From NCBI GenBank assembly GCA_035771175.1, contig CM069602.1, forward strand, positions 11,741,116 through 11,805,115: DNA of 64,000 nucleotides, given 5' to 3'. Source of the stretch: Paratinospora sagittata. Taxonomy: Eukaryota; Streptophyta; Magnoliopsida; Ranunculales; Menispermaceae. Each line of letters starts with the position of its first letter. Positions within the stretch are counted from its first letter, which is position 1. Shown here piece after piece: positions 1 through 64,000 of this stretch. Both the position numbers and the translations under genes were made by a program. The notes beneath the pieces are model-generated. The model saw only the letters and a program-made list of their open reading frames with translations. It was not told the origin of the DNA and ran no database searches.

Positions 1-2785
1 TTAATAAAATACATACGTTGAAGTACGCGTATATCGAGATGTATAATACACATATTTTATACGTAGGAGCCAAATATACGCATGTATGATTAGTAAATAA
101 ATAAAATTATAAAATGAAGATGACACATATGGGATCATCTTATATGAGTGCTTACAATTTAAAAAATTGAAGTTGAATTAAATTGATTAATTTATGGGGT
201 TGGTTAATTAAATATGTGGATTGGAGTATGATTTAATGACTTAATGAATAATATGATTTAATGCATGTGTGTATATGAATACATGTGAAATAAGTGAATT
301 GAGTTATAAATTCAATTAAGAAAATGGTGTAGATTGAAATTGAATTATTAAATGAATTATATAAATGAGATGAGTTGAATTCAATGAAATTTGATGGAGG
401 AGTTGGTTATTAAGGAGAGCCTAGGTGCATTGGATCATTTTGTATATGTAAATATCAACTCTCATATTTAATCTCAATCTATCTCAACCGTTGAAATAAA
501 AAAAAGAAAAAGAAAAAGAAGAAGAAGAATAGAAAGAGAAGAAAGAAGTTGCTGAACGAGAAAGAAAGAAAGAAAGAAAAAAGAAAGAGAGAAAAAGAAA
601 AAGAAAGAAAGAGAAGAAGGAAGAGGAAATGAAGGGAGAATGCGAGATTTGCGTCAAATCGGGACTCGCGGTAAGTGATTTTCACTCTATTTCTTCGTAA
701 AATTAATATCTAAGCTAGATGTAACGATTCTAGCAGAGTAATTTTAGTTATGAAAGTTGTTTTACAGTGTTTTTAAAATAGGAGTTTTGACCCAACTTGA
801 ACGAAAATTTGTTCGAAAGGTGGAAAAACACTCCCTAGACTGTAGGAGCCCCGAATATGTGGTTCGATTTCAATTATGTGTTCATTTGGAATTTTTATAG
901 CCATTGGAAGTTTGTTGGAAGTTAGAATTATATTAGAAACCTTTCGAATCATATTAAAACCCAATGAAACTCCAGTTGAAGGCTATAGAATGGTAGAATA
1001 AACTGTTGTGAGTCCATCGATGCTAATTTCATGATTTTTGAGATCGTTTGACAATTTTAGTAAAAATTTACATCTTGCCAATGAATAGTGACGACGTGAA
1101 CAGTACTGTGAATAGTACTGTGATTATATCCGGTGAATAAAATGGAATTTGACTCTAGTGAAACTTCGGTTTGAGATCATAGAATCGTAGAAAACCGAAT
1201 TCCGGACGTTTCGATGTTAAGATTGTGATTTTTGGATATGATTTGATATTTTTAGTAACTAAATATATGATTTTGGTGAGTAAAATTGACTTTCGTGACC
1301 TTCGCGACCGTGTAAAATCTTAGTAAAATACCTGTTGAAGGTAGTAGAATGATAGATGACTGATTTTATGCGTGTCGATGTGGACAGAATAATTTTAGAA
1401 ATGTTCTAGATTTTTAATAAAATTGATATATGTTCCAGTAAAAAAAAAAACTGAGAATTAGTGAAAATATGAATTGGAACTCTATTTTCACTGTTCTTTC
1501 CTGTGGACATATCTAGATTGACCACAGAAACGAGATAATAGTTTCTTCAACTGCTTAATGGAGTTGGAATCTAAATTCACAAATATAATATTTTTCAGGT
1601 GGATCTTTATTATTAGTGATTTGAAGTGAGTTGAGAAATTGAATATGTACATAGATATGAATAAATGAAATTGAATTATGGAGTGGTTGTGACAGGTTGA
1701 GTTAGTTGATTTTAAATTGGAGCTGGACTCGAAAACGACGATGATTGTGTTTAAGTTGGAACGTGTTGTACTGTGAGTATAGTTTTCTTGATATGGTTCT
1801 TATATGACATTGTATACATATAAAATGTTTGATTGTATGTATGTTATATTTATATATAATGCATTGAGTTTTATGGATCATGCAAACTGATTTTAGCAAT
1901 TGGAGCTTGTAATGATGTCATTTCGTTAGGAATTAGACCCGGATGAGGTTTTGAAAAACCTCATTGTCAGTAGGCCTGTCCTAACAAGGGTTGCGATCCT
2001 TGAAATGACTGTGAATTGGGTAATGAGAGGCTGTGACTACCTTGTAACGACCATACAAGGGTTAGATCCGCTCTCTTGCCTTTAAAGAGGGAGATGGTAA
2101 ATTTGTTTTATGAAACTGTGCATTGGTTTATTGAATGAGCATAACTATATCTTGTGTGCATGTATCTTATTTTGATGAATGTTGCATATGTGCTTTTGAA
2201 ATAATTTTAAATGCCATGTTTCCCTAAATGCATAAAATTGCCATATCAAGAGATATATTCACTGAGCTGTTGATTGCTCACTCCATTTCCTCCAATATTT
2301 CAGGTATTGAGTCGAAGGAAAAAAAAACAATCCGTGAGTGATAATCACGTGAGCCTTTTGTCTGGTATATGTATGCATGCATTGGAAGATATGAGTTATT
2401 TTTCTTTATTTTGATAAGTATAATTATCACATACTATATCTATATTATCACATAGATGAGTTGTAAGAAAACATGGATTTTGATTTGATATTTTGGATTA
2501 TACAATGCTTGTGATGATGGAATGGGATGATCGTAAGTATCTATATTTGTGGAATGAATGGAATGATTATATATATCTATATTGGATTTGATTTGTGGTA
2601 TATCAGGAAAAAAATGTGAATTGTCCATTTTATGGGGAAACACTGTCAAAATTTCTAAAAATTTCGAGAATTATTGTGAATGTCCGTTGAGGCTGACAGT
2701 ATATTATATACTGTATATGGATATGTACAATGTATAGTACACTGTGCCGGTCATGACGTCAGCTTACGTCAGGGGTGTCGTGACA
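1..2785 (+). mobile_element. Long terminal repeat, Tekay/Del-like Ty3/gypsy (solo or 3' LTR, left edge outside window)
   Basis: No coding potential is seen. The end at about 2785 (GTCATGACGTCAG... then GTGACA) resembles the end of the LTR that closes at 6552 (ATCATGACGTTAC... then CATGACA). Both LTRs also carry an internal segment of the form 'attcactgag-ttg-ttgctcac' (about 2258-2282 here, 6080-6104 in the other) followed by a short acidic/basic low-complexity tract. No PBS follows 2785, so this is a solo LTR or the 3' LTR of an element lying further left. The 5' TG end is not visible. The orientation is inferred from the matching order of these blocks. Confidence 0.55.
497..632. repeat. Purine-rich (GA/GAA) simple-sequence tract
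   Basis: About 135 bp almost entirely of A and G on the plus strand, with runs of AAAG, GAA and AAAAAG. It lies within the LTR-like sequence. The open frame on the minus strand here is a run of Phe, Leu and Ser produced by this tract and is not a gene. Confidence 0.8.
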
Positions 2786-3640
2786 TTATCCAACTATATA
2801 GATAAACTAATTCATTTAGAACAAAATAACACATATTTAAGATAAATTAAATGAATAATATTTTTAATTTGTATCTTTTATTTAATTATTTAACTAAAAT
2901 TTATATTTTATTGTAACTAATTTAACCTTAAAATACATATTTGGTTATATTAGTAGTCCAAAAGCCTGACCCAAAGGACCGACCTAAAGGCCCGACCCAA
3001 AGGCCTGATCCATATATGATTTGGGTTGGGTCTGAGCCAAAATTTTTAATGTTGGTTCGATTATTTCTAGGCCCGGCGGGACAGGATCGGACCGGGCCAA
3101 ATGGCCCGAATTGCCACCCCTACCTATTGCACATAAATTTTTCGTGAAAAACCTTGAATTCCCATAATAGAAAATGAGTTTGACATGACAACATCCCTAT
3201 CATTGATGGGATGACATAGAATTCAAATTATAAGTAATGTCAAAGCAACTCCATTTCTCAACACAATTCTCAACTCATATTGACGTGACCTTATTTACAT
3301 ACAACATGAAAAAATAATTTTTTTTAAAAGGTAAAAAGTAGTTACATCACACACTGTAACGTAATACATTGTTAAAAAAATATTAAGAATTGCACCTCTC
3401 TTGCATTTTTCAAAAAATTTACTGGCGCATGGTATAGATGTTGCCATATCACACACATTTACAAATTTGAGTTTTTTTTTTCTTTCCTTAAAACCTTCTT
3501 TAACATCACCCTTATCAAAAACAAAAGTAGAAGTTTAGATTTACAATCGCCACATGCAAATTGGTTTGTAGACCTCACCCTTTGTAATGCTAGGTCCTAG
3601 GTCAAACTCATCACATGTGCGTGCCTCATATGTGTAGACG
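2786..3640. other. AT-rich intergenic stretch, no gene seen
   Basis: Mostly AT-rich with short homopolymers. The one distinct element is the GC-rich block annotated separately. I see no coding sequence, tRNA or clear terminal inverted repeat. Confidence 0.6.
2950..3125. repeat. GC-rich degenerate repeat block of 'GGCCCGACCC' type
   Basis: Short repeats of the form CCAAAGG/CCGACC, GGGTTGGGTC and GGCCCGGCGGG, ending 'ttgccacccctac'. Similar blocks are common in dispersed plant transposons, but I could not assign a family. The open frame across it is rich in Pro, Gly and Asp and looks fortuitous. Confidence 0.4.
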
Positions 3641-4742
3641 TTTTTTTTTTTGAAAGAAATCAAAACCATTAGCATTAAGAGAAAATAGAAAGAGGAGATG
3701 CCTCCTCAATTACAAGGTTAGTAATAAGAGGAGGAATTTTCTCAATCCATATCAGAGGATGAAGGGAACAAAGCCAAATCTTCTGAGTTTATCTGCGACT
3801 CTATTACATTCTCTTAGAATAGCAATAATACATAAATTTGGCCATTGGGTGATCAATTGTTTGCAGTCCTCCATTAGTTCACCTATTTTCTTGTGAGATC
3901 GATCCCTACTTTTTAGATCATTCATCACGCCCGCGGAATCACCTTCAAGGATGTCGATGGGAATACTTGTTTCCAGCACAAATTTATGTGTCGCTCTCAC
4001 AACACAAAACTCAGTTGTTGTTGCCTGGGAACCTCCATATTGACTTTGCTGCGACGATTTGCCCGAGGTGGTCCCTTACAATGATGTCGATGCCAACAAC
4101 CCCACTTTTATCAAGACTTGCATCAACATTTAATTTAAACTGATTCATAGGGAGGGCTGCCACCTCTGCTCCCTATTGGATCTCATTACTACTTGCTGGT
4201 CAGATAATTGTTGATATTCATTAAGATTTACAATGGATCTCTCAGCCACCATCACTCTTGGCTCCATTTTCTTCTTAATGCAAATATTGTTTCTATCATT
4301 CCAGATTGCCCAAGAGGTTATCATTATCTTTTCCAAGTCTTGCCTACTAGCACTCTCAATCATTACCTTCACTCGACCTTGTTCCATCATCAAAATAAGG
4401 TTTTTGTTGCCAACTGTTAGTTCAACATCGGCCCAAAACTCTTTTGCTCTGATGCATCCTAATATTGCATGTGAAGCAATCTCTATTTCTTTTTGACATA
4501 ACTCACATGTAGCATCATCCAAGATCCTTCTTTTCCTCAAGTTGTCCTTTACTAGGATTATGTTGTAAAAAAACTTCCAAAAGAAGATCTTCACTTTTGG
4601 TGGTAAGCGCATTGCCCAAAGTTTTGACCAGATTTTTCTATCACCCTCACTGGAAGAGCTTTCACTCATGCTTGAATTTTTGAGTGCAAAGCAATACCCA
4701 CTCTTAACTAAGTATTGACAATGCATTTGCATAGACTTACCT
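3641..4742 (-). pseudogene. Broken plant LINE 3' end: zinc-binding RT tail plus RNase H-like domain
   Basis: On the minus strand a 195-aa frame (4732-4145) matches the zf-RVT domain that follows reverse transcriptase in plant LINEs: 'LPPKVKIFFWK', then C-E-L-C and a downstream H-x-I-x-x-C. It is followed, after a frame break around 4010-4140, by an RNase H-like domain: 'LNVDAS' near 4120-4140 (the first catalytic Asp) and 'ILRECNRVADKL' near 3770-3815. The 3' end carries an 11-nt poly(A) tail on this strand (T run at 3641-3651), as expected after target-primed integration. The 5' side is cut at about 4742, where the gypsy LTR begins, so the LTR element probably inserted into this LINE. It is not functional. 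Confidence 0.75.
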
Positions 4743-6552
4743 TGTAATTCCCCGTAAATCGGTCAAATGCATATGTTGACTTATATGTATTGTAAGACGT
4801 ATTATACGTGCATACGTATGTATATTGGCCTTAAAATAGTGAAAATACAAGTATGGTAGGATCATTGATACATTAGGATGCTAGTTGTGTCATAAAATAT
4901 CCCATACTTAGAGAAATTGCAAATTGGATCGCAAGAAACTCGCTCCTGCAAAGAGAAAAGTATTCCTTGAAGCTTGGCAGCATTTTTTAAAAGGTCGGTA
5001 AGGAGGTTAGTTGTTTTTAAAATAAATAACTCACTCATTTCAGCGACTAAAAAGGAGGAAACGAAGGAAAAAAGGAAAAGGGAGCTGGGGACTTCGATTT
5101 CAAGGTGAGTTTTGCTCCGATTTCGATAAAAATTGTGTAGATTTGTTCATTATGAAAAGTTGTATAACATATGTCATTCTTGTAGATTTTTAATGGTTGA
5201 ATTTGTGGATTGAGGAAACGTGATTGGAGTTTGGAAGTATGAATTTTCATGGACAATTGATAGGTAAATGATTTGTGATTAGAATAGATGTTATTACCTT
5301 TGATTTGGTTCAAAGAGAATGAATTTTCATGGAGGAAAACCCCATCTCTTTAGCCGCAAGCAGTTGAGGGTTTGGGGAGTTTTTATGGTATTTTCTGGGA
5401 AATTAATGTATGATAGAGCTGGAAATGAATTTGAGAATAATTAATTGTTGTTTGTATGCAATTTACAGCAAGAATTGTGGATTGAATTGGTGATTGGAGC
5501 GAACGTAAGTAAGCAGCTAGTTTGTCGAGAAATAGGTTGTGCGTTGTTAGTGAGTATTTCGTGACTTTGGTCTTTTGTATATGTCATTATATGATAGAAA
5601 TTGTGTTACAAATCATGAATATGTATATGTATGTGCATTGTTTTAAATTCATGAAACTATTTGACATTTAGAGCATGCCTTAGACTTGCTAGAGCAAGTT
5701 ACAACATGAGGTCATTTCCAGAAGACAGTCCCACATGAGTATTGAGTAATCTCATGGACCGAGTGATAGTTTCTGAATGAAATTAGGGTTAAGTTCTGAT
5801 TTGAAATGATCTATAGTAGAAAATTGGGTAATACGAGGTCCGTTGTGTAGACTACTTATAAATGCATAATAAGGAGTGAGTACTCGCTCTATTACTAGCG
5901 GGAGGGAGATGTAATGATTCTAGTGAAATCTTACATGTTTTATAAATTTGATTGCATTGTAACTATATTATAAACATGAATGTATTATGAATGTTTCATA
6001 TGTGTTTTGAATGAGGTTTGACTGTGTGTTTGATTCACATGTTTTCCTTATATGCATATATGATGTCATAGTTATGAGTATTCACTGAGTTGTGGTTGCT
6101 CACCCTATTCTCAAACATTTTAGGTTCGGATCCCAAAGGAAAAGGGAAGGCACGCGAAGGATAAAAAATCCTTCTTCTTTTGTTAAGTATGTATGAGTTT
6201 GAGAATATCAGAATGTTTAAATACAATTTTGAGTAATAGTTGTATAAATAACACTAACTATGATATGAGTATCATATAGATGGGTATGGATGCCATGAAT
6301 AGTTTGTACATGAATGTGTATATGAAATTTGAGGTTATATGGTGAATGGAAATGGATGAATGTATAATAATTGCCTTTGAGAAAATCAGGTTGTGATATC
6401 GTGAATAAATAAAGAAGACTCTATCGAAATTTTGAAAAAAAAATTGGATGTATTTATGTGGGAGGCTAACAGGGTATTGTGTACATCGTTATATGACGTA
6501 TATGGTATTTTATGCCGATCATGACGTTACTTATACGAAGTGGGTCATGACA
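4743..6552 (+). mobile_element. 5' LTR of Ty3/gypsy (Tekay/Del-like) element
   Basis: Begins TGTAATTCCCC at 4743 and ends TGACA at 6552, four bases before a primer-binding site, giving an LTR of about 1.8 kb with TG...CA ends. It is AT-rich and non-coding. The length and the internal 'attcactgagttgtggttgctcac' style block suit the Tekay/Del lineage (inference from general knowledge). The boundary was chosen from the PBS on the right and the interrupted LINE on the left. Confidence 0.65.
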
Positions 6553-6556
6553 ATGT

Positions 6557-6568
6557 TGGTATCAGAGC
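6557..6568 (+). promoter_or_regulatory. Retrotransposon primer-binding site (initiator tRNA-Met type)
   Basis: TGGTATCAGAGC, the standard complement of the 3' end of plant initiator methionine tRNA used by many Ty1 and Ty3 elements. Four bases separate it from the LTR end. Confidence 0.85.
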
Positions 6569-6737
6569 CTTAGGTTAGGATTAAAAGCCTTTGAAGATAA
6601 AAGCCTATTACATTATTTTTTGTATGTATGGGTATATTTTATGGGTAGCTAGAATTTGAATAAATACCATGATCATTTGACTAATTGTCTCTTTTATCTG
6701 TAATTTTCATATTTGAAAGGGGACAGTTAAATTGATC

Positions 6738-7860
6738 ATGGATCGTACTGATTGAGAAAGGATCAGAAAGCTAGAAGTATTAGCTGCCCAACAGCAACAA
6801 AATGCTCAGATCATTGAAACGATGACAAAGATGTAAGAAGACAGGCAGAGGCCTGCAACATTAGTGATTCTCAATGTTGGAGCCAGCAGTGTTGGTGCAC
6901 CTGTACCTGTACCTGTGCATGTTGCTAAGATTCAAATACTTGATCTGGATGTTGAGAGGATCAAGGAGAAAGAAAGCTATGAAAAGGTGATGATAGCCTT
7001 TAAGAGGCGAGAACCATCATCTTTTTCTAGTAGTTTGCATTGGAAGCGACAAAGAATTGGCTTCTGAAGATGAAGGTCTAGATTTAAAACCTGTGAGATG
7101 GTGGCAGACTACAGAGAGAATACAAGGTGTTGTAGACACCTGGGCCAGATTTAAAACATTATTTCGTGAAGCCTACGCCTTAAAGGCTAAGAACGACAGA
7201 AGGAGGGTAGAATTTATGGGACTGAAACAGGGAAACATGACTGTGAGACAGTACGAGCATGAGTTCAATCGACTATCTGTGTTCGCACTGGAGTTGGTAC
7301 ATACTGATGAGCTGAGGATGAGACAGCTCAATGATGGATTCAGAGATCCTATCTGGTAAGGCTTGGCACTATCTGGTGTACAAACATACGATCAGGCTAT
7401 GCGGCAGGCCTTAGATTTCGAGACTACAAAGGCAGTCGTAGCTAAGCCAGTTGTACAGTTGGCACCACTAGTACCACCCGTATAGTCAATTGTTCCATAA
7501 TTGTATCTACCATTTCAGGGGAAGAAAAATGGCAGATGGGGTAGAAACCAATGGGCAGACGCCAAGAAGGCTAAGATGACTGAGGCAGCCAATGAAGGTG
7601 AGCCACTTATGACTCCTATGACACCAGTCCTACTATTTACAGCTCTACCACCACATTCAGTAGGCAGAAGAACACCGACAGTAGGGAAACCTCCGAGTCA
7701 GAGTTCTTCCATGAAACTACTATGGCCTCAGTTGAAAGACTCAAGACCGAGTTGGTTTCCAGCTCCGGGCATAGAGTCCCAGACTGTTTCTTCGACTCCT
7801 CGTCCACCTCCGACATGTTACAGATGTGGCATTAAAGGCCACAAGCTTTTTTAATGTCCT
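6738..7860 (+). pseudogene. Ty3/gypsy gag remnant with CCHC zinc knuckle
   Basis: The probable gag start at 6738 (ATGGATCGT) meets an in-frame TGA after five codons. The capsid-type core is readable at 7057-7359 ('WARFKTLFREAY', 'QGNMTVRQYEHEFNRLS', 'LRMRQLNDGF'), then a TAG. The second part (7501-7854) is basic and Pro-rich and ends in a zinc knuckle C-x2-C-x4-H-x4-C ('CYRCGIKGHKLF'). That knuckle has an in-frame TAA one codon before the last Cys. Several frame changes make this non-functional. Confidence 0.8.
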
Positions 7861-7935
7861 TTCCAGCTGATTCCAAAGATCCCGACTCTTCCAGCCATTG
7901 CTACACCTTCTAGCACACGAGAGCAGGCGAAAGTT

Positions 7936-8580
7936 ATGACAGTACCAAATCCTGACACCAGCAAAACCTTGATAAAAGGTATGATCAGTATCTGTGATGT
8001 GATGATGTATATTTTGATTGATGCTGGATTTACTTTATCTTTTATTGTTGGTCATATGGTAGATAGGTTGCATTTGACTCCTGTTAGGGCTAGTACACAA
8101 TTGATTTTGAGTACAACAGTAGGAGAAAAAATCTATCCAAACATGGTATGTCAAAATTGTGTTGTCAAATATGTGGGACACGAAATGACAGTTGACCTTA
8201 GAGTGTTAGAATTTTTGGAATTTGATGTCATCCTGGGTATGGATTGGTTAGCAGCCTGCCATGCCCTACTGGATTGTTTTTTTGAAAAGGTGGTGTCTCA
8301 GATACCTGGTCAGCAATCATTTATATATAGAGGTATGGTTACCTCTAAACCTCCTATAAGAGGTAGGATTGTGACCAATGAGGAGATGAAAATATTGGCT
8401 AGTTTAAAGCCTCAGGGAGATATGGAACAAGGAATTCAGTTGTCTGAAACTCTTGTAGTATGTGATTACCCAGATGTGTTTCTTGATGATTTACTGGGAT
8501 TGCCACCTAAACGGGAAATAAACTTTATTATAAAACTGATACCAGTACAAAACCTATCTCCATTCCTCTATACAGAATGA
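7936..8580 (+). pseudogene. Ty3/gypsy aspartic protease remnant
   Basis: A 214-aa open frame with a retropepsin-like fold signature: 'YILIDAGFTLSFI' in the position of the usual hydrophobic-D-S/T-G-A-T-x-S-F-I motif, then 'FDVILGMDWLAACHALLDC', the conserved GMDWL block of plant Ty3/gypsy proteases. The active-site triplet reads D-A-G instead of D-S/T-G, so activity is unlikely even apart from the broken polyprotein. The frame ends where RT should begin. Confidence 0.8.
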
Positions 8581-9231
8581 CACCTAAAGAGTTACAAGAA
8601 CTCAAAATACAACTTGATGAGTTGATGGAAAAAAGGTTTATTACCCTTAGCATGTCACCATGGGGGTGCACCTGTACTGTTTGTGAAGAAGAAAAATGAA
8701 AGTGTACATCTGTGTATAGACTACCGTTAGTTGAACAAGGTGACAATGAAAAATAAGTATCCTCTCCCACGGATAGATGATTTGTTTGATCAACTGAATG
8801 AAGCCAAATTCTTTTCAAAGACCGATCTACGATCTGAGTACCATTAGTTGAGAATTCGAGAAGAGGATATACCGAAGACAACTTTTAGAACAAGATATGA
8901 ACATTTTGAATTTCTAGTAATGCTTTTTGGTTTGACCAATGCACCTTCCATGTTTATGGACTTGATGCAGAGGGTATTTAAGCCATATCTTGATATGTTA
9001 ATCATTGTGTTTATTGATGATATTCTCATTTACTCCAAGACTCGAGATGAGCATGAGCAGCACCTCCGTATTACTTTGCAGACACTGAGAGAGCATAGGT
9101 TGTATGCCAAGTTCAGTAAGTGTGAATTTTGGATAAATGAAGTTAAATCTTTGGGTCATGTGGTCAGTGTAGAAGGAATATTTGTTGATTCTACCAAGGT
9201 CAAGGCTATCATTAGCCAAGACCAACCATAA
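8581..9231 (+). pseudogene. Ty3/gypsy reverse transcriptase remnant
   Basis: The RT palm starts near 8581 ('TPKELQELK') and shifts frame near 8660. It has two in-frame stops, near 8730 and 8847, in the 'DYR-LNK' and 'SEYH-LRI' motifs. The 3' half is open (8848-9231): '[14 protein letters not shown]', the catalytic '[12 protein letters not shown]' (F-x-D-D) and 'KCEFW' with the thumb-side 'GHVVSVEGI'. The motif order is that of plant Ty3/gypsy. Confidence 0.85.
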
Positions 9232-9235
9232 TGAC

Positions 9236-9560
9236 AGAGATACGTAGTTTTTTGGGTTTAGCTAGTTATTACAGGAAGTTTGTGGAGGGTAAACTAGCAA
9301 CTCCACTTACCAAAGTAACTCTGAAAAATGTGTCATTTGTGTGGACTGTAGCTTGTGAGTAAGCTTTCACAGAACTGAAAAGAAAGCTGACTATTGCACC
9401 AGTTTTGATACTTCTAGAACCTAGTAGAGAGTTGGTGATTTATAAAGATGAGTCTCATTCAAGTCTGGGTTATGTATTTGCTGATGCATCATTCACCTTG
9501 AAGTATCATCCTAGGAAAGCCAATGTAGTTGCTGATGCATTGAGTAGAAAACAAACAAAA
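9236..9560 (+). pseudogene. RT connection and RNase H remnant with internal deletion
   Basis: 'FLGLASYYRKFVEG' (RT/RNase H connection) is readable from about 9250, followed by 'AFTELKRKLT' after a stop at 9360. 'SRELVIYKDESHSSLGYV' (RNase H start) then jumps directly to 'FTLKYHPRKANVVADALSRK' (RNase H end) near 9480. Most of the central RNase H domain, including the middle acidic residues, is deleted. Confidence 0.75.
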
Positions 9561-10790
9561 ACTAGGGTGGTGGCTTATTATATGGCCCATAAGTGGCATT
9601 TACTGAAGAGATTTACTATGATGAATACACTTTCTATAGCGCCACATACTGATATAAGTGCCCAGATGCATGTGCAACTTACTGATACCCATATTCAGAA
9701 GGTCGAGGATCTGCAACAACATGATCCTGATTTTGATATGTACAATTCTTGGGCTGATAAACCTGAAAGAGTTGATTGGCAACGAGATTCAGATGGTGTG
9801 GTACTATTTTTGGGGAGATTAGGGGTACCTGTAGATCGTGATTTGAGGACAGAGTTACTTCAGACAACACACATATCTCAGTATATTATTCATTCAGTTC
9901 CAACCAAAATGTACCATGATATTAAAAGAACAGTTTGGTGGCATGGGATGAAAAAGAATATAGCTGAGTATGTGCAGAAATGTGGGGTGTGTCAGCAGGT
10001 TAAAGCTGAACATCAGAGGCCTGGAGAATAGATGCAACCATTATCCATTTCAGAATGGAAATGAGAGCATATCACTATGGATTTTATTATGGGATTACCC
10101 AGATCTCAGGGTAAATACGATGTCATCTGGGTTATTGTTGATGAAATGACGAAGTCTGCCCATTTTCTTCAGATGAGCACAAGAGACTCTGTAGACAAAT
10201 TGAGCAGATTATATGTACGAGAGATTGTGAGATTACATGGGGTACCTGTTTCCATTGTGTCAGATAGAGATTCGAGGTTTACATTAAGGTTTTGGCATTC
10301 AATACATACTCGATTTGGGACCCATCACCATTTCAGTACTACATTTCATCCACAGACTGGTGGCCAGTTTGAGAGAGTGATACAAATGCTTGATGATATG
10401 CTTAGATCGAGCATTTTAGAGTTTGGTGGGAGTTGGAGTGAATACCTTCGTCTGTGTGAATTTGCATATAACAATAACTATTAGGCTAGCATTGGTATGA
10501 TACCTTTTGAGGCCTTGTATGGCCGACCATGTAGATCTTCAACTTGTTGGTATGAAGTTGGAGAATCACAGTTATTGGGACCAGGTATTGTTGAAGGTTT
10601 CCCCAATAAAAGGCCACATGAGGTTTGGCGTCTCACAAAAATTTTCTCCACGATTTGTTGGACCATTTAATCTGGTGTTATATTATTTTCTAAGAAGTAC
10701 TGATCTTCATAACACATCATTCATGCTTTTCGAAATTGCACTTCAGAAGGAGCTGGGGGAACATTTGATTTTTGGGAAACCAAAGAAATA
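9561..10790 (+). pseudogene. Ty3/gypsy integrase remnant
   Basis: The zinc-binding part is visible in 9890-10,030 ('YHDIKRTVWWHGMKKNI', 'CGVCQQVKAEHQRPGE', then TAG). The catalytic core is open at 10,077-10,484: 'MDFIMGLPRS' (first Asp), 'IVSDRDSRF' (second Asp) and 'HPQTGGQFERV' (Glu). A TAG at 10,482 and a frame change follow. The C-terminal GPY/F-like segment is 'KFSPRFVGPFNL' near 10,640-10,675. I see no chromodomain. The coding part fades out at about 10,790. Confidence 0.8.
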
Positions 10791-10967
10791 GGAAGGACGA
10801 GATTCATCAGGCGATAGGAGGATACGGATTGCTAATCTCAATAGTTAGGTAGTCCAGATTTAATGTATCTGATTGCATAATCGGAGTCGCTAGATCACAT
10901 CTATTCCGATGAAGCATGATCAGACAGCGTGTGATGGGGATATACGGATCACGACCTAGCGCGGTCC
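10791..10967. other. Unassigned junction between gypsy remnant and RKD array
   Basis: About 180 bp with no similarity to the 5' LTR, no polypurine tract that I can defend, and no RKD-unit sequence. The 3' LTR expected here is missing. Confidence 0.5.
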
Positions 10968-11145
10968 AATTAAACTATAGTTTGATCTATAAACATCAAT
11001 CTTCATTCTATTTATTGGGTAATTCGCATCAACATCTTTCAATTAATAGAATTAATTCGCATCAACATCTTTCAATTTTTATACACACCATAAGCTGGTA
11101 TACAAGATAAAATTGTCTCAAAAGTACTATCCAATTAAACTATAG
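10968..11145 (-). repeat. Rearranged fragment of the RKD 3' flank (left edge of the array)
   Basis: Read on the minus strand, 11,145-10,968 contains 'ctatagtttaattggata', 'ttatcttgtataccagctta' and 'aagatgttgatgcgaatta'. These are the same blocks found downstream of each RKD gene (e.g. 39,790-39,920). Here the block order is altered and 'cgcatcaacatctttcaa' occurs twice (near 11,027 and 11,059). It resembles the right-array version ('tacacaccataagctggtat') more than the left-array 3' flanks, which lack that segment. Confidence 0.75.
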
Positions 11146-11854
11146 CCTGTTCATCAGCACGCCGTAATCTCCTGTTCATCAGCACGCCCCTTATACCTGC
11201 CGCCGTAATATCCTGTTCATGAGCACGCCGTATCCTCCTGTTCATCAGCACGCCCCGTATTCTACTGTTCATCAGCACGCCGTAATCTCCTGTCCATGAG
11301 CACGCCGTATTCTACTGTTCATCAGCACTCCCGTATTCTCCTGTTCATCAGCAAGCCGTAATCTCCTGTTCATCAGCACGCCCCTTATACCTGCTGCCGT
11401 AATCTCCCGTCCATGAGCACGCCGTATTCTACTGTTCATCAGCACGCCCCTTATACCTGCCGCCGTAATCTCCTGTTCATGAGCACGTCGTATCCTCCTG
11501 TTCATCAGCACGCCCCGTATTCCACTGTTCATCAGCACGCCGTAATCTCCTGTTCATCAGCACGCCGTATTCTCCTGTTCATCAACACGCCCCTTATACC
11601 TGCCGCCGTAATCTCCTGTTCATGAGCACGCCGTATCCTCCTGTTCATCAGCACGCCGTAATCTCCTGTTCATCAGCACGCCCCTTATACCTACCGCCGT
11701 AATCTCCTGTTCATCAGCACGACGTATTCTCCTCTTCATCAACACGCCCCTTATACCTGCCGCCGTAATCTCCTGTTCATGAGCACGCCGTATCCTCCTG
11801 TTCATCAGCACGCGCCGTATTCTACTGTTCATCAGCACGCCGTAATCTCCTGTT
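11146..11854 (-). repeat. Minisatellite array M0 (no RKD promoter attached in transcription direction)
   Basis: Built of units containing GCCGTAATCTCCTGTTCATC, either about 25 bp or about 41 bp with an added 'gccccttatacctgc' module. It lies downstream of RKD copy L1, and its outward side abuts the rearranged 3' flank fragment instead of a TATA box and gene. It looks like the broken outermost unit of the left array. Confidence 0.9.
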
Positions 11855-12173
11855 TAATTTTAGAATTAGTGGTGTTCACATAGAAATGGGCCCCACTCAT
11901 GAGAGCAGTAATTGAGGTCATGAAAATGAATTTTGTGATTTCACCAATTTGAACAGCTTAGGAACAATGTTTTTAAGAGTCCGTTGTTATAATATTTTAG
12001 AATTAGTGGTGTTCACGTAGAAATGGTCCCCACTCATGACCAATTTGAACAGCTTAGGAACAATGTTTTTAAGAGTCCGTTGTTATAATATTTTAGAATT
12101 AGTAGTGTTCACGTAGAAATGGGCCCCACTCATGAGAGCAGTAATTGAGGTCATGAAAATGAATTTTGTGATT
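11855..12173 (-). repeat. 137-bp repeat cluster (one full, one internally deleted, one partial)
   Basis: Marked by 'gtgttcacgtagaaatgg', GGGCCCCACTCATGA and 'aagagtccgttgttataa'. The middle copy lacks the segment between 'cactcatga' and 'ccaatttgaac'. Confidence 0.9.
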
Positions 12174-12600
12174 TATACAAGATAAAATTGTCTCAAAAGT
12201 ACTATCCAATTATACTATAGCCTGATCTATAAACATCGGTCTTCATTCTATTTATTGGGTAATTCGCATCAACATCTTTCAATTAATTGAAATATATGAG
12301 TGAAGAATGGTTTGCAGCGGGCTTATTTTAAACTTAAGGATATAGCGTATTCGATCAAACTCTGCTCCATAGACCATAGTGTTTGAACATCATTGGTGGA
12401 GGCAGTTACCCTAGACTAGCCAATCGTATGACTAAATCTGCGGCTACATTGATGATGAGATTGATCACTGTTAATTGAAATAGATGACATTCTTACAAAT
12501 TCTCACTTACAAATTCTCAAAGCTTAGAAAATATCCTAAAATAAAAATAAAAACTACAACATGCAAATTGCATGTAGAAAAAGTAGCTATATATGTAACG
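12174..12600 (-). other. 3' flank / 3' UTR of RKD copy L1 (same in each left unit)
   Basis: About 427 bp after the stop codon, non-coding and AT-rich. It holds a near-perfect palindrome 'acatgcaaattgcatgt' about 30-45 bp past the stop (near 12,559-12,575). No canonical AATAAA is visible in the sense strand close to the stop. Equivalent stretches are at 15,822-16,247; 19,504-19,930; 23,187-23,613; 26,870-27,296; 30,553-30,979; and 34,236-34,663 (this last with one extra A). Confidence 0.7.
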
Positions 12601-13929
12601 CTAATGAAGATATAATCTTTTGTTGTAGTTAGCCTTGAAACAAGCCTGCCTTAGTTTCTTTGTTTTCTCCTCAAGATCCAACTCTGGCATCTCTTCCATC
12701 AACTTCCTTTGTTCCTCCAATAACCTCAAAGCGTCTCTTATCTTCATATCTCTACCAGCCCCTTCTCCTTCCCCCATTTCCTGCAGTACATAATTAATAT
12801 TCAAGTAATTATATTAATCAGAACTTCCCCAAGTTAAGATATAAGAATACTTATAAAGATCAATATATAATGACGATTAATACCTGAACATTGTTGATAA
12901 GGGTCTGCAAGCTCATCAACTTTCTGTGAGGCCATCTAGGGATGCCCAATTCCCTGCACCTCTTCTTCAGCAACGTTAAGCCCACCTTAAGTTCTTTTGC
13001 AGCTTGTGCTATGGGCATGTAGAAGTAGCGTGAGATGGTAGCGCGTGATAGAGGCTCACTTGAGGATGAAGTAGTACTACCACTGATGCTCCTGCACCCT
13101 TCTCTTTGCTTCATCTTCACCCTCTTCAGTTTCGTCATGGATTCCACATGACCAGTACTACTAATACTGCTTCTGCTGCTGCTAATCATCCCCTCTCCAT
13201 TTTCATGCATCACAATTTGTTGTTTCTCTGCTTCTAATCCAATCCTCATTTCATTCAAACCTCCAAATTCCTTCTCCCATCCACTACTGCTCATCATACT
13301 CCCTATACAAATTACAGTAGCAAATTAATCAACACAAAGAGGATGAAATTGCCAATCCGTTAGTAATAAAGTAGAATGTAAAGTGGATTGAGCATTGATA
13401 CTCACCTTGAAGTTCATTAAGTTGGCTTGGAAAGTCGTCTTCATCCATTGAAGAATTCATGAAGGGTAGTTCTACTGCCTCGCGTAACCCATCTTCCAGA
13501 AGAGGCTCCCACATATATGGGCTGCTACCAAAACTTGAACAGTCACTTCAATAACTTACGAATAGAGAATTAGAGAGCTGGATATTATATATAGAAACAA
13601 TTTCAAATTTTATGTTTAAGAACCAAACGAACTTAAAGAAAACTTATTTGTGGTTCATAAGACTTAAATTTCGAAGCAAAGTTTTATTTCTCCTATCAAG
13701 TAATCAAGTAATCAAGTAACAATATAAAACCAGACCCCTAAAATCACTGTTCTTAAGCTGTATGTAATATGGGACAACATTAATTTCATTCACGTCCTCT
13801 TTCATTTATCTAATATTACCTGAAATCAACTGGGTGGAGTTGGTTTGATAAGAGAAATGGGTCTTCTCCAATATCCACCATTTCATACACACAGCGGCAG
13901 GCGTTTTGAAGGGACTGATTCCTCTCCAT
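12601..13929 (-). CDS. RKD: RKD-type RWP-RK transcription factor, left copy L1
   Basis: Four exons: 13,929-13,820; 13,521-13,406; 13,302-12,884; 12,780-12,601, all with GT-AG introns (phases 2, 1, 0), giving 274 aa. The start is the [11 protein letters not shown] methionine with G at -3 and +4. Its 110-nt exon joins exon 2 in frame as 'DF-SPYMWEP'. The N-terminal half is acidic and Ser-rich (residues about 40-150). The RWP-RK domain is at about 165-215 with '[19 protein letters not shown]', '[17 protein letters not shown]' and a leucine-containing helix after it. The C-terminal 59 residues are charged and probably helical. There is no PB1 domain, so RKD and not NLP. RKDs are nuclear DNA-binding factors of egg-cell and early-embryo identity (family knowledge). 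TATAAAT lies at 14,002-13,996, 67 bp before the ATG. The codon for one Gly (GGG against GGT) differs silently from the other left copies. Which RKD paralogue this is cannot be told without alignment. Confidence 0.9.
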
Positions 13930-13969
13930 GTCTCTGTCAGCTGAGAAGTGACTTATTCATCATCATCAT
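13884..13969 (-). other. Leader with short upstream ORF (ATG x4) ahead of L1 start
   Basis: In sense, 'cagATGATGATGATGAAT' starts a 10-codon uORF (M-M-M-M-N-K-S-L-L-S, then TGA) at 13,969-13,937, ending 7 bp before the main ATG at 13,929. It is preserved in all left and right copies, with K in the left and Q in the right. Whether it lies in the mRNA depends on the start site, which by TATA spacing falls right at its first codon. Confidence 0.5.
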
Positions 13970-13995
13970 CTGCTGAAACTGAGCAAGTGAGTGTC

Positions 13996-14002
13996 ATTTA
14001 TA
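13996..14002 (-). promoter_or_regulatory. TATA box of RKD copy L1
   Basis: TATAAAT within 'cttgtctataaatgacac'. Minisatellite M1 begins about 35 bp upstream and the start codon lies 67 bp downstream, so the leader would be only about 35-40 nt. The same box occurs upstream of each left copy: 17,641-17,635; 21,324-21,318; 25,007-25,001; 28,690-28,684; 32,373-32,367; and 36,057-36,051. Confidence 0.75.
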
Positions 14003-14038
14003 GACAAGAGGAGACAGGAGCGTGGTGATGAACACGAC

Positions 14039-15597
14039 CGTAATCTCCTGTTCATGAGCATTGTAATCTACTGTTCATCAGCACGCCGTAATCTCCTGTT
14101 CATCCGCACGCCCCTTATACCTGCTGCCGTAATCACCTGTCCATGAGCACGCCGTATTCTACTGTTCATCAGCACGCCCCTTATACCTGCCGCCGTAATC
14201 TCCTGTTCATGAGAACGCCGTATCCTCCTGTTCATCAGCACGCGCCGTATTCTACTGTTCATCAGCACGCCCCTTATACCTGCAGCCGTAATCTCCTGTT
14301 CATGAGCACGCCGTATCCTCCTGTTCATCAGCACGCCGTAATATCCTGTTCATCAGCACGCCCCTTATACCTACCGCCGTAATCTCCTGTTCATCAGCAC
14401 GCCGTATTCTCCTCTTCATCAACACGCCCCTTATACCTGCCGCCGTAATCTCCTGTTCATGAGCACGCCGTATCCTCCTGTTCATCAGCACGCGCCGTAT
14501 TCTAGTGTTCATCAGCACGCCCCTTATACCTGCAGCTGTAATCTCCTGTTCATGAGCACACCGTATCCTCCTGTTCATCAGCACGCCGTAATCTCCTGTT
14601 CATCAGCACGCCCCTTATACCTACCGCCGTAATCTCCTGTTCATCAGCACGCCGTATTCTCCTCTTCATCAACACGCCCCTTATACCTGCCGCCGTAATC
14701 TCCTGTTCATGAGCACGCCGTATCCTCCTGTTCATCAGCACGCGCCGTATTCTACTGTTCATCAGCACGCCCCTTATACCTGCAGCCGTAATCTCCTGTT
14801 CATGAGCACGCCGTATCCTCCTGTTCATCAGCACGCCGTAATCTCCTGTTCATCAGCACGCCCCTTATACCTACCGCCGTAATCTCCTGTTCATCAGCAC
14901 GCCGTATTCTCCTGTTCATCAGCACGCCGTAACCTCCTGTTCATGAGCACGCCGTATCCTCCTGTTCATCAGCACGCGCCGTATCCTACTGTTCATCAGC
15001 ACGCGCCGTATCCTCCTGTTCATCAGCACGCCCCTTATACCTGCAGCCGTAATCTCCTGTTCATGAGCACGCCGTATCCTCCTGTTCATCAGCACGCCGT
15101 AATCTCCTGTTCATCAGCACGCCCCTTATACCTACCGCCGTAATCTCCTGTTCATCAGCACGCCGTATTCTCCTCTTCATCAACACGCCCCTTATACCTG
15201 CCGCCGTAATCTCCTGTTCATGAGCACGCCGTATCCTCCTGTTCATCAGCACGCGCCGTATTCTACTGTTCATCAGCACGCCGTAATCTCCTGTTCATCA
15301 GCACGCCCCTTATACCTGCCGCCGTAATCTCCTGTTCATGAGCACGCCGTATCCTCCTGTTCATCAGCACGCCGTAATCTCCTGTTCATCAGCACGCCCC
15401 TTATACCTACCGCCGTAATCTCCTGTTCATCAGCACGCCGTATTCTCCTCTTCATCAACACGCGCCGTATTCTACTGTTCATCAGCACGCCCCTTATACC
15501 TGCCGCCGTAATCTCCTGTTCATGAGCACGCCGTATCCTCCTGTTCATCAGCACGCGCCGTATTCTACTGTTCATCAGCACGCCGTAATCTCCTGTT
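14039..15597 (-). repeat. Minisatellite array M1 at the promoter of L1
   Basis: About 1.56 kb. It contains an internal higher-order period of about 250 bp (compare 14,300 onward with 14,550 onward) made of several 25-bp and 41-bp units. It ends at 'tctcctgttt' where the 137-bp repeat of the next unit begins. Confidence 0.92.
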
Positions 15598-15821
15598 TAA
15601 TTTTAGAATTAGTGGTGTTCACATAGAAATGGGCCCCACTCATGAGAGCAGTAATTGAGGTCATGAAAATGAATTTTGTGATTTCACCAATTTGAACAGC
15701 TTAGGAACAATGTTTTTAAGAGTCCGTTGTTATAATATTTTAGAATTAGTAGTGTTCACGTAGAAATGGGCCCCACTCATGAGAGCAGTAATTGAGGTCA
15801 TGAAAATGAATTTTGTGATTT
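15598..15821 (-). repeat. 137-bp repeat cluster downstream of L2
   Basis: Only two copies. The internally deleted middle copy present in other left units is absent, which accounts for much of the shorter 3647-bp spacing between L1 and L2. Confidence 0.9.
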
Positions 15822-16247
15822 ATACAAGATAAAATTGTCTCAAAAGTACTATCCAATTATACTATAGCCTGATCTATAAACATCGGTCTTCATTCTATTT
15901 ATTGGGTAATTCGCATCAACATCTTTCAATTAATTGAAATATATGAGTGAAGAATGGTTTGCAGCGGGCTTATTTTAAACTTAAGGATATAGCGTATTCG
16001 ATCAAACTCTGCTCCATAGACCATAGTGTTTGAACATCATTGGTGGAGGCAGTTACCCTAGACTAGCCAATCGTATGACTAAATCTGCGGCTACATTGAT
16101 GATGAGATTGATCACTGTTAATTGAAATAGATGACATTCTTACAAATTCTCACTTACAAATTCTCAAAGCTTAGAAAATATCCTAAAATAAAAATAAAAA
16201 CTACAACATGCAAATTGCATGTAGAAAAAGTAGCTATATATGTAACG

Positions 16248-17568
16248 CTAATGAAGATATAATCTTTTGTTGTAGTTAGCCTTGAAACAAGCCTGCCTTA
16301 GTTTCTTTGTTTTCTCCTCAAGATCCAACTCTGGCATCTCTTCCATCAACTTCCTTTGTTCCTCCAATAACCTCAAAGCGTCTCTTATCTTCATATCTCT
16401 ACCAGCCCCTTCTCCTTCCCCCATTTCCTGCAGTACATAATTAATATTCAAGTAATTATATTAATCAGAACTTCCCCAAGTTAAGATATAAGAATACTTA
16501 TAAAGATCAATATATAATGACGATTAATACCTGAACATTGTTGATAAGGGTCTGCAAGCTCATCAACTTTCTGTGAGGCCATCTAGGGATGCCCAATTCC
16601 CTGCACCTCTTCTTCAGCAACGTTAAGCCCACCTTAAGTTCTTTTGCAGCTTGTGCTATGGGCATGTAGAAGTAGCGTGAGATGGTAGCGCGTGATAGAG
16701 GCTCACTTGAGGATGAAGTAGTACTACCACTGATGCTCCTGCACCCTTCTCTTTGCTTCATCTTCACCCTCTTCAGTTTCGTCATGGATTCCACATGACC
16801 AGTACTACTAATACTGCTTCTGCTGCTGCTAATCATCCCCTCTCCATTTTCATGCATCACAATTTGTTGTTTCTCTGCTTCTAATCCAATCCTCATTTCA
16901 TTCAAACCTCCAAATTCCTTCTCCCATCCACTACTGCTCATCATACTCCCTATACAAATTACAGTAGCAAATTAATCAACACAAAGAGGATGAAATTGCC
17001 AATCCGTTAGTAATAAAGTAGAATGTAAAGTGGATTGAGCATTGATACTCACCTTGAAGTTCATTAAGTTGGCTTGGAAAGTCGTCTTCATCCATTGAAG
17101 AATTCATGAAGGGTAGTTCTACTGCCTCGCGTAAACCATCTTCCAGAAGAGGCTCCCACATATATGGGCTGCTACCAAAACTTGAACAGTCACTTCAATA
17201 ACTTACGAATAGAGAATTAGAGAGCTGGATATTATATATAGAAACAATTTCAAATTTTATGTTTAAGAACCAAACGAACTTAAAGAAAACTTATTTGTGG
17301 TTCATAAGACTTAAATTTCGAAGCAAAGTTTTATTTCTCCTATCAAGTAATCAAGTAATAATATAAAACCAGACCCCTAAAATCACTGTTCTTAAGCTGT
17401 ATGTAATATGGGACAACATTAATTTCATTCACGTCCTCTTTCATTTATCTAATATTACCTGAAATCAACTGGGTGGAGTTGGTTTGATAAGAGAAATGGG
17501 TCTTCTCCAATATCCACCATTTCATACACACAGCGGCAGGCGTTTTGAAGGGACTGATTCCTCTCCAT
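16248..17568 (-). CDS. RKD: RKD-type RWP-RK transcription factor, left copy L2
   Basis: Exons 17,568-17,459; 17,168-17,053; 16,949-16,531; 16,427-16,248. The protein is identical to L1 (274 aa). Intron 1 is 8 bp shorter than in L1 because one 'caagtaat' repeat is lost (near 17,345); all later left copies share this shorter form, which marks L1 as the outlier. Confidence 0.9.
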
Positions 17569-17677
17569 GTCTCTGTCAGCTGAGAAGTGACTTATTCATC
17601 ATCATCATCTGCTGAAACTGAGCAAGTGAGTGTCATTTATAGACAAGAGGAGACAGGAGCGTGGTGATGAACACGAC

Positions 17678-19183
17678 CGTAATCTCCTGTTCATGAGCAT
17701 TGTAATCTACTGTTCATCAGCACGCCGTAATCTCCTGTTCATCCGCACGCCCCTTATACCTGCTGCCGTAATCACCTGTCCATGAGCACGCCGTATTCTA
17801 CTGTTCATCAGCACGCCCCTTATACCTGCCGCCGTAATCTCCTGTTCATGAGAACGCCGTATCCTCCTGTTCATCAGCACGCGCCGTATTCTACTGTTCA
17901 TCAGCACGCCCCTTATACCTGCAGCCGTAATCTCCTGTTCATGAGCACGCCGTATCCTCCTGTTCATCAGCACGCCGTAATCTCCTGTTCATCAGCACGC
18001 CCCTTATACCTACCGCCGTAATCTCCTGTTCATCAGCACGCCGTATTCTCCTCTTCATCAACACGCGCCGTATTCTACTGTTCATCAGCACGCCCCTTAT
18101 ACCTGCCGCCGTAATCTCCTGTTCATGAGAACGCCGTATCCTCCTGTTCATCAGCACGCGCCGTATTCTACTGTTCATCAGCACGCCCCTTATACCTGCA
18201 GCCGTCATCTCCTGTTCATGAGCACGCCGTATCCTCCTGTTCATCAGCACGCCGTAATCTCCTGTTCATCAGCACGCCCCTTATACCTACCGCCGTAATC
18301 TCCTGTTCATCAGCACGCCGTATTCTCCTCTTCATCAACACGCCCCTTATACCTGCCGCCGTAATCTCCTGTTCATGAGCACGCCGTATCCTCCTGTTCA
18401 TCAGCACGCGCCGTATTCTACTGTTCATCAGCACGCCCCTTATACCTGCAGCCGTAATCTCCTGTTCATGAGCACGCCGTATCCTCCTGTTCATCAGCAC
18501 GCCGTAATCTCCTGTTCATCAGCACGCCCCTTATACCTACCGCCGTAATCTCCTGTTCATCAGCACGCCGTATTCTCCTCTTCATCAACACGCCCCTTAT
18601 ACCTGCCGCCGTAATCTCCTGTTCATGAGCACGCCGTATCCTCCTGTTCATCAGCACGCGCCGTATTCTACTGTTCATCAGCACGCCCCTTATACCTGCA
18701 GCCGTAATCTCCTGTTCATGAGCACGCCGTATCCTCCTGTTCATCACCACGCCGTAATCTCCTGTTCATCAGCACGCCCCTTATACCTACCGCCGTAATC
18801 TCCTGTTCATCAGCACGCCGTATTCTCCTGTTCATCAGCACGCCGTAATCTCCTGTTCATCAGCACGCCGTATCCTCCTGTTCATCAGCACGCGCCGTAT
18901 TCTACTGTTCATCAGCACGCCGTAATCTCCTGTTCATCAGCACGCCCCTTATACCTGCCGCCGTAATCTCCTGTTCATGAGCACGCCGTATCCTCCTGTT
19001 CATCAGCACGCCCCTTATACCTACCGCCGTAATCTCCTGTTCATCAGCACGACGTATTCTCCTCTTCATCAACACGCCCCTTATACCTGCCGCCGTAATC
19101 TCCTGTTCATGAGCACGCCGTATCCTCCTGTTCATCAGCACGCGCCGTATTCTACTGTTCATCAGCACGCCGTAATCTCCTGT
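17678..19183 (-). repeat. Minisatellite array M2 at the promoter of L2
   Basis: About 1.5 kb, with internal higher-order blocks of 277 and 250 bp. One unit carries the variant 'atcaccacgcc' (near 18,745), shared by M3 to M6. Confidence 0.92.
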
Positions 19184-19503
19184 TTAATTTTAGAATTAGT
19201 GGTGTTCACATAGAAATGGGCCCCACTCATGAGAGCAGTAATTGAGGTCATGAAAATGAATTTTGTGATTTCACCAATTTGAACAGCTTAGGAACAATGT
19301 TTTTAAGAGTCCGTTGTTATAATATTTTAGAATTAGTGGTGTTCACGTAGAAATGGTCCCCACTCATGACCAATTTGAACAGCTTAGGAACAATGTTTTT
19401 AAGAGTCCGTTGTTATAATATTTTAGAATTAGTAGTGTTCACGTAGAAATGGGCCCCACTCATGAGAGCAGTAATTGAGGTCATGAAAATGAATTTTGTG
19501 ATT
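19184..19503 (-). repeat. 137-bp repeat cluster downstream of L3
   Basis: Three copies (full, internally deleted, partial), the same arrangement as at 11,855-12,173. Confidence 0.9.
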
Positions 19504-19930
19504 TATACAAGATAAAATTGTCTCAAAAGTACTATCCAATTATACTATAGCCTGATCTATAAACATCGGTCTTCATTCTATTTATTGGGTAATTCGCATC
19601 AACATCTTTCAATTAATTGAAATATATGAGTGAAGAATGGTTTGCAGCGGGCTTATTTTAAACTTAAGGATATAGCGTATTCGATCAAACTCTGCTCCAT
19701 AGACCATAGTGTTTGAACATCATTGGTGGAGGCAGTTACCCTAGACTAGCCAATCGTATGACTAAATCTGCGGCTACATTGATGATGAGATTGATCACTG
19801 TTAATTGAAATAGATGACATTCTTACAAATTCTCACTTACAAATTCTCAAAGCTTAGAAAATATCCTAAAATAAAAATAAAAACTACAACATGCAAATTG
19901 CATGTAGAAAAAGTAGCTATATATGTAACG

Positions 19931-21251
19931 CTAATGAAGATATAATCTTTTGTTGTAGTTAGCCTTGAAACAAGCCTGCCTTAGTTTCTTTGTTTTCTCC
20001 TCAAGATCCAACTCTGGCATCTCTTCCATCAACTTCCTTTGTTCCTCCAATAACCTCAAAGCGTCTCTTATCTTCATATCTCTACCAGCCCCTTCTCCTT
20101 CCCCCATTTCCTGCAGTACATAATTAATATTCAAGTAATTATATTAATCAGAACTTCCCCAAGTTAAGATATAAGAATACTTATAAAGATCAATATATAA
20201 TGACGATTAATACCTGAACATTGTTGATAAGGGTCTGCAAGCTCATCAACTTTCTGTGAGGCCATCTAGGGATGCCCAATTCCCTGCACCTCTTCTTCAG
20301 CAACGTTAAGCCCACCTTAAGTTCTTTTGCAGCTTGTGCTATGGGCATGTAGAAGTAGCGTGAGATGGTAGCGCGTGATAGAGGCTCACTTGAGGATGAA
20401 GTAGTACTACCACTGATGCTCCTGCACCCTTCTCTTTGCTTCATCTTCACCCTCTTCAGTTTCGTCATGGATTCCACATGACCAGTACTACTAATACTGC
20501 TTCTGCTGCTGCTAATCATCCCCTCTCCATTTTCATGCATCACAATTTGTTGTTTCTCTGCTTCTAATCCAATCCTCATTTCATTCAAACCTCCAAATTC
20601 CTTCTCCCATCCACTACTGCTCATCATACTCCCTATACAAATTACAGTAGCAAATTAATCAACACAAAGAGGATGAAATTGCCAATCCGTTAGTAATAAA
20701 GTAGAATGTAAAGTGGATTGAGCATTGATACTCACCTTGAAGTTCATTAAGTTGGCTTGGAAAGTCGTCTTCATCCATTGAAGAATTCATGAAGGGTAGT
20801 TCTACTGCCTCGCGTAAACCATCTTCCAGAAGAGGCTCCCACATATATGGGCTGCTACCAAAACTTGAACAGTCACTTCAATAACTTACGAATAGAGAAT
20901 TAGAGAGCTGGATATTATATATAGAAACAATTTCAAATTTTATGTTTAAGAACCAAACGAACTTAAAGAAAACTTATTTGTGGTTCATAAGACTTAAATT
21001 TCGAAGCAAAGTTTTATTTCTCCTATCAAGTAATCAAGTAATAATATAAAACCAGACCCCTAAAATCACTGTTCTTAAGCTGTATGTAATATGGGACAAC
21101 ATTAATTTCATTCACGTCCTCTTTCATTTATCTAATATTACCTGAAATCAACTGGGTGGAGTTGGTTTGATAAGAGAAATGGGTCTTCTCCAATATCCAC
21201 CATTTCATACACACAGCGGCAGGCGTTTTGAAGGGACTGATTCCTCTCCAT
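19931..21251 (-). CDS. RKD: RKD-type RWP-RK transcription factor, left copy L3
   Basis: Exons 21,251-21,142; 20,851-20,736; 20,632-20,214; 20,110-19,931. The coding sequence reads the same as L2. The only unit-specific change I found is in its minisatellite (see M3). Confidence 0.9.
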
Positions 21252-21360
21252 GTCTCTGTCAGCTGAGAAGTGACTTATTCATCATCATCATCTGCTGAAA
21301 CTGAGCAAGTGAGTGTCATTTATAGACAAGAGGAGACAGGAGCGTGGTGATGAACACGAC

Positions 21361-22866
21361 CGTAATCTCCTGTTCATGAGCATTGTAATCTACTGTTCAT
21401 CAGCACGCCGTAATCTCCTGTTCATCCGCACGCCCCTTATACCTGCTGCCGTAATCACCTGTCCATGAGCACGCCGTATTCTACTGTTCATCAGCACGCC
21501 CCTTATACCTGCCACCGTAATCTCCTGTTCATGAGAACGCCGTATCCTCCTGTTCATCAGCACGCGCCGTATTCTACTGTTCATCAGCACGCCCCTTATA
21601 CCTGCAGCCGTAATCTCCTGTTCATGAGCACGCCGTATCCTCCTGTTCATCAGCACGCCGTAATCTCCTGTTCATCAGCACGCCCCTTATACCTACCGCC
21701 GTAATCTCCTGTTCATCAGCACGCCGTATTCTCCTCTTCATCAACACGCGCCGTATTCTACTGTTCATCAGCACGCCCCTTATACCTGCCGCCGTAATCT
21801 CCTGTTCATGAGAACGCCGTATCCTCCTGTTCATCAGCACGCGCCGTATTCTACTGTTCATCAGCACGCCCCTTATACCTGCAGCCGTCATCTCCTGTTC
21901 ATGAGCACGCCGTATCCTCCTGTTCATCAGCACGCCGTAATCTCCTGTTCATCAGCACGCCCCTTATACCTACCGCCGTAATCTCCTGTTCATCAGCACG
22001 CCGTATTCTCCTCTTCATCAACACGCCCCTTATACCTGCCGCCGTAATCTCCTGTTCATGAGCACGCCGTATCCTCCTGTTCATCAGCACGCGCCGTATT
22101 CTACTGTTCATCAGCACGCCCCTTATACCTGCAGCCGTAATCTCCTGTTCATGAGCACGCCGTATCCTCCTGTTCATCAGCACGCCGTAATCTCCTGTTC
22201 ATCAGCACGCCCCTTATACCTACCGCCGTAATCTCCTGTTCATCAGCACGCCGTATTCTCCTCTTCATCAACACGCCCCTTATACCTGCCGCCGTAATCT
22301 CCTGTTCATGAGCACGCCGTATCCTCCTGTTCATCAGCACGCGCCGTATTCTACTGTTCATCAGCACGCCCCTTATACCTGCAGCCGTAATCTCCTGTTC
22401 ATGAGCACGCCGTATCCTCCTGTTCATCACCACGCCGTAATCTCCTGTTCATCAGCACGCCCCTTATACCTACCGCCGTAATCTCCTGTTCATCAGCACG
22501 CCGTATTCTCCTGTTCATCAGCACGCCGTAATCTCCTGTTCATCAGCACGCCGTATCCTCCTGTTCATCAGCACGCGCCGTATTCTACTGTTCATCAGCA
22601 CGCCGTAATCTCCTGTTCATCAGCACGCCCCTTATACCTGCCGCCGTAATCTCCTGTTCATGAGCACGCCGTATCCTCCTGTTCATCAGCACGCCCCTTA
22701 TACCTACCGCCGTAATCTCCTGTTCATCAGCACGACGTATTCTCCTCTTCATCAACACGCCCCTTATACCTGCCGCCGTAATCTCCTGTTCATGAGCACG
22801 CCGTATCCTCCTGTTCATCAGCACGCGCCGTATTCTACTGTTCATCAGCACGCCGTAATCTCCTGT
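21361..22866 (-). repeat. Minisatellite array M3 at the promoter of L3
   Basis: Same length and unit order as M2, with one substitution ('cctgccaccgtaat' near 21,508 against 'cctgccgccgtaat' elsewhere). This private change shows the unit is a real separate copy or read-supported variant. Confidence 0.92.
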
Positions 22867-23186
22867 TTAATTTTAGAATTAGTGGTGTTCACATAGAAAT
22901 GGGCCCCACTCATGAGAGCAGTAATTGAGGTCATGAAAATGAATTTTGTGATTTCACCAATTTGAACAGCTTAGGAACAATGTTTTTAAGAGTCCGTTGT
23001 TATAATATTTTAGAATTAGTGGTGTTCACGTAGAAATGGTCCCCACTCATGACCAATTTGAACAGCTTAGGAACAATGTTTTTAAGAGTCCGTTGTTATA
23101 ATATTTTAGAATTAGTAGTGTTCACGTAGAAATGGGCCCCACTCATGAGAGCAGTAATTGAGGTCATGAAAATGAATTTTGTGATT
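22867..23186 (-). repeat. 137-bp repeat cluster downstream of L4
   Basis: Same three-copy arrangement as at 19,184-19,503. Confidence 0.9.
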
Positions 23187-23613
23187 TATACAAGATAAAA
23201 TTGTCTCAAAAGTACTATCCAATTATACTATAGCCTGATCTATAAACATCGGTCTTCATTCTATTTATTGGGTAATTCGCATCAACATCTTTCAATTAAT
23301 TGAAATATATGAGTGAAGAATGGTTTGCAGCGGGCTTATTTTAAACTTAAGGATATAGCGTATTCGATCAAACTCTGCTCCATAGACCATAGTGTTTGAA
23401 CATCATTGGTGGAGGCAGTTACCCTAGACTAGCCAATCGTATGACTAAATCTGCGGCTACATTGATGATGAGATTGATCACTGTTAATTGAAATAGATGA
23501 CATTCTTACAAATTCTCACTTACAAATTCTCAAAGCTTAGAAAATATCCTAAAATAAAAATAAAAACTACAACATGCAAATTGCATGTAGAAAAAGTAGC
23601 TATATATGTAACG

Positions 23614-24934
23614 CTAATGAAGATATAATCTTTTGTTGTAGTTAGCCTTGAAACAAGCCTGCCTTAGTTTCTTTGTTTTCTCCTCAAGATCCAACTCTGG
23701 CATCTCTTCCATCAACTTCCTTTGTTCCTCCAATAACCTCAAAGCGTCTCTTATCTTCATATCTCTACCAGCCCCTTCTCCTTCCCCCATTTCCTGCAGT
23801 ACATAATTAATATTCAAGTAATTATATTAATCAGAACTTCCCCAAGTTAAGATATAAGAATACTTATAAAGATCAATATATAATGACGATTAATACCTGA
23901 ACATTGTTGATAAGGGTCTGCAAGCTCATCAACTTTCTGTGAGGCCATCTAGGGATGCCCAATTCCCTGCACCTCTTCTTCAGCAACGTTAAGCCCACCT
24001 TAAGTTCTTTTGCAGCTTGTGCTATGGGCATGTAGAAGTAGCGTGAGATGGTAGCGCGTGATAGAGGCTCACTTGAGGATGAAGTAGTACTACCACTGAT
24101 GCTCCTGCACCCTTCTCTTTGCTTCATCTTCACCCTCTTCAGTTTCGTCATGGATTCCACATGACCAGTACTACTAATACTGCTTCTGCTGCTGCTAATC
24201 ATCCCCTCTCCATTTTCATGCATCACAATTTGTTGTTTCTCTGCTTCTAATCCAATCCTCATTTCATTCAAACCTCCAAATTCCTTCTCCCATCCACTAC
24301 TGCTCATCATACTCCCTATACAAATTACAGTAGCAAATTAATCAACACAAAGAGGATGAAATTGCCAATCCGTTAGTAATAAAGTAGAATGTAAAGTGGA
24401 TTGAGCATTGATACTCACCTTGAAGTTCATTAAGTTGGCTTGGAAAGTCGTCTTCATCCATTGAAGAATTCATGAAGGGTAGTTCTACTGCCTCGCGTAA
24501 ACCATCTTCCAGAAGAGGCTCCCACATATATGGGCTGCTACCAAAACTTGAACAGTCACTTCAATAACTTACGAATAGAGAATTAGAGAGCTGGATATTA
24601 TATATAGAAACAATTTCAAATTTTATGTTTAAGAACCAAACGAACTTAAAGAAAACTTATTTGTGGTTCATAAGACTTAAATTTCGAAGCAAAGTTTTAT
24701 TTCTCCTATCAAGTAATCAAGTAATAATATAAAACCAGACCCCTAAAATCACTGTTCTTAAGCTGTATGTAATATGGGACAACATTAATTTCATTCACGT
24801 CCTCTTTCATTTATCTAATATTACCTGAAATCAACTGGGTGGAGTTGGTTTGATAAGAGAAATGGGTCTTCTCCAATATCCACCATTTCATACACACAGC
24901 GGCAGGCGTTTTGAAGGGACTGATTCCTCTCCAT
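23614..24934 (-). CDS. RKD: RKD-type RWP-RK transcription factor, left copy L4
   Basis: Exons 24,934-24,825; 24,534-24,419; 24,315-23,897; 23,793-23,614. It is exactly 3683 bp from L3 and L5, with no coding difference found by eye. Confidence 0.9.
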
Positions 24935-25043
24935 GTCTCTGTCAGCTGAGAAGTGACTTATTCATCATCATCATCTGCTGAAACTGAGCAAGTGAGTGTC
25001 ATTTATAGACAAGAGGAGACAGGAGCGTGGTGATGAACACGAC

Positions 25044-26549
25044 CGTAATCTCCTGTTCATGAGCATTGTAATCTACTGTTCATCAGCACGCCGTAATCTC
25101 CTGTTCATCCGCACGCCCCTTATACCTGCTGCCGTAATCACCTGTCCATGAGCACGCCGTATTCTACTGTTCATCAGCACGCCCCTTATACCTGCCGCCG
25201 TAATCTCCTGTTCATGAGAACGCCGTATCCTCCTGTTCATCAGCACGCGCCGTATTCTACTGTTCATCAGCACGCCCCTTATACCTGCAGCCGTAATCTC
25301 CTGTTCATGAGCACGCCGTATCCTCCTGTTCATCAGCACGCCGTAATCTCCTGTTCATCAGCACGCCCCTTATACCTACCGCCGTAATCTCCTGTTCATC
25401 AGCACGCCGTATTCTCCTCTTCATCAACACGCGCCGTATTCTACTGTTCATCAGCACGCCCCTTATACCTGCCGCCGTAATCTCCTGTTCATGAGAACGC
25501 CGTATCCTCCTGTTCATCAGCACGCGCCGTATTCTACTGTTCATCAGCACGCCCCTTATACCTGCAGCCGTCATCTCCTGTTCATGAGCACGCCGTATCC
25601 TCCTGTTCATCAGCACGCCGTAATCTCCTGTTCATCAGCACGCCCCTTATACCTACCGCCGTAATCTCCTGTTCATCAGCACGCCGTATTCTCCTCTTCA
25701 TCAACACGCCCCTTATACCTGCCGCCGTAATCTCCTGTTCATGAGCACGCCGTATCCTCCTGTTCATCAGCACGCGCCGTATTCTACTGTTCATCAGCAC
25801 GCCCCTTATACCTGCAGCCGTAATCTCCTGTTCATGAGCACGCCGTATCCTCCTGTTCATCAGCACGCCGTAATCTCCTGTTCATCAGCACGCCCCTTAT
25901 ACCTACCGCCGTAATCTCCTGTTCATCAGCACGCCGTATTCTCCTCTTCATCAACACGCCCCTTATACCTGCCGCCGTAATCTCCTGTTCATGAGCACGC
26001 CGTATCCTCCTGTTCATCAGCACGCGCCGTATTCTACTGTTCATCAGCACGCCCCTTATACCTGCAGCCGTAATCTCCTGTTCATGAGCACGCCGTATCC
26101 TCCTGTTCATCACCACGCCGTAATCTCCTGTTCATCAGCACGCCCCTTATACCTACCGCCGTAATCTCCTGTTCATCAGCACGCCGTATTCTCCTGTTCA
26201 TCAGCACGCCGTAATCTCCTGTTCATCAGCACGCCGTATCCTCCTGTTCATCAGCACGCGCCGTATTCTACTGTTCATCAGCACGCCGTAATCTCCTGTT
26301 CATCAGCACGCCCCTTATACCTGCCGCCGTAATCTCCTGTTCATGAGCACGCCGTATCCTCCTGTTCATCAGCACGCCCCTTATACCTACCGCCGTAATC
26401 TCCTGTTCATCAGCACGACGTATTCTCCTCTTCATCAACACGCCCCTTATACCTGCCGCCGTAATCTCCTGTTCATGAGCACGCCGTATCCTCCTGTTCA
26501 TCAGCACGCGCCGTATTCTACTGTTCATCAGCACGCCGTAATCTCCTGT
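25044..26549 (-). repeat. Minisatellite array M4 at the promoter of L4
   Basis: Same unit order and length as M2. Confidence 0.92.
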
Positions 26550-26869
26550 TTAATTTTAGAATTAGTGGTGTTCACATAGAAATGGGCCCCACTCATGAGA
26601 GCAGTAATTGAGGTCATGAAAATGAATTTTGTGATTTCACCAATTTGAACAGCTTAGGAACAATGTTTTTAAGAGTCCGTTGTTATAATATTTTAGAATT
26701 AGTGGTGTTCACGTAGAAATGGTCCCCACTCATGACCAATTTGAACAGCTTAGGAACAATGTTTTTAAGAGTCCGTTGTTATAATATTTTAGAATTAGTA
26801 GTGTTCACGTAGAAATGGGCCCCACTCATGAGAGCAGTAATTGAGGTCATGAAAATGAATTTTGTGATT
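26550..26869 (-). repeat. 137-bp repeat cluster downstream of L5
   Basis: Three-copy arrangement as in the other 3683-bp units. Confidence 0.9.
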
Positions 26870-27296
26870 TATACAAGATAAAATTGTCTCAAAAGTACTA
26901 TCCAATTATACTATAGCCTGATCTATAAACATCGGTCTTCATTCTATTTATTGGGTAATTCGCATCAACATCTTTCAATTAATTGAAATATATGAGTGAA
27001 GAATGGTTTGCAGCGGGCTTATTTTAAACTTAAGGATATAGCGTATTCGATCAAACTCTGCTCCATAGACCATAGTGTTTGAACATCATTGGTGGAGGCA
27101 GTTACCCTAGACTAGCCAATCGTATGACTAAATCTGCGGCTACATTGATGATGAGATTGATCACTGTTAATTGAAATAGATGACATTCTTACAAATTCTC
27201 ACTTACAAATTCTCAAAGCTTAGAAAATATCCTAAAATAAAAATAAAAACTACAACATGCAAATTGCATGTAGAAAAAGTAGCTATATATGTAACG

Positions 27297-28617
27297 CTAA
27301 TGAAGATATAATCTTTTGTTGTAGTTAGCCTTGAAACAAGCCTGCCTTAGTTTCTTTGTTTTCTCCTCAAGATCCAACTCTGGCATCTCTTCCATCAACT
27401 TCCTTTGTTCCTCCAATAACCTCAAAGCGTCTCTTATCTTCATATCTCTACCAGCCCCTTCTCCTTCCCCCATTTCCTGCAGTACATAATTAATATTCAA
27501 GTAATTATATTAATCAGAACTTCCCCAAGTTAAGATATAAGAATACTTATAAAGATCAATATATAATGACGATTAATACCTGAACATTGTTGATAAGGGT
27601 CTGCAAGCTCATCAACTTTCTGTGAGGCCATCTAGGGATGCCCAATTCCCTGCACCTCTTCTTCAGCAACGTTAAGCCCACCTTAAGTTCTTTTGCAGCT
27701 TGTGCTATGGGCATGTAGAAGTAGCGTGAGATGGTAGCGCGTGATAGAGGCTCACTTGAGGATGAAGTAGTACTACCACTGATGCTCCTGCACCCTTCTC
27801 TTTGCTTCATCTTCACCCTCTTCAGTTTCGTCATGGATTCCACATGACCAGTACTACTAATACTGCTTCTGCTGCTGCTAATCATCCCCTCTCCATTTTC
27901 ATGCATCACAATTTGTTGTTTCTCTGCTTCTAATCCAATCCTCATTTCATTCAAACCTCCAAATTCCTTCTCCCATCCACTACTGCTCATCATACTCCCT
28001 ATACAAATTACAGTAGCAAATTAATCAACACAAAGAGGATGAAATTGCCAATCCGTTAGTAATAAAGTAGAATGTAAAGTGGATTGAGCATTGATACTCA
28101 CCTTGAAGTTCATTAAGTTGGCTTGGAAAGTCGTCTTCATCCATTGAAGAATTCATGAAGGGTAGTTCTACTGCCTCGCGTAAACCATCTTCCAGAAGAG
28201 GCTCCCACATATATGGGCTGCTACCAAAACTTGAACAGTCACTTCAATAACTTACGAATAGAGAATTAGAGAGCTGGATATTATATATAGAAACAATTTC
28301 AAATTTTATGTTTAAGAACCAAACGAACTTAAAGAAAACTTATTTGTGGTTCATAAGACTTAAATTTCGAAGCAAAGTTTTATTTCTCCTATCAAGTAAT
28401 CAAGTAATAATATAAAACCAGACCCCTAAAATCACTGTTCTTAAGCTGTATGTAATATGGGACAACATTAATTTCATTCACGTCCTCTTTCATTTATCTA
28501 ATATTACCTGAAATCAACTGGGTGGAGTTGGTTTGATAAGAGAAATGGGTCTTCTCCAATATCCACCATTTCATACACACAGCGGCAGGCGTTTTGAAGG
28601 GACTGATTCCTCTCCAT
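27297..28617 (-). CDS. RKD: RKD-type RWP-RK transcription factor, left copy L5
   Basis: Exons 28,617-28,508; 28,217-28,102; 27,998-27,580; 27,476-27,297. Identical to L4 as far as I can read. Confidence 0.9.
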
Positions 28618-28726
28618 GTCTCTGTCAGCTGAGAAGTGACTTATTCATCATCATCATCTGCTGAAACTGAGCAAGTGAGTGTCATTTATAGACAAGAGGA
28701 GACAGGAGCGTGGTGATGAACACGAC

Positions 28727-30232
28727 CGTAATCTCCTGTTCATGAGCATTGTAATCTACTGTTCATCAGCACGCCGTAATCTCCTGTTCATCCGCACGCC
28801 CCTTATACCTGCTGCCGTAATCACCTGTCCATGAGCACGCCGTATTCTACTGTTCATCAGCACGCCCCTTATACCTGCCGCCGTAATCTCCTGTTCATGA
28901 GAACGCCGTATCCTCCTGTTCATCAGCACGCGCCGTATTCTACTGTTCATCAGCACGCCCCTTATACCTGCAGCCGTAATCTCCTGTTCATGAGCACGCC
29001 GTATCCTCCTGTTCATCAGCACGCCGTAATCTCCTGTTCATCAGCACGCCCCTTATACCTACCGCCGTAATCTCCTGTTCATCAGCACGCCGTATTCTCC
29101 TCTTCATCAACACGCGCCGTATTCTACTGTTCATCAGCACGCCCCTTATACCTGCCGCCGTAATCTCCTGTTCATGAGAACGCCGTATCCTCCTGTTCAT
29201 CAGCACGCGCCGTATTCTACTGTTCATCAGCACGCCCCTTATACCTGCAGCCGTCATCTCCTGTTCATGAGCACGCCGTATCCTCCTGTTCATCAGCACG
29301 CCGTAATCTCCTGTTCATCAGCACGCCCCTTATACCTACCGCCGTAATCTCCTGTTCATCAGCACGCCGTATTCTCCTCTTCATCAACACGCCCCTTATA
29401 CCTGCCGCCGTAATCTCCTGTTCATGAGCACGCCGTATCCTCCTGTTCATCAGCACGCGCCGTATTCTACTGTTCATCAGCACGCCCCTTATACCTGCAG
29501 CCGTAATCTCCTGTTCATGAGCACGCCGTATCCTCCTGTTCATCAGCACGCCGTAATCTCCTGTTCATCAGCACGCCCCTTATACCTACCGCCGTAATCT
29601 CCTGTTCATCAGCACGCCGTATTCTCCTCTTCATCAACACGCCCCTTATACCTGCCGCCGTAATCTCCTGTTCATGAGCACGCCGTATCCTCCTGTTCAT
29701 CAGCACGCGCCGTATTCTACTGTTCATCAGCACGCCCCTTATACCTGCAGCCGTAATCTCCTGTTCATGAGCACGCCGTATCCTCCTGTTCATCACCACG
29801 CCGTAATCTCCTGTTCATCAGCACGCCCCTTATACCTACCGCCGTAATCTCCTGTTCATCAGCACGCCGTATTCTCCTGTTCATCAGCACGCCGTAATCT
29901 CCTGTTCATCAGCACGCCGTATCCTCCTGTTCATCAGCACGCGCCGTATTCTACTGTTCATCAGCACGCCGTAATCTCCTGTTCATCAGCACGCCCCTTA
30001 TACCTGCCGCCGTAATCTCCTGTTCATGAGCACGCCGTATCCTCCTGTTCATCAGCACGCCCCTTATACCTACCGCCGTAATCTCCTGTTCATCAGCACG
30101 ACGTATTCTCCTCTTCATCAACACGCCCCTTATACCTGCCGCCGTAATCTCCTGTTCATGAGCACGCCGTATCCTCCTGTTCATCAGCACGCGCCGTATT
30201 CTACTGTTCATCAGCACGCCGTAATCTCCTGT
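28727..30232 (-). repeat. Minisatellite array M5 at the promoter of L5
   Basis: Same unit order and length as M2. Confidence 0.92.
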
Positions 30233-30552
30233 TTAATTTTAGAATTAGTGGTGTTCACATAGAAATGGGCCCCACTCATGAGAGCAGTAATTGAGGTCAT
30301 GAAAATGAATTTTGTGATTTCACCAATTTGAACAGCTTAGGAACAATGTTTTTAAGAGTCCGTTGTTATAATATTTTAGAATTAGTGGTGTTCACGTAGA
30401 AATGGTCCCCACTCATGACCAATTTGAACAGCTTAGGAACAATGTTTTTAAGAGTCCGTTGTTATAATATTTTAGAATTAGTAGTGTTCACGTAGAAATG
30501 GGCCCCACTCATGAGAGCAGTAATTGAGGTCATGAAAATGAATTTTGTGATT
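30233..30552 (-). repeat. 137-bp repeat cluster downstream of L6
   Basis: Three-copy arrangement as in the other 3683-bp units. Confidence 0.9.
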
Positions 30553-30979
30553 TATACAAGATAAAATTGTCTCAAAAGTACTATCCAATTATACTATAGC
30601 CTGATCTATAAACATCGGTCTTCATTCTATTTATTGGGTAATTCGCATCAACATCTTTCAATTAATTGAAATATATGAGTGAAGAATGGTTTGCAGCGGG
30701 CTTATTTTAAACTTAAGGATATAGCGTATTCGATCAAACTCTGCTCCATAGACCATAGTGTTTGAACATCATTGGTGGAGGCAGTTACCCTAGACTAGCC
30801 AATCGTATGACTAAATCTGCGGCTACATTGATGATGAGATTGATCACTGTTAATTGAAATAGATGACATTCTTACAAATTCTCACTTACAAATTCTCAAA
30901 GCTTAGAAAATATCCTAAAATAAAAATAAAAACTACAACATGCAAATTGCATGTAGAAAAAGTAGCTATATATGTAACG

Positions 30980-32300
30980 CTAATGAAGATATAATCTTTT
31001 GTTGTAGTTAGCCTTGAAACAAGCCTGCCTTAGTTTCTTTGTTTTCTCCTCAAGATCCAACTCTGGCATCTCTTCCATCAACTTCCTTTGTTCCTCCAAT
31101 AACCTCAAAGCGTCTCTTATCTTCATATCTCTACCAGCCCCTTCTCCTTCCCCCATTTCCTGCAGTACATAATTAATATTCAAGTAATTATATTAATCAG
31201 AACTTCCCCAAGTTAAGATATAAGAATACTTATAAAGATCAATATATAATGACGATTAATACCTGAACATTGTTGATAAGGGTCTGCAAGCTCATCAACT
31301 TTCTGTGAGGCCATCTAGGGATGCCCAATTCCCTGCACCTCTTCTTCAGCAACGTTAAGCCCACCTTAAGTTCTTTTGCAGCTTGTGCTATGGGCATGTA
31401 GAAGTAGCGTGAGATGGTAGCGCGTGATAGAGGCTCACTTGAGGATGAAGTAGTACTACCACTGATGCTCCTGCACCCTTCTCTTTGCTTCATCTTCACC
31501 CTCTTCAGTTTCGTCATGGATTCCACATGACCAGTACTACTAATACTGCTTCTGCTGCTGCTAATCATCCCCTCTCCATTTTCATGCATCACAATTTGTT
31601 GTTTCTCTGCTTCTAATCCAATCCTCATTTCATTCAAACCTCCAAATTCCTTCTCCCATCCACTACTGCTCATCATACTCCCTATACAAATTACAGTAGC
31701 AAATTAATCAACACAAAGAGGATGAAATTGCCAATCCGTTAGTAATAAAGTAGAATGTAAAGTGGATTGAGCATTGATACTCACCTTGAAGTTCATTAAG
31801 TTGGCTTGGAAAGTCGTCTTCATCCATTGAAGAATTCATGAAGGGTAGTTCTACTGCCTCGCGTAAACCATCTTCCAGAAGAGGCTCCCACATATATGGG
31901 CTGCTACCAAAACTTGAACAGTCACTTCAATAACTTACGAATAGAGAATTAGAGAGCTGGATATTATATATAGAAACAATTTCAAATTTTATGTTTAAGA
32001 ACCAAACGAACTTAAAGAAAACTTATTTGTGGTTCATAAGACTTAAATTTCGAAGCAAAGTTTTATTTCTCCTATCAAGTAATCAAGTAATAATATAAAA
32101 CCAGACCCCTAAAATCACTGTTCTTAAGCTGTATGTAATATGGGACAACATTAATTTCATTCACGTCCTCTTTCATTTATCTAATATTACCTGAAATCAA
32201 CTGGGTGGAGTTGGTTTGATAAGAGAAATGGGTCTTCTCCAATATCCACCATTTCATACACACAGCGGCAGGCGTTTTGAAGGGACTGATTCCTCTCCAT
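30980..32300 (-). CDS. RKD: RKD-type RWP-RK transcription factor, left copy L6
   Basis: Exons 32,300-32,191; 31,900-31,785; 31,681-31,263; 31,159-30,980. Identical to L4 and L5 as far as I can read. Confidence 0.9.
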
Positions 32301-32409
32301 GTCTCTGTCAGCTGAGAAGTGACTTATTCATCATCATCATCTGCTGAAACTGAGCAAGTGAGTGTCATTTATAGACAAGAGGAGACAGGAGCGTGGTGAT
32401 GAACACGAC

Positions 32410-33915
32410 CGTAATCTCCTGTTCATGAGCATTGTAATCTACTGTTCATCAGCACGCCGTAATCTCCTGTTCATCCGCACGCCCCTTATACCTGCTGCCG
32501 TAATCACCTGTCCATGAGCACGCCGTATTCTACTGTTCATCAGCACGCCCCTTATACCTGCCGCCGTAATCTCCTGTTCATGAGAACGCCGTATCCTCCT
32601 GTTCATCAGCACGCGCCGTATTCTACTGTTCATCAGCACGCCCCTTATACCTGCAGCCGTAATCTCCTGTTCATGAGCACGCCGTATCCTCCTGTTCATC
32701 AGCACGCCGTAATCTCCTGTTCATCAGCACGCCCCTTATACCTACCGCCGTAATCTCCTGTTCATCAGCACGCCGTATTCTCCTCTTCATCAACACGCGC
32801 CGTATTCTACTGTTCATCAGCACGCCCCTTATACCTGCCGCCGTAATCTCCTGTTCATGAGAACGCCGTATCCTCCTGTTCATCAGCACGCGCCGTATTC
32901 TACTGTTCATCAGCACGCCCCTTATACCTGCAGCCGTCATCTCCTGTTCATGAGCACGCCGTATCCTCCTGTTCATCAGCACGCCGTAATCTCCTGTTCA
33001 TCAGCACGCCCCTTATACCTACCGCCGTAATCTCCTGTTCATCAGCACGCCGTATTCTCCTCTTCATCAACACGCCCCTTATACCTGCCGCCGTAATCTC
33101 CTGTTCATGAGCACGCCGTATCCTCCTGTTCATCAGCACGCGCCGTATTCTACTGTTCATCAGCACGCCCCTTATACCTGCAGCCGTAATCTCCTGTTCA
33201 TGAGCACGCCGTATCCTCCTGTTCATCAGCACGCCGTAATCTCCTGTTCATCAGCACGCCCCTTATACCTACCGCCGTAATCTCCTGTTCATCAGCACGC
33301 CGTATTCTCCTCTTCATCAACACGCCCCTTATACCTGCCGCCGTAATCTCCTGTTCATGAGCACGCCGTATCCTCCTGTTCATCAGCACGCGCCGTATTC
33401 TACTGTTCATCAGCACGCCCCTTATACCTGCAGCCGTAATCTCCTGTTCATGAGCACGCCGTATCCTCCTGTTCATCACCACGCCGTAATCTCCTGTTCA
33501 TCAGCACGCCCCTTATACCTACCGCCGTAATCTCCTGTTCATCAGCACGCCGTATTCTCCTGTTCATCAGCACGCCGTAATCTCCTGTTCATCAGCACGC
33601 CGTATCCTCCTGTTCATCAGCACGCGCCGTATTCTACTGTTCATCAGCACGCCGTAATCTCCTGTTCATCAGCACGCCCCTTATACCTGCCGCCGTAATC
33701 TCCTGTTCATGAGCACGCCGTATCCTCCTGTTCATCAGCACGCCCCTTATACCTACCGCCGTAATCTCCTGTTCATCAGCACGACGTATTCTCCTCTTCA
33801 TCAACACGCCCCTTATACCTGCCGCCGTAATCTCCTGTTCATGAGCACGCCGTATCCTCCTGTTCATCAGCACGCGCCGTATTCTACTGTTCATCAGCAC
33901 GCCGTAATCTCCTGT
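32410..33915 (-). repeat. Minisatellite array M6 at the promoter of L6
   Basis: Same unit order and length as M2. Confidence 0.92.
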
Positions 33916-34235
33916 TTAATTTTAGAATTAGTGGTGTTCACATAGAAATGGGCCCCACTCATGAGAGCAGTAATTGAGGTCATGAAAATGAATTTTGTGA
34001 TTTCACCAATTTGAACAGCTTAGGAACAATGTTTTTAAGAGTCCGTTGTTATAATATTTTAGAATTAGTGGTGTTCACGTAGAAATGGTCCCCACTCATG
34101 ACCAATTTGAACAGCTTAGGAACAATGTTTTTAAGAGTCCGTTGTTATAATATTTTAGAATTAGTAGTGTTCACGTAGAAATGGGCCCCACTCATGAGAG
34201 CAGTAATTGAGGTCATGAAAATGAATTTTGTGATT
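33916..34235 (-). repeat. 137-bp repeat cluster downstream of L7
   Basis: Three-copy arrangement as in the other 3683-bp units. Confidence 0.9.
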
Positions 34236-34663
34236 TATACAAGATAAAATTGTCTCAAAAGTACTATCCAATTATACTATAGCCTGATCTATAAACATCG
34301 GTCTTCATTCTATTTATTGGGTAATTCGCATCAACATCTTTCAATTAATTGAAATATATGAGTGAAGAATGGTTTGCAGCGGGCTTATTTTAAACTTAAG
34401 GATATAGCGTATTCGATCAAACTCTGCTCCATAGACCATAGTGTTTGAACATCATTGGTGGAGGCAGTTACCCTAGACTAGCCAATCGTATGACTAAATC
34501 TGCGGCTACATTGATGATGAGATTGATCACTGTTAATTGAAATAGATGACATTCTTACAAATTCTCACTTACAAATTCTCAAAGCTTAGAAAATATCCTA
34601 AAATAAAAATAAAAACTACAACATGCAAATTGCATGTAGAAAAAAGTAGCTATATATGTAACG

Positions 34664-35984
34664 CTAATGAAGATATAATCTTTTGTTGTAGTTAGCCTTG
34701 AAACAAGCCTGCCTTAGTTTCTTTGTTTTCTCCTCAAGATCCAACTCTGGCATCTCTTCCATCAACTTCCTTTGTTCCTCCAATAACCTCAAAGCGTCTC
34801 TTATCTTCATATCTCTACCAGCCCCTTCTCCTTCCCCCATTTCCTGCAGTACATAATTAATATTCAAGTAATTATATTAATCAGAACTTCCCCAAGTTAA
34901 GATATAAGAATACTTATAAAGATCAATATATAATGACGATTAATACCTGAACATTGTTGATAAGGGTCTGCAAGCTCATCAACTTTCTGTGAGGCCATCT
35001 AGGGATGCCCAATTCCCTGCACCTCTTCTTCAGCAACGTTAAGCCCACCTTAAGTTCTTTTGCAGCTTGTGCTATGGGCATGTAGAAGTAGCGTGAGATG
35101 GTAGCGCGTGATAGAGGCTCACTTGAGGATGAAGTAGTACTACCACTGATGCTCCTGCACCCTTCTCTTTGCTTCATCTTCACCCTCTTCAGTTTCGTCA
35201 TGGATTCCACATGACCAGTACTACTAATACTGCTTCTGCTGCTGCTAATCATCCCCTCTCCATTTTCATGCATCACAATTTGTTGTTTCTCTGCTTCTAA
35301 TCCAATCCTCATTTCATTCAAACCTCCAAATTCCTTCTCCCATCCACTACTGCTCATCATACTCCCTATACAAATTACAGTAGCAAATTAATCAACACAA
35401 AGAGGATGAAATTGCCAATCCGTTAGTAATAAAGTAGAATGTAAAGTGGATTGAGCATTGATACTCACCTTGAAGTTCATTAAGTTGGCTTGGAAAGTCG
35501 TCTTCATCCATTGAAGAATTCATGAAGGGTAGTTCTACTGCCTCGCGTAAACCATCTTCCAGAAGAGGCTCCCACATATATGGGCTGCTACCAAAACTTG
35601 AACAGTCACTTCAATAACTTACGAATAGAGAATTAGAGAGCTGGATATTATATATAGAAACAATTTCAAATTTTATGTTTAAGAACCAAAAGAACTTAAA
35701 GAAAACTTATTTGTGGTTCATAAGACTTAAATTTCGAAGCAAAGTTTTATTTCTCCTATCAAGTAATCAAGTAATAATATAAAACCAGACCCCTAAAATC
35801 ACTGTTCTTAAGCTGTATGTAATATGGGACAACATTAATTTCATTCACGTCCTCTTTCATTTATCTAATATTACCTGAAATCAACTGGGTGGAGTTGGTT
35901 TGATAAGAGAAATGGGTCTTCTCCAATATCCACCATTTCATACACACAGCGGCAGGCGTTTTGAAGGGACTGATTCCTCTCCAT
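34664..35984 (-). CDS. RKD: RKD-type RWP-RK transcription factor, left copy L7 (nearest the gap)
   Basis: Exons 35,984-35,875; 35,584-35,469; 35,365-34,947; 34,843-34,664. The protein is the same as the other left copies. Unit-specific changes are outside the exons: one extra A in the 3' flank (near 34,640) and one substitution in intron 1 ('accaaaagaac' near 35,690). Confidence 0.9.
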
Positions 35985-36093
35985 GTCTCTGTCAGCTGAG
36001 AAGTGACTTATTCATCATCATCATCTGCTGAAACTGAGCAAGTGAGTGTCATTTATAGACAAGAGGAGACAGGAGCGTGGTGATGAACACGAC

Positions 36094-37080
36094 CGTAATC
36101 TCCTGTTCATGAGCATTGTAATCTACTGTTCATCAGCACGCCGTAATCTCCTGTTCATCCGCACGCCCCTGTATACCTGCTGCCGTAATCACCTGTCCAT
36201 GAGCACGCCGTATTCTACTGTTCATCAGCACGCCCCTTATACCTGCCGCCGTAATCTCCTGTTCATGAGAACGCCGTATCCTCCTGTTCATCAGCACGCG
36301 CCGTATTCTACTGTTCATCAGCACGCCCCTTATAATTTATACCTGCAGCCGTAATCTCCTGTTCATGAGCACGCCGTATCCTCCTGTTCATCAGCACGCC
36401 GTAATCTCCTGTTCATCAGCACGCCCCTTATACCTACCGCCGTAATCTCCTGTTCATCAGCACGCCGTATTCTCCTCTTCATCAACACGCGCCGTATTCT
36501 ACTGTTCATCAGCACGCCCCTTATACCTGCCGCCGTAATCTCCTGTTCATGAGAACGCCGTATCCTCCTGTTCATCAGCACGCGCCGTATTCTACTGTTC
36601 ATCAGCACGCCCCTTATACCTGCAGCCGTCATCTCCTGTTCATGAGCACGCCGTATCCTCCTGTTCATCAGCACGCCCGTAATCTCCTGTTCATCAGCAC
36701 GCCCCTTATACCTACCGCCGTAATCTCCTGTTTCATCAGCACGCCGTATTCTCCTCTTCATCAACACGCCCCTTATACCTGCCGCCGTAATCTCCTGTTC
36801 ATGAGCACGCCGTATCCTCCTGTTCATCAGCACGCGCCGTATTCTACTGTTCATCAGCACGCCCCTTATACCTGCAGCCGTAATCTCCTGTTCATGAGCA
36901 CGCCGTATCCTCCTGTTCATCAGCACGCCGTAATCTCCTGTTCATCAGCACGCCCCTTATACCTACCGCCGTAATCTCCTGTTCATCAGCACGCCGTATT
37001 CTCCTCTTCATCAACACGCCCCTTATACCTGCCGCCGTAATCTCCTGTTCATGAGCACGCCGTATCCTCCTGTTCATCAA
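36094..37080 (-). repeat. Minisatellite array M7 at the promoter of L7, cut by the gap
   Basis: Follows the M2 pattern but with several private small indels: 'cgcccctgtatacc' (36,163-36,177), an inserted 'ataattt' (near 36,332), 'gcacgcccgtaat' (near 36,670) and 'ctgtttcatc' (near 36,729). It runs into the N block. Confidence 0.9.
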
Positions 37081-37180
37081 NNNNNNNNNNNNNNNNNNNN
37101 NNNNNNNNNNNNNNNNNNNNNNNNNNNNNNNNNNNNNNNNNNNNNNNNNNNNNNNNNNNNNNNNNNNNNNNNNNNNNNNN
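37081..37180. other. Assembly gap (100 N)
   Basis: Exactly 100 unknown bases, a length commonly used for a gap of unknown size. The left side is minisatellite in minus orientation. The right side starts in a 137-bp repeat followed by minisatellite in plus orientation. Confidence 0.98.
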
Positions 37181-37213
37181 ACTACTCTCATGAGCGGGGC
37201 CCGTTTCTACGTG

Positions 37214-38060
37214 AACAGGAGATTACGGCATGCTGATAAACAGGAGATTACGGCGGCAGGTATATGGGGCATACTGATGAACAGGAGATTAAGGCGTGCT
37301 GATGAACAGTAGAATACGGCGTGCGGATGAACAGGAGATTACGGCGGCAGGTATACGGGGCGTGCTGATGAACAGGAGATTACGGCGTGAGGTATAAGGG
37401 GCGTGCTGATGAACAGGAGATTACGGCGTGCTGATGAACAGGAGATACGGCTTGAGGTATAAGGGGCGTGCTGATGAACAGTAGATTACGGCGGCAGGTA
37501 TAAGGGGCGTGCTGATGAACAGTAAATTACGGCGTGCGTGCTGATGAACAGTAGATTACGGCGGCAGGTATAAGGGGCGTGCTGACGAACAGTAAATTAC
37601 GGCGTGAGGTATAAGGGGCGTGTTGATGAACAGGAGATTACGGCGGAATACGGCGTGCTGATGAACAGGAGAATACGGCGTGCTGATGAACAGTAGACTA
37701 CGGCGGCAGGTACAAAGGGCGTGCTGATGAACAGGAGAATACGGCGTGCTGATGAACAGGAGAATACGGCGTGAGATATAAGGGGCGTGTTGATGAACAT
37801 GAGATTACGGCGGCTGATGAACAGGAGAATACGGCGTGCTGATGAACAGTAGATTACGGCGGCAGGTATAAAGGGCGTGCTGATGAACAGGAAATTACGG
37901 CGTGAGGTATAAGGGGCGTGTTTATGAACAGGAGATTACGGCGGCTGATGAACAGGAGAATAAGGCGTGCTGATGAACAGGAGAATACGGCGTGCTGATG
38001 GACAGTAGACTACGGCACGGCGTGCTGATGAACAGGAGATTACGGCCGTGTTCATCAGCA
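37214..38060 (+). repeat. Minisatellite array R1 at the promoter of RKD copy P1
   Basis: 847 bp of units containing GATGAACAGGAGATTACGGC with modules 'ggcaggtataaggggc' or 'gtgaggtataagg'. It starts directly after 'gtttctacgtg' of a 137-bp repeat end (37,181-37,213). Unit order differs from the left arrays and there is no 250-bp higher-order period. Confidence 0.92.
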
Positions 38061-38080
38061 TGCTCCTGTGTCCTCTTGTC

Positions 38081-38087
38081 TATAAAT
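38081..38087 (+). promoter_or_regulatory. TATA box of RKD copy P1
   Basis: TATAAAT, 73 bp before the main ATG at 38,154. The minisatellite ends about 20 bp upstream. Equivalent boxes start at 42,746; 47,411; 51,959; and 57,780 for the other full copies. Confidence 0.75.
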
Positions 38088-38113
38088 GACACTCACTTGC
38101 TCAGTTTCAGCAG

Positions 38114-38146
38114 ATGATGATGATGAATCAGTCACTTCTCAGCTGA
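38114..38146 (+). other. Short upstream ORF in the RKD leader (right-array form)
   Basis: ATGATGATGATG then N-Q-S-L-L-S and TGA, 10 codons, ending 7 bp before the main start. It lies where transcription would begin by TATA spacing, so its presence in the mRNA is uncertain. Confidence 0.45.
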
Positions 38147-38153
38147 CAGAGAC

Positions 38154-39460
38154 ATGGAGAGGAATCAGTCCCTTCAAAACGCCTGTTGTTCTGTGTATGA
38201 AACGGTGGATATTGGAGAAGACCCATTTCTCTTCTCAAACCAACTCCACCCACTTGATTTCAGGTAATATTAGATAAATGAAAGAGGACGTGAATGAAAT
38301 TAATGTTGTCCCATATTACAAACAGCTTAAGAACAGTGATTTTAGGGGTCCGGTTTTATATATTTACTTGATAAGAGAAACAAAACTTTGCTTCGAAATT
38401 TAAGTCTTATGAACCACAAATAAGTTTTCTTTAAGTTTGTTTGGTTCTTAAACATAAAATTTCAAATTGTTTCTATATATAATATCGAGCTCTCTAATTC
38501 TCTATTCATAAGTTATTGAAGTGACTGTTCAAGAATTGGTAGCAGCCCATATATGTGGGAGCCTCTTCTGGAAGATGGTCTACGCGAGGCAGTAGTACTG
38601 CCCTTCATGAATTCTGCAATGGATGAAGATGAATTTCCAAGCCAACTTAATGAACTTGAAGGTGAGTATCGATGCTCAATCCACTTGATATTCTACTTTA
38701 TTATTAACGGATTGGCAATTTCATCCTCTTTGTGTTGATTAATTTGCTATTGTAATTTGTATAGGGAGTATGATGAGCAGTAGTGGATGGGAGAAGGAAT
38801 TTGGAGGTTTGAATGAAATGAGGAGTGGATTAGAAGCAGAGAAACAACAAATTGTGATGCATGAAAATGGAGAGGGGATGATTAGCAGTATTAGTAGTAC
38901 TGGTAGTGATCATGTGGAATCGATGACGAAACTGAAGAGGGTGATGATGAAGCAAAGAGAAGGGTGCCGGAGCATCAGTTGTAGTACTACTTCATCCTCA
39001 AGTGAGTCTCTATCACGCGCTACCATCTCACGCTACTTCTACATGCCCATAGCACAAGCTGCAAAAGAACTTAAGGTGGGCTTAACGTTGCTGAAGAAGA
39101 GGTGCAGGGAATTGGGCATCCCTAGATGGCCTCACAGAAAGTTGATGAGCTTGCAGACCCTTATCAACAATGTTCAGGTATTAATCATCATTATATATTG
39201 ATCTTTATAAGTATTCTTATATCTTAACTTGGGGAAGTTCTGATTAATATAATTACTTGAATATTAATTATGTACTGCAGGAAATGGGGGAAGGAGAAGG
39301 GGTTGGTAGAGATATGAAGATAAGAGATGCTTTGAGGTTATTGGAGGAACAAAGGAAGTTGATTGAAGAGATGCCAGAGATGGATCTTGAGGAGAAAACA
39401 AAGAAACTAAGGCAGGCTTGTTTCAAGGCTAACTACAACAAAAGATTATATCTTCATTAG
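38154..39460 (+). CDS. RKD: RKD-type RWP-RK transcription factor, right copy P1
   Basis: Exons 38,154-38,263; 38,546-38,661; 38,765-39,177; 39,281-39,460 (819 nt, 272 aa), with GT-AG introns of the same phases as the left copies. The RWP-RK domain is at about 163-213, with RWPHRK at 196-201. Compared with the left protein I count about 16 substitutions (for example RC to CS at 12-13, E to V in 'AVVLPF', K to M in 'RVMMKQ') and an indel pair in the Ser-rich region, but none in the RWP-RK block. The start choice rests on the in-frame splice and on conservation of the MERNQ exon in both arrays. A longer frame beginning at 38,086 overlaps the TATA box and is out of phase with exon 2. This is a separately evolving RKD lineage in inverted orientation to the left one. 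Confidence 0.9.
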
Positions 39461-39921
39461 CGTTACATATATAGCTACTTTTTCTACATGCAATTTGCAT
39501 GTTGTAGTTTTTATTTTTATTTTATATTTTTATTTTAGGATATTTTCTAAGCTTTGAGAATTTGTGAGTGAGAATTTGTAAGAATGTCATCTATTTCAAT
39601 TAACAGTGTTCAATCTCATCATCAATGTAGCCGCAGATTTAGTCATACGATTGGCTAGTCTAGGGTAACTGCCTCCACCAATGATGTTCAAACACTATGG
39701 TCTATGGAGCAGAGTTCGATCGAATACGCTATATCCTTAAGTTTAAAATAAGCCCGCTGCAAAGCATTCTTCACTCATATATTTCAATTAATTGAAAGAT
39801 GTTGATGCGAATTACCCAATAAATGGAATGAAGACCGATGTTTATAGATCAGGCTATAGTTTAATTGGATAGTACTTTTGAGACAATTTTATCTTGTATA
39901 CCAGCTTATGGTGTGTATAAG
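39461..39921 (+). other. 3' flank / 3' UTR of RKD copy P1 (same in each full right unit)
   Basis: Non-coding and AT-rich. It includes the palindrome 'atgcaatttgcat' about 25-45 bp past the stop and a T-rich run 'tttttatttttattttat', which is longer than in the left units. Counterparts are at 44,126-44,586; 48,791-49,251; 53,339-53,799; and 59,160-59,620. Confidence 0.7.
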
Positions 39922-40405
39922 AATTGGTGAAATTACAAAATTCATTTTCAGGACCTCAATTGCTGCTCTCATGAGTGGGGCCCATTTCTACGTGAACACC
40001 ACTAATTCTAAAATATTATAACAATGGACTCTTAAAAACATTGTTCCTAAGCTGTTCAAATTGGTGAAATCACAAAATTCATTTTCATGACCTCAATTAC
40101 TGCTCTCATGAGTGGGGCCCGTTTCTACGTGAACACCACTAATTCTAAAATGTTATAACAACGGACTCTTAAAAACATTGTTCCTAAGCTGTTCAAATTG
40201 GTGAAATCACAAAATTCATTTTCATGACCTCAATTACTGCTCTCATGAGTGGGGCCCGTTTCTACGTGAACACCACTAATTCTAAAATGTTATAAAAACG
40301 GACTCTTAAAAACATTGTTCCTAAGCTGTTCAAATTGGTGAAATCACAAAATTCATTTTCTTGACCTCAATTACTACTCTCATGAGCGGGGCCCGTTTCT
40401 ACGTG
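39922..40405 (+). repeat. 137-bp repeat cluster after P1
   Basis: About 3.5 tandem copies. 'gtgaacaccactaattc' recurs at 39,992, 40,129 and 40,266, a period of 137. The last copy ends 'tttctacgtg' and passes straight into minisatellite. Confidence 0.92.
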
Positions 40406-41182
40406 AACAGGAGATTACGGCATGCTGATAAACAGGAGATTACGGCGGCAGGTATATGGGGCATACTGATGAACAGGAGATTAAGGCGTGCTGATGAACA
40501 GTAGAATACGGCGTGCGGATGAACAGGAGATTACGGCGGCAGGTATACGGGGCGTGCTGATGAACAGGAGATTACGGCGTGAGGTATAAGGGGCGTGCTG
40601 ATGAACAGGAGATTACGGCGTGCTGATGAACAGGAGATACGGCTTGAGGTATAAGGGGCGTGCTGATGAACAGTAGATTACGGCGGCAGGTATAAGGGGC
40701 GTGCTGACGAACAGTAAATTACGGCGTGAGGTATAAGGGGCGTGTTGATGAACAGGAGATTACGGCGGAATACGGCGTGCTGATGAACAGGAGAATACGG
40801 CGTGCTGATGAACAGTAGACTACGGCGGCAGGTACAAAGGGCGTGCTGATGAACAGGAGAATACGGCGTGCTGATGAACAGGAGAATACGGCGTGAGATA
40901 TAAGGGGCGTGTTGATGAACATGAGATTACGGCGGCTGATGAACAGGAGAATACGGCGTGCTGATGAACAGTAGATTACGGCGGCAGGTATAAAGGGCGT
41001 GCTGATGAACAGGAAATTACGGCGTGAGGTATAAGGGGCGTGTTTATGAACAGGAGATTACGGCGGCTGATGAACAGGAGAATAAGGCGTGCTGATGAAC
41101 AGGAGAATACGGCGTGCTGATGGACAGTAGACTACGGCACGGCGTGCTGATGAACAGGAGATTACGGTCGTGTTCATCAGCA
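40406..41182 (+). repeat. Minisatellite array R2 (70-bp deletion form)
   Basis: 777 bp, lacking one 70-bp pair of units present in R1 (the 'taaattacggcgtgcgtgc' stretch). It ends with 'ggtcgtgttc' where full-gene promoters have 'ggccgtgttc'. Confidence 0.92.
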
Positions 41183-41202
41183 TGCTCCTGTGTCCTCTTG
41201 TC

Positions 41203-41468
41203 TATAAATGACACTCACTTGCTCAGTTTCAGCAGATGATGATGATGAATCAGTCACTTCTCAGCTGACAGAGACATGGAGAGGAATCAGTCCCTTCAAA
41301 ACGCCTGTTGTTCTGTGTATGAAACGGTGGATATTGGAGAAGACCCATTTCTCTTCTCAAACCAACTCCACCCACTTGATTTCAGGTAATATTGGATAAA
41401 TGAAAGAGGACGTGAATGAAATTAATGTTGTCCCATATTACAAACAGCTTAAGAACAGTGATTTTAGA
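41203..41468 (+). pseudogene. Truncated RKD module T1 (class A): promoter, exon 1, start of intron 1
   Basis: TATA at 41,203, uORF, ATG at 41,276, and exon 1 to 41,385 identical in coding to the full copies, with an intact GT donor. Intron 1 continues about 80 bp to 'gattttagag' and then passes into 'gaccactaattc' of the 137-bp repeat. Exons 2-4 are deleted. Intron position +9 to +10 reads 'attgg' instead of 'attag', a class A marker. Confidence 0.85.
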
Positions 41469-41878
41469 GGACCACTAATTCTAAAATATTATAACAATGG
41501 ACTCTTAAAAACATTGTTCCTAAGCTGTTCAAATTGGTGAAATCACAAAATTCATTTTCATGACCTCAATTACTGCTCTCATGAGTGGGGCCCGTTTCTA
41601 CGTGAACACCACTAATTCTAAAATGTTATAACAACGGACTCTTAAAAACATTGTTCCTAAGCTGTTCAAATTGGTGAAATCACAAAATTCATTTTCATGA
41701 CCTCAATTACTGCTCTCATGAGTGGGGCCCGTTTCTACGTGAACACCACTAATTCTAAAATGTTATAAAAACGGACTCTTAAAAACATTGTTCCTAAGCT
41801 GTTCAAATTGGTGAAATCACAAAATTCATTTTCTTGACCTCAATTACTACTCTCATGAGCGGGGCCCGTTTCTACGTG
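41469..41878 (+). repeat. 137-bp repeat cluster after T1
   Basis: About three tandem copies running into minisatellite R3. Confidence 0.9.
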
Positions 41879-42725
41879 AACAGGAGATTACGGCATGCTG
41901 ATAAACAGGAGATTACGGCGGCAGGTATATGGGGCATACTGATGAACAGGAGATTAAGGCGTGCTGATGAACAGTAGAATACGGCGTGCGGATGAACAGG
42001 AGATTACGGCGGCAGGTATACGGGGCGTGCTGATGAACAGGAGATTACGGCGTGAGGTATAAGGGGCGTGCTGATGAACAGGAGATTACGGCGTGCTGAT
42101 GAACAGGAGATACGGCTTGAGGTATAAGGGGCGTGCTGATGAACAGTAGATTACGGCGGCAGGTATAAGGGGCGTGCTGATGAACAGTAAATTACGGCGT
42201 GCGTGCTGATGAACAGTAGATTACGGCGGCAGGTATAAGGGGCGTGCTGACGAACAGTAAATTACGGCGTGAGGTATAAGGGGCGTGTTGATGAACAGGA
42301 GATTACGGCGGAATACGGCGTGCTGATGAACAGGAGAATACGGCGTGCTGATGAACAGTAGACTACGGCGGCAGGTACAAAGGGCGTGCTGATGAACAGG
42401 AGAATACGGCGTGCTGATGAACAGGAGAATACGGCGTGAGATATAAGGGGCGTGTTGATGAACATGAGATTACGGCGGCTGATGAACAGGAGAATACGGC
42501 GTGCTGATGAACAGTAGATTACGGCGGCAGGTATAAAGGGCGTGCTGATGAACAGGAAATTACGGCGTGAGGTATAAGGGGCGTGTTTATGAACAGGAGA
42601 TTACGGCGGCTGATGAACAGGAGAATAAGGCGTGCTGATGAACAGGAGAATACGGCGTGCTGATGGACAGTAGACTACGGCACGGCGTGCTGATGAACAG
42701 GAGATTACGGCCGTGTTCATCAGCA
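41879..42725 (+). repeat. Minisatellite array R3 at the promoter of P2
   Basis: 847-bp form, ending 'ggccgtgttc'. Confidence 0.92.
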
Positions 42726-42818
42726 TGCTCCTGTGTCCTCTTGTCTATAAATGACACTCACTTGCTCAGTTTCAGCAGATGATGATGATGAATCAGTCAC
42801 TTCTCAGCTGACAGAGAC

Positions 42819-44125
42819 ATGGAGAGGAATCAGTCCCTTCAAAACGCCTGTTGTTCTGTGTATGAAACGGTGGATATTGGAGAAGACCCATTTCTCTTCT
42901 CAAACCAACTCCACCCACTTGATTTCAGGTAATATTAGATAAATGAAAGAGGACGTGAATGAAATTAATGTTGTCCCATATTACAAACAGCTTAAGAACA
43001 GTGATTTTAGGGGTCCGGTTTTATATATTTACTTGATAAGAGAAACAAAACTTTGCTTCGAAATTTAAGTCTTATGAACCACAAATAAGTTTTCTTTAAG
43101 TTTGTTTGGTTCTTAAACATAAAATTTCAAATTGTTTCTATATATAATATCGAGCTCTCTAATTCTCTATTCATAAGTTATTGAAGTGACTGTTCAAGAA
43201 TTGGTAGCAGCCCATATATGTGGGAGCCTCTTCTGGAAGATGGTCTACGCGAGGCAGTAGTACTGCCCTTCATGAATTCTGCAATGGATGAAGATGAATT
43301 TCCAAGCCAACTTAATGAACTTGAAGGTGAGTATCGATGCTCAATCCACTTGATATTCTACTTTATTATTAACGGATTGGCAATTTCATCCTCTTTGTGT
43401 TGATTAATTTGCTATTGTAATTTGTATAGGGAGTATGATGAGCAGTAGTGGATGGGAGAAGGAATTTGGAGGTTTGAATGAAATGAGGAGTGGATTAGAA
43501 GCAGAGAAACAACAAATTGTGATGCATGAAAATGGAGAGGGGATGATTAGCAGTATTAGTAGTACTGGTAGTGATCATGTGGAATCGATGACGAAACTGA
43601 AGAGGGTGATGATGAAGCAAAGAGAAGGGTGCCGGAGCATCAGTTGTAGTACTACTTCATCCTCAAGTGAGTCTCTATCACGCGCTACCATCTCACGCTA
43701 CTTCTACATGCCCATAGCACAAGCTGCAAAAGAACTTAAGGTGGGCTTAACGTTGCTGAAGAAGAGGTGCAGGGAATTGGGCATCCCTAGATGGCCTCAC
43801 AGAAAGTTGATGAGCTTGCAGACCCTTATCAACAATGTTCAGGTATTAATCATCATTATATATTGATCTTTATAAGTATTCTTATATCTTAACTTGGGGA
43901 AGTTCTGATTAATATAATTACTTGAATATTAATTATGTACTGCAGGAAATGGGGGAAGGAGAAGGGGTTGGTAGAGATATGAAGATAAGAGATGCTTTGA
44001 GGTTATTGGAGGAACAAAGGAAGTTGATTGAAGAGATGCCAGAGATGGATCTTGAGGAGAAAACAAAGAAACTAAGGCAGGCTTGTTTCAAGGCTAACTA
44101 CAACAAAAGATTATATCTTCATTAG
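42819..44125 (+). CDS. RKD: RKD-type RWP-RK transcription factor, right copy P2
   Basis: Exons 42,819-42,928; 43,211-43,326; 43,430-43,842; 43,946-44,125. It is exactly 4665 bp from P1, with the same 272-aa protein. Confidence 0.9.
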
Positions 44126-44586
44126 CGTTACATATATAGCTACTTTTTCTACATGCAATTTGCATGTTGTAGTTTTTATTTTTATTTTATATTTTTATTT
44201 TAGGATATTTTCTAAGCTTTGAGAATTTGTGAGTGAGAATTTGTAAGAATGTCATCTATTTCAATTAACAGTGTTCAATCTCATCATCAATGTAGCCGCA
44301 GATTTAGTCATACGATTGGCTAGTCTAGGGTAACTGCCTCCACCAATGATGTTCAAACACTATGGTCTATGGAGCAGAGTTCGATCGAATACGCTATATC
44401 CTTAAGTTTAAAATAAGCCCGCTGCAAAGCATTCTTCACTCATATATTTCAATTAATTGAAAGATGTTGATGCGAATTACCCAATAAATGGAATGAAGAC
44501 CGATGTTTATAGATCAGGCTATAGTTTAATTGGATAGTACTTTTGAGACAATTTTATCTTGTATACCAGCTTATGGTGTGTATAAG

Positions 44587-45070
44587 AATTGGTGAAATTA
44601 CAAAATTCATTTTCAGGACCTCAATTGCTGCTCTCATGAGTGGGGCCCATTTCTACGTGAACACCACTAATTCTAAAATATTATAACAATGGACTCTTAA
44701 AAACATTGTTCCTAAGCTGTTCAAATTGGTGAAATCACAAAATTCATTTTCATGACCTCAATTACTGCTCTCATGAGTGGGGCCCGTTTCTACGTGAACA
44801 CCACTAATTCTAAAATGTTATAACAACGGACTCTTAAAAACATTGTTCCTAAGCTGTTCAAATTGGTGAAATCACAAAATTCATTTTCATGACCTCAATT
44901 ACTGCTCTCATGAGTGGGGCCCGTTTCTACGTGAACACCACTAATTCTAAAATGTTATAAAAACGGACTCTTAAAAACATTGTTCCTAAGCTGTTCAAAT
45001 TGGTGAAATCACAAAATTCATTTTCTTGACCTCAATTACTACTCTCATGAGCGGGGCCCGTTTCTACGTG
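44587..45070 (+). repeat. 137-bp repeat cluster after P2
   Basis: Same as the cluster after P1. Confidence 0.9.
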
Positions 45071-45847
45071 AACAGGAGATTACGGCATGCTGATAAACAG
45101 GAGATTACGGCGGCAGGTATATGGGGCATACTGATGAACAGGAGATTAAGGCGTGCTGATGAACAGTAGAATACGGCGTGCGGATGAACAGGAGATTACG
45201 GCGGCAGGTATACGGGGCGTGCTGATGAACAGGAGATTACGGCGTGAGGTATAAGGGGCGTGCTGATGAACAGGAGATTACGGCGTGCTGATGAACAGGA
45301 GATACGGCTTGAGGTATAAGGGGCGTGCTGATGAACAGTAGATTACGGCGGCAGGTATAAGGGGCGTGCTGACGAACAGTAAATTACGGCGTGAGGTATA
45401 AGGGGCGTGTTGATGAACAGGAGATTACGGCGGAATACGGCGTGCTGATGAACAGGAGAATACGGCGTGCTGATGAACAGTAGACTACGGCGGCAGGTAC
45501 AAAGGGCGTGCTGATGAACAGGAGAATACGGCGTGCTGATGAACAGGAGAATACGGCGTGAGATATAAGGGGCGTGTTGATGAACATGAGATTACGGCGG
45601 CTGATGAACAGGAGAATACGGCGTGCTGATGAACAGTAGATTACGGCGGCAGGTATAAAGGGCGTGCTGATGAACAGGAAATTACGGCGTGAGGTATAAG
45701 GGGCGTGTTTATGAACAGGAGATTACGGCGGCTGATGAACAGGAGAATAAGGCGTGCTGATGAACAGGAGAATACGGCGTGCTGATGGACAGTAGACTAC
45801 GGCACGGCGTGCTGATGAACAGGAGATTACGGTCGTGTTCATCAGCA
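45071..45847 (+). repeat. Minisatellite array R4 (70-bp deletion form)
   Basis: 777 bp, same deletion and 'ggtcgtgttc' end as R2. Confidence 0.92.
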
Positions 45848-45867
45848 TGCTCCTGTGTCCTCTTGTC

Positions 45868-46133
45868 TATAAATGACACTCACTTGCTCAGTTTCAGCAG
45901 ATGATGATGATGAATCAGTCACTTCTCAGCTGACAGAGACATGGAGAGGAATCAGTCCCTTCAAAACGCCTGTTGTTCTGTGTATGAAACGGTGGATATT
46001 GGAGAAGACCCATTTCTCTTCTCAAACCAACTCCACCCACTTGATTTCAGGTAATATTGGATAAATGAAAGAGGACGTGAATGAAATTAATGTTGTCCCA
46101 TATTACAAACAGCTTAAGAACAGTGATTTTAGA
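45868..46133 (+). pseudogene. Truncated RKD module T2 (class A)
   Basis: Exon 1 at 45,941-46,050. Same breakpoint and 'attgg' intron marker as T1, so it arose by duplication of a 4665-bp dimer. Confidence 0.85.
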
Positions 46134-46543
46134 GGACCACTAATTCTAAAATATTATAACAATGGACTCTTAAAAACATTGTTCCTAAGCTGTTCAAATT
46201 GGTGAAATCACAAAATTCATTTTCATGACCTCAATTACTGCTCTCATGAGTGGGGCCCGTTTCTACGTGAACACCACTAATTCTAAAATGTTATAACAAC
46301 GGACTCTTAAAAACATTGTTCCTAAGCTGTTCAAATTGGTGAAATCACAAAATTCATTTTCATGACCTCAATTACTGCTCTCATGAGTGGGGCCCGTTTC
46401 TACGTGAACACCACTAATTCTAAAATGTTATAAAAACGGACTCTTAAAAACATTGTTCCTAAGCTGTTCAAATTGGTGAAATCACAAAATTCATTTTCTT
46501 GACCTCAATTACTACTCTCATGAGCGGGGCCCGTTTCTACGTG
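46134..46543 (+). repeat. 137-bp repeat cluster after T2
   Basis: Same as after T1. Confidence 0.9.
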
Positions 46544-47390
46544 AACAGGAGATTACGGCATGCTGATAAACAGGAGATTACGGCGGCAGGTATATGGGGC
46601 ATACTGATGAACAGGAGATTAAGGCGTGCTGATGAACAGTAGAATACGGCGTGCGGATGAACAGGAGATTACGGCGGCAGGTATACGGGGCGTGCTGATG
46701 AACAGGAGATTACGGCGTGAGGTATAAGGGGCGTGCTGATGAACAGGAGATTACGGCGTGCTGATGAACAGGAGATACGGCTTGAGGTATAAGGGGCGTG
46801 CTGATGAACAGTAGATTACGGCGGCAGGTATAAGGGGCGTGCTGATGAACAGTAAATTACGGCGTGCGTGCTGATGAACAGTAGATTACGGCGGCAGGTA
46901 TAAGGGGCGTGCTGACGAACAGTAAATTACGGCGTGAGGTATAAGGGGCGTGTTGATGAACAGGAGATTACGGCGGAATACGGCGTGCTGATGAACAGGA
47001 GAATACGGCGTGCTGATGAACAGTAGACTACGGCGGCAGGTACAAAGGGCGTGCTGATGAACAGGAGAATACGGCGTGCTGATGAACAGGAGAATACGGC
47101 GTGAGATATAAGGGGCGTGTTGATGAACATGAGATTACGGCGGCTGATGAACAGGAGAATACGGCGTGCTGATGAACAGTAGATTACGGCGGCAGGTATA
47201 AAGGGCGTGCTGATGAACAGGAAATTACGGCGTGAGGTATAAGGGGCGTGTTTATGAACAGGAGATTACGGCGGCTGATGAACAGGAGAATAAGGCGTGC
47301 TGATGAACAGGAGAATACGGCGTGCTGATGGACAGTAGACTACGGCACGGCGTGCTGATGAACAGGAGATTACGGCCGTGTTCATCAGCA
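46544..47390 (+). repeat. Minisatellite array R5 at the promoter of P3
   Basis: 847-bp form, 'ggccgtgttc' end. Confidence 0.92.
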
Positions 47391-47483
47391 TGCTCCTGTG
47401 TCCTCTTGTCTATAAATGACACTCACTTGCTCAGTTTCAGCAGATGATGATGATGAATCAGTCACTTCTCAGCTGACAGAGAC

Positions 47484-48790
47484 ATGGAGAGGAATCAGTC
47501 CCTTCAAAACGCCTGTTGTTCTGTGTATGAAACGGTGGATATTGGAGAAGACCCATTTCTCTTCTCAAACCAACTCCACCCACTTGATTTCAGGTAATAT
47601 TAGATAAATGAAAGAGGACGTGAATGAAATTAATGTTGTCCCATATTACAAACAGCTTAAGAACAGTGATTTTAGGGGTCCGGTTTTATATATTTACTTG
47701 ATAAGAGAAACAAAACTTTGCTTCGAAATTTAAGTCTTATGAACCACAAATAAGTTTTCTTTAAGTTTGTTTGGTTCTTAAACATAAAATTTCAAATTGT
47801 TTCTATATATAATATCGAGCTCTCTAATTCTCTATTCATAAGTTATTGAAGTGACTGTTCAAGAATTGGTAGCAGCCCATATATGTGGGAGCCTCTTCTG
47901 GAAGATGGTCTACGCGAGGCAGTAGTACTGCCCTTCATGAATTCTGCAATGGATGAAGATGAATTTCCAAGCCAACTTAATGAACTTGAAGGTGAGTATC
48001 GATGCTCAATCCACTTGATATTCTACTTTATTATTAACGGATTGGCAATTTCATCCTCTTTGTGTTGATTAATTTGCTATTGTAATTTGTATAGGGAGTA
48101 TGATGAGCAGTAGTGGATGGGAGAAGGAATTTGGAGGTTTGAATGAAATGAGGAGTGGATTAGAAGCAGAGAAACAACAAATTGTGATGCATGAAAATGG
48201 AGAGGGGATGATTAGCAGTATTAGTAGTACTGGTAGTGATCATGTGGAATCGATGACGAAACTGAAGAGGGTGATGATGAAGCAAAGAGAAGGGTGCCGG
48301 AGCATCAGTTGTAGTACTACTTCATCCTCAAGTGAGTCTCTATCACGCGCTACCATCTCACGCTACTTCTACATGCCCATAGCACAAGCTGCAAAAGAAC
48401 TTAAGGTGGGTTTAACGTTGCTGAAGAAGAGGTGCAGGGAATTGGGCATCCCTAGATGGCCTCACAGAAAGTTGATGAGCTTGCAGACCCTTATCAACAA
48501 TGTTCAGGTATTAATCATCATTATATATTGATCTTTATAAGTATTCTTATATCTTAACTTGGGGAAGTTCTGATTAATATAATTACTTGAATATTAATTA
48601 TGTACTGCAGGAAATGGGGGAAGGAGAAGGGGTTGGTAGAGATATGAAGATAAGAGATGCTTTGAGGTTATTGGAGGAACAAAGGAAGTTGATTGAAGAG
48701 ATGCCAGAGATGGATCTTGAGGAGAAAACAAAGAAACTAAGGCAGGCTTGTTTCAAGGCTAACTACAACAAAAGATTATATCTTCATTAG
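47484..48790 (+). CDS. RKD: RKD-type RWP-RK transcription factor, right copy P3
   Basis: Exons 47,484-47,593; 47,876-47,991; 48,095-48,507; 48,611-48,790. It has one silent change in the RWP-RK exon ('aaggtgggtttaacg' for 'aaggtgggcttaacg', Gly codon), shared with P4. Confidence 0.9.
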
Positions 48791-49251
48791 CGTTACATAT
48801 ATAGCTACTTTTTCTACATGCAATTTGCATGTTGTAGTTTTTATTTTTATTTTATATTTTTATTTTAGGATATTTTCTAAGCTTTGAGAATTTGTGAGTG
48901 AGAATTTGTAAGAATGTCATCTATTTCAATTAACAGTGTTCAATCTCATCATCAATGTAGCCGCAGATTTAGTCATACGATTGGCTAGTCTAGGGTAACT
49001 GCCTCCACCAATGATGTTCAAACACTATGGTCTATGGAGCAGAGTTCGATCGAATACGCTATATCCTTAAGTTTAAAATAAGCCCGCTGCAAAGCATTCT
49101 TCACTCATATATTTCAATTAATTGAAAGATGTTGATGCGAATTACCCAATAAATGGAATGAAGACCGATGTTTATAGATCAGGCTATAGTTTAATTGGAT
49201 AGTACTTTTGAGACAATTTTATCTTGTATACCAGCTTATGGTGTGTATAAG

Positions 49252-49735
49252 AATTGGTGAAATTACAAAATTCATTTTCAGGACCTCAATTGCTGCTCTC
49301 ATGAGTGGGGCCCATTTCTACGTGAACACCACTAATTCTAAAATATTATAACAATGGACTCTTAAAAACATTGTTCCTAAGCTGTTCAAATTGGTGAAAT
49401 CACAAAATTCATTTTCATGACCTCAATTACTGCTCTCATGAGTGGGGCCCGTTTCTACGTGAACACCACTAATTCTAAAATGTTATAACAACGGACTCTT
49501 AAAAACATTGTTCCTAAGCTGTTCAAATTGGTGAAATCACAAAATTCATTTTCATGACCTCAATTACTGCTCTCATGAGTGGGGCCCGTTTCTACGTGAA
49601 CACCACTAATTCTAAAATGTTATAAAAACGGACTCTTAAAAACATTGTTCCTAAGCTGTTCAAATTGGTGAAATCACAAAATTCATTTTCTTGACCTCAA
49701 TTACTACTCTCATGAGCGGGGCCCGTTTCTACGTG
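49252..49735 (+). repeat. 137-bp repeat cluster after P3
   Basis: Same as after P1. Confidence 0.9.
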
Positions 49736-50582
49736 AACAGGAGATTACGGCATGCTGATAAACAGGAGATTACGGCGGCAGGTATATGGGGCATACTGAT
49801 GAACAGGAGATTAAGGCGTGCTGATGAACAGTAGAATACGGCGTGCGGATGAACAGGAGATTACGGCGGCAGGTATACGGGGCGTGCTGATGAACAGGAG
49901 ATTACGGCGTGAGGTATAAGGGGCGTGCTGATGAACAGGAGATTACGGCGTGCTGATGAACAGGAGATACGGCTTGAGGTATAAGGGGCGTGCTGATGAA
50001 CAGTAGATTACGGCGGCAGGTATAAGGGGCGTGCTGATGAACAGTAAATTACGGCGTGCGTGCTGATGAACAGTAGATTACGGCGGCAGGTATAAGGGGC
50101 GTGCTGACGAACAGTAAATTACGGCGTGAGGTATAAGGGGCGTGTTGATGAACAGGAGATTACGGCGGAATACGGCGTGCTGATGAACAGGAGAATACGG
50201 CGTGCTGATGAACAGTAGACTACGGCGGCAGGTACAAAGGGCGTGCTGATGAACAGGAGAATACGGCGTGCTGATGAACAGGAGAATACGGCGTGAGATA
50301 TAAGGGGCGTGTTGATGAACATGAGATTACGGCGGCTGATGAACAGGAGAATACGGCGTGCTGATGAACAGTAGATTACGGCGGCAGGTATAAAGGGCGT
50401 GCTGATGAACAGGAAATTACGGCGTGAGGTATAAGGGGCGTGTTTATGAACAGGAGATTACGGCGGCTGATGAACAGGAGAATAAGGCGTGCTGATGAAC
50501 AGGAGAATACGGCGTGCTGATGGACAGTAGACTACGGCACGGCGTGCTGATGAACAGGAGATTACGGTCGTGTTCATCAGCA
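49736..50582 (+). repeat. Minisatellite array R6 at truncated module T3
   Basis: 847-bp form (no 70-bp deletion) but with the 'ggtcgtgttc' end typical of truncated modules. Confidence 0.92.
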
Positions 50583-50602
50583 TGCTCCTGTGTCCTCTTG
50601 TC

Positions 50603-50848
50603 TATAAATGACACTCACTTGCTCAGTTTCAGCAGATGATGATGATGAATCAGTCACTTCTCAGCTGACAGAGACATGGAGAGGAATCAGTCCCTTCAAA
50701 ACGCCTGTTGTTCTGTGTATGAAACGGTGGATATTGGAGAAGACCCATTTCTCTTCTCAAACCAACTCCACCCACTTGATTTCAGGTAATATTAGATAAA
50801 TGAAAGAGGACGTGAATGAAATTAATGTTGTCCCATATTACAAACAGC
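50603..50848 (+). pseudogene. Truncated RKD module T3 (class B)
   Basis: Exon 1 at 50,676-50,785 with intact donor. Intron 1 is cut earlier than in class A, at 'attacaaacagc', and joined to 'ggactcttaaaaac' of the 137-bp repeat. Confidence 0.85.
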
Positions 50849-51091
50849 GGACTCTTAAAAACATTGTTCCTAAGCTGTTCAAATTGGTGAAATCACAAAA
50901 TTCATTTTCATGACCTCAATTACTGCTCTCATGAGTGGGGCCCGTTTCTACGTGAACACCACTAATTCTAAAATGCTATAAAAACGGACTCTTAAAAACA
51001 TTGTTCCTAAGCTGTTCAAATTGGTGAAATCACAAAATTCATTTTCTTGACCTCAATTACTACTCTCATGAGCGGGGCCCGTTTCTACGTG
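50849..51091 (+). repeat. 137-bp repeat cluster after T3
   Basis: Just under two copies. The first begins inside the unit at 'ggactcttaa' and the next carries 'aatgctataaaaacgg', a variant shared by class B modules. Confidence 0.9.
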
Positions 51092-51938
51092 AACAGGAGA
51101 TTACGGCATGCTGATAAACAGGAGATTACGGCGGCAGGTATATGGGGCATACTGATGAACAGGAGATTAAGGCGTGCTGATGAACAGTAGAATACGGCGT
51201 GCGGATGAACAGGAGATTACGGCGGCAGGTATACGGGGCGTGCTGATGAACAGGAGATTACGGCGTGAGGTATAAGGGGCGTGCTGATGAACAGGAGATT
51301 ACGGCGTGCTGATGAACAGGAGATACGGCTTGAGGTATAAGGGGCGTGCTGATGAACAGTAGATTACGGCGGCAGGTATAAGGGGCGTGCTGATGAACAG
51401 TAAATTACGGCGTGCGTGCTGATGAACAGTAGATTACGGCGGCAGGTATAAGGGGCGTGCTGACGAACAGTAAATTACGGCGTGAGGTATAAGGGGCGTG
51501 TTGATGAACAGGAGATTACGGCGGAATACGGCGTGCTGATGAACAGGAGAATACGGCGTGCTGATGAACAGTAGACTACGGCGGCAGGTACAAAGGGCGT
51601 GCTGATGAACAGGAGAATACGGCGTGCTGATGAACAGGAGAATACGGCGTGAGATATAAGGGGCGTGTTGATGAACATGAGATTACGGCGGCTGATGAAC
51701 AGGAGAATACGGCGTGCTGATGAACAGTAGATTACGGCGGCAGGTATAAAGGGCGTGCTGATGAACAGGAAATTACGGCGTGAGGTATAAGGGGCGTGTT
51801 TATGAACAGGAGATTACGGCGGCTGATGAACAGGAGAATAAGGCGTGCTGATGAACAGGAGAATACGGCGTGCTGATGGACAGTAGACTACGGCACGGCG
51901 TGCTGATGAACAGGAGATTACGGCCGTGTTCATCAGCA
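51092..51938 (+). repeat. Minisatellite array R7 at the promoter of P4
   Basis: 847-bp form, 'ggccgtgttc' end. Confidence 0.92.
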
Positions 51939-52031
51939 TGCTCCTGTGTCCTCTTGTCTATAAATGACACTCACTTGCTCAGTTTCAGCAGATGATGATG
52001 ATGAATCAGTCACTTCTCAGCTGACAGAGAC

Positions 52032-53338
52032 ATGGAGAGGAATCAGTCCCTTCAAAACGCCTGTTGTTCTGTGTATGAAACGGTGGATATTGGAGAAGAC
52101 CCATTTCTCTTCTCAAACCAACTCCACCCACTTGATTTCAGGTAATATTAGATAAATGAAAGAGGACGTGAATGAAATTAATGTTGTCCCATATTACAAA
52201 CAGCTTAAGAACAGTGATTTTAGGGGTCCGGTTTTATATATTTACTTGATAAGAGAAACAAAACTTTGCTTCGAAATTTAAGTCTTATGAACCACAAATA
52301 AGTTTTCTTTAAGTTTGTTTGGTTCTTAAACATAAAATTTCAAATTGTTTCTATATATAATATCGAGCTCTCTAATTCTCTATTCATAAGTTATTGAAGT
52401 GACTGTTCAAGAATTGGTAGCAGCCCATATATGTGGGAGCCTCTTCTGGAAGATGGTCTACGCGAGGCAGTAGTACTGCCCTTCATGAATTCTGCAATGG
52501 ATGAAGATGAATTTCCAAGCCAACTTAATGAACTTGAAGGTGAGTATCGATGCTCAATCCACTTGATATTCTACTTTATTATTAACGGATTGGCAATTTC
52601 ATCCTCTTTGTGTTGATTAATTTGCTATTGTAATTTGTATAGGGAGTATGATGAGCAGTAGTGGATGGGAGAAGGAATTTGGAGGTTTGAATGAAATGAG
52701 GAGTGGATTAGAAGCAGAGAAACAACAAATTGTGATGCATGAAAATGGAGAGGGGATGATTAGCAGTATTAGTAGTACTGGTAGTGATCATGTGGAATCG
52801 ATGACGAAACTGAAGAGGGTGATGATGAAGCAAAGAGAAGGGTGCCGGAGCATCAGTTGTAGTACTACTTCATCCTCAAGTGAGTCTCTATCACGCGCTA
52901 CCATCTCACGCTACTTCTACATGCCCATAGCACAAGCTGCAAAAGAACTTAAGGTGGGTTTAACGTTGCTGAAGAAGAGGTGCAGGGAATTGGGCATCCC
53001 TAGATGGCCTCACAGAAAGTTGATGAGCTTGCAGACCCTTATCAACAATGTTCAGGTATTAATCATCATTATATATTGATCTTTATAAGTATTCTTATAT
53101 CTTAACTTGGGGAAGTTCTGATTAATATAATTACTTGAATATTAATTATGTACTGCAGGAAATGGGGGAAGGAGAAGGGGTTGGTAGAGATATGAAGATA
53201 AGAGATGCTTTGAGGTTATTGGAGGAACAAAGGAAGTTGATTGAAGAGATGCCAGAGATGGATCTTGAGGAGAAAACAAAGAAACTAAGGCAGGCTTGTT
53301 TCAAGGCTAACTACAACAAAAGATTATATCTTCATTAG
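52032..53338 (+). CDS. RKD: RKD-type RWP-RK transcription factor, right copy P4
   Basis: Exons 52,032-52,141; 52,424-52,539; 52,643-53,055; 53,159-53,338. It shares the silent Gly codon change with P3. Confidence 0.9.
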
Positions 53339-53799
53339 CGTTACATATATAGCTACTTTTTCTACATGCAATTTGCATGTTGTAGTTTTTATTTTTATTT
53401 TATATTTTTATTTTAGGATATTTTCTAAGCTTTGAGAATTTGTGAGTGAGAATTTGTAAGAATGTCATCTATTTCAATTAACAGTGTTCAATCTCATCAT
53501 CAATGTAGCCGCAGATTTAGTCATACGATTGGCTAGTCTAGGGTAACTGCCTCCACCAATGATGTTCAAACACTATGGTCTATGGAGCAGAGTTCGATCG
53601 AATACGCTATATCCTTAAGTTTAAAATAAGCCCGCTGCAAAGCATTCTTCACTCATATATTTCAATTAATTGAAAGATGTTGATGCGAATTACCCAATAA
53701 ATGGAATGAAGACCGATGTTTATAGATCAGGCTATAGTTTAATTGGATAGTACTTTTGAGACAATTTTATCTTGTATACCAGCTTATGGTGTGTATAAG

Positions 53800-54283
53800 A
53801 ATTGGTGAAATTACAAAATTCATTTTCAGGACCTCAATTGCTGCTCTCATGAGTGGGGCCCATTTCTACGTGAACACCACTAATTCTAAAATATTATAAC
53901 AATGGACTCTTAAAAACATTGTTCCTAAGCTGTTCAAATTGGTGAAATCACAAAATTCATTTTCATGACCTCAATTACTGCTCTCATGAGTGGGGCCCGT
54001 TTCTACGTGAACACCACTAATTCTAAAATGTTATAACAACGGACTCTTAAAAACATTGTTCCTAAGCTGTTCAAATTGGTGAAATCACAAAATTCATTTT
54101 CATGACCTCAATTACTGCTCTCATGAGTGGGGCCCGTTTCTACGTGAACACCACTAATTCTAAAATGTTATAAAAACGGACTCTTAAAAACATTGTTCCT
54201 AAGCTGTTCAAATTGGTGAAATCACAAAATTCATTTTCTTGACCTCAATTACTACTCTCATGAGCGGGGCCCGTTTCTACGTG
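53800..54283 (+). repeat. 137-bp repeat cluster after P4
   Basis: Same as after P1. Confidence 0.9.
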
Positions 54284-55130
54284 AACAGGAGATTACGGCA
54301 TGCTGATAAACAGGAGATTACGGCGGCAGGTATATGGGGCATACTGATGAACAGGAGATTAAGGCGTGCTGATGAACAGTAGAATACGGCGTGCGGATGA
54401 ACAGGAGATTACGGCGGCAGGTATACGGGGCGTGCTGATGAACAGGAGATTACGGCGTGAGGTATAAGGGGCGTGCTGATGAACAGGAGATTACGGCGTG
54501 CTGATGAACAGGAGATACGGCTTGAGGTATAAGGGGCGTGCTGATGAACAGTAGATTACGGCGGCAGGTATAAGGGGCGTGCTGATGAACAGTAAATTAC
54601 GGCGTGCGTGCTGATGAACAGTAGATTACGGCGGCAGGTATAAGGGGCGTGCTGACGAACAGTAAATTACGGCGTGAGGTATAAGGGGCGTGTTGATGAA
54701 CAGGAGATTACGGCGGAATACGGCGTGCTGATGAACAGGAGAATACGGCGTGCTGATGAACAGTAGACTACGGCGGCAGGTACAAAGGGCGTGCTGATGA
54801 ACAGGAGAATACGGCGTGCTGATGAACAGGAGAATACGGCGTGAGATATAAGGGGCGTGTTGATGAACATGAGATTACGGCGGCTGATGAACAGGAGAAT
54901 ACGGCGTGCTGATGAACAGTAGATTACGGCGGCAGGTATAAAGGGCGTGCTGATGAACAGGAAATTACGGCGTGAGGTATAAGGGGCGTGTTTATGAACA
55001 GGAGATTACGGCGGCTGATGAACAGGAGAATAAGGCGTGCTGATGAACAGGAGAATACGGCGTGCTGATGGACAGTAGACTACGGCACGGCGTGCTGATG
55101 AACAGGAGATTACGGTCGTGTTCATCAGCA
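54284..55130 (+). repeat. Minisatellite array R8 at truncated module T4
   Basis: 847-bp form, 'ggtcgtgttc' end. Confidence 0.92.
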
Positions 55131-55150
55131 TGCTCCTGTGTCCTCTTGTC

Positions 55151-55396
55151 TATAAATGACACTCACTTGCTCAGTTTCAGCAGATGATGATGATGAATCA
55201 GTCACTTCTCAGCTGACAGAGACATGGAGAGGAATCAGTCCCTTCAAAACGCCTGTTGTTCTGTGTATGAAACGGTGGATATTGGAGAAGACCCATTTCT
55301 CTTCTCAAACCAACTCCACCCACTTGATTTCAGGTAATATTAGATAAATGAAAGAGGACGTGAATGAAATTAATGTTGTCCCATATTACAAACAGC
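55151..55396 (+). pseudogene. Truncated RKD module T4 (class B)
   Basis: Exon 1 at 55,224-55,333. Same breakpoint as T3. Confidence 0.85.
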
Positions 55397-55639
55397 GGAC
55401 TCTTAAAAACATTGTTCCTAAGCTGTTCAAATTGGTGAAATCACAAAATTCATTTTCATGACCTCAATTACTGCTCTCATGAGTGGGGCCCGTTTCTACG
55501 TGAACACCACTAATTCTAAAATGCTATAAAAACGGACTCTTAAAAACATTGTTCCTAAGCTGTTCAAATTGGTGAAATCACAAAATTCATTTTCTTGACC
55601 TCAATTACTACTCTCATGAGCGGGGCCCGTTTCTACGTG
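55397..55639 (+). repeat. 137-bp repeat cluster after T4
   Basis: Same as after T3. Confidence 0.9.
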
Positions 55640-56486
55640 AACAGGAGATTACGGCATGCTGATAAACAGGAGATTACGGCGGCAGGTATATGGGGCATAC
55701 TGATGAACAGGAGATTAAGGCGTGCTGATGAACAGTAGAATACGGCGTGCGGATGAACAGGAGATTACGGCGGCAGGTATACGGGGCGTGCTGATGAACA
55801 GGAGATTACGGCGTGAGGTATAAGGGGCGTGCTGATGAACAGGAGATTACGGCGTGCTGATGAACAGGAGATACGGCTTGAGGTATAAGGGGCGTGCTGA
55901 TGAACAGTAGATTACGGCGGCAGGTATAAGGGGCGTGCTGATGAACAGTAAATTACGGCGTGCGTGCTGATGAACAGTAGATTACGGCGGCAGGTATAAG
56001 GGGCGTGCTGACGAACAGTAAATTACGGCGTGAGGTATAAGGGGCGTGTTGATGAACAGGAGATTACGGCGGAATACGGCGTGCTGATGAACAGGAGAAT
56101 ACGGCGTGCTGATGAACAGTAGACTACGGCGGCAGGTACAAAGGGCGTGCTGATGAACAGGAGAATACGGCGTGCTGATGAACAGGAGAATACGGCGTGA
56201 GATATAAGGGGCGTGTTGATGAACATGAGATTACGGCGGCTGATGAACAGGAGAATACGGCGTGCTGATGAACAGTAGATTACGGCGGCAGGTATAAAGG
56301 GCGTGCTGATGAACAGGAAATTACGGCGTGAGGTATAAGGGGCGTGTTTATGAACAGGAGATTACGGCGGCTGATGAACAGGAGAATAAGGCGTGCTGAT
56401 GAACAGGAGAATACGGCGTGCTGATGGACAGTAGACTACGGCACGGCGTGCTGATGAACAGGAGATTACGGCCGTGTTCATCAGCA
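55640..56486 (+). repeat. Minisatellite array R9 at truncated module T5
   Basis: 847-bp form, but with the 'ggccgtgttc' end typical of full genes. Confidence 0.92.
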
Positions 56487-56506
56487 TGCTCCTGTGTCCT
56501 CTTGTC

Positions 56507-56800
56507 TATAAATGACACTCACTTGCTCAGTTTCAGCAGATGATGATGATGAATCAGTCACTTCTCAGCTGACAGAGACATGGAGAGGAATCAGTCCCTT
56601 CAAAACGCCTGTTGTTCTGTGTATGAAACGGTGGATATTGGAGAAGACCCATTTCTCTTCTCAAACCAACTCCACCCACTTGATTTCAGGTAATATTAGA
56701 TAAATGAAAGAGGACGTGAATGAAATTAATGTTGTCCCATATTACAAACAGCTTAAGAACAGTGATTTTAGGGGTCCGGTTTTATATATTTACTTGATAT
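56507..56800 (+). pseudogene. Truncated RKD module T5 (class C)
   Basis: Exon 1 at 56,580-56,689. Intron 1 persists further than in the other classes, to 'atatttacttgata', then joins 'taaaaacggactc'. It keeps the 'ggccg' promoter variant of full genes, so it looks like an independent deletion of a full copy. The shared 'ata' at the junction suggests short-homology joining. Confidence 0.85.
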
Positions 56801-56912
56801 AAAAACGGACTCTTAAAAACATTGTTCCTAAGCTGTTCAAATTGGTGAAATCACAAAATTCATTTTCTTGACCTCAATTACTACTCTCATGAGCGGGGCC
56901 CGTTTCTACGTG
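56801..56912 (+). repeat. 137-bp repeat, single partial copy after T5
   Basis: Less than one unit, from 'aaaacggactc' to 'tttctacgtg'. Confidence 0.9.
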
Positions 56913-57759
56913 AACAGGAGATTACGGCATGCTGATAAACAGGAGATTACGGCGGCAGGTATATGGGGCATACTGATGAACAGGAGATTAAGGCGTGCTG
57001 ATGAACAGTAGAATACGGCGTGCGGATGAACAGGAGATTACGGCGGCAGGTATACGGGGCGTGCTGATGAACAGGAGATTACGGCGTGAGGTATAAGGGG
57101 CGTGCTGATGAACAGGAGATTACGGCGTGCTGATGAACAGGAGATACGGCTTGAGGTATAAGGGGCGTGCTGATGAACAGTAGATTACGGCGGCAGGTAT
57201 AAGGGGCGTGCTGATGAACAGTAAATTACGGCGTGCGTGCTGATGAACAGTAGATTACGGCGGCAGGTATAAGGGGCGTGCTGACGAACAGTAAATTACG
57301 GCGTGAGGTATAAGGGGCGTGTTGATGAACAGGAGATTACGGCGGAATACGGCGTGCTGATGAACAGGAGAATACGGCGTGCTGATGAACAGTAGACTAC
57401 GGCGGCAGGTACAAAGGGCGTGCTGATGAACAGGAGAATACGGCGTGCTGATGAACAGGAGAATACGGCGTGAGATATAAGGGGCGTGTTGATGAACATG
57501 AGATTACGGCGGCTGATGAACAGGAGAATACGGCGTGCTGATGAACAGTAGATTACGGCGGCAGGTATAAAGGGCGTGCTGATGAACAGGAAATTACGGC
57601 GTGAGGTATAAGGGGCGTGTTTATGAACAGGAGATTACGGCGGCTGATGAACAGGAGAATAAGGCGTGCTGATGAACAGGAGAATACGGCGTGCTGATGG
57701 ACAGTAGACTACGGCACGGCGTGCTGATGAACAGGAGATTACGGCCGTGTTCATCAGCA
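56913..57759 (+). repeat. Minisatellite array R10 at the promoter of P5
   Basis: 847-bp form, 'ggccgtgttc' end. Confidence 0.92.
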
Positions 57760-57852
57760 TGCTCCTGTGTCCTCTTGTCTATAAATGACACTCACTTGCT
57801 CAGTTTCAGCAGATGATGATGATGAATCAGTCACTTCTCAGCTGACAGAGAC

Positions 57853-59159
57853 ATGGAGAGGAATCAGTCCCTTCAAAACGCCTGTTGTTCTGTGTATGAA
57901 ACGGTGGATATTGGAGAAGACCCATTTCTCTTCTCAAACCAACTCCACCCACTTGATTTCAGGTAATATTAGATAAATGAAAAAGGACGTGAATGAAATT
58001 AATGTTGTCCCATATTACAAACAGCTTAAGAACAGTGATTTTAGGGGTCCGGTTTTATATATTTACTTGATAAGAGAAACAAAACTTTGCTTCGAAATTT
58101 AAGTCTTATGAACCACAAATAAGTTTTCTTTAAGTTTGTTTGGTTCTTAAACATAAAATTTCAAATTGTTTCTATATATAATATCGAGCTCTCTAATTCT
58201 CTATTCATAAGTTATTGAAGTGACTGTTCAAGAATTGGTAGCAGCCCATATATGTGGGAGCCTCTTCTGGAAGATGGTCTACGCGAGGCAGTAGTACTGC
58301 CCTTCATGAATTCTGCAATGGATGAAGATGAATTTCCAAGCCAACTTAATGAACTTGAAGGTGAGTATCGATGCTCAATCCACTTGATATTCTACTTTAT
58401 TATTAACGGATTGGCAATTTCATCCTCTTTGTGTTGATTAATTTGCTATTGTAATTTGTATAGGGAGTATGATGAGCAGTAGTGGATGGGAGAAGGAATT
58501 TGGAGGTTTGAATGAAATGAGGAGTGGATTAGAAGCAGAGAAACAACAAATTGTGATGCATGAAAATGGAGAGGGGATGATTAGCAGTATTAGTAGTACT
58601 GGTAGTGATCATGTGGAATCGATGACGAAACTGAAGAGGGTGATGATGAAGCAAAGAGAAGGGTGCCGGAGCATCAGTTGTAGTACTACTTCATCCTCAA
58701 GTGAGTCTCTATCACGCGCTACCATCTCACGCTACTTCTACATGCCCATAGCACAAGCTGCAAAAGAACTTAAGGTGGGCTTAACGTTGCTGAAGAAGAG
58801 GTGCAGGGAATTGGGCATCCCTAGATGGCCTCACAGAAAGTTGATGAGCTTGCAGACCCTTATCAACAATGTTCAGGTATTAATCATCATTATATATTGA
58901 TCTTTATAAGTATTCTTATATCTTAACTTGGGGAAGTTCTGATTAATATAATTACTTGAATATTAATTATGTACTGCAGGAAATGGGGGAAGGAGAAGGG
59001 GTTGGTAGAGATATGAAGATAAGAGATGCTTTGAGGTTATTGGAGGAACAAAGGAAGTTGATTGAAGAGATGCCAGAGATGGATCTTGAGGAGAAAACAA
59101 AGAAACTAAGGCAGGCTTGTTTCAAGGCTAACTACAACAAAAGATTATATCTTCATTAG
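57853..59159 (+). CDS. RKD: RKD-type RWP-RK transcription factor, right copy P5
   Basis: Exons 57,853-57,962; 58,245-58,360; 58,464-58,876; 58,980-59,159. It has the P1/P2 form of the Gly codon and one private intron 1 change ('gaaaaaggacg' near 57,979). Confidence 0.9.
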
Positions 59160-59620
59160 CGTTACATATATAGCTACTTTTTCTACATGCAATTTGCATG
59201 TTGTAGTTTTTATTTTTATTTTATATTTTTATTTTAGGATATTTTCTAAGCTTTGAGAATTTGTGAGTGAGAATTTGTAAGAATGTCATCTATTTCAATT
59301 AACAGTGTTCAATCTCATCATCAATGTAGCCGCAGATTTAGTCATACGATTGGCTAGTCTAGGGTAACTGCCTCCACCAATGATGTTCAAACACTATGGT
59401 CTATGGAGCAGAGTTCGATCGAATACGCTATATCCTTAAGTTTAAAATAAGCCCGCTGCAAAGCATTCTTCACTCATATATTTCAATTAATTGAAAGATG
59501 TTGATGCGAATTACCCAATAAATGGAATGAAGACCGATGTTTATAGATCAGGCTATAGTTTAATTGGATAGTACTTTTGAGACAATTTTATCTTGTATAC
59601 CAGCTTATGGTGTGTATAAG

Positions 59621-60104
59621 AATTGGTGAAATTACAAAATTCATTTTCAGGACCTCAATTGCTGCTCTCATGAGTGGGGCCCATTTCTACGTGAACACCA
59701 CTAATTCTAAAATATTATAACAATGGACTCTTAAAAACATTGTTCCTAAGCTGTTCAAATTGGTGAAATCACAAAATTCATTTTCATGACCTCAATTACT
59801 GCTCTCATGAGTGGGGCCCGTTTCTACGTGAACACCACTAATTCTAAAATGTTATAACAACGGACTCTTAAAAACATTGTTCCTAAGCTGTTCAAATTGG
59901 TGAAATCACAAAATTCATTTTCATGACCTCAATTACTGCTCTCATGAGTGGGGCCCGTTTCTACGTGAACACCACTAATTCTAAAATGCTATAAAAACGG
60001 ACTCTTAAAAACATTGTTCCTAAGCTGTTCAAATTGGTGAAATCACAAAATTCATTTTCTTGACCTCAATTACTACTCTCATGAGCGGGGCCCGTTTCTA
60101 CGTG
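59621..60104 (+). repeat. 137-bp repeat cluster after P5
   Basis: Same layout as after P1, but the last unit carries the 'aatgctataaaaacgg' variant of class B clusters. Confidence 0.9.
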
Positions 60105-60951
60105 AACAGGAGATTACGGCATGCTGATAAACAGGAGATTACGGCGGCAGGTATATGGGGCATACTGATGAACAGGAGATTAAGGCGTGCTGATGAACAG
60201 TAGAATACGGCGTGCGGATGAACAGGAGATTACGGCGGCAGGTATACGGGGCGTGCTGATGAACAGGAGATTACGGCGTGAGGTATAAGGGGCGTGCTGA
60301 TGAACAGGAGATTACGGCGTGCTGATGAACAGGAGATACGGCTTGAGGTATAAGGGGCGTGCTGATGAACAGTAGATTACGGCGGCAGGTATAAGGGGCG
60401 TGCTGATGAACAGTAAATTACGGCGTGCGTGCTGATGAACAGTAGATTACGGCGGCAGGTATAAGGGGCGTGCTGACGAACAGTAAATTACGGCGTGAGG
60501 TATAAGGGGCGTGTTGATGAACAGGAGATTACGGCGGAATACGGCGTGCTGATGAACAGGAGAATACGGCGTGCTGATGAACAGTAGACTACGGCGGCAG
60601 GTACAAAGGGCGTGCTGATGAACAGGAGAATACGGCGTGCTGATGAACAGGAGAATACGGCGTGAGATATAAGGGGCGTGTTGATGAACATGAGATTACG
60701 GCGGCTGATGAACAGGAGAATACGGCGTGCTGATGAACAGTAGATTACGGCGGCAGGTATAAAGGGCGTGCTGATGAACAGGAAATTACGGCGTGAGGTA
60801 TAAGGGGCGTGTTTATGAACAGGAGATTACGGCGGCTGATGAACAGGAGAATAAGGCGTGCTGATGAACAGGAGAATACGGCGTGCTGATGGACAGTAGA
60901 CTACGGCACGGCGTGCTGATGAACAGGAGATTACGGTCGTGTTCATCAGCA
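60105..60951 (+). repeat. Minisatellite array R11 at truncated module T6
   Basis: 847-bp form, 'ggtcgtgttc' end. Confidence 0.92.
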
Positions 60952-60971
60952 TGCTCCTGTGTCCTCTTGTC

Positions 60972-61217
60972 TATAAATGACACTCACTTGCTCAGTTTCA
61001 GCAGATGATGATGATGAATCAGTCACTTCTCAGCTGACAGAGACATGGAGAGGAATCAGTCCCTTCAAAACGCCTGTTGTTCTGTGTATGAAACGGTGGA
61101 TATTGGAGAAGACCCATTTCTCTTCTCAAACCAACTCCACCCACTTGATTTCAGGTAATATTAGATAAATGAAAGAGGACGTGAATGAAATTAATGTTGT
61201 CCCATATTACAAACAGC
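60972..61217 (+). pseudogene. Truncated RKD module T6 (class B)
   Basis: Exon 1 at 61,045-61,154. First of three consecutive class B modules with no full gene between them. Confidence 0.85.
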
Positions 61218-61460
61218 GGACTCTTAAAAACATTGTTCCTAAGCTGTTCAAATTGGTGAAATCACAAAATTCATTTTCATGACCTCAATTACTGCTCTCA
61301 TGAGTGGGGCCCGTTTCTACGTGAACACCACTAATTCTAAAATGCTATAAAAACGGACTCTTAAAAACATTGTTCCTAAGCTGTTCAAATTGGTGAAATC
61401 ACAAAATTCATTTTCTTGACCTCAATTACTACTCTCATGAGCGGGGCCCGTTTCTACGTG
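61218..61460 (+). repeat. 137-bp repeat cluster after T6
   Basis: Same as after T3. Confidence 0.9.
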
Positions 61461-62307
61461 AACAGGAGATTACGGCATGCTGATAAACAGGAGATTACGG
61501 CGGCAGGTATATGGGGCATACTGATGAACAGGAGATTAAGGCGTGCTGATGAACAGTAGAATACGGCGTGCGGATGAACAGGAGATTACGGCGGCAGGTA
61601 TACGGGGCGTGCTGATGAACAGGAGATTACGGCGTGAGGTATAAGGGGCGTGCTGATGAACAGGAGATTACGGCGTGCTGATGAACAGGAGATACGGCTT
61701 GAGGTATAAGGGGCGTGCTGATGAACAGTAGATTACGGCGGCAGGTATAAGGGGCGTGCTGATGAACAGTAAATTACGGCGTGCGTGCTGATGAACAGTA
61801 GATTACGGCGGCAGGTATAAGGGGCGTGCTGACGAACAGTAAATTACGGCGTGAGGTATAAGGGGCGTGTTGATGAACAGGAGATTACGGCGGAATACGG
61901 CGTGCTGATGAACAGGAGAATACGGCGTGCTGATGAACAGTAGACTACGGCGGCAGGTACAAAGGGCGTGCTGATGAACAGGAGAATACGGCGTGCTGAT
62001 GAACAGGAGAATACGGCGTGAGATATAAGGGGCGTGTTGATGAACATGAGATTACGGCGGCTGATGAACAGGAGAATACGGCGTGCTGATGAACAGTAGA
62101 TTACGGCGGCAGGTATAAAGGGCGTGCTGATGAACAGGAAATTACGGCGTGAGGTATAAGGGGCGTGTTTATGAACAGGAGATTACGGCGGCTGATGAAC
62201 AGGAGAATAAGGCGTGCTGATGAACAGGAGAATACGGCGTGCTGATGGACAGTAGACTACGGCACGGCGTGCTGATGAACAGGAGATTACGGTCGTGTTC
62301 ATCAGCA
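61461..62307 (+). repeat. Minisatellite array R12 at truncated module T7
   Basis: 847-bp form, 'ggtcgtgttc' end. Confidence 0.92.
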
Positions 62308-62327
62308 TGCTCCTGTGTCCTCTTGTC

Positions 62328-62573
62328 TATAAATGACACTCACTTGCTCAGTTTCAGCAGATGATGATGATGAATCAGTCACTTCTCAGCTGACAGAGAC
62401 ATGGAGAGGAATCAGTCCCTTCAAAACGCCTGTTGTTCTGTGTATGAAACGGTGGATATTGGAGAAGACCCATTTCTCTTCTCAAACCAACTCCACCCAC
62501 TTGATTTCAGGTAATATTAGATAAATGAAAGAGGACGTGAATGAAATTAATGTTGTCCCATATTACAAACAGC
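62328..62573 (+). pseudogene. Truncated RKD module T7 (class B)
   Basis: Exon 1 at 62,401-62,510. It is 1356 bp from T6 and from T8. Confidence 0.85.
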
Positions 62574-62816
62574 GGACTCTTAAAAACATTGTTCCTAAGC
62601 TGTTCAAATTGGTGAAATCACAAAATTCATTTTCATGACCTCAATTACTGCTCTCATGAGTGGGGCCCGTTTCTACGTGAACACCACTAATTCTAAAATG
62701 CTATAAAAACGGACTCTTAAAAACATTGTTCCTAAGCTGTTCAAATTGGTGAAATCACAAAATTCATTTTCTTGACCTCAATTACTACTCTCATGAGCGG
62801 GGCCCGTTTCTACGTG
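62574..62816 (+). repeat. 137-bp repeat cluster after T7
   Basis: Same as after T3. Confidence 0.9.
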
Positions 62817-63663
62817 AACAGGAGATTACGGCATGCTGATAAACAGGAGATTACGGCGGCAGGTATATGGGGCATACTGATGAACAGGAGATTAAGGCGT
62901 GCTGATGAACAGTAGAATACGGCGTGCGGATGAACAGGAGATTACGGCGGCAGGTATACGGGGCGTGCTGATGAACAGGAGATTACGGCGTGAGGTATAA
63001 GGGGCGTGCTGATGAACAGGAGATTACGGCGTGCTGATGAACAGGAGATACGGCTTGAGGTATAAGGGGCGTGCTGATGAACAGTAGATTACGGCGGCAG
63101 GTATAAGGGGCGTGCTGATGAACAGTAAATTACGGCGTGCGTGCTGATGAACAGTAGATTACGGCGGCAGGTATAAGGGGCGTGCTGACGAACAGTAAAT
63201 TACGGCGTGAGGTATAAGGGGCGTGTTGATGAACAGGAGATTACGGCGGAATACGGCGTGCTGATGAACAGGAGAATACGGCGTGCTGATGAACAGTAGA
63301 CTACGGCGGCAGGTACAAAGGGCGTGCTGATGAACAGGAGAATACGGCGTGCTGATGAACAGGAGAATACGGCGTGAGATATAAGGGGCGTGTTGATGAA
63401 CATGAGATTACGGCGGCTGATGAACAGGAGAATACGGCGTGCTGATGAACAGTAGATTACGGCGGCAGGTATAAAGGGCGTGCTGATGAACAGGAAATTA
63501 CGGCGTGAGGTATAAGGGGCGTGTTTATGAACAGGAGATTACGGCGGCTGATGAACAGGAGAATAAGGCGTGCTGATGAACAGGAGAATACGGCGTGCTG
63601 ATGGACAGTAGACTACGGCACGGCGTGCTGATGAACAGGAGATTACGGTCGTGTTCATCAGCA
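62817..63663 (+). repeat. Minisatellite array R13 at truncated module T8
   Basis: 847-bp form, 'ggtcgtgttc' end. Confidence 0.92.
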
Positions 63664-63683
63664 TGCTCCTGTGTCCTCTTGTC

Positions 63684-63929
63684 TATAAATGACACTCACT
63701 TGCTCAGTTTCAGCAGATGATGATGATGAATCAGTCACTTCTCAGCTGACAGAGACATGGAGAGGAATCAGTCCCTTCAAAACGCCTGTTGTTCTGTGTA
63801 TGAAACGGTGGATATTGGAGAAGACCCATTTCTCTTCTCAAACCAACTCCACCCACTTGATTTCAGGTAATATTAGATAAATGAAAGAGGACGTGAATGA
63901 AATTAATGTTGTCCCATATTACAAACAGC
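63684..63929 (+). pseudogene. Truncated RKD module T8 (class B)
   Basis: Exon 1 at 63,757-63,866. Same class B breakpoint. The array continues past the window. Confidence 0.85.
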
Positions 63930-64000
63930 GGACTCTTAAAAACATTGTTCCTAAGCTGTTCAAATTGGTGAAATCACAAAATTCATTTTCATGACCTCAA
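63930..64000 (+). repeat. 137-bp repeat, cut by window end
   Basis: Begins 'ggactcttaaaaac' as in the other class B clusters. Confidence 0.85.

What the first reader, a model, noticed from the sequence alone, without database searches (positions are those of the whole stretch)
12601..59159. Twelve near-identical RKD (RWP-RK) genes in two inverted tandem arrays
Seven minus-strand and five plus-strand four-exon copies all look intact, with conserved splice sites and no premature stop that I can find. RKD genes are usually low-copy regulators of egg-cell and embryo identity, and RKD/RWP genes underlie nucellar embryony in citrus-type plants (established knowledge). Amplification to 12 copies with conserved promoters could raise dosage or create a new expression domain. 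The link to apomixis is inference.
Basis: partly seen in the sequence, partly recalled or inferred. Interest (0 to 1): 0.92.

Follow-up and report, generated by a model that had tools for sequence, protein, structure and literature searches.

The report
Massive tandem array of RKD genes
The window holds 12 nearly identical copies of a gene from a family of plant egg-cell and embryo regulators, part of much larger head-to-tail arrays in this genome; the mirror-image layout that was reported is most likely an assembly error, and no role in asexual seed formation has been shown.

Summary
The 12 four-exon RKD genes are real and open: 7 identical proteins (282 aa) on the left (-) and 5 (280 aa) on the right (+). 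Three results change the story. (1) The arrays meet at a 100-N scaffold gap, 37081-37180. Their outer flanks are mirror copies, and further versions lie on C14 and C1. A junction I predicted 1.26 Mb away is also a 100-N gap beside an inverted, 100% identical 1,015 bp. The inverted layout is best read as versions of ONE head-to-tail array scaffolded face to face. (2) Twelve is an undercount: an exact 34-mer from the 3' end of array-type genes occurs 190 times in the assembly, control 0. (3) These genes do not carry the ancestral promoter. Two parental genes exist (C14:9.16 Mb, C1:3.175 Mb); array genes have another C-terminus, a minisatellite-plus-TATA upstream region, and a short upstream ORF in 12 of 12. 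Constraint is weak (pooled dN/dS 0.52, p 0.02). Separately, a gypsy-type retrotransposon carries a rearranged antisense RKD fragment in its leader. Expression and apomixis were not testable.

The parts
12601..13929 (-). left RKD gene 1 (outermost, 8 bp longer)
16248..17568 (-). left RKD gene 2
19931..21251 (-). left RKD gene 3
23614..24934 (-). left RKD gene 4
27297..28617 (-). left RKD gene 5
30980..32300 (-). left RKD gene 6
34664..35984 (-). left RKD gene 7, next to the gap
37081..37180 (.). 100-N scaffold gap at the point of inversion
38154..39460 (+). right RKD gene 1
42819..44125 (+). right RKD gene 2
47484..48790 (+). right RKD gene 3
52032..53338 (+). right RKD gene 4
57853..59159 (+). 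right RKD gene 5
41276..41470 (+). first of eight exon-1-only fragments (others start at 45941, 50676, 55224, 56580, 61045, 62401, 63757); each shares about 176-223 bp with the gene from its ATG, then runs into spacer
17672..19184 (.). minisatellite upstream of left gene 2 (units of about 25, 66, 91 and 250 bp); like stretches lie upstream of the other genes
17608..17641 (-). TATAAAT (starts 73 bp before the ATG) and upstream ATGATGATGATG (starts 40 bp before it, 10-codon ORF) of left gene 2; the same distances in 12 of 12 genes
1..11152 (.). left flank; its mirror image lies beyond the right array at C14:11842323-11853451 (97% identical)

Best explanation
The window shows two of several homologous versions (haplotypes and/or homeologs) of ONE head-to-tail tandem array of a derived RKD paralog, joined face to face at a 100-N scaffold gap. 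SHOWN: the array gene differs from two parental RKD genes (C14:9.16 Mb, C1:3.175 Mb) by another C-terminus and by an upstream region made of a minisatellite plus a TATA element. SHOWN: the array versions that I read carry distinct gene types, nearly uniform within the window. INFERRED: the arrays grow and are homogenised by unequal exchange and gene conversion, helped by the minisatellite spacers; the exon-1 fragments are old breakpoints. INFERRED: the genes can still make an RKD protein with an intact DNA-binding domain, but from a non-ancestral promoter, behind a short upstream ORF and under weak constraint, so altered, low or silenced output is more likely than a plain gain of egg-cell dosage.
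For: Gap at the inversion point. Mirror flanks 97.3% over 12.3 kb, 90.1% over 4.3 kb, about 95% some 38 kb out. Far probes find further versions on C14 and C1. The predicted meeting point of two inner C14 versions is a 100-N gap with 1,015 bp repeated inverted at 100%. Further along C14 another inverted pair (15.00 and 13.63 Mb) is 99% identical while C1 is 96%. Left-type genes identical to within rounding stand in plus orientation at C14:9.207-9.281 Mb, and that stretch ends at a further 100-N gap. Count 190, control 0. Parental genes, upstream region and upstream ORF. Array types group apart from parents and dispersed copies, support 0.944. Selection.
Against: A probe on the other side of the array finds only two versions, C14 and C1, so redundancy is not uniform. 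The 90.1% stretch is low for alleles, and identity between C14 versions in the far probes (92-96%-99%) overlaps with that to C1 (94-96%), so the versions do not fall into clean pairs. No reads, Hi-C map or expression data were available. The selection test rests on three pairs that I chose and treated as independent.
Confidence: 0.77

Rival explanations
1. A real inverted segmental duplication: the array with hundreds of kb of flank was duplicated as a giant palindrome on C14, so the two arrays do lie face to face.
For: Mirror order holds out to probes about 110 and 260 kb from the array; only two versions on the other side of the array.
Against: Both inversion points that I looked at (window gap; C14:10517016-10517115) are 100-N gaps, and at the second the overlap is 100% identical over 1,015 bp. 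Another within-C14 inverted pair is 99% identical. Identical left-type genes stand elsewhere on C14 in the other orientation, next to yet another gap.
Confidence: 0.15
2. Functional dosage: the amplified RKD genes are expressed in ovule or nucellus and drive egg-cell or embryo identity, possibly apomixis.
For: DNA-binding domain and reading frames kept in 12 of 12 window copies; pooled dN/dS below 1; RKD overexpression can trigger somatic embryos in rice (abstract of PMC10114336) and CitRKD1 is needed for nucellar embryos in citrus (abstract of PMC6090715).
Against: Ancestral upstream region lost, short upstream ORF in 12 of 12; exon and intron divergence alike between left and right type, 3.2 and 3.4%; 2 of 10 non-window genes read are broken. 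No expression evidence either way.
Confidence: 0.12
3. The array unit is itself a mobile element, or was seeded by one: an RKD copy fell under retroelement-derived upstream sequence, was moved, and then expanded in tandem.
For: Array-type 3' ends also occur singly at C6:30.466, C24:7.776, C1:40.58 and C17:15.55 Mb. In the C6 locus the sequence just before the minisatellite matches the window's left flank at 78-83%, and that flank holds a decayed retroelement.
Against: 96 of the 100 listed places are in arrays; the other 90 are not listed. I identified no element ends at the unit borders; two of the four single places were not read.
Confidence: 0.15

Closest known systems
RKD subfamily of RWP-RK transcription factors
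   Same: RWP-RK domain, no second domain found, four exons; RKDs average 4.0 exons in one survey (passage of PMC7569760)
   Different: Copy number far above the RKD counts I saw in papers; upstream region, leader and C-terminus differ from the two parental genes in the same genome
Tandem RWP-RK clusters of Chrysanthemum lavandulifolium (PMC10105424)
   Same: Growth of the family by tandem duplication; 101 RWP-RKs, 31 RKDs (passages)
   Different: Here one gene type per array with near-identical copies and minisatellite spacers
CitRKD1 polyembryony locus of citrus (PMC6090715)
   Same: An RKD gene whose upstream region was changed by repetitive DNA
   Different: There a MITE-like insertion upstream of one gene linked to a trait (abstract); here an array with a minisatellite and no known trait
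Concerted evolution of tandem arrays, as in rDNA (recalled)
   Same: Copies within an array nearly identical, arrays differ from each other
   Different: The unit is a transcription-factor gene
Gene fragments carried by LTR retrotransposons (recalled as a class)
   Same: 10 of 12 dispersed RKD fragments read share one gypsy-type flank
   Different: The fragment lies antisense in the leader, keeps introns 2 and 3, and groups with the parental genes, not with the array

Membership tests
RKD (RWP-RK domain protein) | RWP-RK domain | tested here: met
   Pfam PF02042, 78.4 and 79.1 bits against cut-off 29.3
RKD (RWP-RK domain protein) | No PB1 domain (which would make it an NLP) | tested here: met
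   No other Pfam family at E 1e-3 in the two proteins; definition from passage of PMC7569760
RKD (RWP-RK domain protein) | Role in egg-cell or embryo identity | not testable with these tools
   No expression or mutant data
Inverted pair of arrays (palindrome) | Continuous sequence across the inversion point | tested here: not met
   100-N gap at 37081-37180; a second inversion point on C14 is also a 100-N gap
Tandem array under concerted evolution | Copies more alike within than between arrays | tested here: met
   0-1 mismatch per gene body within a side; dS 0.025-0.065 between six array types
Apomixis locus of the CitRKD1 kind | MITE upstream and expression in nucellus linked to the trait | not tested
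   Upstream region is a minisatellite; no MITE search made; expression not testable
LTR retrotransposon (dispersed fragments, not the window array) | Two LTRs, primer-binding site, gag and pol | tested here: met
   C17:24.07 Mb: repeats of about 1.4 kb, 97.7% identical; TGGTATCAGAGC motif, name recalled; RT, RNase H and integrase domains there, gag in L009 of the same flank family. No target-site duplication found

The most novel reading that the evidence does not exclude
A conflict over an egg-cell regulator: a gypsy-type retrotransposon carries an antisense piece of RKD in its leader and has spread it over many chromosomes, while the genome has built arrays of well over a hundred re-promoted RKD genes. 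Array transcripts and antisense RNA would meet (small RNAs, decoy or silencing) and set RKD output in the female germline, so that copy number acts as a fast-evolving control of reproduction.
Probability: 0.1. Interest if true: 0.88.

Novelty: new variant of a known kind. Interest (0 to 1): 0.6.

Why it matters
RKD genes are known as regulators of germ-cell and embryo identity, with 5 to 31 members in the plants I saw counted. An assembly with 190 array-type 3' ends, in which the ancestral upstream region is replaced while the DNA-binding domain is kept, lets one ask how a plant tolerates, silences or uses extreme copy number of such a factor; homologous arrays stand on both C1 and C14. It is also a warning: arrays in plant scaffolds that meet in mirror image at a run of 100 N should not be read as palindromes.

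Tried and rejected
Rejected: (1) '12 copies': 190 3' ends. (2) A real face-to-face pair as first choice. (3) That all RWP-RK hits are arrays: of the 150 scored hits (655 candidates), my sorting, recounted, gives 68 in tandem arrays, 2 parents, 2 array-type copies elsewhere (C6, C24), the 8 fetched as L001-L008 (of which L005-L008 look like further dispersed copies) and 70 others, dispersed; one of the 70 (C1:40.58 Mb) also has the array-type 3' end next to it. Of the 70 I read 12 (L009-L014, L016-L021): 10 of 12 share the gypsy-type flank (L009 itself was the query), 2 of 12 (L010, L014) do not; 11 of 12 have an internal duplication of about 232 bp; 8 of 12 lack nearly all of intron 1, 4 of 12 have a shortened one. 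(4) RNA families: none in the window. (5) Solved structures: none at E 1e-3.

Led nowhere: a probe of the expected mirror place missed because of drift; later found the mirror 16-18 kb away. In one search the search string for the C-terminus of the C14 parent was not found; only the C1 parent was read to its stop. A search with a right-type gene piece did not complete. The RKD1-3 versus RKD4/5 clade was not settled: no tree was made. No structure was predicted. Rows dropped before the tree: C2386_b, C2386_c, C14_9298. C14_9290a, which is broken, was left out of the dN/dS tables; C1_3343 was kept, its stop codon skipped.

Papers: abstract only: PMC6090715, PMC10114336. Passages: PMC11109638, PMC12346261, PMC11202622, PMC11814187, PMC7569760, PMC10105424. 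All others: search listings. That no array of this size has been reported rests on searches of one open-access library, so it is weak. Recalled, from no call: concerted evolution of rDNA, the tRNA-primer motif, small-RNA ideas, that the helicase-like ORF near L010 may be of a Helitron.
Full report
WHAT IS THERE. The window is C14:11741116-11805115 of a 1.29-Gb assembly of 4,049 contigs. Twelve four-exon RKD genes are present as reported, 7 minus and 5 plus; 12 of 12 have open spliced frames, and they collapse to two proteins of 282 and 280 aa. RWP-RK is the only Pfam domain found. Left genes stand 3,683-3,684 bp apart (3,639 for the outermost), right genes 4,548-5,821 bp apart. Gene bodies of one side differ by 0 or 1 mismatch from the reference copy. 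The right array also holds eight fragments that share only about the first 176-223 bp of the gene, that is exon 1 and part of intron 1.

THE TURNING POINT IS A GAP. Positions 37081-37180 are exactly 100 N, and no other N is in the window. Beyond the right array the sequence is the mirror image of the left flank: 97.3% over 12.3 kb, then 90.1% over 4.3 kb, and about 95% over 1.0 kb some 38 kb out. Probes further out show more versions. C14:11.950 Mb finds C1:3.561 (+), C14:9.448 (+) and C14:11.626 (-) at 92-96%, besides repeats of lower identity. C14:12.100 Mb finds C1:3.713 (+), C14:9.602 (+) and C14:11.462 (-) at 94-96% over most of its length, with short pieces of 85 and 89%. The first 3,000 of 8,000 fetched bases of the left arm at 11.488 Mb find C14:9.576 (97%), C14:12.077 (97-99%) and C1:3.688 (95%); their first 1,088 bp, which also occur elsewhere in the genome, are in the C14 versions but not in the C1 match. 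C14:13.0 Mb finds C14:18.13 and C1:5.97 (99%) and C14:15.65 (97%). C14:15.0 Mb finds an inverted version at C14:13.63 (99%) and C1:5.32 (96%). On the other side of the array C14:9.05 Mb finds only C1:3.059 (98%) besides matches under 70 bp.

A TEST BY PREDICTION. If the two inner C14 versions are separate contigs laid face to face they should meet near 10.52 Mb. I extrapolated that point and fetched 10 kb: it has a 100-N gap at 10517016-10517115, and the last 1,015 bp fetched before the gap are 100% identical, inverted, to sequence 3.9 kb after it. That is what overlapping redundant contigs look like. Also, left-type genes identical to those of the window within rounding stand in plus orientation at C14:9.207-9.281 Mb and on the unplaced contigs C1851, C2748 and C1553 (39 scored of 737 candidates, 6 of the 39 in the window), and the C14 stretch ends at yet another 100-N gap, 9291850-9291949. 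Turning the window's left contig round would simply continue that array. I hold the inverted layout to be an assembly join at about 80%, and a true inverted duplication at about 15%. Against the join: only two versions on the other side of the array, the 90.1% stretch, no clean pairing of the versions by identity, and no reads.

HOW MANY. An exact 34-mer at the end of the array-type last exon occurs 190 times, 109 forward and 81 reverse, control 0. The list stops at 100 places; recounted they are 29 in C1:3.256-3.445 Mb (two of them only 277 bp apart, so not both whole genes), 33 in C14:9.204-9.341, 19 in C14:11.754-11.840 (12 in the window), 4 on C1553, 11 on C1851 and 4 single places (C1:40.58, C6, C17, C24). 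The other 90 are not shown. The figure counts 3' ends, not proven whole genes, and assembly copies, not copies per haploid genome; C2386-type genes may be partly missed or included by the one ambiguous base. RWP-RK domains alone give 26 (C1), 15 (C14:9.29), 12 (C14:11.78) and 15 (C2386) in tandem among the 150 scored hits.

WHERE THEY COME FROM. Two single genes at C14:9.16 and C1:3.175 Mb have a Stephania-like C-terminus (KANYKK) and differ by dS 0.13, dN/dS 0.24. The array types read have KANYNKRL(Y/H)LH instead. In a tree of a 357-bp core, parents plus the 12 dispersed copies group apart from the array types, support 0.944. The two parents share their upstream region (94.6% over 3.9 kb); its match to array genes ends 20 or 41 bp before the array ATG, and beyond that array genes have TATAAAT at -73 and a minisatellite. 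Both parents have an in-frame start further up where 12 of 12 window genes have a 10-codon ORF that stops before the main ATG (sequences). 'Conserved promoters' is thus true within the array and false towards the ancestor. In the C6 locus the sequence just before the minisatellite resembles the window's left flank (78-83%), which holds a decayed retroelement with reverse-transcriptase and integrase domains: a hint of where the new upstream region came from.

SELECTION. Fifteen pairs of six array types give dN/dS from 0.33 to 1.00. Three pairs that I chose as independent give 41 nonsynonymous and 19 synonymous differences, dN/dS 0.52, Fisher p 0.02; in the RWP-RK part 1 and 2, p 0.13. Left and right type differ by 3.2% in exons and 3.4% in introns. 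Of 10 non-window genes read, 2 are broken: C1_3343 by a stop, C14_9290a, beside a gap, by a frameshift. Constraint is weak but probably not absent.

DISPERSED COPIES. Of 70 dispersed hits I read 12 (L009-L014, L016-L021). Ten share one flank with gag-pol of gypsy type on the other strand (gag, RT, RNase H and integrase domains in L009 and L011). In the C17:24.07 Mb example two repeats of about 1.4 kb, 97.7% identical, bound the element, which sits in a satellite of about 1.15-kb period; the RKD fragment lies antisense between the primer-site end of the 5' repeat and gag. Whether the other nine are whole elements was not tested. Two copies (L010, L014) have another flank; near L010 is a helicase-like ORF, Pfam match below cut-off.

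WHAT PLANT. The nearest protein is from Stephania cephalantha (55% over 96%), then Thalictrum and Coptis: order Ranunculales, most likely Menispermaceae (inference). Large scaffolds reach at least C26 (hit at 29.8 Mb), C28 has 28,334 bases; C27 was not checked. Menispermum has 26 chromosomes and, in M. canadense, a young genome duplication at Ks 0.15 (passages of PMC11109638 and PMC12346261), close to the parental dS; but those assemblies are 676 Mb and about 970 Mb. Five locus pairs compared show 87-99% identity for four, mostly 93-96%, and less for L007/L008. Species unknown.

HOW IT MOST LIKELY WORKS. A derived RKD gene with a minisatellite upstream region stood at one position before the versions on C1 and C14 parted (inferred from position). 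Unequal exchange then multiplied and homogenised it in each version, leaving exon-1 fragments as scars (inferred). The protein keeps its DNA-binding domain, but promoter, leader and C-terminus are new, so expression in the ancestral pattern is unlikely, and effects on dosage or apomixis are unproven.

Noticed in passing
L011 with L030/L031 (C17:24065500-24086500); flank shared by L009, L012, L013, L016-L021: Gypsy-type LTR retrotransposon carrying a rearranged RKD fragment antisense in its leader; the C17 copy sits in a satellite of about 1.15-kb period.
   Followed up: partly
L010, L014 (C10:39.70 Mb, C4:9.66 Mb): Two RKD fragments in another flank, 97% alike over 3.2 kb; a helicase-like ORF, below the Pfam cut-off, lies at the edge of L010.
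   Followed up: no
C14:9.29-18.13 Mb: Repeated inverted duplicates of 94-99% within this scaffold and 100-N gaps at 9291850, 10517016 and 11778196 suggest redundant contigs in the scaffold.
   Followed up: partly
window 1-11152: Left flank holds a decayed gypsy-type retroelement (reverse transcriptase and integrase pieces at 8848-10481) broken into several frames.
   Followed up: partly
window 11943-12135 and the spacer of each left unit: A 96-bp sequence in two copies (97% matches) recurs in the left spacers; its nature is unknown.
   Followed up: no
C1:3255955 and C1:3256232: Two array-type 3' ends only 277 bp apart, about 88 kb before the main C1 array.
   Followed up: no
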